64,000 bases of DNA, taken from Branchiostoma floridae. Its lineage: Eukaryota; Chordata; Leptocardii; Amphioxiformes; Branchiostomatidae. Shown here piece after piece: positions 1 to 64,000 of this stretch. Below the pieces are notes generated by a model. That model was not told where the DNA came from and did not search any database. It was given only the letters and a program-made list of their open reading frames with translations. The stretch lies in assembly GCF_000003815.2 (NCBI RefSeq), contig NC_049995.1:15916931-15980930 (forward strand), read 5' to 3'. Position numbers and translations under genes: made by a program. Positions within the stretch are counted from its first letter, which is position 1, and each line of letters starts with the position of its first letter.

Positions 1-54
1 AAAGAGGGGAAGTATGTCATAATCTAAATTTTACAGAGAGAGCTAGCTGTTTTT

Positions 55-648
55 TTACAGCAACTTGTCTGCCTCCCAGTGCGGCTCATGGCGCGCGTTC
101 CATACAGCATAAGATGACAACATTGCCATACGGCTAATGTCCTTAGAAAGATTCTTGGGTGGTTTAGACTTAACTATCTTAAACAATGTTCTAAGTCTGC
201 TTTTGTTGTCTGGTGTGATTAGTCCCCTGGACCCGATCTCAAAACAGGTGAGAGTGGCTGAAAAGCCTGCAGTTCTCAAGTCTGTCACTAGGGCGCTGTA
301 CTTATTAACCTTCCGGTCATGGCTGGCTTTAATGTTCTGTTCAAAGGGTACAGTCAGCTCATGGATGTGGATAGTCTTCTGTTCTGGCAAATAGATCACC
401 AAGTCTGGTTTCTGGGTAGTGGGCATTGTATGGACCGGGATGGTACCTCCGTTATTCGTGTAACCTTGTATGTCCGCATAGATGGTGGCGTTGATCCGAG
501 AGGGATCAATGGACTCTATGATGCTGTCCGTTATGTGCTTCAGTACTGAGTTGTGTCGGAATGTGTACCGTCCTTGCTGGAGAGAGACGCCGCAGTGGTT
601 CATGCAATGTAAAAGTTGCTGCCAAAGTTTTTCGTGAATAAAACCCAT
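55..648 (-). CDS. Retroelement-derived PD-(D/E)XK-like nuclease fragment
   Basis: Open frame of 197 codons. A block K-P-D-L-V-I-Y, then about 12 residues later H-E-L-T-V-P-F-E, then K-V-N-K-Y, gives the PD...E...K..KY spacing of restriction-like endonuclease domains found at the C-terminus of site-specific non-LTR retrotransposons (R2/NeSL/CRE groups). The preceding R-Y-T-F-R-H-N-S-V-L motif also fits such elements. No reverse transcriptase is visible upstream (higher coordinates), and the ATG end lies at the edge of a repeat copied at 4757, so this is probably a relic rather than a host gene. The family call is from motif pattern only. Confidence 0.5.
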   Translation of the reverse strand: MGFIHEKLWQQLLHCMNHCGVSLQQGRYTFRHNSVLKHITDSIIESIDPSRINATIYADIQGYTNNGGTIPVHTMPTTQKPDLVIYLPEQKTIHIHELTVPFEQNIKASHDRKVNKYSALVTDLRTAGFSATLTCFEIGSRGLITPDNKSRLRTLFKIVKSKPPKNLSKDISRMAMLSSYAVWNARHEPHWEADKLL

Positions 649-1140
649 TGATGAAGAGGCAAGGACGAGGGTTTATAATAGCCTGTATTCAATGGGAGTC
701 GTCATGGTGTGATGATTTGGTCATGATGACACATGTGATGTATAATTAGTGTACAGTCATTTGGGTGGGTCCATTCAACAATGGTAGATCCGTCAGCTAT
801 CATCTTTCATCAGCTTCCCATTCAGTGAGCTCCGAAATTTCATTACAGAAATGGGGGACCGAATTACCGGGCTTTAAAACCAATATAGCTAATGGATGTA
901 TTGTCAACGTTTGGATGGTTCGTGAAGACTCTTACACGTGCGTCACAAAAGCGTAACCATAGTAAGGTTACCATGGCATAGTTACCATAGTAACCAAAGC
1001 AACGTCCTTTCAACAATGGGTACCGACATTTTAATACAGAAAAAGGGAAGCAATTTCGCGGACGGTGAGACCAATACAGTTAATGGCAGGGTTGTTTCAA
1101 TAGTTCATGAAGACTCCTACATGCACGTCACAATGGCATT
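615..1140. repeat. Interspersed repeat, copy 1
   Basis: About 525 bp strongly similar to 4757-5290, with a partial copy at 1693-1960. It contains the landmark 'cagtcatttgggtgggtcc' and a run of short accatagtaac-type units. It abuts and overlaps the start of the nuclease-like frame on the - strand, so it is probably part of the same mobile element. No coding content of its own. Confidence 0.7.
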
Positions 1141-1435
1141 TTTTTATTCAAGAAAAAGAAAATAGGTACATTTGGTACAGATACAAAATAAACACATTAT
1201 AACGTGCAAAATCCATAAGCTACATAAAAAACCTGAGACAGTCAGTCTAAAGAACAAAAGATAATGTCAAGAAATAAAATAACCACCGTTGAAAGAATTC
1301 AGAAATCGAAATATTGACCTTGGTTGGCTAATTAATAACGTACATAATTCAATATCAAATAAATAATATCCCAACTCAGAGGCTCAGTGCTAACGGAAAC
1401 AGTATGTATGTAAAGTAACAAAGGTAACTCAAAAT

Positions 1436-1690
1436 CGGCTGAATAAACTTCAGCAAAAACTCAAAGGCCTTACTGGCTCAGATATTAAGGAATGATAATC
1501 ACAATAACTGAGTATCAGCTGAATAAACATTAAGAAAGACTCAAAAACAACAGTAGCAGGCTAAGATATGAAGAAATAATAACAATAGATGATAAAAACT
1601 TAATATCAACTGAGCAAATATCAACAAAAACTCAAAGGGCTTAAGGGTAGACCCAAATATAAGAAACTAATGGTTGGCAACAATAACTCA
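1436..1690. repeat. Degenerate tandem repeat, about 3 units
   Basis: A-rich, imperfect units of roughly 90-100 bp, each with a variant of 'ctgaataaac..cagcaaaaactcaaagg'. No open frame. The rest of 1140-2400 shows nothing recognisable apart from this and the repeat copy that follows. Confidence 0.45.
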
Positions 1691-1692
1691 TT

Positions 1693-1960
1693 AGTGTACA
1701 GTCATTTGGGTGGGTCCTTTCAACAATGGCAGATCCGTCAGCTATCACCTTTCATCAGCTTCCCATTCAGTGAGCTCCGACATTTCATTGCAGAAACGAG
1801 AGACCGAATTTCCGGGCGATAAAACCAATATAGCTAATGGAAGTATTGTCAACGTTTGAATGGTTCGTGAAGACTCTTACACGTGCGTCACAAAAGCGTA
1901 ACCATAGTAACGTTACCATGGCATCGTTACCATAGTAACCATAGCAAAAATGGGTACGAC
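1693..1960. repeat. Interspersed repeat, partial copy
   Basis: Matches the first half of the repeats at about 750-1000 and 4890-5130, starting with the 'gtgtacagtcatttgggtgg' landmark and ending in the accatagtaac units. Truncated relative to the other two copies. Confidence 0.65.
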
Positions 1961-2632
1961 ATTTTAGTGATATCTGTGTTTGTTATCAATATATGTGGGT
2001 ATTGACATTTGTGGCATTTCTGAAATTTGAATGATCAAAGATGGCAAATATATGAATTTTACTCTTTTATGTAGGAATTGTGTGTATGTGGGAGTGCATG
2101 TGTGTGTGCGCGCATGTGTGTGTGTCTGTGTGTGATGTTTCTAAATTGTTCTAAATAAAGAGATATTTGTACCATTAATTTCACAATGTTTCCAACATGT
2201 ATAGATAGGTTCAAACCTGTTCAAACTTTCATTTTCAATTGTTTGAACAAGTTATATCTTCAGTGACTGAAATATTCTTTTACTTAGAATAGTTCAAACT
2301 TATTACAAATATTATCTAAAAAGTTAACCCTCTCGGTGACTCGGAATCGACTCTAGTTGCCACGGCATGCAACAGTTGATAATCACACTGGGCATCATCA
2401 AATTTTCAAATTTCATTACTCAATATGGCCATTGATATCCCTATGCACTTATTGTATTTCATGGGGGTATTAGGACTCAGGCGTGCGTTACTAACCACGG
2501 GATGTCTGTACAAATAAACAAATGTCCCTTGGGACTTTTTAGTTCGCTTCGAATAAAGGCGACGCCCCTCTAGTGTGTTTGGTTTTTTGTATCTTCGGCC
2601 GCGACGTTTGGGTCGGTCGAACAGGCAAGAAC

Positions 2633-2711
2633 ATGGCCAGGTTGGGTCTAGGCTTGGCTGTTGCCGTTGCGTTTGCCATTTTTCTAGTCGACTCTTCTGA
2701 ACCACCGTCCG
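2633..2711 (+). CDS. Signal-peptide exon, copy A (possible alternative first exon)
   Basis: ATG followed by a hydrophobic stretch (M-A-R-L-G-L-G-L-A-V-A-V-A-F-A-I-F-L) and S-S-E-P-P-S, ending in phase 1 before a normal GTAAG donor. Apart from one silent base in the leader the exon matches the copy at 5992. Splicing to the phase-1 acceptor at 7593 would give the same protein, so this can serve as an alternative first exon. It could also be a leftover of duplication; transcript data are needed to tell. Confidence 0.6.
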
Positions 2712-3182
2712 GTAAGAAACGTTTTCTGTACTTTATAAATGTGTCGAGGGTCGTTTACGTTTTGTGCATGTCTTTGCAACTCTTGTTAACATGTTTCAAA
2801 CAGTGGAAGACCAGTTTATAATTTCACCCGCCATTTTATTTTAAGAATTTCCATTTATGAGAATGAAAGCAGGATGTGTATTGGTTGTCTGAAATAAGAA
2901 CGGGACTGACTTATCTAAAAAGAAAAACGAACTAGCCAACGCTAATAAGGGGGACTGACCATTGGCCGGTACGTCAAGCCTTTGTCGGATACTTATACCT
3001 GTACTGAAAGTAGAAAGTGACATCTGTGTTTGTTATCAATGTATAACTGAGTAACTGACTGTTGAAGTAACATCGAAAATTTCATGGTGACCAGATTTGT
3101 GGCATTTCTGAAATTTGAATGAAGATCAAAGATGGAAAATATATGAATTGTACTCTTTTATGCAGGAATTGTGTGTATGTGG

Positions 3183-3188
3183 GAGTGC

Positions 3189-3219
<31 letters not shown>

Positions 3220-3269
3220 TGTGTATGTGCGCATATGTGTGTGCGCATATGTGTGTGTGTGCGCGCGCG

Positions 3270-3307
<38 letters not shown>

Positions 3308-3319
3308 TGTGCGTGTGAA
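3183..3319. repeat. (GT)n microsatellite
   Basis: About 135 bp of GT/GC dinucleotides. Shorter versions occur at 2085-2140, 5355-5390 and 6500-6560 in related positions of the duplicated cassettes. Open frames of Cys/Val or His/Thr here are repeat artefacts. Confidence 0.95.
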
Positions 3320-3929
3320 CACCAGGCTATTCCATGTGTTGATGTTTTGTACAACACTCAGGCATCGCTTTGTGCTTTCAACAGTTAATGAGAGACATCA
3401 ATTTTTCACTTGTCATCATTAAGACTGACATGGACAATTACAATTACATGTCGCACCGATATTAGCTAGGTGTTTCTGTGGTCTGAGAAGGGACCGCATT
3501 GAAACCTCTTCCCAAAACATCGGAATATTTCTTTCGACCTTATCCTCATAATATGCATATTTGCACGTAAAACAAGGTGGTTGTTATCCATACTTGTTAT
3601 CCATTGAGTCTAGGGTACAGTATTTTTGTTTCATTTCTTTTTCAAAAAGAGCAATACATACCTTCTTACTAATAATAGATGTGTAATGTAATTGGCCACG
3701 GCATGCAACAGTTGATAATTACACTGGGCATCATCAAATTTTCAAATTTCATTACTCAATATGGCCATTAATATCCATGTACACTTATTATGCCCCATGG
3801 AGATGTTTGGACCAAGTCGCGTGTTACTAACCAGAGGATAGAGGTATAAAGACGACGCCTTTCTAGAGTGAGTGTTTGGTTTTTTGTATCTTGGGCCGCG
3901 ACGTTTGGGTCGGTCGAACAGGCAAGAAC

Positions 3930-4008
3930 ATGGCCAGGTTGGGTCTAGGCTTGGCTGTTGACGTTACGTTTGCCATTTTTCTAGTCGACTCTTCTGAACT
4001 ACCGTCCG
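3930..4008 (+). CDS. Signal-peptide exon, copy B (degenerating)
   Basis: Same 79-nt exon as copies A and C, with changes in the leader (V-D-V-T in place of V-A-V-A, and L-P-S in place of P-P-S). The donor is GCAAGA instead of GTAAGA. GC-AG introns are used occasionally, so the exon may still splice, but the added Asp in the hydrophobic core and the weaker donor suggest decay. Confidence 0.5.
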
Positions 4009-4059
4009 GCAAGAAACGTTTACTTTTTGTGCAAATGTGGTTCCATAGTTGCTATCCAC

Positions 4060-4345
4060 TTACTCTAGGGCACGGTACTGGAAGCCCATCTCTCTCCTAC
4101 CCGAAGTCAGGTGCCCATTTACACCTGGAGAGAGGAAAGTAGGAAAGTCGTGTGAAAGGCCTTTCCAAAGGGCACAATATGAGTAGCAATGCAGGATTCG
4201 AAAGCAGGACCTGTCAGCTGCCCATTTTACACCTGGAGAAATGAAAGTAGGAAAGTCATGTAAACTGCCTTTCCCAAGGCACAATATTACTAAGATTCGA
4301 ACCCAAGATCTCTGGTCCAACACCCTGCAGTCACTCCACACGACA
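4060..4345 (-). mobile_element. tRNA-derived SINE
   Basis: Reading the - strand, a pol III-like head (B box close to GGTTCGAATC at about 4300) is followed by a body containing 'ggaaaggc...gactttcctac'. The body carries an internal duplication of about 120 bp. The same arrangement is at 6845-7150; simpler copies are at 5525-5730, 43255-43490 and 52600-52790 (-) and 10985-11105 (+). Confidence 0.65.
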
Positions 4346-4379
4346 GCACCATATTTTTCATGTCTTTTTTATCAAGCAA

Positions 4380-4600
4380 TAAATACCCATTCGCGCGTTA
4401 CTAACCAGAGAATGGTGGCGTAATCTCCCTTGGGACTCTATAGTTCGCTCGCTCAAGGACGAAGGCTTTCCGTTGCGCTTTTTACGTGCCGGAGTGTGAG
4501 TGTTCTGTCTCCCGGTAGGATTCCTCGTTCAGTCTACACTAGAGGTATCCCAGTTATACCTAACACGTTACATGCTATGTGTGTTGTGCGTTTATGAAGG
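4380..4600 (+). repeat. Partial cassette: duplicate of the region just before the mucin exon
   Basis: Matches 7350-7560, including 'gcgctttttacgtgccggag' and 'gtgttctgtctcccggtagg'. It stops before the repeat-coding exon, so this copy of the locus was cut off here. It ends close to a short dispersed repeat 'aggttagacatccaggtaa' that recurs at 34506 and in the discoidin array. Confidence 0.6.
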
Positions 4601-4756
4601 TTAGACATCCAGGTAAACAATATTCAAACACAATTCAATCTCTACAACTGGATAAAAACGGATTTTTACTTCCGGAAGTAAGTAACGACAATGTAACCTG
4701 TAACCCTGTAATTTGGTTACCTTTTATGCAATGTAAAAAGATGTAATTCAGCTCTA

Positions 4757-5290
4757 GGGCTGCCAAAGTTTTTTCGTGAATAAAACCCATTTATGAAGAG
4801 GCAAGGACGAGGGTTTATAGTAGCCTGCATGCAATGAGAGTCGTCATATTGTGATAATTTGGTCATGATGATACCTGTTGTGTATAATTAGTGTACAGTC
4901 ATTTGGGTGGGTCCTTTCAACAATGGCAGATCCGTCAGATATCATCTTTAATCAGCTTCCCATTCAGTGAGCTCCGAAATTTCATTACAGAAATGGGGGA
5001 CCGAATTACCGGGCTTTAAAACCAATATAGCTAATGAATGTATTGTCAACGTTTGGATGGTTCGTGAAGACTCTTACACGTGCGTCACAAAAGCGTAACC
5101 ATAGTAACTTTACCATGGCATAGTTACCATAGTAACCAAAGCAACGTCCTTTCAACAATGGGTACCGACATTTTAATACAGAAAAAGGGAAGCAATTTCG
5201 CGGACGGTGAGACCAATACAGTTAATGGCAGGGTTGTTTCAATAGTTCATGAAGACTCCTACATGCACGTCACAATAGCGTTGCCATAGC
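4757..5290. repeat. Interspersed repeat, copy 2
   Basis: Second full copy of the 615-1140 repeat. Similarity begins inside what would be the N-terminus of the nuclease-like frame and stops abruptly on its left side, showing that this copy lacks the nuclease. Confidence 0.7.
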
Positions 5291-5524
5291 AACGTGGTTG
5301 TCCACCAGGTTCAACAATTGTATGCTTAAGAATAGTAAAAGTTGGCCATGTGTGTTTGTGCATAAGTGTGTGTGTTTGTGTGTGTGTTAGCACGGATATT
5401 AGCTGTTTCTGTGGTCTAAGAAGGGACCACATTGAAACCTCTTACTAAACATTAAGAATGTTTTTTTGTGACATTATCCTTATAATATGCGGTACTTCAA
5501 CGAAAAACAAAGATAGTTGTTATC

Positions 5525-5730
5525 CACTTTGTCTAGGGCACGGTATTGGAAGTCCATCTCTCTCCTTCCCGAAGTGAGGTGCCCATTTTACACCTGGAGA
5601 GAGAAAAGTAGGAAAGTGATGTAAAAGGCCTTTCCAAGGCACAATATTATATAATATACAATATACAACCTCTGGGTTTGGGGCCAAACACCCTACAGTC
5701 ACTCCACACGACAATATCATTTTTTTATTA
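5525..5730 (-). mobile_element. tRNA-derived SINE copy
   Basis: Same family as 4060-4345, without the internal duplication. It carries the 'cactccacacgac' head on its right and the 'ctctctccttcccgaagt' body on its left. Confidence 0.55.
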
Positions 5731-5991
5731 TTTTTTTTAAATTTTGAAATGAGCAATAGATACAATCTTACAAATAATAGACGTGTAATTAGTTGGCCAC
5801 TGCATGCAACAATTGGTAATCACAATAGGATTATGCTCCATGGAGATGTTTGGACCCAGACGCGCCATACTATTAGATGGTATCTGTATTGACTCCCCAG
5901 TTCGCATCGCTCAAGGACGGAGGTTTTCAGGTGCTTTTTTTGTTTTCGCATCTTCGGCCGCGACGTTTGGGTCGGTCGAACAGGCAAGAAC

Positions 5992-6070
5992 ATGGCCAGG
6001 TTGGGCCTAGGCTTGGCTGTTGCCGTTGCGTTTGCCATTTTTCTAGTTGACTCTTCTGAACCACCGTCCG
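5992..6070 (+). CDS. Exon 1: signal peptide (copy C)
   Basis: 79 nt, ATG with a classical hydrophobic leader, ending in phase 1 at a GTAAG donor. Chosen as the main start because it is the nearest of three near-identical copies to exon 2 and has an intact donor. The 5' flank from about 5830 repeats the upstream regions of the other cassettes and of 7320-7450. Confidence 0.75.
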
Positions 6071-9000
6071 GTAAGAAACGTTTTCTGTACTTTACAAATG
6101 TGTCGAGGGTCGTTTACTTTTTGTGCATGTCTTTGCAACTCTTGTCAACATGTTTAAACAGCGGAAGACCAGTTTATAATTTCACCCGCCATTTTATTTT
6201 AAGAATTTTCATGAAAGCAGGATTTGTATTGGGTGTCTGAAATAAGAATGGGACCGACTTATCTAAAAAGAAAAACGAACTAGCCAACGCTAAGGGGGAC
6301 TGACCATTGGCCGATAAGCCAAGCCTTTGTCGGTACAGGTATAAGCTTAGTGACATCTGTGTTTGTTATCAATACATGTGGGTATTGACTGTAGTAACAT
6401 CGACAATTTCAGGGTGACCACATTTAAATTTGTGGCATTTCCAAAATTTGAATGAAGATCTAAAATGGAAAATATATGAATTTTACTCTTTTATGTAGGA
6501 ATTGTGTGTATGTGTGAGTGCATGTTTGTATGTGTGTGCGCGCGTGCGCATGCGTGTGTGTGAACACCAGGCTATTCCATGTGTTGATGTTTTCACAACC
6601 CTCAGGCATCGCTTTGTGCTTTCCACAGTTAATGAGGGACATCAATTTTTGACTTGTCATCATCAAGGTTGAAATGGACAATTACATGTAGCAACAATAT
6701 TAGCTAGGTGCTTCTGTGGTCTGGGAAGGGACGACATTGAAACCTCTTCCTAAAAAATCGGAATATTTCTTTTGACCTTATCCTCATAATTTGCGGTACA
6801 TTGTATTTGCATGCGTACATAAAACAAATGTGGTTCCGTAGTTGTTATCCACTTTGTCTAGGGCATGGTACTGGAAGCCCATCTCTCTCCTACCCGAAGT
6901 CAGGTGCCCAATTTACAACTGGAGAGAGAAAAGTAGGAAAGTCAGGTAAAAGGCCTTTACACAAGGCACAATATGAGTAGCAATGCAGGATTCGAACCTC
7001 TGTCAGATGCCCATTTTACACCTTGAGAAAGGAAAGTAGGAAAGTCATGTAAACTGCCTTTCCCAAGGCACAATATTAGTAGGATTCAAACCCAGGACCC
7101 CTGGGTTCGGGGCCAAACACCCTGCAGTCACTCCACACGACAGCACCATTTTTTTCATTTCTTTCTTCATTTCTTTTATAAAAAGAGCAATACATACCAT
7201 CTTACAAATGATAGGCGTGTAATATAATTGGCCACGGCATCCAACAGTTGATAATCACACTGAGCATCATCAAAATTTCAAATTTTATTACTCAATATGG
7301 CCATTGATATCCCTATGCACTTATTATACTCCATGGAGTTGTTTGGACCCAATCGCGCGTTACTAACCAGAGGATGGTGGTAGAATTTCCCTTGGGACTC
7401 TCCAGTTCGCATCGCTCAAGGACAAAGGCTTTCAGTTGCGCTTTTTACGTGCCGGAGTGTGAGTGTTCTGTCTCCCGGTAGGATTCTTCGTTCGGTCTAC
7501 ACTAGAGTTATCCCAGTTATACCTAACAAGTTACATGCTATGTGTGTTGTGGAATTTGATAATTTGACCGTTGATATTATTTATGCCCTCAGACACAGCA
7601 GCACCGACCAGTGCTCCGGGAGACACAGCAGCACCGACCAGTGCTCCTGGAGACACAGCAGCACCGACCAGTGCTCATGGAGACACAGCAGCACCGACCA
7701 GTGCTCCTGGAGACACAGCAGCACCGACCAGTGCTCCTGGAGACACAGCAGCACCGACCAGTGCTCCGGGAGACACAGCAGCACCGACCAGTACTGATGG
7801 AGACACAGCAGCACCGACCAGTGCTCCTGGAGACACAGCAGCACCGACCAGTACTGATGGAGACACAGCAGCACCAACCAGTGCTCCTGGAGACACAGCA
7901 GCACCGACCAGTGCTCCTGGAGACACAGCAGCACCGACCAGTGCTCCTGGAGACACAGCAGCACCGACCAGTGCTCCGGGAGACACAGCAGCACCGACCA
8001 GTACTGATGGAGACACAGCAGCACCGACCAGTGCTCCTGGAGACACAGCAGCACCGACCAGTGCTCCTGGAGACACAGCTACACCGACCAATGCTCCTGA
8101 AGACACAGCAGCACCAACCAGTGCCCCGGGAGACACAGCATCACCGACCAGTGCTCCGGGAGACACAGCTACACCGACCAATGCTCCGGGAGACACAGCA
8201 GCACCGACCAGTGCTCCTGGAGACACAACAGCACCGACCAGTGCTCCGGGAGACACAGCAGCACCGACCAGTGCCCCGGGAGACACAGCAGCACCGACCA
8301 ATGCTCCTGGAGACACAGCAGCACCGACCAGTGCTCCTGGAGACACAGCAGCACCGACCAGTGCTCCTGGAGACACAGCAGCACCGACCAGTGCTCCTGG
8401 AGACACAGCAGCACCGACCAGTGCTCCTGGAGATACAGCAGCACCGACCAGTGCTCCGGGAGACACAGCAGCTCCGACCAGTGCTCCGGGAGATACAGCA
8501 GCACCGACCAATGCTCCGGGAGACACAGCTACACCGACCAATGCTCCGGGAGACACAGTAGCACCGACCAGTGCTCCTGGGGACACAGCAGCACAGACCA
8601 GTGCTCCCGGATGTGGAGGTATCCTGACGGCTCCCCCTCGAGGTACTGTGACATCACCGAACTACCCCGAGAACTACGGCAACGATGAGACTTGTGAGTG
8701 GACGATCACCGTGGCAGAAGGAAGTGTGATTTTTCTTACGTTTGACAGCTTCCACCTTGAGAACGGTTATGACCATTTGACAATCTACGATAGTGATGCA
8801 ATGTTGCCAAGGTAATGTCTTGAACGGGAAATCAATTTTTTCAGAGTAGAAAAGTTTGGATAAGATGCTGAAATTGAATTCTTGTGTAAATTTTTTCAAG
8901 AATCAAAAGCTTCTTTTTTTTCGGGCAACACAAAAAAAGACAATTATGCTTTACTTTGATTCTCAGCTTAACAGGTGAAACGTCAGTCCACCCCATCACC

Positions 9001-12000
9001 AGTACATCTAACCAGATGTTCGTGAGGTTTACCTCAAACGGGAATAACACGGCCCAGGGGTTCCAGTTCTCCTACATAGATATGGCCAGAGGTGAGGTGT
9101 TTGATTACAGCGATTCACAAATGTTAAAGTTGATCGAGAAATCACCAGAATTCGATTATCATAATATGCTCAAACCAAGGACGTTATATACTCCTTGCTC
9201 AAACTTAGTTAGTTGAGGAATGATGCTTACTAGTCACTACAGAGTTTATTAAATTGCTGCTTTCTTTACTTAACAGGGTGTCCAAAGGACTACGTCCGTA
9301 TTAACGGAGTTTGCTACAAGTTCTTTGCTGAGTATAAGACCTACGATCAGGCCAGGCAGACGTGTGCCATTGACGGGGGACTGTTGGTCATGCCGAAAGA
9401 CAGTGAGACCAACTCTTATTTGGCCAGATTTTTTGGGGATCTCTGGATCGGCCTGAATGACGTCGCTACCGAAGGCCAGTGGGTGTTTGAGGACGGACAA
9501 ACCCTGGAGTCAACCGGCTTCTCCGGCTGGAGTCCCGACGAACCGAGTAATGGATATAATGAAGACTGTGTCGCCCTTTTGGAGGTGTACGGGCAGCTCG
9601 AGTCCGCGTGGAATGATGTGCGTTGCAGCAGGACGACGTCATTCATTTGTCAGATTATAGATCACGGTATGCGTTACATCAGGGCAAATTTCAGTATTTC
9701 CGGACTCGCGCACATGGCCTACGCCTACTCTGAACTGTAGGCTAAACTGCATCTAAACTGATTAGGTACCCTTGGCAAAAGTGCTTGTAAAAATGTTTTT
9801 CTTGGGATATGTTTGAATTTTGGAGGGGCATATTACAGGTAAGGGTTGTAACCTCTATGTTGTGTTGAAAAAACAGATTTTAGTAATATTTGTGGTTGCA
9901 ATAGGTGATTTGGTGTTGTTTACAGGCAGTGAAAAGGAACCTATGTTTTGATCCCGTATAACATATTTCTACCGTAAATTTTGTCCTCGTTTTATCGTCA
10001 AATGATACCTTAGAGGCCGGACAACCATACCAATGTCAGTTTTTCATGTTCTAAAACTCAGGTAGGTGATTCTTGACAGCCTCTTTCTGTCATGATTCCC
10101 ATTGTTAACAACAGGCAGTCTAAATAACGAAATTTTCCCATCACCAAGCAACATTATCATCATAATTGATAAGTCATTATATTTCAACCATACCATAGGT
10201 ATACCTGTACCATCGTTTTACAACCAGGTATTGACCTGAAATCGGGTATAAGAGTAAGTAACAATTTTGGCACACAGTAAAACAAAATGCTTAATTTTGC
10301 GATTTTGGGGCCATTTTTTTGACAAACATTTTTGGCTGCTGTACCCTCCTTTACAACCAAACGACCTGAAATGTGGTAAAGGGGTGCTCTAGATATTTAT
10401 TCAAATGACTCATGTTAACGTTACTAAACTGGACAATGCTTTAGTCACCAGTATCTTGTGCAATATAGACTGATTTAACTAAATTCAAGAACCATTGAAG
10501 TTTAATGTATTTTTTAAAATTATATTTCAAGTTGTTTTGTTCTTGTAAATATCGAATTAAGTAAACCTTTATCAATACTATCTTATGAACTATGGACATT
10601 ATTTTTGCCCTTTTCCAGCCCTTTTGACTCCCAGGAACTGTGCGGATCTGTACGTTCTCGGGGCTCAGGAAAGCGGCACCTACTCTGTCGGCTACCCGGA
10701 ATCATTCCAGGTGTACTGTGACATGGACACGGATAGCGGTGGGTGGACGGTCATACAGCGGCGGCAGGACGGGTCGGTGCCGTTCAACAACACCTGGGAC
10801 CAGTACGTGCAGGTACGCCAAATAACAGTTACTCAGGCAACTGTACACAGTTTTGCAAAAGGCCAAACGTTTCAGATAGCACCCACTGCCTTTCGTCAGT
10901 GACACCAAGGAGGTATTGTTTAAGACCATGATTTATACCCTAATTATAAAGGCACTTACTATATAATACAATAGATAGATCATGTGATATCGCGTGGCGT
11001 GATTGGCAGCGCGTTGGGCTCCGGCCCAAGAGGTCCTGAGTTCGAGTCCCGCTGTGCTACCCGTAGGAAAGGCACTTTACACGACTTTCCTCACCTAACT
11101 AAGATGTATATGAGTACCTAGCTAGTGGCTGATATTTAATTTTATTATAGATTTAATATTATTCGGTAAATAGGGATCTAATTTGTATAAGCAATGGCGA
11201 AATGTTATGACCCAACTCCGGGCATATGAAATAGAATGTAATGAGTAACACATTTATGTCTACAGACATCATTCTACATAACAAACCTGGTTTATTTGGC
11301 AAAGGTATGTGTTCGTGGAACTCTAGTTACGTATATTTTGGCTCCCTGTACCCTGGTATTACAGCCAAATGACCTGAGACCTTGCACACAGGTGCTTTGA
11401 TCATATGCCCACATAGGTGCAATAACAGTTTTGTCATATAATTTTGTGATTTTTGGCCATTTTTTAAAAAAAGGACATTTTTGGCTCCTGTACCCTCGTT
11501 TTACAACTAAACGACCGGAAATTTGGTATGGGAGTTTCCTTCACATATGCGCACATGGATGCAATAACGATTTACACATACAGTACAACAAAATGCCTAA
11601 TTTTACGATTTTTTGGCCATTTTTTTTTACAAAAATAGAACATTTTTGGCTCCTGTACTCTCGTTTACAATCAAATGACCTGAAATTTGGTAAAGGGGTG
11701 CTCTAGATATTTATTCAAATGACCCATGTATAAATTTTTGGCACAACCCACTTCAAAATGATACATTGGGGGATTTTTTTGTCATTTTCCAATAGCCAAA
11801 GACATGTCTATATACCTTAATTAAAAACTTATTTGGCAACCATTCGCGTAGCCTGATTCAATATCCTGAGGAGGATTCGGCAGCCAATCAGCAAGCCTGA
11901 TGTTATCTGGAAGAGTCCATTCCTGCCTGTAGGGGTTAATTTTTTAAATTCATCTTTGGACTTGTGATTATGTTAAGTCTTTCAGTGGGAGTATTTTTGG

Positions 12001-15000
12001 ACTGGTCTATTTTGCAATTTTACATGGGATGTGCTGGGATATTCCATCCTTGCACGGAGGGGATCATCTAAAAATCGTTTTTGGACTTCCATGATTATGT
12101 CAAAGTCCTATTTTAGCGGATGTATTTTTGCACTGGTCCACCTTACGTAGGGGTATCACAGGAAGAGTCCATTCTTGGACGGAGGGTGATTTTTAAAAAT
12201 TCATTTTTGGACAGCTTGTGATTCAAAATTCCATTTTTGATAGGTGTTTTTAGACTGGTCTATTTTACCTTTTCATGCTTGGGGGACCTCTTTTGCTAAG
12301 TTCAATTTTTGACTGGGTTTCTCATTCAAAGGTTACGTTTTCGGCGGGAGTATTTTTTGGACTGGTCTAGTCTAATGGGGTGCACTTAAAGAGTTCATTC
12401 TTGCATAAGAGTCCATTTTTCATATTCCTTTTTGGGCTTTTTGGGTGATTTTCAGAAGTGTTCCATTTTCACACGATTTCGGAGTAGTCTATTGTTGCAT
12501 GGGGAGGGAGATGGCTGAAATATGCTGTATTTGCTCTCAAGCAAATGTCGGCCTTTCTAGTTACCTGAAGATGTTATACCTCGAAAGTTGGTACTACCTG
12601 GTTCGGTGCAAACAAGCCTTCCATTGAAATGAAAAAGACACTTTTTTGAAGCTGAGCTGGCATGAAAAAACAATGCTATCGCGAACGTATAAATCAACAC
12701 CATCTACGGTACGTCAGCTATATGTTTTCAATTTGTCACAGCATCAACTTTCTTGTGCTGGAAACATTTCCAAAGCACTAACAAAAACACAAGTGAATGA
12801 TAGTTTCTCATTATAAACACTATCTACGCGCAAGTTGATATACCTGTTGCTAAATGCTATAAAAACACTGGTAAAGTACCAGTCTTAAGAAACACGAGTA
12901 AGACACCAGTTCCTACATACTTGAAAAAACAGTCATATTGGAGGTGACGTTTTTTTTTTTTAAATCAGTCTTTTTATTGTTTATAACCAACATAAATTTT
13001 ACAGAAAGAAAAACATACAGAAAATAAAGGCACATGTGTAACAACAAAACTGAAACTTAAAATCCAAGAACAATAGAGTATGATCATAAAATGCCGTGAG
13101 AACCCCTATCATTGTACAGGAAAATAACGGAAATTAACTAGATAAAACAATATGTAGTTTCCCCCACTTCCCATGGAATGTGTTTCTGAATCTTATTTTT
13201 GCGTTGAGCAATAATGAATTCTAATTTTTGAAAATAGGAAACAAATGAAATAAAACCAGATAAATCAACATGTTTTTTACGATACCTAAATATATAACAT
13301 TTACCTAAGAGAATAATAAGATTTGACAGAACAGGACATCGGTCGCTTAGATCACCAAGGACAGTATTGAAAGCATTCATATGTAAATTTGTCTTTGTCA
13401 AGTTAAAAAACCAATCCTCCACTTCAGCCCAGAAATTAGCTACAATTCTACAATTCCAAAATAAATGTATGATTGTTTCCTCCTCTTCATGACACAGACT
13501 ACATAAAGGGGAGTCTATCAGGCCCCAGGTGTATAGTGTTTTATTTACTGTTAAGAATCTAAAAAGCGTCTTAAACTGAAACATCCTTGTATAAGTATCA
13601 ATTGTGAGCTTATAAGGTAAGCTGTAAACTTGTCTCCATGGGATAGGAGTGTTGAAAATTTCCTCCCAAGACAACTGTACTCTATACGACGGTTCACAAA
13701 CCTTGTCATCGTTGATAAAGAAAAGGTAAAAATGTTTATTGATGAGTTTTTTTCTAAGCCAAGTTGTGTCTCTACAAATGGGCATGCAAACTTGTAAGAT
13801 ATGAGATGCTTTCTTTAATAACGATTTCCAGTGGGCTGGTATAGCAGAAATTAACTGATTGTATTGTAATTTTGTACACATCCCCAAATTTTAGAATGAA
13901 ATTTTCATAAGAAAGAAATCTATTTTTTAAATCCAATATATCATTAAGAAATCGAACTCCCCCAGTATCAAAAGCTGTGGAAAAGAATGGTTTTTGACCA
14001 ATACATATATTCGAGTTCAAATAGAGAAGCTGTTGTTTGACCTCGTCCACACCCTCTGGGGGTCGGAGTTGGAAGCGCAACCAATATTGTATGACCTGTC
14101 TGAAAAAGGAAGTTATCGGCGGATTCTTACCCATAAAATTATCAAAATCATTCACGGACAGAAAGTTGTACAAAGGGGAACAAGGAAGTCCGTAACAATG
14201 AACAAGACATAAATAAAAAGTTGGAACAGAACCATTCTCTGTTTAACTGTAGCTTAGGAATCCAAGAGGCTTTTAGGGTGAGATCGACCGACCGCAAATT
14301 TCTTAGCTTAAGTCCCCCCTGTTCATAAGCACTGTAAATAGTCTTTCTACTAACTCGCTCCGGCCCACCTCCCCATAGAAATCGAAATATTTTCTTTTCA
14401 TATTTGACAAAAAAATCAGGCGTTGGGGACGGAAGCGAGCCAAGTAAATATATAAATTGCGATACAATAAGTGTGTTTATTAAAGTAACTTTACCCATGA
14501 GTGTTAAAGTCTTTGTCTTCCAAGGAAATAAAAGTTTATCGATCTTAGTGAATTTCCTATCAAAGTTTATACTAATTATATCCGAAAGTTGTACAGGAAT
14601 ATGAATTCCCAAAAGGTCGATGGGGCCGTCTGTCCATTGAATTAGCACTATCCTCTATACAAGCGTTACCTACAGCAGAAGTTAAGGAAAAAGAAGTTAA
14701 AAAATAGTCTATTCTACTGGCCTGGTGCCTCCGTCTCCAAGTATAACGTGTTGTTCTGGGGTTATAATATCTATAAATATCATGTAAATCTAAATTAGCG
14801 CATAAAGAGTTAATTGCTGTACGACACTTAGGGTGATAAACTGCAGCGTGATGCCCAGCTCTGTCAATCTCCGGGTTCAATATAGTATTAAAATCACCAA
14901 CAATAATAGTATTTAAATCTGACGCTATGTGATTGTGTATTGTTGTTTCAAGGTTATAGAAGAAGTCTGGGTCATCAGAGTTAGGGGCATAAATATTGGC

Positions 15001-18000
15001 CAAACAAAAACGAGTAGAATCTATAGTGATATCTAAAACAATCCACCGCCCTGAGTCGTCGCTCAGGGTCTGGTGGATGGTATAGGAAATATTCTTCTTA
15101 AATAAGATTAAAATGCCTCTACTATTACTAAGTCCATGGCTAAATAAAACCGGGGCCCCCCATTCTGATTGCCAAAGATCTTCTTGTTTTGCGGTACAGT
15201 GGGTTTCTTGTAAACAACATATATTATATGGTTTGTCTGTTAACCATGCAAATATTTCATTTCGCTTTCTGCGGTCACCTAACCCGTTACAATTAAAACT
15301 ACATATATTTACTTTTCATAATGTCATCAAAGCTGGAAAGTAGAAAAGATATACCGAAGAAATCAAACAGGGAAAGACGACCGCAGAAAGCAAAACAGAC
15401 AGTAAAAAAGCAGTTTTTGTCAATACTGGAATGATAAGGGGTTCTCGTAAATGATAATAACATAATGTATATGGACTCAAACGCAATAATGGGAATTCAA
15501 GGGACCCAACGCTCATTGTCCAAAACAAGTTCAACTATCTTATTAAGATATGATTACGTTAGTATTAATACTATATGTATGTAATTATGTATCAAAACTC
15601 GTGTACTTATATAATTCTGAAACTGCATTTTGTGATTTATACCAATCAACTTCTAAACTGTTATGTAAACCCGTATGGGGGGGGGGTATTGCTAGAGGGG
15701 GGCGAGATAGGTGGGCGAGATCACTAGCCGAGGAGGGCGAGATCGCTAGTGATTTCGCGATTTGAAAGTACTACGGTTTGTTTCGCTTCTGTTCTTGAGT
15801 ACAGGGAGGACCTAATGTTGTCTTGCGGTGGTGGGAGCGCGATGTCTCAAGTGATTGAAATTTGGATACGTAACTAGGCCTATTTTCCTGTTCTGGGTGG
15901 GATTGTACATTCTTTCATATATGGCCTAACTTTCCGTTTGAACCACTACTTGCAGGGGTTTGGGAACATCAGCGGAGAGTTCTGGCTCGGACTGGACCCC
16001 TTACATAGCCTCACTGCACAACGAACCCACGAACTGTACGTCTCTCTAGAGGACTGGGAAGGAGATCGTGTGTTTGCGAAGTACAGCGAGTTTTCTGTGG
16101 GAGATGCAGGTATTAATATTACTACAAGAGCCCGATAACCTTTTTAATACTATATGTCTGACATTGCACTGTCCACAGTCAGTAGTATGAATGACCTGGG
16201 AGATCTTGTCCAGTCTGACCTGTTGTGGAACAGCCATATTGTGAATATTGTAAAGAAAGCTAATTCTGTGATTGGATTTATCATACGCACAGTAGGCTTT
16301 GATTCCAGCCAGGAGGTGCGCAAGGCATTGTATGTTTCACTTGTCAGATCATTACTTGAAGATTGTTGCCCTGTGTGGTCTCCACTATCGCGTAATCTCA
16401 TGTACCTGTTGGAAGGCGTGCAGAGGCGGGCGACTAAGTTCATTCTGCGTGCCAATGACAAAGTAGAGATAGATTACTGTACCTCAACATGTTAACTCTC
16501 TCATATAGGAGAGAGATTGCCGATATCATGTTAGTTGTTAAGTCCCTAGCCAACAATCTGGACCTGTCTAACTATGTATCCTTTTCTGCCAGACCAACAA
16601 GAAGTAGTCGGTCGTTCATGCTGATGCCATGTCGCTGTAAAACATCTACATTTGCTATGTCATACGTACCACAGTTAGTTAGTTACCGAATGGAACAAGC
16701 TTAATGTCAACGTACGCGTTCGCAACATAGGAGCTGTGTCGTCTCACCAGTCCGACTTATTGTCTTTCAAACAGCTACTTGTGAAATCTACTGTTGATAG
16801 ATTCAGAAGTCACTTTGTATCCGATAACCTCTGTACCTGGTCTAGGGCATGCAAGTGCGCCCCCTGCCAGGATTTGCGGACTCGGTAGTCTGATAGATTG
16901 ATTATGTCGTATTTTATCAATCTTAGTCTGCTGTATCCTTTGTATTTTTATGTCGGGGCGAGGGCCAGCAAAGGTGTCACCACCTGTTCCCCCGCCCCTT
17001 CCACTTGTGTGGTGAATTTTGATAAACAAACAAATAGAAAATAAACAAATACAAAGTTTTAGGTCTACCCTGTTGAATTTGACTTGTTGCCTAAAAATGT
17101 AATGTCTTTCTTCTTTCGGTCTCTTATAAGCCAATGTGGACTGGGCTACTTGAGGTCGCAATACATCAATACATGTTAATAACATTCATTCATTCATTCA
17201 TTCATTCATTCATTCATTCATTCATTCATTCATTCATTCATTCATTCATTCATTCATTCATTCATTCATTCAAATGCAGGTAGCAAGTACACGGCTACAG
17301 TCAGAGGATACAGCGGCAATGCACATGATAGTATAACACCAGACGGAAACAACGGGCGCTTCAACATGAACAACCAGAAGTTCAGTACCAAGGACCAAGA
17401 TAACGACGACAGCCCTAACAACTGTGCGGCCGTAAATGGACAGGGAGGGTGGTGGTACCCGCCAGGCTGTGGCTACGCCATGTTAAACGGGCAGTATCTG
17501 ACCGGATGTAACCCCAGTTGTGGGCGTGCTCAGGGCATTGTCTGGGAAACCTGGAAGGGTTTTGCTTACTCTTTGAAGAAGACAGCCATGATGATCAGGC
17601 CTGCAAATTACCAATGTAAGAGTGCTGCGTATATCATTTTGTCGAGCCATAAATATTTGGTTAAAATACCGGGCATGTGCAGTACACTACAAGGCAAAGG
17701 AGACTTACATTTAAGTCGAAGAAAATTAGAACCAGGTTCGAAGAGTGATCAACAAATTGTCGGCCTCACCCAGAAATAACTTGCGCAACTCAAATTTCGG
17801 GACATATTTATTAAATATGAAGTTCTTTATCAATATCCTCCAAATTTCAAATCATTGTGGTCATTACTTTGCATTCGACGTCCTTTTGAAAATCGGTAGG
17901 TAACAGGCGAGAAAAACGAGTGTGACCTGTGACCAGAGCTGTTTGTGTCTTGTTCCTCATGCCATTAAAACTACGAAGACGTTGTCAAAATCTTTGATCA

Positions 18001-21000
18001 GGATTTCCGTCGTATTGCAGGTACAGAAGAAAGTGATAATCTGACTTTAAGACAAGCGAGTTGATCAGTACACCTCAGGTCGCAGCTCAATTGTCCAATT
18101 TTCCCCCTTTCTCTCTCACCTAATGTTACTGAGTGTCGCTTGCAAAGTAATCCTCATAATGATGTGAATTTGGAGTTCATACTTAGTCATTATGCCCCCA
18201 AATTTGAGTTGTGCACCTTATTTTTGGGTGAGGCCGAAAACTTGATCACGCCTCGTATCTTGCCCTAATATCTACCTTTCTTTATTCACGTCATATATGA
18301 CGGCATGTATAGGATAAACACATTTAATTAAAAAAATGGCAAAGTTGATCTGGAAATCATCAAATATCATCAATAATCTCATGCTCAAACCTTGTCAGTT
18401 GAAGAATGATGCTTACTAGGCACTGCAGACTTTTTATAATAGATTGCTGCTTTTCTTTCCTTTACAGGGTGCCCAAAGCCAGGCTACGTCCGTTTTAACA
18501 GAGTTTGCTACAAGTACTTTGACGAGGGGAAGCCGTACGATCAGGCCAGACAGACGTGTGCCTCAGACGGTGGTATGTTGGCCATGCCGAAAGACAGCGA
18601 GACCAACGGCTTTATCGCCGGACTGGGAAACCTATGGCAAAGCCGCGGCCGCTGGATCGGCCTGAATGACGTCGCTAACGAAGGCCAGTGGGTGTTTGAG
18701 GACGGACAAACCCTGGAGGCAACAGGCTTTTCCAACTGGGGACCCCGCCAATCGAATTTTTTATACCCTGGAGTCAAATGTGTCGCCATAATACGCTCTG
18801 GTTGGCGTAATCTTCCATGCGGCCGGTCGGCACCATTCATTTGTCAGATAGATCACGGTATGCGCTATATCACCTACATTATTAATAAGCTTATTGCTAA
18901 TTCTTGCCAGACAGACAACATGACAGACAAATAATGGTAAACAGTATAGTAAGCGACTACTCTAGTCTTACGGAAACTAGTTAATTAAATAAAGATGTAA
19001 CGTATTGAGTCTTATTTAGCTCTTTTCTCTATTGGTCATAGAAGGGGCATGATAAGGTCACGTTGATTTGACTATATGGATGACATCCGCGCGCGCATCA
19101 ATTTTCGGCCGTTTCCAAAAATGAAATAAAAAGTTTCAATCATGCTTTAATAAATCATTCAAAGCAGCTGCAAAACGAGCAAATACTTGCTGTGGATGAA
19201 AAAAAATACAAATATATTGAAAAAATACTAATGTCAACGTCAATTCCAAGGTCAAAGAAGAAGATGAAAACAAAAAATCTATTGTTAGGTATTCAATTTT
19301 CTGTATCCGTAGAGTATGTGTAGAAGGACAACCTCAAGCCAACCGTTCACACTTACGCCACATATTCAGAAAAGACGCTGGAGCCGCATGTTCCCCGTTG
19401 AGGAACTTTATTCGAACAAAAAAATCTATTGATAGGTATTCAATACTCTGTATTTGCTCATTTGTTCAACCCTCCTGACCACGAAGATTTCATATCGATA
19501 TAGATATCGATGGCAACTTTGGGCCAATTTTTTTTTTATTCGCACGCTCGAATCAGTTTTGGGGTTCCCAGAGCGAGGCTGTCATCGTGGGAAAAGTTTA
19601 ACCATACTTTCCAAGACAAGAAATAGTTTGTAGCACTAACTCCCATGATTAAACAGGGAAGTGAACAAACTGGAAAAACAACGGATATAAAGATGCTACA
19701 ATATCAACGCATTGCATGGTACTTATCTTTCAGGAAGCTGTAAAAATGGAGGAACAGTAACCCAAAAGGGGTCGGGCACTGGGCTGTACTCCTGTTCGTG
19801 TCCGGCTGGATGGAAAGGAAAGTACTGCGAAGAAGGTGAGCTACCAGGTTATGTCTACTTGTACGGTGATGTAATGTTTTATAATATCTTACCTTTTTTT
19901 GACAACAATTCTACATTAACTGGTACATAAATATGGCGTTAGAATTTCCAGAATGCTCTACAAATATCCAGGGATATACACAAAATATTTATTCAGGCGG
20001 CGTTCCGGCTCATTCACCCTCACGTGTGAATAGAGAATACAGCCTGCATTCTAGTTACAAAACGTTTAATGGCATGTTACCCGTGTAACTAATGCCATTT
20101 CCTGTGTGATGAGAATACTTCCTTATGAATGAATTATTGCTCACAAATTACTCGGCTCGTCTGTTCTGAGAACGGCAGAGCATACAGACACTTCGTATTT
20201 CTTAGGCATCAACAAAATCGCACTCTTGGTTAAGAAACGATTTTAGGACATTCTGACATTACTAAGGAATTAAAAATCTACTTTGCAGGGTTAAACTTTA
20301 CGCTAAAGGCTTCCAAGTTAAATCGTAAAACATAGACAACATTTCCCTCACCTGTTTTTGTCTTCAATTTTTCAATTTGCAGCCAAAACTGCAACAGCTC
20401 TACTTTCATGGTCATCCACTGCTCTGACTACAAGAACAATGACGGCAATGACTACTACTACTACTACCACTACTATTGCTACTGATACTACATATTCTAT
20501 TGCAAGTACTACTGCTGCTACTACTCTTAGGCTAGCGACTTATTCAGTTACCTCTGCTGCTACTTCCACTACTACTGCTACTACTACTAGTAAACATGCT
20601 CTGAACTAAAACAGCAATTTTATCACACGATGTTTTATGTACAAACTACTCACATCGTGAGCAACTACACAACTCGAGTGAAAACGTACACACATCGTGT
20701 GAAAACGGCACGCATTGTATGTGACGTGCACAGTGGGCAGTATGTCTGTAGTAATTTGGACTACTGGACTAGTACTTTGTCTATTAGAAAGAAAGATATT
20801 TAGTTTATATATTTCTGCAACTTAAACATAACCGATTGAAGAATAGAATTAACACTAGTATTTCTCACACAGCACTCCCCTGCCCCCTCGGGTACCACCA
20901 GTGCGCACACGGACATGCCTGCATCCTGGCGTGGCAGCGGTGCGACGGGCGGACGGACTGTTCAGACTGGAGTGACGAGAAAGGTTGTGGTAAGTTATCA

Positions 21001-24000
21001 TGTTCCTTGATAACTGTATATGCATTTTGTCGTAAAATTGTCTTACGGAAAAAAATCAGATATTGTTACCACTGTTAACAAAAATGCTATTGTTTCCCCA
21101 AGCATTTTTTTGTAACCCTTAAACTCCAGTCCAGTGGTTTTGAGAATTATCATGCCATGATCTTTAAACTGACCAAAATTAAGAAAAGAGCTATAAAATG
21201 CTCTTGTCTCACCTAGCGTTTCATTTTCTAACCCTTAACGTCGAGTAGCTTGATAATTAGAACTGACAAAAAATGAGACCTTAAATTGTGTGGAAACTAT
21301 TTGTTGAAAAAAGTTAAGACAGCATTTATCTTGAAAACATTCCATGATCATGTCCGCGTATTGTATGTCAGTGCCTCCTGTCAATGATTATATCATGTGA
21401 ATAGTTTCATATTCAAGGCGATATCTCTATACTGTTTTGACGTTTAGTGTGCCTGCCAACTCCTGAGGATCTCAACCTCGGGTACAAACATACGATGCTG
21501 CCCAATCAGCTGGGCCAGACGACATTTGAGGAGATTCAGAATTCCCCTGTCGTGGAGCTGCTCAACAGTTCGACCAGCAACGCAGAGAACCGACATCCTG
21601 ATTCCGGGATTTCGCATCTGCGGTCATCTTCCCGCGATGTTCGGGACGTTATTTCCGGTGAGTAAAAGGCTGGAGGAATTACGCTACAATGTTGTTGATG
21701 GTATGTTTAACACGTACTGTCTAGTATGTTCATACTCACTATTACAAAAAAAACATTCGTTTTAATTTTGGTTTTACTGTGCTGGGGGTGATAAAGAACA
21801 AACAAAACAAAACCTCACATGCGCATGTGTACATCATCCCTGCTGTTTCTGATGAAGAATAGAACTTTGGTACAAACCTCTATATTGTATATTGTAGGCA
21901 AACACAACGGGTACCGTGCCGCTCCTGGTGTGAGGAAGTCCTCAACATGGCTGATGACCGGACGAAGACTCTGTTTCCTACCTGTGACCTGTTTCCGTCA
22001 CCACCACACGTCTGTTGGAACCCTATACCAGAGAAGAATTATGGCGAAAGTAAGCACGATTCATCAATTTCTACTGGTAGTATTACCTACAGAATGGCTG
22101 ATACTGGATATACCAGTTAAGGGGTCTTAGCTACGAGGCATTTGACATTTATTTCTCAATTAGAGTCATGGTTTAAGAAAGAGATCAGTAGGTTTTAATG
22201 TCTCTGCAAATGTTAAAAAGCATTCTGTATCTCACCCGTGTTGTTCATTCTGGATAAAGTTGAACTGCAATTTCCGACACAAAAAATGACTTATCCGAAG
22301 TCGAATGGTCGACTCTGGACATTGACAAATGCATCAAATCTCTAAGATCAACATATCAATTCAAACTTCTACCAGAAAAGTGTATTTCTACTACGTTCAA
22401 AACTCCCTTACTTTCAGAGAATAGTACTTGGAACTCACTACAATTCACGAGCAGATCTCTAATAACATCTCCAAATGTATCCATAGAAACCTTCAGAATT
22501 TCCATTCTCAGTCATTGCCATCATCTCATGCCTGATACATTTGATCTGCAAAACATTTACTTATGTTCTTAGGCTCAGCTATGAGTACTATAATTATTAA
22601 TTATTACCATTATTTGTATTATTTTAGCCATTAGTGTTGTCTATTACTCGCCTTATCTTTGTAATAGTTGCCTAGTTGCATTTATTGCCGTTCATATAAC
22701 CTGTATGCGATTGTTTTGCTGTACGTGTTTGTTATGTTTTAGACCAGTATTCTATTCTTTTTTCCTCTTTATTTCCTCTGTAATGGGACAAAGTTTAGAT
22801 AAATTGATAAATAAATGCCATAGTCCTGAAGCAACTTTGATTTCATCGCACACATTCGGGAATGAATCAGTTTTTAAGTTCTGATGACATGGCTGTTTCT
22901 TCTCCCCAGATTGCTACCATGGTAGCGGCATAAACTACCGCGGCACATGGAGTAAAACTGCTTCCGGGGCAGATTGTGTGGAGTGGTCCGTTGCAAATGT
23001 GACTGGCTACCCCTGGGCTAACATAGAGAACAACTACTGCCGAAACCCTTACAGGCTTGCGCGGCCATTTTGTAAGGTGGAAAATGGTAGCGACGAGGAG
23101 TGTGACGTCATCCCGTGCAGTAAGTTGTGTTGCCAAGATGGGATGCATCCTTAAAACCATAGCACTTTCTGAAGGTCACTCGTAAACATTTATTGTCAAG
23201 AGGTCAAAGTGAAAATCAATAAGGCCTGAAACAAAAACTTGATTCCTCAGCAACATCAAGGGTGTTATTTTCCGATAGATATTATTTTTAGGAAGTACAA
23301 AATGCATATTGCTTCAAAAATACTTTAACCCTACTCAAATGGGGGGGGGGGGGGGGGGTGAGGCCTGTCCCAAATTTCTTGTCACATAACGCACGAACGG
23401 CTTACGCTGGAGCTACCAAATCTGGTGAGTTATCCCTTAAAATATGTAACTACCTGGTATTTTCCCTTTAAATATGTTTTAATAAACGTTTTTTTCCCTT
23501 TAAATATGTTTTAATAAACGTTTTTATTCTATTTCTATTGTCTTTTGCGATTGCTTGCTGAAAAATGTATTTTTGAAAATTCGAGTTGTTACAATTTGTA
23601 GCGAACCTCGAAGTATTTTGGGAATATACTTTAAAGCTTTTAAGCGTTATAATAGCGTCAAATTTCTTAAAGTCTTTATTATGTCTACACAATTATCTGA
23701 AAATCTGGTGGCCATATAATACGTCGTTCAAGTGTTACATGAGTTAGAAGGGCGAGCCTCAAACGTACCCCCATCAGAGATTGATAATTAGATAGGTCTG
23801 AATAGGGTTAAAGTACCCAGTAGTCCCGTATCTATCCGAATGGTAAGTGCATGGGTAGGGTCTGCATGGGGTGTCATGTCGCGTTGCGTAATTGACCACA
23901 AATAGAATTTTGTAAAAAGTCGTCGTCTGATTATGTTTTCTGCCTATCCTGCCCAAGTACTTAGGCCAGTATTCATTGATACATAATCTGTCGAAAAATA

Positions 24001-27000
24001 ACACCCCCTTCTGGAGTTAAGTAATTCTTTAATCACTGTGCGTACGCAGAGCCATCGATTTTCCTATCAAAATCAGACTTTTTTTTCATTTGAAATTTTT
24101 GTTTTATTACGATAGAGTTAAGTCATTTGTTTCGTGTTCAATAAATCCACTACCGAAATGCATTATATTCTGAGTATTATCTGTCGATTAGCCACCTCGT
24201 ACAAAACAGGTGCTTTGTGCGAGCGATTTCCTCGACAATGTCTTGAAGCAATCTTTCTTAAGCATAATGATTCTTATTGCGTGAATTATAACACCCAGAT
24301 ATAGCTGTTTGCTTGGACATGGGCCCTCCAGACCACGGCAGTAGAAGCCCTACCAAGAGGTTCTACAACGTGGGAGAAAAGGTCAAGTACACCTGCGACG
24401 AAGGTTACACCCTGGACTCCAGACATACCAGCAGAGTCAGGTGCTTCGAAGGAGGCATCTGGCAATATGACAAACCCAGCTGTTCAGGTAATTGTGATAG
24501 AGTTGTGAAAAACCCTGTATTTTCTACAAAGATGTACATTCTAAGTTTAGCACTTAGAGACAAGATGGCGCATGAGGATACGCAAGGAGGTATGTTTTCT
24601 TGAAAGCAAATGCATCATTTTTTTTTCATTTTTGTAGAGTGAAGTATCTGTTAAATATAACGAAGGAACTCTATTTGACAGCTATAACAAATAACAAGAT
24701 ATTGTCAAAGTTATAAAACAGGAAAACAAACACCATTACATTACGTAAGCAACCCAAAATTTTCTGTACCTCTCCAGACATAATAGCTTAACAGATTTGC
24801 CTGAACACATTTGAATAACTCTAAAAAATGATAATAAAAAAACACCTAACATGGCACATCACATTTACAAGTACCCAAGCCAGATATGCCTTTCAGTTGC
24901 TTAACCTTAAAATCTGCTGAAATTTTCCCCTCGTTTTATAAATTTGTACGAGTAACTAGAACTATGCCTAAGTAACTGTTTTTGTGCTGTTAGTTACTTT
25001 GTTATCTAAAATCTAATATTCCAAACATCTTGAAACGAAATTCGATCTGCGTTTGATCCTAACGATGGACATGCATCATTCCTCTCCTTAGTGGATATAA
25101 AAGGTACACTGCAAGATGACCTACTCGACGGATACAGTCCAAACCAGGCGCCAGATGCTGAGACTAAGAACCGCACACTTGTCATCTTCAGTGGTAATGT
25201 GGAACAGATCACCGACCTGGTAAGCTTTACTATCTATAATGTATGTGAGATTCTTCTGGGTTTATAAACTGCACAACAGAATTTAAGTAATCGAAGCTGC
25301 AACTTTTATTTCAGGACGAAAAGAAGGAGCTTCTAGTTGCATCCCTAGTCATTGAATTCGTAAGTGGACCCAGTTATAACACCTTTCGTCACTTTCAAAA
25401 ATCTTCTGTTTATGTCGTTTTGCATTGATTGATGGAGTTTAGTGGCTTTTTCCACAAAATTGCATAATATTAAAAATATATATTTTGTCAGACCTGGCAG
25501 GACAGCCGACTGAAGTGGAAATCGCAGTACTACGGGAACACCAAGATCCTCAGCGTCCCGGGCAGCAGCATCTGGACCCCTACACTTACTCTGAAGAGGA
25601 AGTATGTGCTTGTCTCTTCTTAAACATTTATCATGGCATAAGATGGAATCTTGCTTAATCTTTTCATCGTAGTTTCAGAAATATAATGAATTATAATGAA
25701 TATGTTTAACAGGCAAACAATAATTTTGTTGTGCCCAACGTAGCAGGATTCTACCTAAGTCCAATATGAATGTTCATATTGGACTTAGGTAGAATTTATA
25801 GTATTTATGACGACTCCGGAGACAATTCTGTAAACAGGTCCTTCATACTGGTAGATCTAGATAGTAGATAGATTCCTATTAATCAGTTAATGAAAACCAC
25901 ATTGATATTTAATCTTGTAAATGTGTATTTATTGTATCGACCGCCACTGTTAAATGTTCAGGACAGGGAGCATTTAGAATGTTAAACTCCAGATGGTCAG
26001 GCTCTAGTGAGATTATCTCACAGCTGTGAATTACGTTTATAGTATTTTGATACTAATTTTTTTCTTTTAATCTTATAGTTGTAAACATGTATAGTGTTTT
26101 AATAACTCTGTTGTTCTGTTGATTGTAGTTTCAGCAGTCAGCTTTTGACTTTATGTGCAAGGAGTGTGCAATTCAGGCAACAGGCTGCAAAATGCCTTTG
26201 TCGATTTGTACAATAAACCATTTATGAATGAATGGATAAGGGTATGCTTGTTCCGCAACAATGTAGATTTAACAGAAAGTGATTCTTTTCTTTATGGCTA
26301 ATCGAATTAAGATTACACAGGTACTGAAGTTCTATATCAAACTTGCTTTTTCAGACATACGAGGAATTTCATTTTACTAGTAAACAGAATATTGTTCAGG
26401 ATTCTAACTCAATGCAACACAACAACTAACAGTACAAGTACGAGGAAACAATGGTTGTCAGAAAACTGAGAAATGACGAGACTTTGTTGATTTTGCACAG
26501 TGCCGATCCTTTATACAAATTACCTAAGGACGTACCGATCCTGATCAGCACCGATGGTACGGTAACATGGAGGGTGGAGACTCTGACCAGCACCATCTGC
26601 AATGCAGACCCGTTCCTCTTCCCTGCCGACACCATGGAGTGTCACATCTGTTTCTCCATATCTGCAATTGAGCAAACCATCGGTAAGGTTTTAGCAATCT
26701 GTCATGAAAACATATACAGTCAAACCTGCCCGAGCGACCACCTCTTCTCAGCGACCACCTGGCCATTTCGACCGCTTTTCCTCGGTTCCGATTTTTTTCC
26801 CATTGACGTAAGCATTAAGTGACCTTTTCTCAACGACCACCTGGCCAACGCGACCGCGACCGGCCCAAATTGGGACGCATAACGACCGCATCATTTTCAA
26901 AATTGAGGTTTTCATCGATTTTTTATGATAACTAGCACGATTATGTGCCGCAATCGGCCAGTTCGCCACGGCTTTTGACTGCCATTACGATGTTATGTTT

Positions 27001-29819
27001 AGAATACAGATGGCGGCGGTCAATGGGTGGGTCAATGGGGCAGTCTACTGTAATATGGGAGGAAATTCCGTTGTAAGAAAATCCGAATTTAGTTGTTACT
27101 GTTTTTTTTTTCAATCTATATCATCATAAGGTGAACGAATGCTGAAACGTATATAGCCTCATAGTTTTTCAAGAAAGATCTGTGTAGCTCATACCTTTTT
27201 AAGAAAGATCTGTGTGAGTGCTTTTGTTCAACTGTACTGTACATTCACCCGTGGGTAAGTACGCTATCGGGACGTACCGGGCATCGAATTCGAAAAGTGC
27301 ACCGTAGTTATTTCAGATACAGCGATCAAGAACACAGTGACGCATAAAGGCTTGTATGGTAACAGACAGCATCAAAGTTCCCTTACTGTCTAGAACGTTA
27401 GTGTACAAATATTGAGCTTTAGAACACTGTATCGAATAAAAGCTCGATAAAAGCTTGGGGTGTGCGTGTTGTATTTGACATTAAAGACCTCTCTTCTTTG
27501 CGCACGTGCAGTGTGCTTGCTATTTGCCATTAAACACAGCGGAAACCATTTATACTTTGCATCGGGCATGTTTTGAGTTGATACTCTTCTCAGCGACCAC
27601 CTGTCCAAATCGACCGTTTTTTCCGGTCCCCAGGGTGGTCGACTTGGGCAGGTTTGACTGTAATCAATTTCATTCTATTAATATTGGTGTAATTGTTTTT
27701 CAAATTTAGAGACCATAAATCAAGTAACACATGTTAAAGCGATACAAAACGGGAAAACAACCCGCAAGAATTTCCTACATTCAATCATATAGTGGCACTT
27801 GTGTCAACATGAAACATATCAATATGAGAATGTCCACAACAAGGAAAGCTAATAATGCCACGTTACCCAATGATAATTTGTTGTAATTATTTGTGAAACA
27901 CAGAATGTGGAGGGGGCAATGCCTGTGGCGTGTGGTCGCCCCCACAACAGGAGGGCGAATGGAATCGGAAGGACAAAATATTCGCTGAAGGCAACAAGAC
28001 GGCGTGCTTTACTGTTCATCTGGAGAGGATCCCCCTGTTCCACATCGCCACGACTGTTGGTCCTTGCGTCATCCTGGTGGTGCTGATGACCATCACCTTC
28101 GTCATGCCCATAGACAAGGGAGACCGGATATCCTTCGGAGTGACCATTCAGCTCTCCATGGTCGTGTCTCTCGTGTTTGTCACGGAGGTACTTCCTGTGA
28201 AAGGAGCACTGCCATTTTTCGGTGAGGAAAGTTATGCTGTTTCTCTTTTATGTTCTTTGAGCACCAAGTAGCTCTTGAGTCGATTTATTTTGTATTCTGG
28301 AAACTGGAGAAGTAGGTCCTTGCATCACGTATGGCCTTTACCTGGCCAATGTTTCGGTAGCTCCTCAGCTGCCGTTCTAAGGGCCTGAAAGAACGCTGTA
28401 GAAAAAATGTCCACGTGATGAGGTCGTGATTCAAGGCCAAGGGCCTCATTTTCTAATATTAATCTGATGTTACGGTACATACCGGTAACTGTTAACCACG
28501 AATTATATTACAGCCACGCTGATCGTCGTGTGCATGGGGCTAATGGGACTTTTCCTGTTCTTCACCATGTACATCATCAGCCTCCACGACAAGGAGGGGA
28601 GCCTGTCTCCAATAGCGAAGACTTTCTTTCTCCGCTACATGGCAAGGTACGTACTCACCTACTCAAAACAAATACAAAAAAAGCAAACTATATACGATGC
28701 CCTCCACATCGCGGCTTGTTCCGTGTTCTTGATGGTTGCCTAGACTTGTTGCATTGATTTCTACATGGCATTTCACACTTGGTGTTGCACTGAGAACAAC
28801 GCGAAGCTTAACCGAATCGATTGGCATCTTCAACTCAAATTTCATCTGCTATAGCATGCATGCAATCAAGAAGAGAATATTCTGACGTCAGTAGGCAGAT
28901 GCCAGCTGATTTTTTTGTCGATGACTCCTGGTGGCAACATTTCGTACATCCTCTATGAAGCGATCTGAACGCTAGAGCATAGTATTGATCCAAAATAGTT
29001 GTGAATGTGAATGGATGTAGACATCCGCATCACCGTATTTCCTTCTTATTGATGTTCAGGTTCCTGCTGCTCGGAGACCTCACAGAGAAGGAGGCTGCGA
29101 GCGGGGATGGAGAGGCTAGTCTGACTGGCGGGAAGCTGGCCTGGCCTAAGGGAACCTACCGCGTCATCTCTGCCGATGGCGTGGCGAAGGTTGACGGAGA
29201 GGAGATCACAGATAATGTCGACGAAGACGTGGTGGAGAGCGACGGAACGACCCCGGCTGATGTCTCCGATGACGTGGTGAGGGTTGACGTAGAGGCGCCA
29301 GCTGATGTCTCCGATGACGTAGCGGAGGCTGACGTAGAGACCCCAGCTGATGTCTCCGATGACGTGGCTGAGGTCGACGTAGAGACCCCGGCTGATATCT
29401 CCGATGACGTAGCGGAGGCTGACGTAGAGACCCCAGCTGATGTATCCAACACCACCGGCGACATCCCTGCTGATGACGTGACGGAGTCCAACAAAGAGTC
29501 AGCCGCCGCTGTCTCCAAAAGAACCCGTCAGCCGTCCGGACCGCCCACCCGCCTGGAGGCCGCCGTGGAAGAGCAGACCTCCTGCCTGCGTGACCTTATC
29601 CGACAGAACGAGCAGCAGACGAAGGAGCTGATTCACATCTTTAAGGAGCAGGCGATGAAGACCGAGCAACAGTTTGAGGAGCTGACCAAGGCGGTGAAGA
29701 ATGAGCCGGAGGTGTCCGATTACACCCTGCTGACCCAGGTGCTGGACAGGCTGTGCCTTGTCCTGTACGTCATCAGCGTTGTCGTGGCCGTGCCCATGAC
29801 CATGAGTCTGGGCAAGTAA
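5992..29819 (+). CDS. Chimeric multi-domain lectin/Cys-loop receptor ion channel (22 exons)
   Basis: Exons: 5992-6070, 7593-8811, 8967-9091, 9277-9666, 10619-10812, 15956-16109, 17280-17615, 18468-18857, 19734-19835, 20383-20589, 20873-20989, 21448-21657, 21898-22049, 22910-23119, 24305-24487, 25092-25219, 25315-25359, 25492-25601, 26501-26682, 27904-28221, 28514-28646, 29060-29819. Exon sum 5744 nt; adding the base apparently missing from the Frizzled exon makes 5745, a multiple of three (about 1914 residues). Domain order by residue: signal 1-22, mucin repeats 27-366, CUB 367-473, C-type lectin 475-604, fibrinogen-related 605-832, C-type lectin 833-962, EGF-like 963-996, Ser/Thr linker 997-1065, LDLa 1066-1104, Frizzled CRD 1105-1225, kringle 1226-1295, CCP 1296-1356, pentameric channel 1357-1914. 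Predicted type: plasma-membrane cation channel with a very large N-terminal ectodomain. No second ATG/signal exon is seen between CCP and channel. A two-gene alternative cannot be fully excluded without cDNA. Confidence 0.75.
6500..6560. repeat. (GT)n-like stretch in intron 1
   Basis: Short GT/GC-rich run matching the long one at 3183 within the duplicated cassette. Confidence 0.7.
6845..7150 (-). mobile_element. tRNA-derived SINE copy in intron 1
   Basis: Near match to 4060-4345, including its internal duplication, so it was present before the cassette was duplicated and can be used to order the events. Confidence 0.6.
7593..8811 (+). CDS. Exon 2: 34 mucin-like decapeptide repeats plus first part of CUB domain
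   Basis: Exactly 34 units of 30 bp (7592-8611, the first base supplied by exon 1) encode D-T-A-A-P-T-S-A-P-G with few variants (T-D-G in place of A-P-G; A-T-P-T-N). Thr/Ser/Pro density predicts heavy O-glycosylation and an extended stalk. The frame runs straight into C-G-G-I, the start of a CUB domain with Y-P-E-N-Y and Y-D-H-L-T-I-Y-D motifs. The acceptor is ccctcag and the exon ends in phase 2 at GTAATG. The repeats are near-perfect in DNA, so the copy number is probably polymorphic. Confidence 0.85.
8967..9091 (+). CDS. Exon 3: CUB domain, second part
   Basis: Completes the CUB fold (F-V-R-F-T-S-N, then G-F-Q-F-S-Y). Phase 2 in, phase 1 out. Only two cysteines are seen in the whole CUB, not the usual four. 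The calcium-site residues of cbEGF-CUB type domains (Glu before Y-D, and Asp after I-Y-D) appear kept. Confidence 0.8.
9277..9666 (+). CDS. Exon 4: C-type lectin domain 1
   Basis: Single-exon CTLD, phase 1-1, starting G-C-P-K and ending F-I-C-Q. It has the W-I-G-L-N-D core, a D-E-P-S-N segment where sugar-binding lectins have EPN or QPD, and an intact W-N-D motif (A-W-N-D-V-R-C). Calcium site 2 is therefore nearly complete, with Ser in place of the EPN Asn. Carbohydrate binding is plausible but its specificity cannot be stated. Confidence 0.9.
10619..10812 (+). CDS. Exon 5: fibrinogen-related domain, part 1
   Basis: Begins N-C-A-D-L-Y and contains Y-C-D-M-D-T-D-S-G-G-W-T-V-I-Q-R-R, the hallmark of fibrinogen C-terminal domains. 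Phase 1 in, phase 0 out (GTACGC donor). The following intron (5.1 kb) is full of mobile elements. Confidence 0.9.
10985..11110 (+). mobile_element. tRNA-derived SINE, sense copy
   Basis: An A-box-like 'tggcgtgattggcagcgc' is followed about 35 bp later by a B box (gagttcgagtcccg), then a body 'aggaaaggcactttacacg'. It is not a functional tRNA: the cloverleaf is not completed and the non-tRNA body follows directly. Confidence 0.65.
11330..11750. repeat. Minisatellite, 180-bp-class units
   Basis: About two and a half units with 'tttttggctcctgtaccctc', 'acgacctgaaatttggta' and 'gcaataac' motifs. A further unit is at 10220-10430 and a related array (163-bp units, opposite orientation) at 49060-49680. 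Probably the internal array of the Helitron-like element that ends at 12559. Confidence 0.6.
12515..12559 (+). mobile_element. Helitron-like 3' terminus
   Basis: Stem ATTTGCT / AGCAAAT with a 4-nt loop, ten bases, then CTAG followed by T: the layout of a Helitron 3' end (hairpin then CTRR, insertion before T). Two other ends at 30449-30483 (+) and 46560-46600 (-) keep stem and spacing while the loop differs. The 5' TC end was not located. Confidence 0.6.
12948..15320 (-). mobile_element. Defective L1/Tx1-type LINE
   Basis: Minus-strand remnant ending in a poly-A (T13 at about 12950-12962). The 5' part (about 15320 to 14640) encodes an APE-type endonuclease with I-I-V-G-D-F-N-T. The part from 14648 to 13138 encodes the thumb/C-terminal region, with a zinc-knuckle-like C-S-L-C-H...H-L-F-W-N-C. 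The catalytic reverse transcriptase palm is deleted at about 14640, and a frameshift lies near 13830, so it is immobile. Confidence 0.8.
15956..16109 (+). CDS. Exon 6: fibrinogen-related domain, part 2
   Basis: Encodes G-E-F-W-L-G-L-D and L-Y-V-S-L-E-D-W, conserved in the middle of fibrinogen-related domains. Phase 0 in, phase 1 out (GTATTA donor). Confidence 0.88.
16141..17275 (+). mobile_element. 5'-truncated CR1/L2-like LINE with (CATT)n tail
   Basis: Frames at 16154-16495 and 16489-16900 encode the C-terminal end of a non-LTR reverse transcriptase (D-L-G-D-L-V-Q-S-D-L, L-V-R-S-L-L-E, V-Q-R-R-A-T-K, then L-S-Y-R-R-E and a C-T-W-x-x-x-C-x-C end). They are joined only by a frameshift near 16470. 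A tetranucleotide run CATT at 17181-17270 closes the element, as is typical for this group. The whole lies in intron 6. Confidence 0.75.
17181..17270. repeat. (CATT)n microsatellite
   Basis: About 22 tandem CATT units, ending only about 10 bp before the acceptor of exon 7. It replaces most of the usual pyrimidine tract, so expansion or loss could influence splicing. Confidence 0.95.
17280..17615 (+). CDS. Exon 7: fibrinogen-related domain, part 3
   Basis: Completes the domain with T-K-D-Q-D-N-D (the calcium-binding DxD-ND loop), N-N-C-A, G-G-W-W-Y-P-P-G-C and the terminal M-M-I-R-P. The two cysteines and aromatic pocket region are intact, so ligand recognition is plausible. Phase 1-1. Confidence 0.9.
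18468..18857 (+). CDS. Exon 8: C-type lectin domain 2
   Basis: Same size (390 nt) and phase as exon 4 and clearly a duplicate: W-I-G-L-N-D and E-G-Q-W-V-F-E-D-G are shared. The EPS segment is replaced by G-P-R-Q-S-N and W-N-D by W-R-N, so calcium site 2 is lost. It probably does not bind sugar by the canonical route. The introns before both CTLD exons also share sequence (for example 'aggaatgatgcttactag'). Confidence 0.9.
19734..19835 (+). CDS. Exon 9: EGF-like domain with missing cysteines
   Basis: Encodes G-S-C-K-N-G-G-T-V then S-C-S-C-P-A-G-W-K-G-K-Y-C. Only four cysteines are present: the third is Val and the first is absent. Phase 1-1. Aberrant but recognisable from the C-S-C-P-x-G-W-x-G-x-x-C end. 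Confidence 0.75.
20383..20589 (+). CDS. Exon 10: Thr/Ser/Ala-rich linker
   Basis: Phase 1-1 exon of 69 codons, almost all Thr, Ser and Ala with no cysteine, built on ACT/GCT triplets; a likely O-glycosylated spacer. The donor GTAAAC at 20590 keeps the frame into the LDLa exon; reading through it gives a stop at 20607. Low complexity makes this the least certain exon. Confidence 0.55.
20873..20989 (+). CDS. Exon 11: LDL-receptor class A domain
   Basis: Six cysteines with canonical spacing, R-C-D-G-R-T-D-C and the calcium box D-W-S-D-E. Phase 1-1, bounded by cacag and GTAAG. Confidence 0.92.
21448..21657 (+). CDS. Exon 12: Frizzled-type cysteine-rich domain, part 1 (one-base frameshift)
   Basis: The first frame gives L-G-Y-K-H-T-M-L-P-N-Q-L-G-Q-T-T, typical of Frizzled CRDs. 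Near 21602-21620 similarity moves to another frame, F-A-S-A-V-I-F-P-R-C, which also has the phase 2 ending that exon 13 needs. The other frames give no CRD match there. One base therefore seems missing (for example one T in the run at about 21602). It is either an assembly error or a real null allele. Confidence 0.7.
21898..22049 (+). CDS. Exon 13: Frizzled-type cysteine-rich domain, part 2
   Basis: In phase 2 the exon reads V-P-C-R-S-W-C-E-E-V-L and later P-T-C-D-L-F-P and C-W-N-P, the second half of a Frizzled CRD. The longest open frame here is a different one without cysteine pattern and is wrong. Ends in phase 1, matching the kringle exon. Confidence 0.8.
22910..23119 (+). CDS. Exon 14: kringle domain
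   Basis: Reads C-Y-H-G-S-G-I-N-Y-R-G-T, W-S-V-A-N-V, N-N-Y-C-R-N-P and A-R-P-F-C-K-V, ending C-D-V-I-P-C: all hallmarks of a kringle, phase 1-1. A CRD next to a kringle recalls ROR receptors. No long + strand ORF marks this exon because it is closed by introns. Confidence 0.9.
23341..23358. repeat. G homopolymer
   Basis: Run of about 18 G in intron 14; likely length-variable and error-prone. The rest of intron 14 (23120-24304) shows nothing recognisable. Confidence 0.9.
24305..24487 (+). CDS. Exon 15: sushi/CCP domain
   Basis: V-G-E-K-V-K-Y-T-C-D-E-G-Y-T-L, V-R-C-F-E-G-G-I-W and P-S-C give a standard four-cysteine CCP module. Phase 1-1, and it is the last ectodomain module before the channel part. 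Confidence 0.92.
25092..25219 (+). CDS. Exon 16: Cys-loop receptor ligand-binding domain, start
   Basis: Encodes the N-terminal helix and first strand region (L-L-D-G-Y-S-P-N, then T-L-V-I-F-S-G). Phase 1 in, joining the CCP exon; phase 0 out. There is no ATG with a signal sequence immediately upstream. Confidence 0.75.
25315..25359 (+). CDS. Exon 17: ligand-binding domain microexon
   Basis: 45 nt, phase 0-0, encoding D-E-K-K-E...S-L-V-I-E-F, the equivalent of the conserved strand with a 45-nt exon in nicotinic receptor genes. Confidence 0.75.
25492..25601 (+). CDS. Exon 18: ligand-binding domain
   Basis: 110 nt, phase 0 in and 2 out, with W-Q-D-S-R-L-K-W (the conserved WxDxRLxW) and S-S-I-W-T-P-T-L-T-L. 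The 45- and 110-nt exon pair is itself a classical nicotinic receptor gene feature. Confidence 0.88.
25748..25795. repeat. Perfect 23-bp inverted repeat with 2-nt loop
   Basis: The arm 'attctacctaagtccaatat' plus gaa is followed after TG by its exact complement. In intron 18. The transcript would form an uninterrupted hairpin. Confidence 0.85.
26501..26682 (+). CDS. Exon 19: ligand-binding domain with the Cys-loop
   Basis: The two cysteines are 13 residues apart with F-P-A-D between, the diagnostic Cys-loop (C-x13-C with FPxD). Phase 2 in, phase 1 out (GTAAGG). Confidence 0.92.
26717..27660. mobile_element. TIR element flanked by TA (pogo/Tigger-like, non-autonomous)
   Basis: Terminal inverted repeats 'cagtcaaacctgccc' and its complement at the right end, with TA on both sides. 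944 bp, no transposase frame. Lies in intron 19. Confidence 0.65.
27904..28221 (+). CDS. Exon 20: end of ligand-binding domain, TM1 and pore-lining TM2
   Basis: After E-G-E-W-N and a single loop-C-region Cys (K-T-A-C-F) comes R-I-P-L-F-H, TM1, then G-D-R-I-S-F-G-V-T and L-S-M-V-V-S-L. Aligned to nicotinic TM2 this puts Asp at -1', Leu at 9' and Glu at 20', as in cation-selective channels. No vicinal Cys pair of alpha subunits. A C-G-G-G-N-A-C pair before E-G-E-W-N is unusual. Confidence 0.93.
28514..28646 (+). CDS. Exon 21: TM3
   Basis: Hydrophobic segment T-L-I-V-V-C-M-G-L-M-G-L-F-L-F-F ending S-L-H-D-K-E-G-S, matching TM3 and the start of the intracellular loop of Cys-loop receptors. Phase 1 in, 2 out. 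Confidence 0.88.
29060..29819 (+). CDS. Exon 22: cytoplasmic loop, MA helix, TM4 and stop
   Basis: The first 150 residues include about five copies of an acidic 15-residue repeat (variants of V-E-T-P-A-D-V-S-D-D-V-A-E-A-D). A charged amphipathic helix follows (E-E-Q-T-S-C-L-R-D-L-I), then TM4 (L-D-R-L-C-L-V-L-Y-V-I-S-V-V-V) and the stop at 29817-29819. A strongly acidic intracellular vestibule is implied. A possible poly-A signal (AATAAA) is at about 30602. Confidence 0.88.
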
Positions 29820-29886
29820 AGAGAGAGATCAGACACAGGGTATCTGTGAATATGCCCGAGCACAATCACAGCCTAACTTCATTGCT

Positions 29887-29978
29887 ATATTTCAATCCAT
29901 GTATATTTCAATCCATATATACATGGATTGATATATATCATGTTTTGATATTTCAATCCATACATGGATTGAAATATA
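29887..29978. repeat. Short palindromic repeat
   Basis: Several copies of 'tttcaatccat' and its complement 'atggattgaaa' form nested inverted repeats just past the receptor stop codon, in the likely 3' UTR. Confidence 0.6.
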
Positions 29979-30439
29979 TTGTCTTTTGTTGAATTTTGTT
30001 GCCTTTTTTATATTTTCCAATTTTTGGACTGAAAATGTATAGATTGGCTCTTATGCCTTTGTATTAAAACCCAATTACCTGTAATTTGGTGCGAGGGTGC
30101 ATACAGTGCCCAGAGCTCAATCACACTTTTTAAGTTGGGAGTTTTGGCTTTTTTGACCAAGAATGAATATCTTGGCATGGGTACCTTTGTCAAGAAAAAG
30201 CAGACTGATCTAAAATTTGGTGTATGGGCAGCTTTAGTACAAGGAATGAAAAAAAAAAATGGAGAAGTAGGTTCTTGCATGACAAAAAGAGGCCACATAC
30301 ACCAGTCCATTTTGCATACTATTAGATAGGGATGTTCTGGACGAGTCCATTCTAGTATGGGCGCAACATTTTTTTAAATCCATTTTGCGGGGGGATGATG
30401 TTTTGAGATAGGGCAATGTCTGCATGGACGGAGATGGAT

Positions 30440-30483
30440 TGAAATATGCTGTATTTGCTTACGAGCAAATTTCGGCCTTTCTA
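30440..30483 (+). mobile_element. Helitron-like 3' terminus, copy 2
   Basis: Same hairpin (ATTTGCT/AGCAAAT, different loop), ten bases and CTAG-T as at 12515. The preceding 30000-30440 shares scattered motifs with 12000-12500 and is probably the body of this copy. Confidence 0.6.
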
Positions 30484-31176
30484 GTTTCTTACTTATTTCA
30501 GCTTTGAATTATCCATCCAAAGTTAGTCCTTTAAGAACTTTTGTAACTTACTTACCTGTTACTTGAGAAGGTCTTAGATGATCAGAACGTTTGCAAGGTG
30601 AAATAAAATACATCTTAGTTTAAGTTAGAAAGATGAGCTGAGAAAGATAAGTTGATATATGTGTAAAGCTTATGGAGCGCATAGAACTGACCTGTTGTAT
30701 TTTCGTAAAGGTACTCAATGTAAAAATAGGAAATGCTTGAAATTAATCTCATGACCATTAACTTATGGTGCGCGTATCTACGCTATTGGATTGGATAAGA
30801 TGATTTTGTCATTCCGAAAAATTCTACTTTGGGCACCTTTAAAATCTAATTTATCTCTTTATTGATCTATTTATTCGTGTAAATAGGGAGAGCATGCGGC
30901 CTTCGGGCGTTTTCAGTGTGGCCTGGGGATGACCCCAAACATAGGTAAGGACCAAAAAAAGAGTGACCTTCGTGTGAATATCTTGCATTTTCTTCAGAAA
31001 AATTTGTAATATTTGATGAACTCATTTTCCATTTATGTTTTCTGTCACTTTACAAATAGACATCTATTGTTAGTATCGGTCCGTTGTGTAAACACATCCA
31101 AACACAACCCTGGAGACAAACTGTCACAGCTTTACTTACATTCTATGTACTGGTTCAGCTTTGAAGGAAAAACATG

Positions 31177-31311
31177 TACAGTCAGGGCTACCTAACTAGC
31201 CGGTGGCTATCACAAACTAAATGTACAGCCAGGGCTGCCTAACTAGCCGGTGGCTATCACAAACTAAATGTACAGCCAGGGCTGCCTAACTAGCCGGTGG
31301 CTATCACAAAC
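31177..31311. repeat. 47-bp tandem repeat, 3 copies
   Basis: Unit contains 'cctaactagccggtggctat'. Copies start at about 31191, 31238 and 31285 and are almost identical. The surrounding 30490-32320 has no convincing gene; only the SINE at 31810 is recognised there. Confidence 0.85.
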
Positions 31312-31809
31312 GGTTAGGCTTACTGACAAAGACCAACAGAAAACATACAGCTGTTACATGTAAACTACTATTTCATTTACTCTGTCACTTTATTAGGACA
31401 TTTCGATTACACTGTGTGTTATTATTATCAGCATGACCGGACAATGTGTGTTCATATATATATATATCATTTCATAACTGTTGCAATTGCAGCAACACTA
31501 TTATTAGTCACAGACAGCCTAGATCCCATACAAGACGTAGCTTGCCAAATGTGTTAAAAACAACGAACACATTGTACATGCAGGGTTTGTCTTATTACAT
31601 TACGTGCATGCTGACCATTCTTGAACATGTCTGCAAGACACTAAAATGTTAAAAAGCGTGAGTTTTATATTAAAACGTACGCACAAATTGGGCGTTTGTT
31701 ATTTCTGCGTTTCGTAGGTTACTGTGTATGTATGTGCGTGTATGTTGTATATATAATATATAGTGTGAAATTTATTTGATCTATATATTCATTCATTAGT
31801 TTGCCACTG

Positions 31810-31960
31810 TTGGTGGCGTAGATGTGGCGTAACTGGTTGTACTTTGAGCTCGAAATCAAGAGGTCCCGAGTTCAATACCCACAATGCCCCGACGCTGTGC
31901 CATTGAGAAATGCACTTCAGGTTCAATCCCTTTCCCCCCATATTTAGATGCATTGAAAAT
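31810..31960 (+). mobile_element. Degenerate tRNA-derived SINE
   Basis: A B-box-like 'aggtcccgagttcaataccc' and a body with 'gagaaatgcacttcaggttc' fit the family seen at 10985, but it is more diverged. Confidence 0.4.
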
Positions 31961-32422
31961 TCCATAAGCTACAATTACACAAGTAAATCGTTTCACGAGT
32001 CCAAGTGGGTATATCTAGGTTAATTCCGTCACCCATAAGTAGACGCTTTCAACAATTAGTACGTAATGGTTCCAGGAATGCAGGTAGAAGTAATTTTAAG
32101 GCCAACCAAAGACAAAAGTAGTATAGTTTCCTAAAGAATTTTACTGCAATTGCGACGAAAAATTTTCTCAGAGCAATCTTTATTATGTCGATTTTATTTA
32201 CGGTACAGATGGTTGCACCATCTGAACTGTTGCACCACAAATTGAAATAGTTTAGCTACTCCATTACAAAAACGTAATGTGAAAGGCTGACAACTGACAC
32301 GAAGTTATCACTATGTAAGAATAAACATGAATTTAAACATCTGTCTTCACCATACCGCTACATATGTGGGTAATCAGGCACGGATCCCCTCGGAGGTACA
32401 GCACCATCATCATCATCATCAA

Positions 32423-32687
32423 CATGGCTGCTGTAGACCAAGAACTGAACCACACGACAGAGCAGTTCCGACGGTCCTCGTTCCTACCAAGACAAGAGCT
32501 ATCTGCACGGGTTTCTTGGAACTGTGGGTGACTTACAGAAGGCTGGGGTACTGCAGGATGTCGTCCTTGAAGTCGAGGACCGGCGGTTTCTCTGCCTTCG
32601 GCTTGTTCTGTCCGCGGCCAGCCCCTACTTCAGGGCCATGTTTACAAGTGACATGGCGGAAAGTCATCATAATAAAGTTGTTTTGCA
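32423..32687 (+). pseudogene. BTB-domain exon (kelch-like family), frameshifted
   Basis: From about 32490 one frame reads A-G-V-L-Q-D-V-V-L-E-V, L-S-A-A-S-P-Y-F-R-A-M-F and S-D-M-A-E-S, a BTB core of KLHL type, ending at a GTAGGG donor. The start (M-A-A-V-D-Q-E-L-N) is in another frame, so one indel near 32490 breaks it. The conserved H-R before V-L-S-A is L-R. No BACK or kelch exons were found downstream on this strand up to 34 kb, so it is probably a truncated copy. Confidence 0.6.
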
Positions 32688-32689
32688 GG

Positions 32690-34038
32690 TAGGGTTGGCG
32701 TACGTCAGTAGAATCTTACTAGCGTTAGCGTGCAGTTAAACAAATCTGGAAACGTAGTTCGGAATAACATAATGTCAATTTGTCAAAATTTCCATTGTGT
32801 TTGTGATCTGTGCTACCTCGCCTCGTCGCCCTCCCCAATAGCTCCCTACTGCAGCTATTTTCGTGTTGAAACTTTTAACTTAGTCTTACGAGTCTTAGTC
32901 TTAATGGCACAGTTAAATATATTGTTTCTTGCACATAGATTCCAGGATTGACTTTTGCTTTTGGAAAGTACATGTATTATCTAATGCAAGTTGTGTAGCC
33001 TTTCTTTTAGCTGATGGCATGCAATGTTGTTTCCCACAGTGTGTTACGTGTATTTTGTGGCACTCAATACGTTTACCTCTATAAAAGGGAGGTATAGTTT
33101 TTGGTTTGTATGTTTTGTGTGCGTGTGTTTTGACAGCAGCAATCACTTCATGTATTGTGTTGATATTTGGCATGTGGGTAGGTATTGTAAACACAAAGGT
33201 CACTTTGAGGCCCTCTGGTGGCTGACCCTGGTACTGCAACAGAACGTCCGTTTATGTTTATTTGTATTGTCTTGTATACCAATGTTTTGACGTGGTTGTT
33301 TTATGTGAATGTGTCTGTGAAGGTCTTCATTATCGCTTTTCATTTGAAGATGTAGAAAATACTCGATATTGTTTTTCAAAATGCTACCAAACACTTTTCC
33401 TGAGTTTTCCTTTATTCTGGTTAAGTATCAAATTGCATGAAATTGCTTTGTTTGAACCTTCTAACCATACATTAGTACCAATTGCATATTCATAACCAAT
33501 ATTGGATATCTTAAAGCTTGTTCAACTTACCAATTAAGTGTATCACAATATCGGGCAACCACCGGGCGCACGCAGCCACCTCCGGTCACAAGCCACATTA
33601 AACCAGTTTCATCAGTTTTATATTGTTAACACCCTGCCCACCAGTACTCAGCAACCTTTTTCCTCTGTCCCTTCCTTTATCTAGGTCTGACTGTTCCTTG
33701 GCAATTCTCTTCCCTGACTTCTATTATTCACCCTCTAGTAGCCCAGTGCAACGATATGCATCTGCGTATCATCCCTTTGTCCAAATCTAAATTTCAGTCA
33801 AATTATCCTATCGCTTACTTAGTATGCTGTTCCCAGACTCGGTGGTAGGTGAGTCATCAAGCTTCTTCCATGTTCTATGGGCCCTACCGGTGGAGGGCGG
33901 TTTACTCATGTTACATGGATGTGGCCTAGACAAATAGTTCTGACCAACGATAATCGATAAACGATCGATAAACGATCGATACCCCAACATATTATAAAGA
34001 CATATCTGTTCAACAGCACTTTCCCAGTATCCTAGTAT
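32690..34038. other. Intergenic, no feature recognised
   Basis: AT-rich sequence without a supported frame or a clear repeat on either strand. It should contain the 3' end of the - strand gene that stops at 34039. Confidence 0.5.
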
Positions 34039-34476
34039 CTAAAGCATGCCACTTAGACTTGCCATTGAGCTGTGGTGTTGGGTTACACGTAAGGTGGACG
34101 TTTCAGCCTTCTTCTTGCGCGAGCTCTTTTTCTTGCGTTTGGAAGTGGTCACCTTTGTCGCAGTTGTCTTCGTTGTTGTAGTAGCCTCTCCGAATGTGAA
34201 TTTTTGCACCTTGGTCTTGACCTTGGAGGTGAAGAAGGCAAAACCTTTCGCCAGTAGCCCAGTTGGTATGCTAGTGGACGTCTTCTCCTTTGCTTGAGAC
34301 GAGGCAGACGTCTTGGAAGACGTCTTTGCTTTCTCGATGATGACCTCAGCCCGCATTGCGATGTGCTCATGCCAGCTGACCATGCGAATCTTGACGAATC
34401 GTGCCGTGAATGTGCCGCTGTATGTTTTGAAGGAATGACTGACAGGTGTATCGGTATCGACGTTGCCCTTGAATAC
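34039..34476 (-). CDS. Terminal exon: second half of discoidin domain and basic tail
   Basis: Starts in phase 0 with V-F-K-G-N-V-D-T-D-T-P-V and continues A-R-F-V-K-I-R-M-V-S-W-H-E-H, like the 148-nt exons of the array. It then runs on into a Lys/Ser/Thr tail instead of splicing. The frame ends at TAG (34039-34041). Confidence 0.85.
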   Translation of the reverse strand, partial: VFKGNVDTDTPVSHSFKTYSGTFTARFVKIRMVSWHEHIAMRAEVIIEKAKTSSKTSASSQAKEKTSTSIPTGLLAKGFAFFTSKVKTKVQKFTFGEATTTTKTTATKVTTSKRKKKSSRKKKAETSTLRVTQHHSSMASLSGML

Positions 34477-37400
34477 CTTAAAACACAGTAAGAAATCGTC
34501 GATGAAGGTTAGACATCCAGGTAGTAAGATAAAAAAGACAATCGATACTCAAGCAACGGTTCACTATCTCCCGATCGTCGTTGACTAAAGGATTTGCAGT
34601 TTAAAGGTATTTAGCCAAATACTGACAATTTCATATGTAAATCTTGATTTAAAAGATAAACTAAATTCGTATGTGCATTTCAACAAGCAATTGGTCTAGT
34701 TAATTCCATCTTAAACCAGAACAGCGTTCGTTAATGACAAGGAAGACTCACCTGTGATACTTATTAAGCCATGTTTCGAGCTTCAAAGTTGTTAAAGCAC
34801 TATGCGGTTCATGGTTTGTACGTTTTTACAATACTACAGGGCTCGAAATACTGGGTGCATGTGCACCCAGGTGCACCCAAAATTGGAACTGTGCACCCAA
34901 ATATTTTATTAGGTTTATTTATGTAAAGATATCAAGTATACTAGTATACATCATATTCTTGACATCTAAGTGTCAGAAAGATAATGAAAATGTCTGTCAT
35001 GGTAGTTGTAATTGTTTAAGAATTTGAACTAAGTTTTGTTATTAGTTTTTTCTGACATTTACTTAAACTTAAGTGGTGCACCCAAAATTTTTTTGGTGCA
35101 CCCAATTTTTTGAGCTGGGTGCACCAGTGCACCTAATCCCAAAAATGAATTTCGAGCCCTGTACTATAATGTCCTTAATTTGTATGGATGCGATTGAATG
35201 TACAGCTATTCATCTTTCAAGAATCATCATCTATGGACTGAACCAAACTCTTGTGGTAAAAAAATGCATCTACTTACCACAACTTCTCCATTGGCATCTT
35301 TGTACTCTATTTCATCTCCGTTCTCCAAACCGTACGACAGTGTGTATGACGTCACCCACTGCTGTGTCGGTCCCCCCGGCCAGTCCGGGCTGGAGTTCCT
35401 CCCCTGTGTGACGATCCCGGTGACCAGCTGAGCGGACTCCAGGTCGATCAGAAGAAACTGTTTGTCGTCGTTGACTTTCGCACACCAGGCTCCGGCCTCG
35501 GTCGCCGTCTCTACGCAAGAGAACTTGGCGCGAGTGACGGAGGTCTGGACGCTGAGCACACTGGATGTCGTCACCACGATTGTGATAGTGGTGCTTGCAA
35601 ATACGGACTGTTTAGAAATAGTGGTAGTGATCGATGTCATCTTTGTTTTCATTTCTGACGTCAACTTTACCACCTGTGATTTGAATACCATTGCTTGCTC
35701 TATCGTTTGGATTCCATTTACGGATAGTTGTGCTTTCTTGGTAGATACAGACAGCTCCTCTTTGGTTGCCACTGATTTAGCCGACTCCTCTTTTTTGCTC
35801 ACCGCATCCCCCTTTTCCAATTTTTCGGTCTTAATGTCTACTGATGTACTGCTTTGTGCCCTTTTCTCTTCTACCTTTACGTCAACTGCTTTGGTCTCTT
35901 CGACTGCAGCATTGACTTCTTTAGTCTTTGATTCTCCCTTAACGGCATCCTTCGTTGTCAACTGATTAGCCTCTTGTGCAGTAAGTTCGGTCTTCTCCGT
36001 CTTAACAGCTGCTTTCGCCTCTTCTTTCTTGGTTTCCGTCTTAATTTCGTCTACTGTCTTTTCCGAGGCCTTCGTAACGTCTGTTTTCTCGCTGCTAGTA
36101 GCTTTGGCTGTCTCTTCTTTCTTGGTTTCTACCTTTTTGGCCTCTTCTTGCGTTTCGGATATCTCAGTTGCTGTTGCTTCCTTCTTTATCTCTACGCTCT
36201 CTTCCGCGGTAACTGTACTTTTCTCGGCCTGTGCGACTACCTCTGTCTCTTCTTTCTTGCTTTCTTCCTTTCCAGTCTCTTCCGTCGTCACTGATACCTT
36301 CATGTCTTCCTTTGTTTCAACCTTTTCTTCCTTGGCACTCTCAGTCTTTCCGACTACTTGGGCTACTGCTGTTGTCTCGTCGGTTTTGGTCTCTGACTTG
36401 GTGGCTTCTTCGTTTGTCAATGATACCTCTGTGGCAGTTTCTTCCTTCTTAGTGTCTACACTCTGTTGCGTGGTAACTTCAATCTTTCCTGTCTCTTTGA
36501 CATCTGTCGTTTCCTCTTTCTTGGTTTCTTTCTTTTGGTCTAAGGTTTCCTTAGCAGTTTCGTCCTTCGTTTCAGCTTTTCCTTCTTTGGTAACCACAGC
36601 CTTCTCGGCAACTTTGACTTCTTTGGACTCTTCTGTCTTGGTCTCTGCCTTTCCCTCTTCCTTCTCTTTGGTTGCAGTTATTTCCGTCTTGGTTTCTACC
36701 TCCTCCTTCGCTGTAACGTCAGCCTTTTCGACTACTGTTGTCTCTTCCGTCCTAGTAGCTACAGCCTTTTCAGTCTCTTCTTGTGTCACAGTTTTGTCCT
36801 TTTGGGTTTCTACACTATCTTCCGTGGTAACGTCAGTCTCTTTGGCTTCTGTGACTACAGCTGCTGTCTCTTCTTTCTTCGTTTCCTCCTTCATTGTCTC
36901 TTTCTGTGTTACTGATACCTCAGTTGTAGTTTCTTCCTTTGTTTCCACTTTCTCCTCCTTAGTAACCTCAGCCTTCTTGGTTTCTTTGGCTACTGTAGTC
37001 TCCGTCTTCTTACTTTCTGTCTTTTCAGCTTCTTCTTGTGACACGGACACTGCCACAGTCACAGTTTCTTCCTTTGTGGTTTCTACAGTCTGTTTCGTGG
37101 TAAGTTCAGTCTTCTCGGCCTCTGTGGCTGCTACAGTCTCTGCTTTCTTTGCTTCGACACTTTCTTCCTTCGTAACCTGAGTCTTCTCGGCTTCCGTGAC
37201 GGCTGTCGTCTCCTCTTTCTTGGTTTCAGTCTTTTCCTCTTCTTTCACTGATACCTCAGTCGTAGTTTCTTCCTTCTTGGTTTCCACTTTCTCTTCCTTG
37301 GTAACTTCAGTCTTCTTAGTTTCTTCAACTACTGCAGTATCTTCTTTATTGGTTTCTGTCTTTTCCTCCTCCTTCACAGATACCTCAGTTGCAGTTTCTT

Positions 37401-40400
37401 CCTTCTTGGTTCCTACACTCTCTTCCTTCGTAACCTCAATCTTCTCGGCTTCCTTGACTGATGTCGTCTCTTCTTTCTTGGTTTCAGTCTTTTCCTCTTC
37501 TTTAACTGACACCTCAGTCGTTGTTTCTTCCTTCTTAGTTTCTACACTCTCTTCCTTGGTAGCTTCAGTCTTCTTAGTTTGTTCAACTATTGCAGTATCT
37601 TCTTTCTTGGTTTCTGTCTTTTCTTCCTCCTTCACAGATACATCAGTCGCAGTTTCTTCCTTCTTGGTTTCTACACTCTCTTTCTTCGTAACCTCAGTCT
37701 TCTTGGCTTCCGTGACGGCTGTCGTCTCTTCTTTCTTGGTTTCTGTCTTTTCCTCTTCTTTAACTGACACTTCAGTCGCAGTTTCTTCCTTCGTTTCTAC
37801 CTTCTCTTCTGAAGTAACTTCAGTTTTCTTGGTGGACTCTTCCTGGACTATTGTTGTCTCTTCTTTCTTAGTTTCAGTCTTTTCAGTCTCTTCTTGTGAC
37901 ACAGATATCGCCTCAGTAACGGTTTCATCCTTTTTAGCTGCTACACTCTCTTCCTTGGTCTCCTCCACCTTGGTTTCTATTTTAGCATCTTCTTCTTTAG
38001 TTTCTTCTACAGTCTCTTCTTTCTTGGTATCTGCCTTTTTCGTCTCTTCTTGTGTCTTCTCCGTTTCTGCGACTAATTTTGTCTCTTCCGTTTTTTCGGC
38101 CTCTTCCTGCGTCACCGACACTTCAGTTTTAGTTTCTTCTTTCTTTGTCTCTGTACTTTCTTCCTTGGTAATCTCAGTCTTTTCAGCTTCTGTGATTGCT
38201 GTTGTCTCCTCTTTCTTGGTTTCTGTCTTTTCGTCTTCCTTAACTGATACCTCGGTCTCGGTTTCTTCCTTCTTTGTTTCTACACTATCTTCCTTCGTAA
38301 CCTCAGTCATCTTCTCGGTTTCCTTAACTACTGTCGTCTCCTCTGTCTTGGTTTCTGTCTTTTCCTCCTCCTTCACTGATACCTCAGTCTTGGTTTCTTC
38401 GCTTTCTTCCTTGGTAACTTCAGTTTTCTCCTTTTCTTGAACTACTGCTGTCTCCTCTTTCTTGGTTTCTACCTTATCCTCTTTCTTAACCTCGGTCGCA
38501 GTTTCTTCCTTGGCAACCTCAATTTTCTCGGTTTCTTTAACTACTTTGGTTTCCTCTTTTTTAGTGTCTGTCTTTTTTGTCTCTTCTTGCGTCACTGACT
38601 TCTCAGCTATAGTTTCTTCTATCTTGGTTTCTGCTTTCTCTTCTATGATAGCTTCAGTTTTCTCCGTTTCTTCAACTACTGTGGTTTCTTCTTTCTTTGC
38701 TTCTGTCTTTTCGCTCTCTTCCTTCGTCATTGAAACCTCAGTTGTAGTTTCTTCTTTCTTCGTTTCCACTTTTTCCTCAGTCTCGGTTTCTTTGACTGCT
38801 ATCTCTTCTGTTGAGGTTTCTTCCTTTTTGGTGTCTTGCTGCGTTATCTCAGTTTTAGTTTCTTCTTTCTTAGTTTCCACTTTTTCTTCAGTGGTAACTT
38901 CAGTCTTCTCCGTTTCGTCGACTGCTGTCGTCTCTTCCGTTGTTGATTCTTCCTTTTTGGTCTCTTCTTGTGTAACTGATACCTCCTCAGACACACTTTC
39001 TTTTGTCTTTGTCTCTACGCTTTGTTCCTCGACAACCTCAGTCTTCTCGGCTTCTGTCACTGAAGTCGTTTCTTCTGTCTTTGTTTCGTCCTTTTTGGTT
39101 TCCTCTTTTGTCACTGATACCTCAGTTTGTTCTTTCTTGGTCTCTGCGCTTTCTTCTGTGATGGTCTCAGTCTTTTCCGTTTCTTGAGCTACCGTTGTCT
39201 CTTCTTTATTGGTTTCTTCGATTTTGGTCTCTCCCTGCGTTACCGCCATCTCAGCTGTAGTTTCCTCTTTCTTAGTTCCTATTTCCTCTTTCGTCGAAGT
39301 CTCAGTCCTTTCAGTTTCTTCGACTGCTATAGTCTCTTCGGTTGTGGTCTCTGTCTTTTCGGTCTCTACCTGCGTTACCGTCACCTCAGTTGTAGTTTCT
39401 TCTTTCTTAGTTTCCTCTTTTTCTTTAGTCGTAACTTCAGCCTTCTTCGTTTCTTCGACTGCTGTTGTCTCTTCCGTTTTGGTTTCCTCCTTTTTCACCT
39501 GAGTTTGTTCTTTCTTGATCTCGGCAATCTCTTCTGTGATGGTCTCAGTCTTATCCGTTTCTTCGACTGTTGTCTCTCCTTTCTTGGTTTCTTCCTTTCT
39601 GGTCTCTTCCTTCGCTGATTCCTCTGTCACAGTTTCTTCCTTCTTTATTTCTACTTCCTCTTTCGTAGAAATCTTAGTCTTTTCAGTTTCTTCGACCGCT
39701 GTCATCTCTTCTGTTTTAGTTTCCGTCCTCTCGGTCTCTTCCTTCGTCATTGAAACCTCCGTTGTAGTTTCTTCTTTCTTGGTTTCCACTTTTTCTTCAG
39801 TGGTAACTTCAGCCTTCTTCGTTTCCTCGACTGCTGTCGTCTCTTCCATTGTGGTTTCTTCCTTTGTCACCTGAGTTTGTTCTTTCTTGGTCTCTATGCT
39901 CTCTTCTGTGATGGTCTCAGTCTTTTCCGTTTCTTCGACTGTTGTCTGTTCTTTCTTGGTTTCTTCCTTTTTGGTCTCTTCCTTCGCTGATTCCTCTGTC
40001 ACAGTTTCTTCCTTCTTTATTTCTACTTCCTCTTTCGTAGAAATCTTAGTCTTCTCGGTTTCTTCGACTGCTGTGGTCTCTTCTGTTGTGGTTTCTGTAG
40101 TATCGGTCTCTTCCTTCGTCATTGAAACCTCCGTTGCAGTTTCTTCCTTCTTGTTTTCAACTCTTTCTTCCGTGGTAACTTCAGTCTTCTTCGTTTCCAC
40201 GACTGCTGCTGTCTGTTCCGTCGTGATTTCCTCCTTTGCCACCTCAGTTTGTTCTTTCTTTATCTCTAAGCTCTCCTCTGTGATGGTCTCAGTCTTCTCG
40301 GCGCCTTCGACTGTTGTTTCTTCTCTCTTGGTCTCTTTCTTCGCTGATACCTCGGTCACAGTCTCTTCTGTTGTGGATTCTGTCTTTTCCGTCTCTTTCT

Positions 40401-40608
40401 GCGTTACGGACATCTCATTCGTAGTTTCCTCTTTCTTGGTTTTCACACTTTCTTCTGTGATGGTCTCAGTCTTTTCCGTCTCTTCGACTGTTGTCTCTCC
40501 CGTAATTGTTTCTGTGTTTTTCTCTTTTTCACCAGTCTCACGATCAGCCTTAGTGGTTTCTGCGGACGTAAAGTTACGATGTTGCTTGAGTGTTAATTTG
40601 GAGGCCAT
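34039..40608 (-). CDS. Glu/Lys/Thr-rich protein with C-terminal discoidin domain and basic tail
   Basis: Two exons, 40608-35278 and 34476-34039, phase 0 junction, about 1922 residues. Residues 1-1600 are a polyampholyte of Glu, Lys, Thr and Val without Cys, Trp or aromatic clusters. They are organised in imperfect units of about 40 residues around T-K-K-E-E-T and V-S-V-K-E-E-E-K-T-E, and are probably disordered. Residues from about 1660 form a linker and an F5/8 type C domain (A-G-A-W-C-A, L-L-I-D-L-E, V-T-G-I-V-T-Q-G-R, W-V-T-S-Y; then F-K-G-N-V-D-T-D-T-P in the second exon). The last 90 residues are basic, with S-K-R-K-K-K-S-S-R-K-K-K. No signal peptide is seen at the ATG, but an upstream exon joining at about 40614 (frame open) is possible. 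Function unknown. It shares its linker-discoidin plan with the neighbouring array. Confidence 0.75.
34837..35161. mobile_element. TIR element (MITE) in the intron
   Basis: 325 bp with 13-bp terminal inverted repeats 'cagggctcgaaat'; TACTA lies immediately on both sides. Internal 'gtgcaccca' motifs are repeated on both arms. TIR start CAGGG resembles hAT elements, but the 5-bp flank is shorter than the usual 8, so the superfamily is left open. Confidence 0.7.
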
Positions 40609-42098
40609 TCTTCGGCGTTGATACTGACCGTAAAGAGCGCATTGGATTTCAGTTAGAGTCGGATATTAGTGATTGTATCTGTAACCTGTTTGCTGGCACC
40701 TCGATTAAAGTGTGTATTAAGCTGGAATCGTTAAAGCAAGGTCATCAGTTAGTTTTTAAACAAGAAGCTTCACTCATATGTACGCACACGCATACCAACA
40801 AGACAGGTCTTAAGCAAGGTTTTAAACACAGAAACGACAGACAAGCATGCCCGAAACCTTTTCTTTATTCAACCTCCATAAAAGAAAATACAGCCATTGA
40901 TGTCATAGTCAATTTGATGGAAATAGTCAACAAAGACTGTAATGACTTGACATAGGCATAAGTAAGCAAGCTGCGAGCTGCAAGCTGCAAGCTGTCACCT
41001 ACTGTTGAGCTAACATTTGAGTTTACTCATTGTAACGTTCTTACTCTCCTGTCCACCTAATAATATCTTTTGGCTAAAGGCAATTGATATTTTACCCATG
41101 ACCCCAACGTATCCAACTCACATAACCCACATGCAAAATTATTGAATAAAGATAAAAAGTTTTTTTTTTCGTTAGACCCTCATAACGTCTTATTCAAGTT
41201 TGTTCATAAGCTTGAAAGTTGATCTTGTCGTTTCTTCAGGATGCGAAGCTGATGGTATATTCTGAGACGTAGTTTGGAGCCTTGGTGCGTGCATTGAGGA
41301 CCGCAATCTTACCCTGCAAAACCGGACCGAGGTGTGTTTAGGGACAACTAGAAAGTAAGGCGTTCATGGGAAGACTTGCCAAAGTTTAGGATAGGCAATA
41401 CCTTCACCAAATTCCCATTCAATTCTTAACACGTTTCCTTTTTTCCTATATTGCCAGACAAGTCTATCTTCAACAACAATCTTTCATGTAGAGTTTGCAC
41501 ATGTTATATGCTTAAATGAAGTATATACTAGTATATGGATCTCAAGAGTTGAGAAAATAAACCTATTACGATCAAAGTCAGCCTAGAGAAAGCAGAGAGC
41601 ATTACACCGCTGCTTTGTTAGATGTTTGGAAATGAAATGCAAGGAAAGTTCTAGATGTGCCTTTTGCAAATAGAAGGTACCAAGATGCCAGCAAACAGGC
41701 TACATATACATGTAGTAATGTACAGTTTATTTGTATGTTTTGATATGATCTTTAGATAAACGCTAAACCATTCCAATAAAGTAGGAAAACATTATTTTGG
41801 ACACTCTGTGCTCAAATAAACACCAGAGTTGTTATATCTTAGTATTAAGTCTAAGTACAATATAAAGTTGCAACGTATCGATTTATATTTTACTCACCCC
41901 CTCCCTTTGCTAACATGCATGAAAGTGCTTAAGGGTTCTGCGTTTTCATCTTGGTCTTTTTGTAACGGTATTACTTAGTATACGAATTTACAAATTTACA
42001 GATGTAACCGTGGATTCTTTCACAAAAGTTTGTATTCGTTAGACATGTGGTAAACATTGGTAAACTTCATTAATTTCAAGTAGAAGAATTTAACCCAC
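40609..42098. other. Between the two discoidin genes
   Basis: No confident exon. A weak candidate 3' exon of the array gene lies at about 41313: phase 1 from exon 42236-42099 meets a stop two bases in. The alternative frame, 25 codons ending at about 41239, would need a different donor. Short 'gcaagctgc' reiterations occur at 40970-40995. Confidence 0.35.
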
Positions 42099-42236
42099 CT
42101 GCGATCTCTCCTCCGTCAGTTGAGACTGCGGCGACCTTCTTCTCCAGCTCCACGATCTTCATCTTGTAGGTCCAGTTCTCTTTCGCGAAGCTCGTCAGCT
42201 GACTGGACCGGACGTGCACGAACTTGTCTTCTTTGT
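42099..42236 (-). CDS. Last recognised exon of the array gene, charged helix
   Basis: Phase 1-1 exon (cgacag acceptor, GTGGGT donor) with F-A-K-E-N-W-T-Y-K-M-K-I-V-E-L-E-K-K, probably helical. The termination exon is uncertain. Confidence 0.5.
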
Positions 42237-45200
42237 CTGTCGTTACCAGAACACAAGACGATAGTAAAATGGTAAGTAACTTTTGATATAATCTTAATGA
42301 TTCAATGGATCTGTATGATTTCCTTCAACATTATGTTTTTAGGTTAAGGTTCTGTGCTCATGTGTTACCTTAAATACAAACCATAGAAAGAAAGGTCCAA
42401 TCACAAGTAGGGTTTCTGGTGAATCAAATATCTAGTTTAGTAACTGGTGAAAGGTGGCGGTACCGGAAAAGCCTGCGCGTTTCCTAAATATATCCAGTCG
42501 CGTGATTTACTGCTACCTCGCATAGAAACATGGACCCCCAAAACCAAAACCGCTGATTCAATTCTAAGAGCTATGCTCCCTTAGTTCTTTACAATTTCCG
42601 CGAGTATAATTAATTTTGTTAACTACAAGAAGCAGCAAAATAAGTGCTATCAATATTGATAAGCTTTTGTAAGTGATAGGTTAACTCACCTGCCCAACCA
42701 AAGAACTTGACTTGCACAGTGTAGGGCTGTGCACCCCCGTGAGTCTCGGTGACAAGGAGCCTCCAGTACCGGCCCTCCCCGGTGAAGTCACCAAACACTT
42801 GTGCATCCTTACTCTCCGCTACCACATCAGCGAACGTCTTCACGTCTTTCCACTCGTACGGATCTGCCGTGGAAGACGTCTGGAGGGTGAACGTCTTAAT
42901 GTCGTGCGTCTTGTCCCCGAAGTTGGTGATGCTGATCTTGGTGAGGGTGAACGTCATCCGGAAGTCGTAGACGATGAACCACTCTTTGATGGTAGAGTCG
43001 TCCATGGCTTTCCAGTAGGTCTTAGTGCTGGTAACCAGGGTCTTGTTGGCGTCATACAGGACGCCTTCCTCTTCCACGGGTGTGCCGGAAGCCTCGATGG
43101 CCGTCGGTGGGTGTTGGGCGAACCATTCACCTGCACAAATATAGAGTGACATACATAAGTAAAGATAGAGTTTCACTGTAACAACATCACCAATGCTAAT
43201 ATACTTTATATGTAAGAGAAGGTAAAGGTAGCTCCATAGCCTTTTTGTAAGCTGAGGGGCAGTAAGTTGTTACCTACTTTGTCAAGGACACGGTATTGAA
43301 AGTTGATAACACCCCCGCCCCCCAACCACTTTTGCCTCCCCAACCAAAGTCAGGTACCCGTGTTTACACCTGGTTGGAGAAAGGAAAGCCTTTCCCATTA
43401 GGGCACAACATCAGTAGCATGGCAGGATTTTAACCCAGGACCTCTGGGTTCTCGACTAAATGCCATACATTTACCCCACACGACCCCTTACATGTAGCGG
43501 TAACGAATTCCATTTCGTTGCAAGTCTATAAGCAAATGACCATTTCACATTTAATGAAATTTCTTACCTTTTGAACCAAAGAAGTCGACGTTCGCGATGT
43601 TCGGCTGTTCTCCCCCGTGCGTGCTGGTGACCAGTAGCCGCCAGTACCGGGCAGTCGCCGAGAAGCAGCCGAACTCCTGCGGCTTCTTACTGCCAGGCTT
43701 CACCTTAAAGACAGAAGAAAAACATCCAGACTATGTACAATTTCCTGACAATAGACGTACCAACTACTAAGTATCTAATACCAGCTTAGACATGAACAAG
43801 AAATAGCCAAGCTTTTAAGTTTTTAACTAAGGATTGACGTGTCCAAATATTCGTACCTTCCTAGAACTATCGTAGATTGGAACTCGTTGCCATCAACTCC
43901 AACCGCATTTGAAGTCAGATGTGCAATGATTAGGTGTAAAAGGTTGTTCATTGCAGTATAACTAGCTTTTGTCGTGCCGCAAAAGCTTGGTGTGTTATGT
44001 CCATGGGCGATTATACCGACCATACGGATACAGAAGCTGACAGTGTGTTGCACCGAATGACATCTATACAGATACAAAAACGGAAGCTGTTGTGTTTCGC
44101 CGAGGGTTGTTATACCGGCTATACAGATACAGAAGCTGGTGTGTTCATAATGTTAAAGGGTGGTTATACCGGCTGCACAGACACAGACTTTGATACAGCT
44201 ACAGATACATACCTTTGCCACCTCCAGCACGTCTCCCCAGTGGTGCGGCTTGACGCATGCGGCCTTCTGCAGAATGAAGGACCTGACGTCATGAGTCGTG
44301 TCGCCGCAGTTCGCCAGGCGGAGCCGGCTCAGGGTGAAGCACGACTTGAAGTCGAAGACGATGTACCACCTGTTGGAGGTATTTCTTGATTATTTGCTTT
44401 TAAATATAGACAATGTGGCACTGCATGAAGTTAGTACAATCTTTTAACAGTGACCGGCATGCTAGATAGAGATGTCTGGAGCGGCATTATTCGTGGTACC
44501 TAGTACTTCAAGGATGTACGGAACTGTACTGATACAAAGAAATAAGATTGATAAAGTTAGTAATGATTTTCGCCGTCGGTCGATCCTACCCGCGATCGGG
44601 CCGTACCTAGGGCGACACGGAATGCCCCGTGTTGTACTAGTATCTTATTTATATCATGTCAACCCGAGGAAACTCAAGAGCAAAAGATGGCGCGCGCAAG
44701 CGAACTTGAACCGACCGAATCGACCTATGGAGACCCGGACTGTGCCGTAAAATACAGTCACACAGAGTTAGAAGCATGTCTTCAATGTAACGGCTTATGA
44801 ATTGAATGAAACTATATTTTGCTTGAGATTTCTATACATGTTTGGACATGGTGAACCTGTGCATCGGTTCAAACATAATTTCCGGAATTGAGCGTTTCTG
44901 ACCTGTTGAGGTGGCTCTTGCCGTCCACCACAGGAGACCAGTACAGCCCAGCTACCGGGTCCAGGACGTTTGCTGCCTCGCATTTCATGCCGTCCTTCTC
45001 CTCTGCAGTACCGGAGGACTCAATCACAAACGGCGGCTCGCGTCCGATCCAGCAACCTGTAGGGAAAAGGAACAGTATCGGCTGGGTGGATAATTGAAGT
45101 ATTGTATATTGTTGCCTCAACCAAATGCATGGCAGAAATCGTCTGATATGTTTCTGATAGCATTCAATTAAGAAGCAGCGGGCTAGTTTGACAATGCATG

Positions 45201-48200
45201 TTCAATGTATACACAAGTCATTCGTATGTGTCATCATCATTATTGTTCAGTGCAATACTGCTATGTATACGTTAAGTAGAATGACTCAATCACCCACGGT
45301 GGTTCGCGGCCGATCCAACACCCTGTAAGGAGAACAGTATCGGCTGGGTGGATACTTGAATGGTATATCACATAGTGTTGCTTCAATCAATCACATGCCA
45401 GAAATCGTCTGATACCCACCTTTAATAGCGCAGCAATCGGAATAGTTTGATAATGCCTGAGGATTCATGTTCAATCTTTTTTAGTACACATCTTAAAAAT
45501 TCCCTTCCAAGATCAAGGGTATCTGTCTACCCATTTACTTATGCTTGTTGATCACGTGCATTATAAAACAGACATCTTTATCCTGTACAAGATGAATAGT
45601 ATACATATATTGTAAAAGCATAGGACAGCCCTTTCTCTCACGACTTAGTATCATCAGGAGAGCGCATGGCAGAGAAAGAACATAGCATACTTTATTCTTT
45701 TAGAAAAGCCGTTAGTGGCGTGCCCGTAGACACGCGACTAATCTTCCTGGACTTCACGACAAAATGCAATAACATAGTGCATACATACAAGACACATTTG
45801 TCACTGAGTGAATCGGTTATTACAGGTATTCGTTATTGCTGATTATTGAATTACTGACCGTCGTCACACACTATCTCAGCTCGCATGGCGATGTGGCCGT
45901 GCCAGGTGACGGGGCGAATCATTAACCCTCAATTAACATATATTAATTAATGAATTACTGACCGTCGTCGCACATTATCTCGGCTCGCATGGCGATATGG
46001 CCGTGCTACGTGACGGGGCGGCTCATTAACCCTCAATTAACACATATTATCCAATGAATTACTGACCGTCGTCACACACTATCTCAGCTCGCATGGCGAT
46101 GTGGCCGTGCCTCGTGACCGGGTGGATCATTAACTCTCAATTAATATATATATATATATATAAATAAAAGCATAGCATATATATATATATATATAGCATA
46201 TATAGCATATATATATATATATATGTTGTGACCTGTACTTAGCTCGGTTGTAAACTGTACAATAAAGGTCTTCATTTACTGACCGTCATCACACACTATC
46301 TCGGCTCGCATGGCGATGTGTTCATGCCAGGTGACAGGGCGGATCTTGACGAACCGCGCGTAGAACGTGCCACTGTACTCGGCGAAGGAGTGCACCACGG
46401 CCGAGTCTCGGTCCACGTTTCCTTCGAACACCTTTGGATGGAAACACTCTCGATTACCTCATGCACAATATTGGCAGACACAGAATAGCTTTTGCTAAAA
46501 GTAATACATTGAAACCCTCTGCTGAAGTAAAATGCTATTATGAAAGAAATTTGATTGTAACTAGAAAGGCCGACATTTGCTTAAGAGCAAATACAGCATA
46601 TTTCAGCCATACCCCTTCCCACGCAACATTGGACTGTTCCAAATCACCCCTGCGCAAAAATGGAACATCCTCTTAACAGTACATTATCCCCCAAAGTGGA
46701 CTGGTATTGTGAATTGACTCCAGGTAAAAACAGAGCTTGCTACTATTTTTCAGAAAATGACAATAATCACACCTTCCATTCAGAAAATTTTCATCATGAC
46801 TGAAAATTGTTGAATGACTTCATGTAATGTCATTAACAATTTTCAGTACGATAACTAGGTGTAAGTTTAAAAAAGTATAAGCTCCTTGTGACGTGGGTAC
46901 ATTTATTATTGCAATGAACTTTTTTTATTCAAGTAGGGCATACGATTTAATAATTATCAAGCAGGTGCAGGTACTGTAGGAGCGTTTGTTTTCTTCAAGC
47001 TGTAAAACTGTTAAACTGTTTTACTTTGTATGCAATCAACCATCGAGCCTATTCTTATTTTAGTTTAACAACTTCCTGCCAGACCCGGAAGATACGATTG
47101 AACCTTGTTCGAGGATTTATTTTCGTCTGTCTGGTCAGTCTGTTCATACCCTGGCGCTGAGAGTGTTTTATTGGGCTGAAACTCTGGCAGTTTAAAGTTA
47201 CTTACAATTTAAATGTTCTAAGTTTATGCCAAACAACAACAGCACTAGGAAATGTGGCCACTATAGACAGGTGGTCACTATAGAGAAAATGCTGATCTAT
47301 TGACTAGGAGCCATACGTTACACATGATTTCAGTACACTGATCATTAATCATATAAACATTGCACAGGTAAGCCAATTGTTTAGATGTACAATTAAGTTC
47401 AAATAATTCTGAAGAGAAATATTGATGAGAAAATAATCATTCTCGCCACTGTCTAACTTATAATTACGTATCAAAACTAAACGCAGATTTTCTAACTAAC
47501 GCACCTTTCGCCGACTTCATCATAGGACCGCCGGCTATCAATCAAACACGGCTGTTGATTAGACTTAGAGTTTCAAACAGTCATGTGCTGTGTGCCAGTT
47601 GACAGCGAACTTCATGCTACGTGATGTTTTACATTGCTTGGACCTTCTTTCCTACAGCGGTGCTTCTACAAAATATTTAGACTGTAACACTGAGTTTTAT
47701 AGAATAGAATTTGACGCAGAACAGCGTTTTTTGCTGGGTATTTTTTTTGAAACATGTCCGTGGGAATATCAGCGAGGCGGCGACGTAGGGATATCAGACC
47801 GTCAACAAAAGTCGCACGGCGGCTAACGGCGCAGCGAAGATACTAGCGCTATAAATAAGCGCTTCAACTAAGGATGGCAACCCGTACAATATTTTTGTAT
47901 ACTGTTGAGCTAAGTAAAGTTTGTTGTTTATGAGGTTTTAGTTGTCTTTGAAGCTTTGACCCGAAATATTTTAAAGTCAAACTGCTGAAGAGAAGTAAGT
48001 GACTGCTACGATTATCGTAGATATGGCCCTAAAAAAACTGATAAAAGAAGCCTTCTCAATAGCCTAAAATGCAAGAGCTTCCGGGGGGGCTTCGCCCACC
48101 TGGGTCCCCCCCACAGTGGCCCTGCCCCTGGACCCCGCCAGGGACATTCGGCGGCCCCCGGACCCCTGTCCGACGCTTTGAAAAAATCCTGGCGAGAAGT

Positions 48201-51200
48201 CTGTACGGCCTGAGTCTTCAAGTTAACGTATTGTGTGGTCCCGCTTATGAATATTAATTAGCCTTCGCTTTCCTCTTCGCTGATTGGCTGAACCATTAAT
48301 TGAATTAACTCTTCCTGCCGGCTAGACGCAGGTGCAGATGTCGGCTCTGTGGGGTGAACGTCCGAAAGGTCACGGCATGGAGAACGAAAGAAAACCAATT
48401 TCCCCTAAAAAAAGTGCTGTAATTAAGCCTTTTACAGTACTTTATGCCAAAAATTTTACTTGGATCATTTTACCAACTATATTATGCCTATCTATACCAA
48501 ATGTTACTCATACCAGGGTACAGGGGTGCAAAATATACCGTTATAAGACCGTCAACAACAGTCGCACGGAGCTAACAGCGCAGCGAAAATACCATCGCTA
48601 GCGTTTCAACTTCGGATAACAAGTTATAAGTACTGTTGAACTCAGTAACGTTAAAGTTTGTTTTTAGTTGCCTTTGACGGTTTGACCTGAAACAGTGTTA
48701 CGCTAAACTCCTGAAGAGAAGTTAAGTGACTGCTGCGATTATCATAGATATGCCCCTAAGAACTGATACAATATAAAGCCTTCTGAATAGTCTAAAATGC
48801 GAGAGCCTTAGGCGGGCTTTGCTCCCCCTGGCGGGAACACTGCTATATACGGGATCATGAGGCCCCGCTTATGAATATTAATTAGCCTTTGGCCTCCTCT
48901 TCGCTGATTGGCTAGTTCTTTGATTCAATTAACTCTCCGGCTGACGCGCACAGGTGTGGCTCTGTGCGGGGTCACGGAAGGTCACGTCAGGAGGCCAAAA
49001 GAAAACAAATTTCCCCTCAGAAAAGTGCCAAAATTAATCATTTTAAAGTTGTTTATGTCAAAAATTTTACTTGAATCTTGTTACCAAGTATCTAATGCCT
49101 ATCTATACCAAATTTCAGGTCATTTAATTGTAATACCAGGGTACAGGAGCCAAAAGTGTCCTTTTTTGGTCAAAAATTGGCCAAAAATCGCAAAAATAAG
49201 CATTTTGTTGCACTGTACACCAAAAGTGTTATTGAATTTATATGAAGGGATTATCAAGGCACATCTGTGTCAAATTTCAGCTCATTCGGTTGCAATACCA
49301 AGGTACAGGAGCCAAAAGTGTCCTTTTTTGGTCAAAAATTGGTCAAAAAATCGCAAAAATAAGCATTTTGTTGTACTGTACACCAAAAGTGTTCTTAAAT
49401 TTATATGGGGGCATTATCAAGGCACATCTCTGTCAAATTTCAGCTCATTTGGTTGTAATACCAGGGTACAGGGGCCCAAAGTGTCCTTTTTTGGTCAAAA
49501 ATTGGTAAAAAAATCGCAAAAATAAGCATTTTGTTGTACTGTACACCAAAACTGATATTGAATCTATATGGGGGACTTATCAAGGCACATCTGTGCCAAA
49601 TTTCAGCTCATTCGGTTATAATACCAGGGTACAGGGGGCCCAAATATACAGTTTTGGTCTTAAGATGACCAAAAAACCTTAATAAAATCATTTAAGAGAC
49701 AGATATGGAAAAAATGAAAAAAACGCCCGAGGGTATTGGCCCACTCTTCCCTTGTGCCAAATTTCAAGTCATTCGGTTGAGGAACAACGGAGATACCGTG
49801 TTCTGAAGATTTGACAGGAGAAAGAAAGAAAGAAACATTACGAATACAATATATTTCACCATACCTATGGTATGGCTGAAATATAAAAAGCATATCAATC
49901 TGCTGAAGGAGGCATAAAGGTCATTTATAAAGAACTGAGTGTATATATCTTGTGTATATATTGTGTGTATATGTTGAAAATAGTAGATTGGCCATGGTTA
50001 CTGACATGTAGCTAGGCTATAGGGCACAGGTCAACATCAGCAAGGGCATGTCTTCTTTATTTGTGCACATGTCTGATTTACATGACGTGTAGAATTAACA
50101 AGTGTATTACGCATATCTTTGTACAGTGACCACTCTGGATAAAGTGTGCATATATAAGACACTTAAAGAAGTTTATTTGCATGTTCGTGCCCTAGGGCTA
50201 ATTGCAAGTACATGGTATAAACATAGTAAATATACAAGTGACAATGGACAGTTATGAACAATATTCTACTCTAATACTAGTGTTGGCTATTTCTAAATAT
50301 GTCCTTTGACAAGAGAGGTGTTCTTCCTCAGGAGTGAAGACACCGTGACATGTTGAAGGAAATATGACACTGACCACCAGCTGCCCGTTCTCATCCTTGT
50401 ACTCAGTCTCATCCCCGTTCTCCACTCCGTAGGAGATGGTGTATGACGTCACCCACTGGACGTCTCTCNNNNNNNNNNNNNNNNNNNNNNNNNNNNNNNN
50501 NNNNNNNNNNNNNNNNNNNNNNNNNNNNNNNNNNNNNNNNNNNNNNNNNNNNNNNNNNNNNNNNNNNNCGACGTTCGACGGCGAGTTCCGACGGATGCCG
50601 AAGGTACCCGAAGCCCTTAGCCCTACAGGATAGATAAAATAGATAAAAACCTGTTTCTCGTCGCTTGTCTTGGCAACCCAAGCCCCAGCCTCCGTCGCCG
50701 TTTCCACGCATTCCAGCTTGGAGTGCGACACAGCGTGGTGAACGCTCATCTCTGATGACGTCACCGTGGCCACGACGGTCACCATGGAAACGCTGACCGT
50801 GATTGACGTCATGATGGCCTCGGTTTTGACCTTTGACACTTCCAGTTTTTTCTTCTCTGTAAGAGCAAAAAACAACAACAAAAAAATTAGATAATAGAAA
50901 CTATAATACAGTTAATCTACCTACATAAAAAATGGAGGTATTGTGTTGGGCTTCTCTCTCTCTCTCTCTCTCTGTATTTCCGGACATTTGTGGTCAGCAT
51001 AATTTAAGAAGCTCTGGGTAGATTATGACAATATTAGGTGGTATGTGGATTAGTCTTGGGAAGACACTAGATCAAATGCTACTCTTAATCATCATATTGA
51101 CTCCTAGCTGTGTAGTATATACATATGAAGACACATCTATCCATCCCCCGAAGCTACCTTTTAAGTTATACAGTAGAATCCGCTTAATTGCACATCCCAT

Positions 51201-54200
51201 TTGCCAGTACATTTCGTTCAATAATCCAAATGGTGCAACAAAGCGAAGTCATTAAGCTGGTCCCCACCACCATGGGATTTGGTGCTTTCGTGCAATAAAT
51301 AGAAGTGTGTGATTATCCTTTGTGCAATTATCACTGGCTTCTACTGTAGTTTCTACAGTGAAAAGTGTTTGTCTCCTTACCATCTTCTACGATCATCTCA
51401 GCTCGCATGCAGATGTGGTCGTACCACGTCTTGGGATGGATCTTCACAAAACGCGCTTTGAACGGTCCGTTAAAGTCGGCAAAGGCGTGGGTGACCGGCG
51501 TATCCGTGTCTTCGTTACCCTTGAAGACCTACAAAGGCAAACGTACATAGATTCATTGATACATAATACAACATTTACTCATTGACTAGCAAATGGATAG
51601 ATTTGGACACGGATAGATCTAGCCAGTTGCTTAAAGAGTAAAAAAATGAGCACAAAGGGTTCCATCTTAGGCCAGTATTTTCAGCTCAAGTTGTTAAAAA
51701 CGTGTTAAAAAAGGAGTGGTCCGATCGCTGTCACTCATGAAAAGGACTAAGAAAGTCGTCAGCGGTCGAATCCTTTCTCAGCGCTGTTATTGGCCCAAAG
51801 CTACGTGAGTAAATGTTATCTTCGGTATCTTACTATATGAATGTCTAACATCAATAGATGATTCATTGACAGTATTTTGTTAGCTTTAGAGGTGCTTAAA
51901 CATACCAGAAGTTCTCCCTTCTTGTCCTTATACTCGTTTTCGTCTCCATTTTCCAACCCGTATGACAGTGTGTATGACGTGACCCACTGAGTGGTCGGTC
52001 CGTCCGGCCAGTCCGGACTGGAGTTCCTCCCCTGTGTGACGATCCCGGTCACCAGCTGAGCGGACTCCAGGTCGATTAGAAGAAACTGTTTGTCGTCGTT
52101 TGTAGCCGCACACCAGGCTCCAGCTTCGTCTTTGGTCTCCACGACGCCGAACTTGGCCTGGGTGACGGTGTAGCGCGTGTCGATCTCGGTAGAACTTGTC
52201 ACAACCACCGTAATGCTGCTGCTGGCCATGACAGACGTCTCTGTGACGGTCTCCACAATTGCCGACATCTTTTCTTCCTTCACAGCCAGCTCCTTAACCT
52301 GTTTCTTGACCTCTGTAATGATAGATGAGTGGGAAGAGATGTAGAAGCTCGCAGCCCATTATGCTAAATTGGACAAGCATAGTTTTGTCACTATTCCTTC
52401 GTCAGCAGGGAGAAAGCAACTAGGTAGATAACGTTTGCAAGCAAATAAATAACGTTTACCTTCACATTCATCATCATCATCTAGTCTTCACATTATCTAG
52501 TCTAACAAACTACTGATCTAGCTATTCGTATTCAAACACAGTCATATGTATAGTGACCTGCCTTCCAACTCTGTCCTGCCATGCGGGCACTAAACATACA
52601 CAGTACATGCAGAAGGTAAAGGTAGCCTTTTCTTTTACCTCCCCGACCGAAGTCAGGTACCCATTTTTACACCTGGGCGAAGTGAGGAAGGTCGTGAAAG
52701 TGTCATTCCCAAGGGCCAGGCGGGTATCAAATTCAGGACCTCTAGATTCCGTGTCGAACGCTCCACCAATTATGTCCACGCGACGCGTCTGCTATTTGAC
52801 TAGTAACTATATTGAGAGCCGCCTGGTCCTGGTTATTGAGTCTATTTGTTTGACACCGAAGAAGAGGAAGAAACGTATCATTAACATTTTTTTTTCTATA
52901 AAGTTAAACATAAACTTTGGTGACTTACCATCCTCCACGACCAGATCAGCCCGCATGCAGATGTGGTCGTTCCACGTGACCGGGTGAATCTTGACGTAAC
53001 GAGCTTTGAATGAACCGTTGAACTTCAGAAGGTCATTGGTCACAGGGGTATCTGTGTCCTTGTTACCCGGGAATACCTGTAAAATGGTTTGACCCAAGGA
53101 GTAAGCTTACTTGGTAAACTTGAAAGTTTACAATGCTGACAATGTGTTATCTATTCTAATACTTGAAAATGGTAATGAAAGCTTATTTAACAAGGAATAC
53201 CATTGTCAGCTACAAACAATGTTCATTTAAGGTTGTTATACATACGTTAGTGTTGTTACTTACCAGAAGTTCTCCTTTGGCGTCCTTGTACTCGTTCTCG
53301 TCTCCATTCTCTTCTCCATACGACAGTGTGTATGACGTGACCCAGTGGCTAGTCGGTCCGTCCGGCCAGTCCGGACTGGAGTTTCTGCCTTGTGTAACGA
53401 TCCCGGTGACGAGCTTCTCCTGCTCCAAGTCGATGAGAAGGAACTGTTTGTCGTCGTTTGTAGCCGCACACCAGGCTCCGGCTTCGTCTTTGGTCTCCAC
53501 GACGCCAAACTTGGCTTGGGTGACGGTGTAGCGCACGTCCAGCTCGGTAGAGGTCGTGACAGACACTGTTGTGGTACTACTTACCATGACGGACGTTTCA
53601 GAAATGGATTCTGCAATGACGGTCTTCTTTTCCTCCTTCTTNNNNNNNNNNNNNNNNNNNNNNNNNNNNNNNNNNNNNNNNNNNNNNNNNNNNNNNNNNN
53701 NNNNNNNNNNNNNNNNNNNNNNNNNNNNNNNNNNNNNNNNNCACTTCCTTCAGTTGCTTTTTCTTTGCTTTTTTGTGAATATGAAGATCAACATGTCAAT
53801 GAGACAACTATCAAAATTACTATCTAACTACACTTCAGCTAGCCTCTGTCGAGCCTTACAAAATGATGCAGAAAGGTTAGTATTTAGTACATTGGAAGAC
53901 AAGGCACAAGACCATATATATATATATATATAAAGAGGTAAACAGTACAAGTCCACATATGCAACAAAGTTAGGGAGGATTAATTGTCTAAGGTACTTGG
54001 TATGGTCTCTCCCAGGGTTAAGATTCATAATTACTTATTGTTACTGAATAATGGTCTTGACCTACCATCTTCGACGATCATGTCCGCCCTCATGCAGATA
54101 TGGTCGTTCCACGTGACTGGGTGGATCTTGACATAACGTGCAATAAACGGTCCGCCGAACTCAGCAAAGTTATGGGTGACTGGCGTGTCCGTGTCTTTGT

Positions 54201-57200
54201 TTCCCTTGAAGATCTGTGCAACAAGAATGGTAAGTTAGAAACACACAGGGTTCTAGACAAATTATGTCACTGTATTGATTTATCAAAGGCCATTCTTCAG
54301 GTTATTACATACCTTAAGTTCTCCTTTAGCGTCCTTGTACTCGTTTTCGTCAATTTACTTAACTGAATTGATTTTGCAAACTAGGTAAAGGCTTACTTTC
54401 AGTTCTCCTTTCTTGTCCTTGTACTCGTTTTCGTCTCCATTCTCCAGTCCATACGACAGTGTGTATGACGTGACCCAGTGGCTAGTCGGTCCGTCCGGCC
54501 AGTCCGGACTGGAGTTTCTGCCTTGTGTAACGATCCCGGTGACGAGCTTCTCCTGCTCCAAGTCAATGAGAAGGAACTGTTTGTCGTCGTTTGTAGCCGC
54601 ACACCAGGCTCCGGCTTCGTCTTTGGTCTCCACGACGCCAAACTTGGCCTGGGTGACGGTGTAACGCACGTCCAGCTCCGTGGAGGTCGTGACAGACACT
54701 GTTGTGGTACTACTTACCATGACGGACGTTTCAGAAATGGATTCTGCAATGACGGTCTTCTTTTCCTCTGTCTTGGCAACTGCCTTCACTTGCTTCTTCA
54801 CCTCTGTTAAAAGAGAGAAAGAAAAGGGGAAAAATGGCTTGTTTAACCTATTCATACATACGAGGAATAAAGTGAAGTCTGTCACCTTGAAAAGTGAACT
54901 TTTTATGTACTAAGATAATTACTGATGTTTTATTGCTTTGTCCTTGTCAAATTTCTTTTGTATTGTGCTTGTTGCGCAATAAACTTGACTTGACTTTACT
55001 TGTCTCTCTCACCAAGACTAGCCCTTTGTAAAAGCCAAGGTCTAGTTGGGCAGCCCTGGCTGTGCGTGCGGAGCAGCCAAAACCATCAATAAATGTGAAC
55101 TTTTGTCTTACCATCTTCAACAATCATGTCAGCCCTCATGCAGATGTGATCGTTCCACGTGACTGGGTGAATCTTGACGTAGCGTGCTTTGAAGCTTCCA
55201 TTGAACTGGTCGAAACTGTTGGTCACTGGCGTATCCGTATCTGTGTTTCCGTTGAAGACCTGTCATATAAATTTTTTAAGATAAATAAAACCGTGTCACC
55301 AACTATGAAGTCCACAACAGAGTAGTACATGCCATAGGACCACATCACAACCTATTGACAACAGTGAAAAAGTGCAAACTGAGATGGTTTGGTCATGTGG
55401 CAAGATCGCCTGGGATAGAGAAAACATACTACAAGGGACAGTCCCAGGACGCGGAATAGAGGAAGACAAAAGAAACGATAGGGAGATAACATAAAAGAAT
55501 AGACCGGTTTGAGTTTAGCAGAAGCCTTAAGAGCGGCGGAGGACAGGTGGAGGAGAATAGTGGATGGAGTCATGGTGCCCCAACGACCCATACAGAGGTC
55601 AAGGGATAGGGTCAAGATTGGCTAACGTTTTCAGCGCCATGCTTTCAGGAAGAAACATTTAAGAGTCGTAAGTAACATAAATAGGTAACAGTGTCATTTC
55701 TACTAACTTGAAGTTCTCCTTTAGCGTCCTTGTATTCGCTTTCGTCTCCATTCTCCAGTCCATACGACAGTGTGTATGACGTGACCCAGTGGCTAGTCGG
55801 TCCGTCCGGCCAGTCCGGACTGGAGTTTCTGCCTTGTGTAACGATCCCGGTGACGAGCTTCTCCTGCTCCAAGTCGATGAGAAGGAACTGTTTGTCGTCG
55901 TTTGTAGCCGCACACCAGGCTCCGGCTTCGTCTTTGGTCTCCACGACACCAAACTTGGCCTGGGTGACGGTGTAACGCACGTCCAGCTCGGTAGACGTCG
56001 TGACAGAGACGGTGATGCTGCTGCTAGCCATGACGGACGTTTCGGTTACACTCTCGGCGATAGCTGTCATCATTTTGTCCTGTTTGACAACCTCTTTCAC
56101 CTGCTTCTTCACCTCTGCATATAGACAGAAAAACTACTTCAGTTTTGGTGTCACGATGGCGTTACTGTTAGGGTAGCTGACTCAGAAATGGAATGAAATC
56201 AGTTTGAATCACTGACAGTTCACAAAGTTGCACCAAAGTTTATGCCATTGGAAAAAGGCACTTTACACCAATCACCTCACGTGACGACTCAGACGAAAGT
56301 CGCTTGTGGAGGACATGTAGTTTCCGTGTTTGGGGAGAGCATTACCTCGGGTAGGTTTAGGAAACCGCCATACTTATCAAAAAGAGTAGGGATCCTTCCC
56401 TGTTTATGAGCGGATTAAACCTTAAAAGTCCAGTCCAACGTAGCTTGTACTTACTACACATCACTGGTATGTTACACATAAAGGCAAACAAGCAAACAAA
56501 TGATCTGCCCTACCGTCCTCCACGATCATGTCTGCCCGCATGCAGATGTGATCGTTCCACGTGACGGGATGGATCTTCACGTATCGAGCTTTGAACGGTC
56601 CATTGAAGTCTGCCAAGTTGTGAGTCACAGGAGTGTCTCTATCTTTGTTGCCGTCGAAAACCTAGCAAAGGAGAAAAGAGGGAGACCATTAGCATTTATA
56701 TTCTAATTAGTTCTTACCATGAGGCGATTTGACCGGTGCAATGGTCAAGTGTTTTTTTTTGGGTAGAGTGTGTGGGGAAGAGTGTGGCAGTTGAGCACAT
56801 ACCACTATAAGTGGAAAAACTCCCTGCTGTAATGATTCCACTAAGCTGTGTGGCCCAAGGGCTATTAAAACGAAGATGGGCGCCACATTATGCACCATTC
56901 GGTGCGGAAAGGACTTAAACAGTTAGTATCATTTACTATTTTACTCCCTTGATGGATTTTTATGGTTACTGTTGGTAAATGGTGGGAAGGCTAGTTTAGG
57001 CGACACAAGACAAAGAGGTAAATAGTTGGAATTCTGCCATGCCTGGCTACACCTCGTGCAAATGTACTTAACACTTTCGTCACTCTTCTTAGATGTTAAA
57101 AAATGGGTCTACCTAACTTTGGTTGGGAGGTAAAATATGGTGGAAGAAGGGTGATTGGTTTCGCTTTCCAATACTGTGCCCTAGACACAGTGGATAACAA

Positions 57201-60200
57201 CCAACTGTTCTTACAGTCACAAAAAGGCTATGGGACTACCTTTATCTTTATATTTTAGTGAACATTACTGAGGATATGCAAACACTCACCAAAAGCTGTC
57301 CATCAGCGTCATTATACTGGTTTTCGTCTCCATTCTCCAGTCCGTACGACAGTGTGTATGACGTGACCCAGTGGCTAGTCGGTCCGTCCGGCCAGTCCGG
57401 ACTGGAGTTTCTGCCTTGTGTAACGATCCCGGTGACGAGCTTCTCCTGCTCCAAGTCGATGAGAAGGAACTGTTTGTCGTCGTTTGTAGCCGCACACCAG
57501 GCTCCGGCTTCGTCTTTGGTCTCCACGACGCCAAACTTGGCCTGGGTGACGGTGTAACGCACGTCCAGCTCCGTTGAAGTGGTGACAGAAACCATAGTGA
57601 CGCTGCTGGCGATCACCGATGTTTCTGTGACACTTTCAGCAATAACTGTCATCTGCTCTTCCTTCTTTACCACTTCCTTCAGTTGCTTTTTCACAGCTTT
57701 TTCGTAAAACAAGACAAGAAGTGTCGATGTAGGTTAGACATCCAGGTAATAAGATACACCAAAAAGTAGTTACTCAAGCAAATGGATATAGTTTTGGAAG
57801 CGGTCAGAAGTTTTAACTGGAATCCACCAGTTTTCGTCAGTGACACTGAAGTGATCTGGAAGAAACGGTCTTTCATACTCTAACTATTAATGAAGACAAT
57901 TTCAGATGTCCAATAGAAAACGTTCTAAGACAATTCAGATTGACAAGATAAGAAGTATATCTGATCCCAAGCAGATTGATTTTGATATCATCTGTTTTAA
58001 AGTTTGCGGTTTGAGTCCAATAAAATATGTCGGCACAATTTTCGGCCAAAAGCATTACATCACTGCCAGAATGTTTTACAATTAAAAGTGACAGCTACAC
58101 TTAAAAGCAAAGAGGAAGAAAACATCCAACAAACTTGCAATCTATTAAAGGCATTTGTATAGTTCGACACTTTGGGTGTTAGGGATGAATAACTTACGAT
58201 CTTCAACGATCATGTCCGCCCTCATGCAGATGTGGTCGTTCCACGTGACTGGGTGTATCTTGACAAAACGTGCATTGAACGATCCGCCGAACTCAGCAAA
58301 GTTATGGGTGACTGGTGTGTCTGTGTCTTTGTTGCCCTTGGAGACCTGTGCAACAAGAATGANNNNNNNNNNNNNNNNNNNNNNNNNNNNNNNNNNNNNN
58401 NNNNNNNNNNNNNNNNNNNNNNNNNNNNNNNNNNNNNNNNNNNNNNNNNNNNNNNNNNNNNNNNNNNNNNNNNNNNNNNNNNNNNNNNNNNNNNNNNNNN
58501 NNNNNNNNNNNNNNNNNNNNNNNNNNNNNNNNNNNNNNNNNNNNNNNNNNNNNNNNNNNNNCTTGTGTAACGATCCCGGTGACGAGCTTCTCCTGCTACA
58601 AGTCGATGAGAAGGAACTGTTTGTCGTCGTTTGTAGCCGCACACCAGGCTCCGGCTTCGTCTTTGGTCTCCACGACGCCAAACTTGGCCTGGGTGACGGT
58701 GTAACGCATGTCCAGCTCGGTAGAGGTCGTGACAGAAACCACAGTGACGCTGCTGGCGATCACTGATGTTTCTGTGACACTTTCAGCAATAACTGTCATC
58801 TGCTCTTCCTTCTTGGCCACTTCCTTCAGTTGCTTTTTCACCGCTTTTTCGTAAAACAAGACAAGAAGTGTCGATGTAGGTTAGACATCCAGGTAATAAG
58901 ATACACCAAAAAGTAGTTACTCCAGCAACTGGATATAGTTTTGGAAACGGTCAGACGTTTTAACTGGAATCCACCAATTTTCGTCAGTGACACTGAAGTG
59001 ATCTGGAAGAAACGGTCTTTTATACTCTAACTATGAATGAAGACAATTTCAGATGTCCAATAGGAAACGTTCTAAGACAATTCAGATTGACAAGATAAGA
59101 AGTATATCTGATCACAAACAGATTGATTTTGATATCATCTGTTTTACAGTTTGCGGTTTGAGCCCAATAAAACATGTTGGGACAATTTTCGGCTAAAAGC
59201 ATTATATTACTGCCAGAATGTTTTGCAATTAAAAGTGACAGCTACACTTAAAAGCAAAGAGGAAGAAAACATCCAGCAAAATTGCAATCTATTAAAGGCA
59301 TTTGTGTAGTTCGATACTTTGGGTTTTAGGGATGAATAACTTACGATCTTCAACGATCATGTCAGCTCTCATACAGATGTGGTCGTTCCACGTGACTGGG
59401 TGGATCTTGACATAACGTGCATTGAACGGTCCGCCGAACTCAGCAAAGTTATGAGTGACTGGCGTGTCTGTGTCTTTGTTGCCCTTGAAGACCTGTGCAA
59501 AGAAAATATAATTTAAGATGGAAATCCATAGAGTTGTAGACAAATTACTTCACTGAATTAAGTCAGCAAAGGTTACGGGGCTTACTTTCAGCTCTCCTTT
59601 CGGGTCCTTGTACTCGTTTTCGTCTCCGTTCTCCAGTCCATACGACAGTGTGTATGACGTGACCCAGTGGCTAGTCGGTCCGTCCGGCCAGTCCGGACTG
59701 GAATTTCTGCCTTGTGTAACGATCCCGGTGACAAGCTTCTCCTGCTCCAAGTCGATGAGAAGGAACTGTTTGTCGTCGTTTGTAGCCGCACACCAGGCTC
59801 CGGCTTCGTCTTTGGTCTCCACAACGCCAAACTTGGCCTGGGTGACGGTGTAACGCACGTCCAACTCGGTAGAGGTCGTGACAGAAACCATAGTGACGCT
59901 GCTGGCGATCACCGATGTTTCTGTGACACTTTCAGCAATAACTGTCATCTGTTCTTCCTTCTTGGCCACTTCCTTCAGTTGCTTTTTAACCGCTTTTATG
60001 TAAAATAAGACAAGAAGTATATCTGATTAGAATGAGATTGATTTTGATATAATCTGTTTTACAGTTTGGGGTATAAGTCCAATAAAATATGTCGGCACAA
60101 TTGTTTGGCCAAAAACATCCTATCACCGCCAGAGCTTTGTTTTCCATCAAAAGTGACAGCTACACTTAAAGGTTTTATCGAAAAAGAGAACATTCAACAA

Positions 60201-63200
60201 AATTGCCACCTGTTAAGCTTGTGTGTAGTTTAATGTTTGTTTGTATTGTTGAATAACTTACGATCTTCAACGATCATGTCTGCTCTCATACAGATGTGGT
60301 CGTTCCACGTGACTGGGTGGATCTTGACATAACGTGCATTGAACGGTCCGCCGAACTCAGCAAAGTTATGGGTGACTGGCGTGTCTGTGTCTTTGTTGCC
60401 CTTGAAGACCTGTGCAACAAGAATGTAAAGTTAGAAGCTCACAGGGTTGTAGACAATTCACTTAACTGAATTGAATTTGCAAACTAGGTAAAGGCTTACT
60501 TTCAGTTCTCCCTTCTTGTCCTTGTAGTCGTTTTCGTCTCCATTCTCCAGTCCGTACGACAGTGTGTATGACGTGACCCAGTGGCTAGTCGGTCCGTCCG
60601 GCCAGTCCGGACTGGAGTTTCTGCCTTGTGTAACGATCCCGGTGACGAGCTTCTCCTGCTCCAAGTCGATGAGAAGGAACTGTTTGTCGTCGTTTGTAGC
60701 CGCACACCAGGCTCCGGCTTCGTCTTTGGTCTCCACGATGCCAAACTTTGCCTGGGTGACGGTGTAACGCACGTCCAGCTCCGTGGAAGTGGTGACAGAA
60801 ACCATAGTGACGCTACTGGCGATCACCGATGTTTCCGTGACACTTTCAGCAATTACTGTCATGTGCTCTTCCTTCTTGGCCACTTCCTTCAGTTGCTTTT
60901 TCACCGCTTTTTCGTAAAACAAGACAAGAATTGTCGATGTAGGTTAGACATCCAGGTAATACGATACACCAAAAAGTAGTTACTCAAGCAACTGGATATA
61001 GTTTTGGAAACGGTCAGACGTTTTAACTGGCCAGTTTTCGTCAGTGACACTGAAGTGATCTGGAAGAAACGGTCTTTTATACTCTAACTATGAATGTAGA
61101 CAATTTCAGATGTCCAATAAGAAACGTTCTAAGACAATTCAGATTGAAAAGATAAGAAGTATATCTGATCACAAACAGATTGATTCTGATATCATCTGTT
61201 TTACAGTTTGCGGTTTGAGTCCAATAAAATATGTCGGCACAATTTTCGGCCAACAGCATTACATCACTGCCAGAATGTTTTACAATTAAAAGTGACAGCT
61301 ACACTTAAAAGCAAAGAGGAAGAAAACATCCAACAAAATTGCAATCTATTAAAGGCATTTGTGTAGTTCGACACTTTGGGTTTTAGGGATGAATAACTTA
61401 CGATCTTCAACGATCATGTCCGCTCTCATACAGATGTGGTCGTTCCACGTGACTGGGTGGATCTTGACATAACGTGCATTGAACGGTCCGCCGAACTCAG
61501 CAAAGTTATGGGTGACTGGCGTGTCTGTGTCTTTGTTGCCCTTGAAGATCTGTACCACGGAAATGTTTAGTTAGAAACTCACAGAGATGTAGACAAATCA
61601 CTGAATTGATTTAGCAAAGGTAAAGGCTTACTTTCAGTTCTCCCTTCTTGTCCTTGTACTCGTTTTCGTCTCCATTCTCCAGTCCATACGACAGTGTGTA
61701 TGACGTGACCCAGTGGCTAGTCGGTCCGTCCGGCCAGTCCGGACTGGAGTTTCTGCCTTGTGTAACGATCCCGGTGACGAGCTTCTCCTGCTCCAAGTCG
61801 ATGAGAAGGAACTGTTTGTCGTCGTTTGTAGCCGCACACCAGGCTCCGGCTTCGTCTTTGGTCTCCACGACGCCAAACTTGGCCTGGGTGACGGTGTAAC
61901 GCACGTCCAGCTCGGTAGAGGTCGTGACAGAAACCATAGTGACGCTGCTGGCGATCACCGATGTTTCTGTGACACTTTCAGCAATAACTGTCATCTGCTC
62001 TTCCTTCTTGGCCACTTCCTTCAGTTGCTTTTTCACCGCTTTTTTTTTTGTAAAAAAAGAAGAGAAATATGTCTGATCATGAACAGATGGATAATCATCA
62101 TATGTTTAAGACTTTTAAGAGTTTGAGTCTAATCAAAAAGCTCAGAACAATTGTTTGACAAATGCGAAATCATTGTCTTCGATCAAAAGTTAGAGCTACA
62201 CTTAGATCCATAGAAAAGAGAAAATGTAACAAAATTGTAAAGTCTTTTGTTTTTAGAATTGACCAGCTTACCATCTTCAACGATCATGTCTGCCCTCATG
62301 CAGATATGATCGTTCCACGTGACTGGGTGAATCTTGACATAACGTGCATTGAAGGGTCCGCCGAACTCAGCAAAGTTATGGGTGACTGGCGTGTCTGTGT
62401 CTTTGTTGCCCTTGAAGATCTGTGCAACACAAATGTTAAGTTAGAAACACACAGGGTTGTAGACACATTAAATTACTGAATTAATTTATCGTTAAAGGCT
62501 ATTATTAAGCTTATGACATACCTTAAGTTCTCCTTTCTTGTCCTTGTACTCGTTTTCGTCTCCATTCTCCAGTCCATACGACAGTGTGTATGACGTGACC
62601 CAGTGGCTAGTCGGTCCGTCCGGCCAGTCCGGACTGGAGTTTCTGCCTTGTGTAACGATCCCGGTGACGAGCTTCTCCTGCTCCAAGTCGATGAGAAGGA
62701 ACTGTTTGTCGTCGTTTGTAGCCGCACACCAGGCTCCGGCTTCGTCTTTGGTCTCCACGACGCCAAACTTGGCCTGGGTGACGGTGTAACGCGCGTCCAG
62801 CTCGGTAGAGGTCGTGACAGAAACCATAGTGACGCTGCTGGCGATCACCGATGTTTCTGTGACACTTTCAGCAATAACTGTCATCTGTTCTTCCTTCTTG
62901 GCCACTTCCTTCAGTTGCTTTTTAACCGCTTTTATGTAAAATAAGACAAGAAGTATGTCTGATTAGAATGAGATTGATTTTGATATAATCTGTTTTACAG
63001 TTTGTTGTTTAAGTCCAATAAAATAAGTCGGCACAATTGTTTGGCCAAAAACATTCTATCGCCGCCAGGGCTTTGTTTTCCATCAAAAGTGACAGCTACA
63101 CTTAAAGATATTATAGAAAAAGAGAAATTGTCATCTGTTAGGCTTGTGTGTAGTTTAATGTTTGTTTGTATTGTTGAATAACTTACGATCTTCAACGATC

Positions 63201-63838
63201 ATGTCTGCTCTCATACAAATGTGGTCGTTCCACGTGACTGGGTGGATCTTGACATAACGTGCATTGAACGGTCCGCCGAACTCAGCAAAGTTATGAGTGA
63301 CTGGCGTGTCTGTGTCTTTGTTGCCCTTGAAGACCTGTGCAAAGAAAATATAATTTAAGATGGAAATCCATAGAGTTGTAGACAAATTACTTCACTGAAT
63401 TAATTCAGCAAAGGTTACGGGGCTTACTTTCAGCTCTCCTTTCTTGTCCTTGTACTCGTTTTCGTCTCCGTTCTCCAGTCCATACGTACGACAGTGTGTA
63501 TGACGTGACCCAGTGGCTAGTCGGTCCGTCCGGCCAGTCCGGACTGGAGTTTCTGCCTTGTGTAACGATCCCGGTGACGAGCTTCTCCTGCTCCAAGTCG
63601 ATGAGAAGGAACTGTTGGTCGTCGTTTGTAGCCGCACACCAGGCTCCGGCTTCGTCTTTGGTCTCCACGATGCCAAACTTGGCCTGGGTGACGGTGTAAC
63701 GCACGTCCAGCTCCGTGGAAGTGGTGACAGAAACCATAGTGACGCTACTGGCGATCACCGATGTTTCCGTGACACTTTCAGCAATTACTGTCATGTGCTC
63801 TTCCTTCTTGGCCACTTCCTTCAGTTGCTTTTTCACCG
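42099..63838 (-). CDS. Tandem discoidin-repeat gene, 3' part (continues beyond the window)
   Basis: At least twelve units, each of a 407-nt exon (linker plus first half of an F5/8 type C domain, phase 1 in, 0 out) and a 148-nt exon (second half, phase 0 in, 1 out): 185 residues per unit. They are followed by two more distant galactose-binding-like domains (45056-43568 in three exons; 43130-42690 in one) and an exon 42236-42099. The linker has basic/acidic heptad-like K-K-Q-L-K-E-V-A-K-K-E-E and a Ser/Thr/Val stretch. The terminal Cys pair of classical discoidin domains is absent; only A-W-C-A and I-C-M-R cysteines remain. Start not in the window. Possible role: multivalent glycan, lipid or matrix binding; not known. 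Confidence 0.75.
42690..43130 (-). CDS. Galactose-binding-like domain, single exon
   Basis: 441 nt, phase 1-1: P-P-T-A-I-E-A-S-G-T, Y-W-K-A-M-D-D, W-F-I-V-Y-D-F, G-D-K-T-H-D-I, R-Y-W-R-L-L-V-T-E-T-H-G-G and V-K-F-F-G-W. It is a jelly-roll domain related to discoidin and clearly paralogous to the three-exon domain just upstream. Confidence 0.75.
43255..43490 (-). mobile_element. tRNA-derived SINE copy
   Basis: Same family as 4060: 'ccccacacgac' head, 'gggttaaaatcctgc'-like B box on the - strand, and the 'ccaaagtcaggtaccc' body. Confidence 0.55.
43568..45056 (-). CDS. Galactose-binding-like domain, three exons
   Basis: Exons 45056-44903, 44369-44213, 43703-43568 (phases 1, 2, 0, 1). Encodes G-C-W-I-G-R-E-P-P-F-V, A-A-N-V-L-D-P-V-A-G-L-Y-W, W-Y-I-V-F-D-F, G-D-T-T-H-D-V and A-R-Y-W-R-L-L-V-T-S-T-H-G-G. 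Same fold as the next domain, which lacks the two introns. Confidence 0.75.
44010..44205. repeat. Degenerate minisatellite in an intron
   Basis: Three imperfect units around 'ttataccggctatacagata' and 'cagaagctg' next to the donor at 44212. Confidence 0.5.
45290..45370. repeat. Orphan copy of an exon start
   Basis: Resembles 45010-45095 ('gactcaatcac..acggcgg' through 'gtatcggctgggtggata'), i.e. the beginning of exon 45056-44903 with its acceptor, but has no following exon body. Confidence 0.65.
45847..46140 (-). pseudogene. Three tandem truncated copies of a discoidin exon end
   Basis: Units of about 103 bp starting at 45847, 45951 and 46054. Each keeps the last 65-70 nt of the exon at 46284-46431, including its GTCAGT donor, and each then ends in the same AT-rich spacer. 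No acceptor, so they cannot be normal internal exons. Confidence 0.75.
46145..46230. repeat. (AT)n microsatellite
   Basis: Long TA/AT tract interrupted by 'gcatatat' units, at the edge of the truncated exon copies. Confidence 0.9.
46284..50856 (-). CDS. Discoidin unit 12 (gap, divergent)
   Basis: First half 50856-50375, second half 46431-46284, split by a 3.9-kb intron full of repeats. First half: linker, S-H-S-K-L-E-C-V-E-T-A-T-E-A-G-A-W, then Q-W-V-T-S-Y-T-I-S-Y. Beside the gap the sequence leaves the family pattern after D-E-K-Q (about 50650) up to the Ns and resumes after them, so the middle is unreliable. Second half: V-F-E-G-N-V-D-R-D-S-A, A-R-F-V-K-I-R-P-V-T-W-H-E-H. It is closest in type to the discoidin domain at 34.3/35.4 kb. 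Confidence 0.7.
46556..46610 (-). mobile_element. Helitron-like 3' terminus, copy 3
   Basis: On the - strand: stem ATTTGCT/AGCAAAT, ten bases, CTAG-T, as at 12515 and 30440. The element body would lie at higher coordinates and may include the 163-bp repeats at 49060-49680, which have matching orientation. Confidence 0.6.
47790..49150. repeat. Two tandem units of about 0.65-0.75 kb
   Basis: Shared landmarks are 'cttatgaatattaattagcc' (48245 and 48869), 'tcttcgctgattggct' and 'cgcagcgaa'. No coding frame. They abut the 163-bp array. Confidence 0.6.
49060..49680. repeat. 163-bp tandem repeat, nearly 4 units
   Basis: Each unit has 'caaatttcagctcattcggt', 'accagggtacagg' and 'cgcaaaaataagcatttt'. 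The unit distance measured at 'ccaaaagtgtt' is 163 bp. Related in reverse to 11330-11750. Open frames across it are artefacts. Confidence 0.8.
50469..50568. other. Assembly gap (100 N)
   Basis: Round-number placeholder within the first-half exon of discoidin unit 12. Confidence 0.99.
50956..50974. repeat. (TC)n microsatellite
   Basis: Short TC run just upstream of exon 50856; on the coding strand it is GA, not a pyrimidine tract. Confidence 0.8.
51171..51346. mobile_element. Short TIR element flanked by TA
   Basis: Ends are CAGTAGAA and TTCTACTG with further matching 'ttaattgcaca'/'tgtgcaatta' inside, and TA on both sides. 176 bp. CAGTAGAA ends resemble pogo/Tigger MITEs. Confidence 0.6.
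51381..52312 (-). CDS. Discoidin unit 11
   Basis: Exons 52312-51906 (407 nt) and 51528-51381 (148 nt), both intact. The acceptor cattacag is normal for this unit, as for units 8 and 9, unlike units 1-7, where the exon starts after an A-rich stretch. Variant residues: L-E-S-A-Q-L-V-T-G, T-T-Q-W-V-T; second half F-A-D-F-N-G-P-F-K-A-R-F. Confidence 0.88.
52600..52790 (-). mobile_element. tRNA-derived SINE copy
   Basis: Body 'cgaagtcaggtacccatttt' and B-box-like 'aaattcaggacctctag' as in the other copies; in the intron between units 10 and 11. Confidence 0.55.
52929..53767 (-). CDS. Discoidin unit 10 (gap in linker)
   Basis: Second half 53076-52929 intact (V-F-P-G-N-K-D-T-D). First half runs from 53264 up to the gap at 53642 and resumes at 53741-53767 with K-Q-L-K-E-V. 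If the 407-nt rule holds, the exon should end near 53670, so the two flanks of the gap probably come from different units and one or more units may be missing. Confidence 0.75.
53642..53741. other. Assembly gap (100 N)
   Basis: Placeholder inside the linker exon of unit 10. Confidence 0.99.
54066..54803 (-). CDS. Discoidin unit 9
   Basis: Exons 54803-54397 and 54213-54066, intact. In its internal intron, 54313-54351 is an orphan copy of a 407-nt exon end (G-E-L-K with donor), similar to the exon end of unit 8, pointing to a recombination breakpoint. Confidence 0.88.
55112..56114 (-). CDS. Discoidin unit 8
   Basis: Exons 56114-55708 (donor GTTAGT) and 55259-55112. Second half reads V-F-N-G-N-T-D-T-D-T-P, F-D-Q-F-N-G-S-F-K. 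The internal intron carries a LINE fragment. Confidence 0.88.
55365..55625 (+). mobile_element. LINE 3' fragment, decayed
   Basis: Broken + strand frames read L-R-W-F-G-H-V-A-R, then, after frameshifts, A-L-R-A-A-E-D-R-W-R-R-I-V-D-G-V-M-V-P-Q-R, the C-terminal end of a non-LTR reverse transcriptase. Not functional. Confidence 0.65.
56145..56300 (+). mobile_element. Possible diverged SINE
   Basis: A-box-like 'gatggcgttactgttagggt' and body 'ggaaaaaggcactttacacc'. Weak B box. Confidence 0.35.
56514..57696 (-). CDS. Discoidin unit 7
   Basis: Exons 57696-57290 (donor GTGAGT) and 56661-56514 (V-F-D-G-N-K-D-R-D-T-P). Intact. From here to the right, each linker exon follows an A-rich acceptor (aaaaag) preceded by a dispersed repeat (57720-57880 and equivalents). 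Confidence 0.85.
57720..57885. repeat. Dispersed repeat upstream of linker exon (4 copies in the array)
   Basis: Copies at 57720-57885, 58863-59025, 60925-61075 and 63866-64000 contain 'aggttagacatccaggtaat' and 'ttcgtcagtgacactgaagt'. The first motif also occurs at 4598 and 34506. On the - strand it is a degenerate open frame; its element class is not identified. Confidence 0.65.
58198..58843 (-). CDS. Discoidin unit 6 (gap and nonsense codon)
   Basis: Second half 58345-58198 intact (V-S-K-G-N-K-D). First half begins at 58843 and runs into the gap. At 58596-58598 the usual Glu codon of D-L-E-Q-E-K is TAG. As it lies 35 bp from the gap edge, an assembly or base error is possible. Confidence 0.75.
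58363..58561. other. Assembly gap (199 N)
   Basis: Covers the second part of the linker/first-half exon of unit 6 and part of its internal intron. Confidence 0.99.
59345..59992 (-). CDS. Discoidin unit 5
   Basis: Exons 59992-59586 and 59492-59345, intact (G-E-L-K with Y-K-D-P-K-G). Its internal intron is nearly identical to that of unit 1. Confidence 0.88.
60262..60906 (-). CDS. Discoidin unit 4
   Basis: Exons 60906-60500 and 60409-60262, intact. Signature residues H-M-T-V and F-G-I-V-E-T are shared only with unit 1, as is 140 bp of upstream intron. Confidence 0.88.
61402..62038 (-). CDS. Discoidin unit 3
   Basis: Exons 62038-61632 and 61549-61402, intact and close to the array consensus. 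Preceded by a T8 run instead of the dispersed repeat. Confidence 0.88.
62272..62928 (-). CDS. Discoidin unit 2
   Basis: Exons 62928-62522 and 62419-62272, intact. Its upstream intron (62929-63186) is nearly identical to the one between units 4 and 5 (59993-60261). Confidence 0.88.
63187..63838 (-). CDS. Discoidin unit 1 (4-bp frameshift)
   Basis: Exons 63838-63428 (411 nt instead of 407) and 63334-63187. A duplicated TACG at about 63484-63490 shifts the frame within T-L-S-Y-G-L-E-N-G-D. The rest of the exon still encodes the family sequence in the other frame. The 5' part resembles unit 4 and the 3' part with intron and second exon resembles unit 5, so it is a recombinant. Confidence 0.8.
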
Positions 63839-64000
63839 CTTTTTCGTAAAACAAGACAAGAATTGTCGATGTAGGTTAGACATCCAGGTAATACGATACA
63901 CCAAAAAGTAGTTACTCAAGCAACTGGATATAGTTTTGGAAACGGTCAGACGTTTTAACTGGCCAGTTTTCGTCAGTGACACTGAAGTGATCTGGAAGAA

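Follow-up and report, generated by a model that had tools for sequence, protein, structure and literature searches.

Pentameric Cys-loop subunits of animals canonically carry their ligand-binding domain (LBD) straight after the signal peptide. In the stretch of Branchiostoma floridae DNA analysed here (64,000 nucleotides, hereafter the window), an initial annotation described a single gene in which a nicotinic-type channel subunit stands at the end of a long series of lectin and receptor modules. The locus raises the question of whether this ectodomain and channel belong to one gene or are two neighbours joined on paper, and, if they are one gene, what the resulting protein might do.

Exon structure and domain identity of the window gene

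Rebuilding the gene from the bases recovered all 22 annotated exons at 5992-29819, on one (forward) strand and with the order and splice sites proposed; every intron is GT-AG. The signal peptide exon (E01, 5992-6070), which ends in phase 1, is followed by an exon with mucin-like repeats (34 x 30 bp) and the first half of a CUB domain (E02, 7593-8811), the second CUB half (E03, 8967-9091) and a first C-type lectin-like domain (CTLD; E04, 9277-9666). The fibrinogen-related domain (FReD) is split over three exons (E05, 10619-10812; E06, 15956-16109; E07, 17280-17615), and its introns hold LINE-like endonuclease/reverse-transcriptase remnants, a label given by eye, at 13138-15315 (reverse strand) and 16148-16495 (forward strand). 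A second CTLD (E08, 18468-18857), an EGF-like domain (E09, 19734-19835) and a Ser/Thr-rich stalk (E10, 20383-20589) lead to the LDLa module (E11, 20873-20989), the two parts of a Frizzled-type CRD (E12, 21448-21657; E13, 21898-22049), a kringle (E14, 22910-23119) and a CCP/Sushi module (E15, 24305-24487). This is the module order given in the annotation, which closed, as we also find, with a complete nicotinic acetylcholine receptor (nAChR)-like subunit.

The ligand-binding domain of the channel starts in E16 (25092-25219), which is entered in phase 1 and has no start of its own. It continues through exons of 45 bp (E17, 25315-25359) and 110 bp (E18, 25492-25601; loop A region), sizes that are canonical for nicotinic genes, to an exon with a 13-residue Cys-loop (E19, 26501-26682). 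A shortened loop F/C region, M1 and M2 share E20 (27904-28221), M3 lies in E21 (28514-28646), and the cytoplasmic loop, M4 and the stop codon lie in E22 (29060-29819). The M3-M4 loop contains 45-bp coding repeats (29173-29447), and the length of the exon match varies among relatives. On the same strand, 3′ of the channel gene, there is an exon that looks BTB-like by eye (32449-32739).

Pfam backs every named window module save the mucin-like, Ser/Thr-rich and CRD segments. Matches above the cut-off in the ectodomain were Fibrinogen_C (3.3e-70), Lectin_C (2e-35, two stretches) and CUB (4.6e-23), together with EGF (22.3 bits, cut-off 21.5); those in the stalk were Ldl_recept_a (2.4e-8), Kringle (3.2e-12) and Sushi (8.2e-9). 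The channel matched Neur_chan_LBD (PF02931, 2.5e-29) and Neur_chan_memb (PF02932, 3.2e-15), the latter alignment spanning positions 2-227 of 233. CUB_2 and the lectin-like Chordopox_A33R fell just under the cut-off. Neither window piece of the Frizzled CRD gave a match to PF01392 at E ≤ 1e-2. The corresponding domain scored 22.6 bits in a relative, P1 (cut-off 32.1), and 50.6 bits, above the cut-off, in another, C230, where the best solved relative is Sizzled (1.6e-7). The CRD label in the window depends on these relatives, and its own copy appears too derived or too broken to score.

The annotation had also noted that one base must be restored to keep the frame. In agreement, the exons total 5,744 nt and need one more base to be divisible by three, and we located the missing base in E12, which hands the wrong phase to the next exon.

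Recurrence of stalk and channel across the genome

The claim of one gene had been rested on the compatible phases of the exon junctions and on a total divisible by three. The fusion itself stands at the DNA level through the family evidence given below; phase compatibility as its proof does not. Compatible phases are a weak argument because class 1-1 modules and a phase-1 signal intron match by construction, and for the same reason divisibility by three carries no weight. Strand, phases and open exons within the window therefore cannot decide the matter, and we turned to the whole source assembly of the window (513,431,437 bases in 431 contigs).

Searching with a 200-bp stretch on the first channel exon gave matches at 18 further sites in the genome, and the order LDLa, CRD (exons CRDa and CRDb), kringle, CCP, channel recurred on one strand in six of the seven loci fetched, P7 being the exception. 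Queries were then run with the M1-M2, CCP, CRDa, CRDb and kringle exons, no more than the best 150 candidates of each being scored and, for the kringle, the best 68 of 133 matches used. This listed 129 matches to the M1-M2 exon, of which 42 were strong (E ≤ 1e-31). Among the matches listed, CRDa, CRDb, kringle and CCP lie upstream, on the same strand and in the same order, at 41 of the 42 strong M1-M2 matches, and CCP lies upstream at all 42. Downstream stalk modules were found at none of them (0/42), and each module occurs on the other strand within 40 kb at 4/42. The relation also holds when read from the stalk: among the matches listed, the channel is downstream of 24/24 CRDa and 41/42 CRDb matches (E ≤ 1e-10) and of 31/31 CCP and 36/37 kringle matches (E ≤ 1e-20).

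The association weakens with the channel match. The next 21 M1-M2 matches listed (E 1e-31 to 1e-15), one of which is a second piece of a locus already counted, have a kringle in 20 cases, CCP in 17, CRDb in 10 and CRDa in one. For the 66 weaker matches listed, the upstream modules are CCP (12), kringle (3) and CRD (0); these 66, some of them not separate loci, make up the whole baseline for ordinary channels, kringle matches weaker than 7e-8 having been excluded. When pieces within 3 kb are merged, there are at least 120 distinct channel loci, with a kringle upstream of 63, CCP of 65 and CRDb of 50, and the full core (CRDa, CRDb, kringle, CCP, channel) is present at no fewer than 41 loci. This pattern of co-location indicates that modules and channel have been inherited together and that the modules do not accompany channels in general. 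The fusion is almost certainly real at the level of DNA, and represents an expanded lancelet family of about forty copies that departs from the canonical layout of animal Cys-loop subunits. A chimeric assembly at the window locus was also considered, and is ruled out by the 41 dispersed loci with the same order.

Some loci differ in detail. On C11 and C3 the modules lie 23-29 kb away from the M1-M2 exon. At C5:4746166-4749092 stands a full CRD-kringle-CCP set for which the matches listed include no channel in the 40 kb downstream; a truncated gene and a secreted relative are candidate readings. At C8:9517020-9519578, a complete CRD-kringle-CCP set without an M1-M2 match (among the matches listed) stands before a second set with its channel, which begins at 9524191; duplication of the ectodomain and loss of a channel are the candidate readings for this doubled set.

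If a secreted mosaic lectin and a separate channel gene were simply adjacent, the channel would need its own start and signal peptide between CCP and E16. No such signal exon was seen at 24488-25092 in the window, where the best candidate reached a 9-residue hydropathy of 0.84, compared with 3.08 for the real signal exon. The same search over 10 CCP-channel gaps (at least 13 codons, a phase-1 GTA/GTG donor, the best four candidates per gap) gave a best value of 2.03 (P1), again below the 3.08 of the one known signal exon. In the gaps of the C18 (223 bp) and C12 (323 bp) members there is no ATG with a usable phase-1 donor. Of the 16 loci that have CCP and the first channel exon, 15 place them 227-2,032 bp apart and the remaining one 21,776 bp (median 864 bp). 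Ectodomain and channel have also diverged together: the distances of ectodomain core and channel are correlated over 9 loci (Mantel r 0.904, 1 of 20,000 permutations; window, P1-P6, C12 and C18, with P7, C230 and exon E18 excluded). Two neighbouring genes, or an artefact of the kind made by gene prediction, are made conceivable by the spurious domain fusions documented in lancelet gene models (PMC4967905, in the text accessible), by the core set on C5 that has no listed channel match and by the fact that phase compatibility alone does not exclude them. Against the shared order at 41 of 42 dispersed loci (among the matches listed), the short gaps free of start candidates, the low hydropathy of the best candidate elsewhere and this joint divergence, we consider such an explanation very improbable.

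Members of the family were read individually. The one at C18:5,852,500-5,866,499 (reverse strand) is intact, with 15 exons, 3,495 nt and 1,164 amino acids, GT-AG introns throughout, no internal stops and a terminal stop; the acceptor of its Ser/Thr exon was picked by hand among alternatives. Its order is signal peptide, F5/8C domain (PF00754, 1.1e-10; PF22633, 1.6e-11), Ser/Thr-rich stretch, LDLa, CRD, kringle, CCP, channel with M4 and stop. P1, P4 and P6 have a core that is open from LDLa to the stop in automatic models that are approximate, since they enter the last exon at an internal AG and truncate both the kringle of P6 and the Cys-loop exon of P1. Splice phases are conserved in the loci inspected.

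The outer parts of these proteins differ. Among the matches listed, counted by proximity within 40 kb on the same strand and without the use of splicing, a CTLD lies upstream of at least 16 of the 42 members (none downstream, one on the other strand), CUB upstream of at least 14 of 42 (one downstream) and F5/8C upstream of at least 10 of 42 (none downstream, two on the other strand). CUB arrays lie near some other members, and further kringle-like exons precede the core in P2, P3, P5 and P6. Just under the cut-off are a PAN-like exon in P1 and a WSC-like exon in P2, to which exons in P3 and P5 are alike by eye. FReD and EGF occur only in the window among the stretches fetched, which do not include every head whole. 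Judged from these comparisons, the outermost modules vary between members and the stalk is constant. The window gene would be one member of the family, with a constant LDLa-CRD-kringle-CCP stalk ahead of the LBD and its own head further out.

The signal exon itself is repeated. It stands three times in tandem with flanking repeats, at 2633-2711 (same peptide as E01, GT donor), 3930-4008 (variant peptide, GC at the donor) and 5992-6070, and the three copies are possible alternative first exons. The 26-residue E01 peptide is identical to the opening of the C12 member and shares 22/26 residues with that of the C18 member, and family channels at C12, C17:16.41 and C18 have the signal exon in front of them. 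Copies of it also occur at C17:17569898-17596033 with F5/8C and CTLD exons like those of the heads, and no family channel was found near them among the matches listed; this is possibly a secreted relative that shares head exons. Since the signal exon is present at C17:17.57-17.60 Mb without a family channel, exchange of heads with secreted lectin genes is suggested.

F5/8C-like exons are also found on the reverse strand of the window. One at 42.7-43.1 kb matches an F5/8C head (E 1.7e-32), and an array of alike exons of ~150 amino acids (AGAWCAATNDDKQFLLIDLE...VTSYTLSYGLENGDE) at 50252-63875 is F5/8C (discoidin)-like by eye. At 35227-40665 an open frame of 1,812 amino acids, with Thr/Glu/Lys-rich repeats of ~130-bp period, terminates in a discoidin-like motif as in this array.

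Constraint differs along the protein. Median dN/dS was 0.18 for M1-M3, 0.24 for the LBD and 0.53 for the ectodomain core (28 pairs, 8 sequences; stop codons skipped, P2 excluded for E18, and P7 represented in the core by its CCP alone). Conservation among the measured parts is therefore highest in the pore, and change is fastest in the ectodomain. An ectodomain value of ~0.5 is weak constraint, a level at which diversification and relaxation are inseparable by this measure; two close pairs gave ectodomain values of 0.10 and 0.23.

Not every copy is whole. The equivalent of E12 reads straight through in 6/6 relatives examined, and the defect therefore belongs to the window copy or its assembly. 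In its assembled form the window copy has no frame for the full protein; when E12 and E13 are skipped, 1,793 amino acids can be read without interruption. P5 has a stop within its kringle exon. In P2 (C18:4.32 Mb; L015 4640-4800), a deletion has removed the first part of the E18 equivalent and merged the remainder with the end of the E17 equivalent. Within the stretch fetched for P7, CCP is the one stalk module present, and LDLa, CRD and kringle are missing. These lesions, with that of the window, suggest that some family members may be decaying.

The break in the CRD of the window copy could reflect an allele, a mistake in the assembly or decay. That it is a pseudogene of an otherwise functional family would account for the one-base shift absent from the relatives, for the LINE-like remnants (by eye) inside the FReD introns and for the company of other damaged copies. 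Set against this, the remaining 21 exons are open with GT-AG sites, a one-base difference can be an assembly error and the frame stays open with the CRD pair skipped. The dN/dS between the window and P1 is 0.21 (M1-M3) and 0.30 (LBD), yet 0.56 for the ectodomain core. A pseudogene is quite possible on these data, and we somewhat doubt it.

Pore, transmitter pocket and predicted gating

The best solved relative of the channel is the human alpha-7 nAChR (9nx0, E 6e-33). All 11 sequences compared, including the window, keep the Cys-loop cysteines with the proline and aspartate of the 13-residue loop (FPxD), the pre-M1 arginine, M2 -1′D, 6′T and 9′L, and the M2-M3 proline. The M2 motif is GDRIS in 10/11 sequences and GDRIG in C230, with -1′D in 11/11, and position 20′ is E or D in 10/11. 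In cation-selective members of the superfamily, M2 is acidic at -1′ and has no inserted proline, and these sequences have both features of this branch.

The transmitter site has been lost. Acetylcholine is held by an aromatic box (W55, Y93, W149, Y188 and Y195) with vicinal cysteines in alpha subunits. When aligned through alpha-7, W55 is replaced by V in 10/10 sequences with letters at this position, and Y93 by K in 10/11 and by E in one. The loop B segment that holds W149 falls in an alignment gap, and the region from loop B to loop C is shortened. Neither the loop C tyrosines nor the vicinal cysteines (YxCC) were found in the sequences inspected, and a short three-cysteine segment replaces the loop C residues in 10/10 main-group sequences. 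The aromatic box and vicinal cysteines that characterise acetylcholine-gated nAChRs are thus not retained in the members inspected. By its residues, the pore is nicotinic and cation-type, and none of the 11 sequences inspected retains the acetylcholine pocket. With the pocket lost but the pore, the Cys-loop and the M2-M3 loop retained, acetylcholine would no longer open the channel.

Loss of the pocket could also mean that these proteins conduct nothing, and that the channel part serves just to assemble the pentamer and display the heads, as an accessory or decoy subunit. The degenerate pocket fits this idea. M1-M3, however, is under the strongest constraint of the parts measured (the median of 0.18 given above), and 9′L, 6′T and -1′D are kept in 11/11; we therefore think a non-conducting subunit improbable. 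Our best reading is that the family comprises putative orphan cation channels with interchangeable recognition heads.

How such a protein arose and worked can be pictured as follows. Class 1-1 modules would have entered the phase-1 intron between the signal exon and the ligand-binding domain. Five subunits would then form a cation pore that displays five heads, which may bind surface or matrix glycans or protein partners of host, prey or microbial origin. The stalk would transmit binding at the heads to the old ligand-binding domain, and the channel would thereby be gated or biased; the outcome would be a repertoire of glycan- or surface-gated cation channels. Coupling of recognition to ion flow, which the annotation had proposed, is plausible, and the loss of the pocket and the variable heads fit it. 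Taken by itself, gating from head to pore has in our judgement slightly less than an even chance of being correct. As a whole, a lancelet family with a constant stalk, member-specific heads and a head-gated cation channel is the best explanation we can offer, and on balance a probable one.

The main rival is a scaffold built into the channel, because LEV-9, LEV-10, Neto and SOL-2 use CCP, CUB and LDLa modules on receptors (PMC9083331, in the text accessible). Here the ectodomain would anchor and cluster the channel without gating it, another ligand or partner subunits would open it, and one polypeptide would do the work of separate CCP (LEV-9, Hig), CUB-LDLa (LEV-10, Neto, SOL-2) and CRD-kringle (MuSK/ROR) proteins. 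LDLa and CCP in the stalk and the frequent CUB domains of the heads are indeed module types of receptor-clustering and auxiliary proteins (as far as PMC9083331 describes them), CRD and kringle in the stalk are those of MuSK and ROR, and heads that vary over a constant stalk suit a scaffold as well. Clustering alone, however, gives no reason for the transmitter pocket to disappear, as it has from the 11 sequences inspected, nor for the heads to be variable and rich in lectins. In LEV-10, moreover, the CUB domains matter and LDLa is dispensable (per the accessible part of PMC9083331), yet CUB lies outside the constant stalk here. We regard a tethered scaffold as unlikely, and continue to prefer head-gated channels.

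The fullest form of that preference can be advanced tentatively. In this form, the lancelet would have a repertoire, no fewer than 41 full-core loci strong, of pentavalent cation channels gated by glycans, matrix or microbes, each joining the unchanging LDLa-CRD-kringle-CCP-channel unit to exchangeable lectin-type heads and serving immunity, chemosensation or cell recognition. No eukaryotic pentameric channel with N-terminal sensor domains would have been described before them.

Relation to known channels and auxiliary proteins

A structural study of 2022 states, in its accessible text, that N-terminal domains before the LBD had not been observed in any eukaryotic homologue (PMC9897478), and another report, as far as its text is available, sets animal channels against fused bacterial ones (PMC549065). 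In the part of PMC4795631 available, terminal parts were dropped before analysis, the association of pentameric ligand-gated ion channels (pLGICs) with other domains was so far evidenced only at the genome level, and assembly errors were suspected behind some edge cases. The accessible text of PMC6354393 deals with lancelet nAChR expansions and does not mention such extra domains. That of PMC12373286 reports channel activity and C-type lectin domains as enriched in dispensable lancelet genes and names no such family; the enrichment would fit lectin-headed channels. Searched by term, the available text of PMC6071037, PMC4284660, PMC6896357 and PMC6526094 gave no match to a lectin-headed channel. 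Within the open PMC literature, supplements (e.g. Table S2 of PMC4967905) and subscription papers aside, we found no animal Cys-loop channel described with an ectodomain of this kind. By sequence the family belongs to the channel superfamily; its architecture is one that we did not find described in animals.

One relevant earlier case is a lancelet ortholog pair, 269420_PRF0, listed as a Branchiostoma-unique architecture with Neur_chan_memb (PMC4967905). Its likeness to the present family is the channel domain, its other domains not being named in the text available. The same authors warn, in that text, that such novel lancelet architectures may be prediction errors. Our family data argue against prediction error for the lectin-headed channel architecture, and so address a single instance of the worry that gene prediction creates domain fusions in lancelets.

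If true, head-gated channels would break the rule that eukaryotes have no N-terminal domains before the LBD, would link surface recognition to membrane current in a new way and would be a natural test of whether remote ectodomains gate a pentameric channel. They would also act as a Rosetta-stone fusion, from which CCP, CUB-LDLa and CRD-kringle proteins are predicted to act on nicotinic-type channels in other animals.

The family resembles nAChR subunits in the homology of LBD and membrane domain, the 13-residue Cys-loop, four membrane segments and a cation-type M2. It differs from them in the large N-terminal mosaic ectodomain, the lost W55/Y93/loop C pocket and the shortened region between loops B and C. 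ROR and MuSK have a Frizzled CRD and then a kringle, with a tyrosine kinase after these. The CRD-kringle order is present in the lancelet family, whereas CCP and a channel follow the kringle, and the Pfam scan of the window gave no kinase domain. Like DeCLIC and other prokaryotic pLGICs with N-terminal domains, the lancelet subunits have extra domains ahead of the LBD. The domain types differ, as the Pfam scan of the window ectodomain gave none of the PBP-I, Cache or MCP-N types by which such prokaryotic domains are recognised. Finally, CCP, CUB and LDLa modules are shared with LEV-9, LEV-10, Neto, SOL-2 and Hig, whose modules act on ionotropic receptors (PMC9083331, in the text accessible). 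In those systems they belong to separate proteins, whereas in the lancelet family they are covalently part of the channel subunit.
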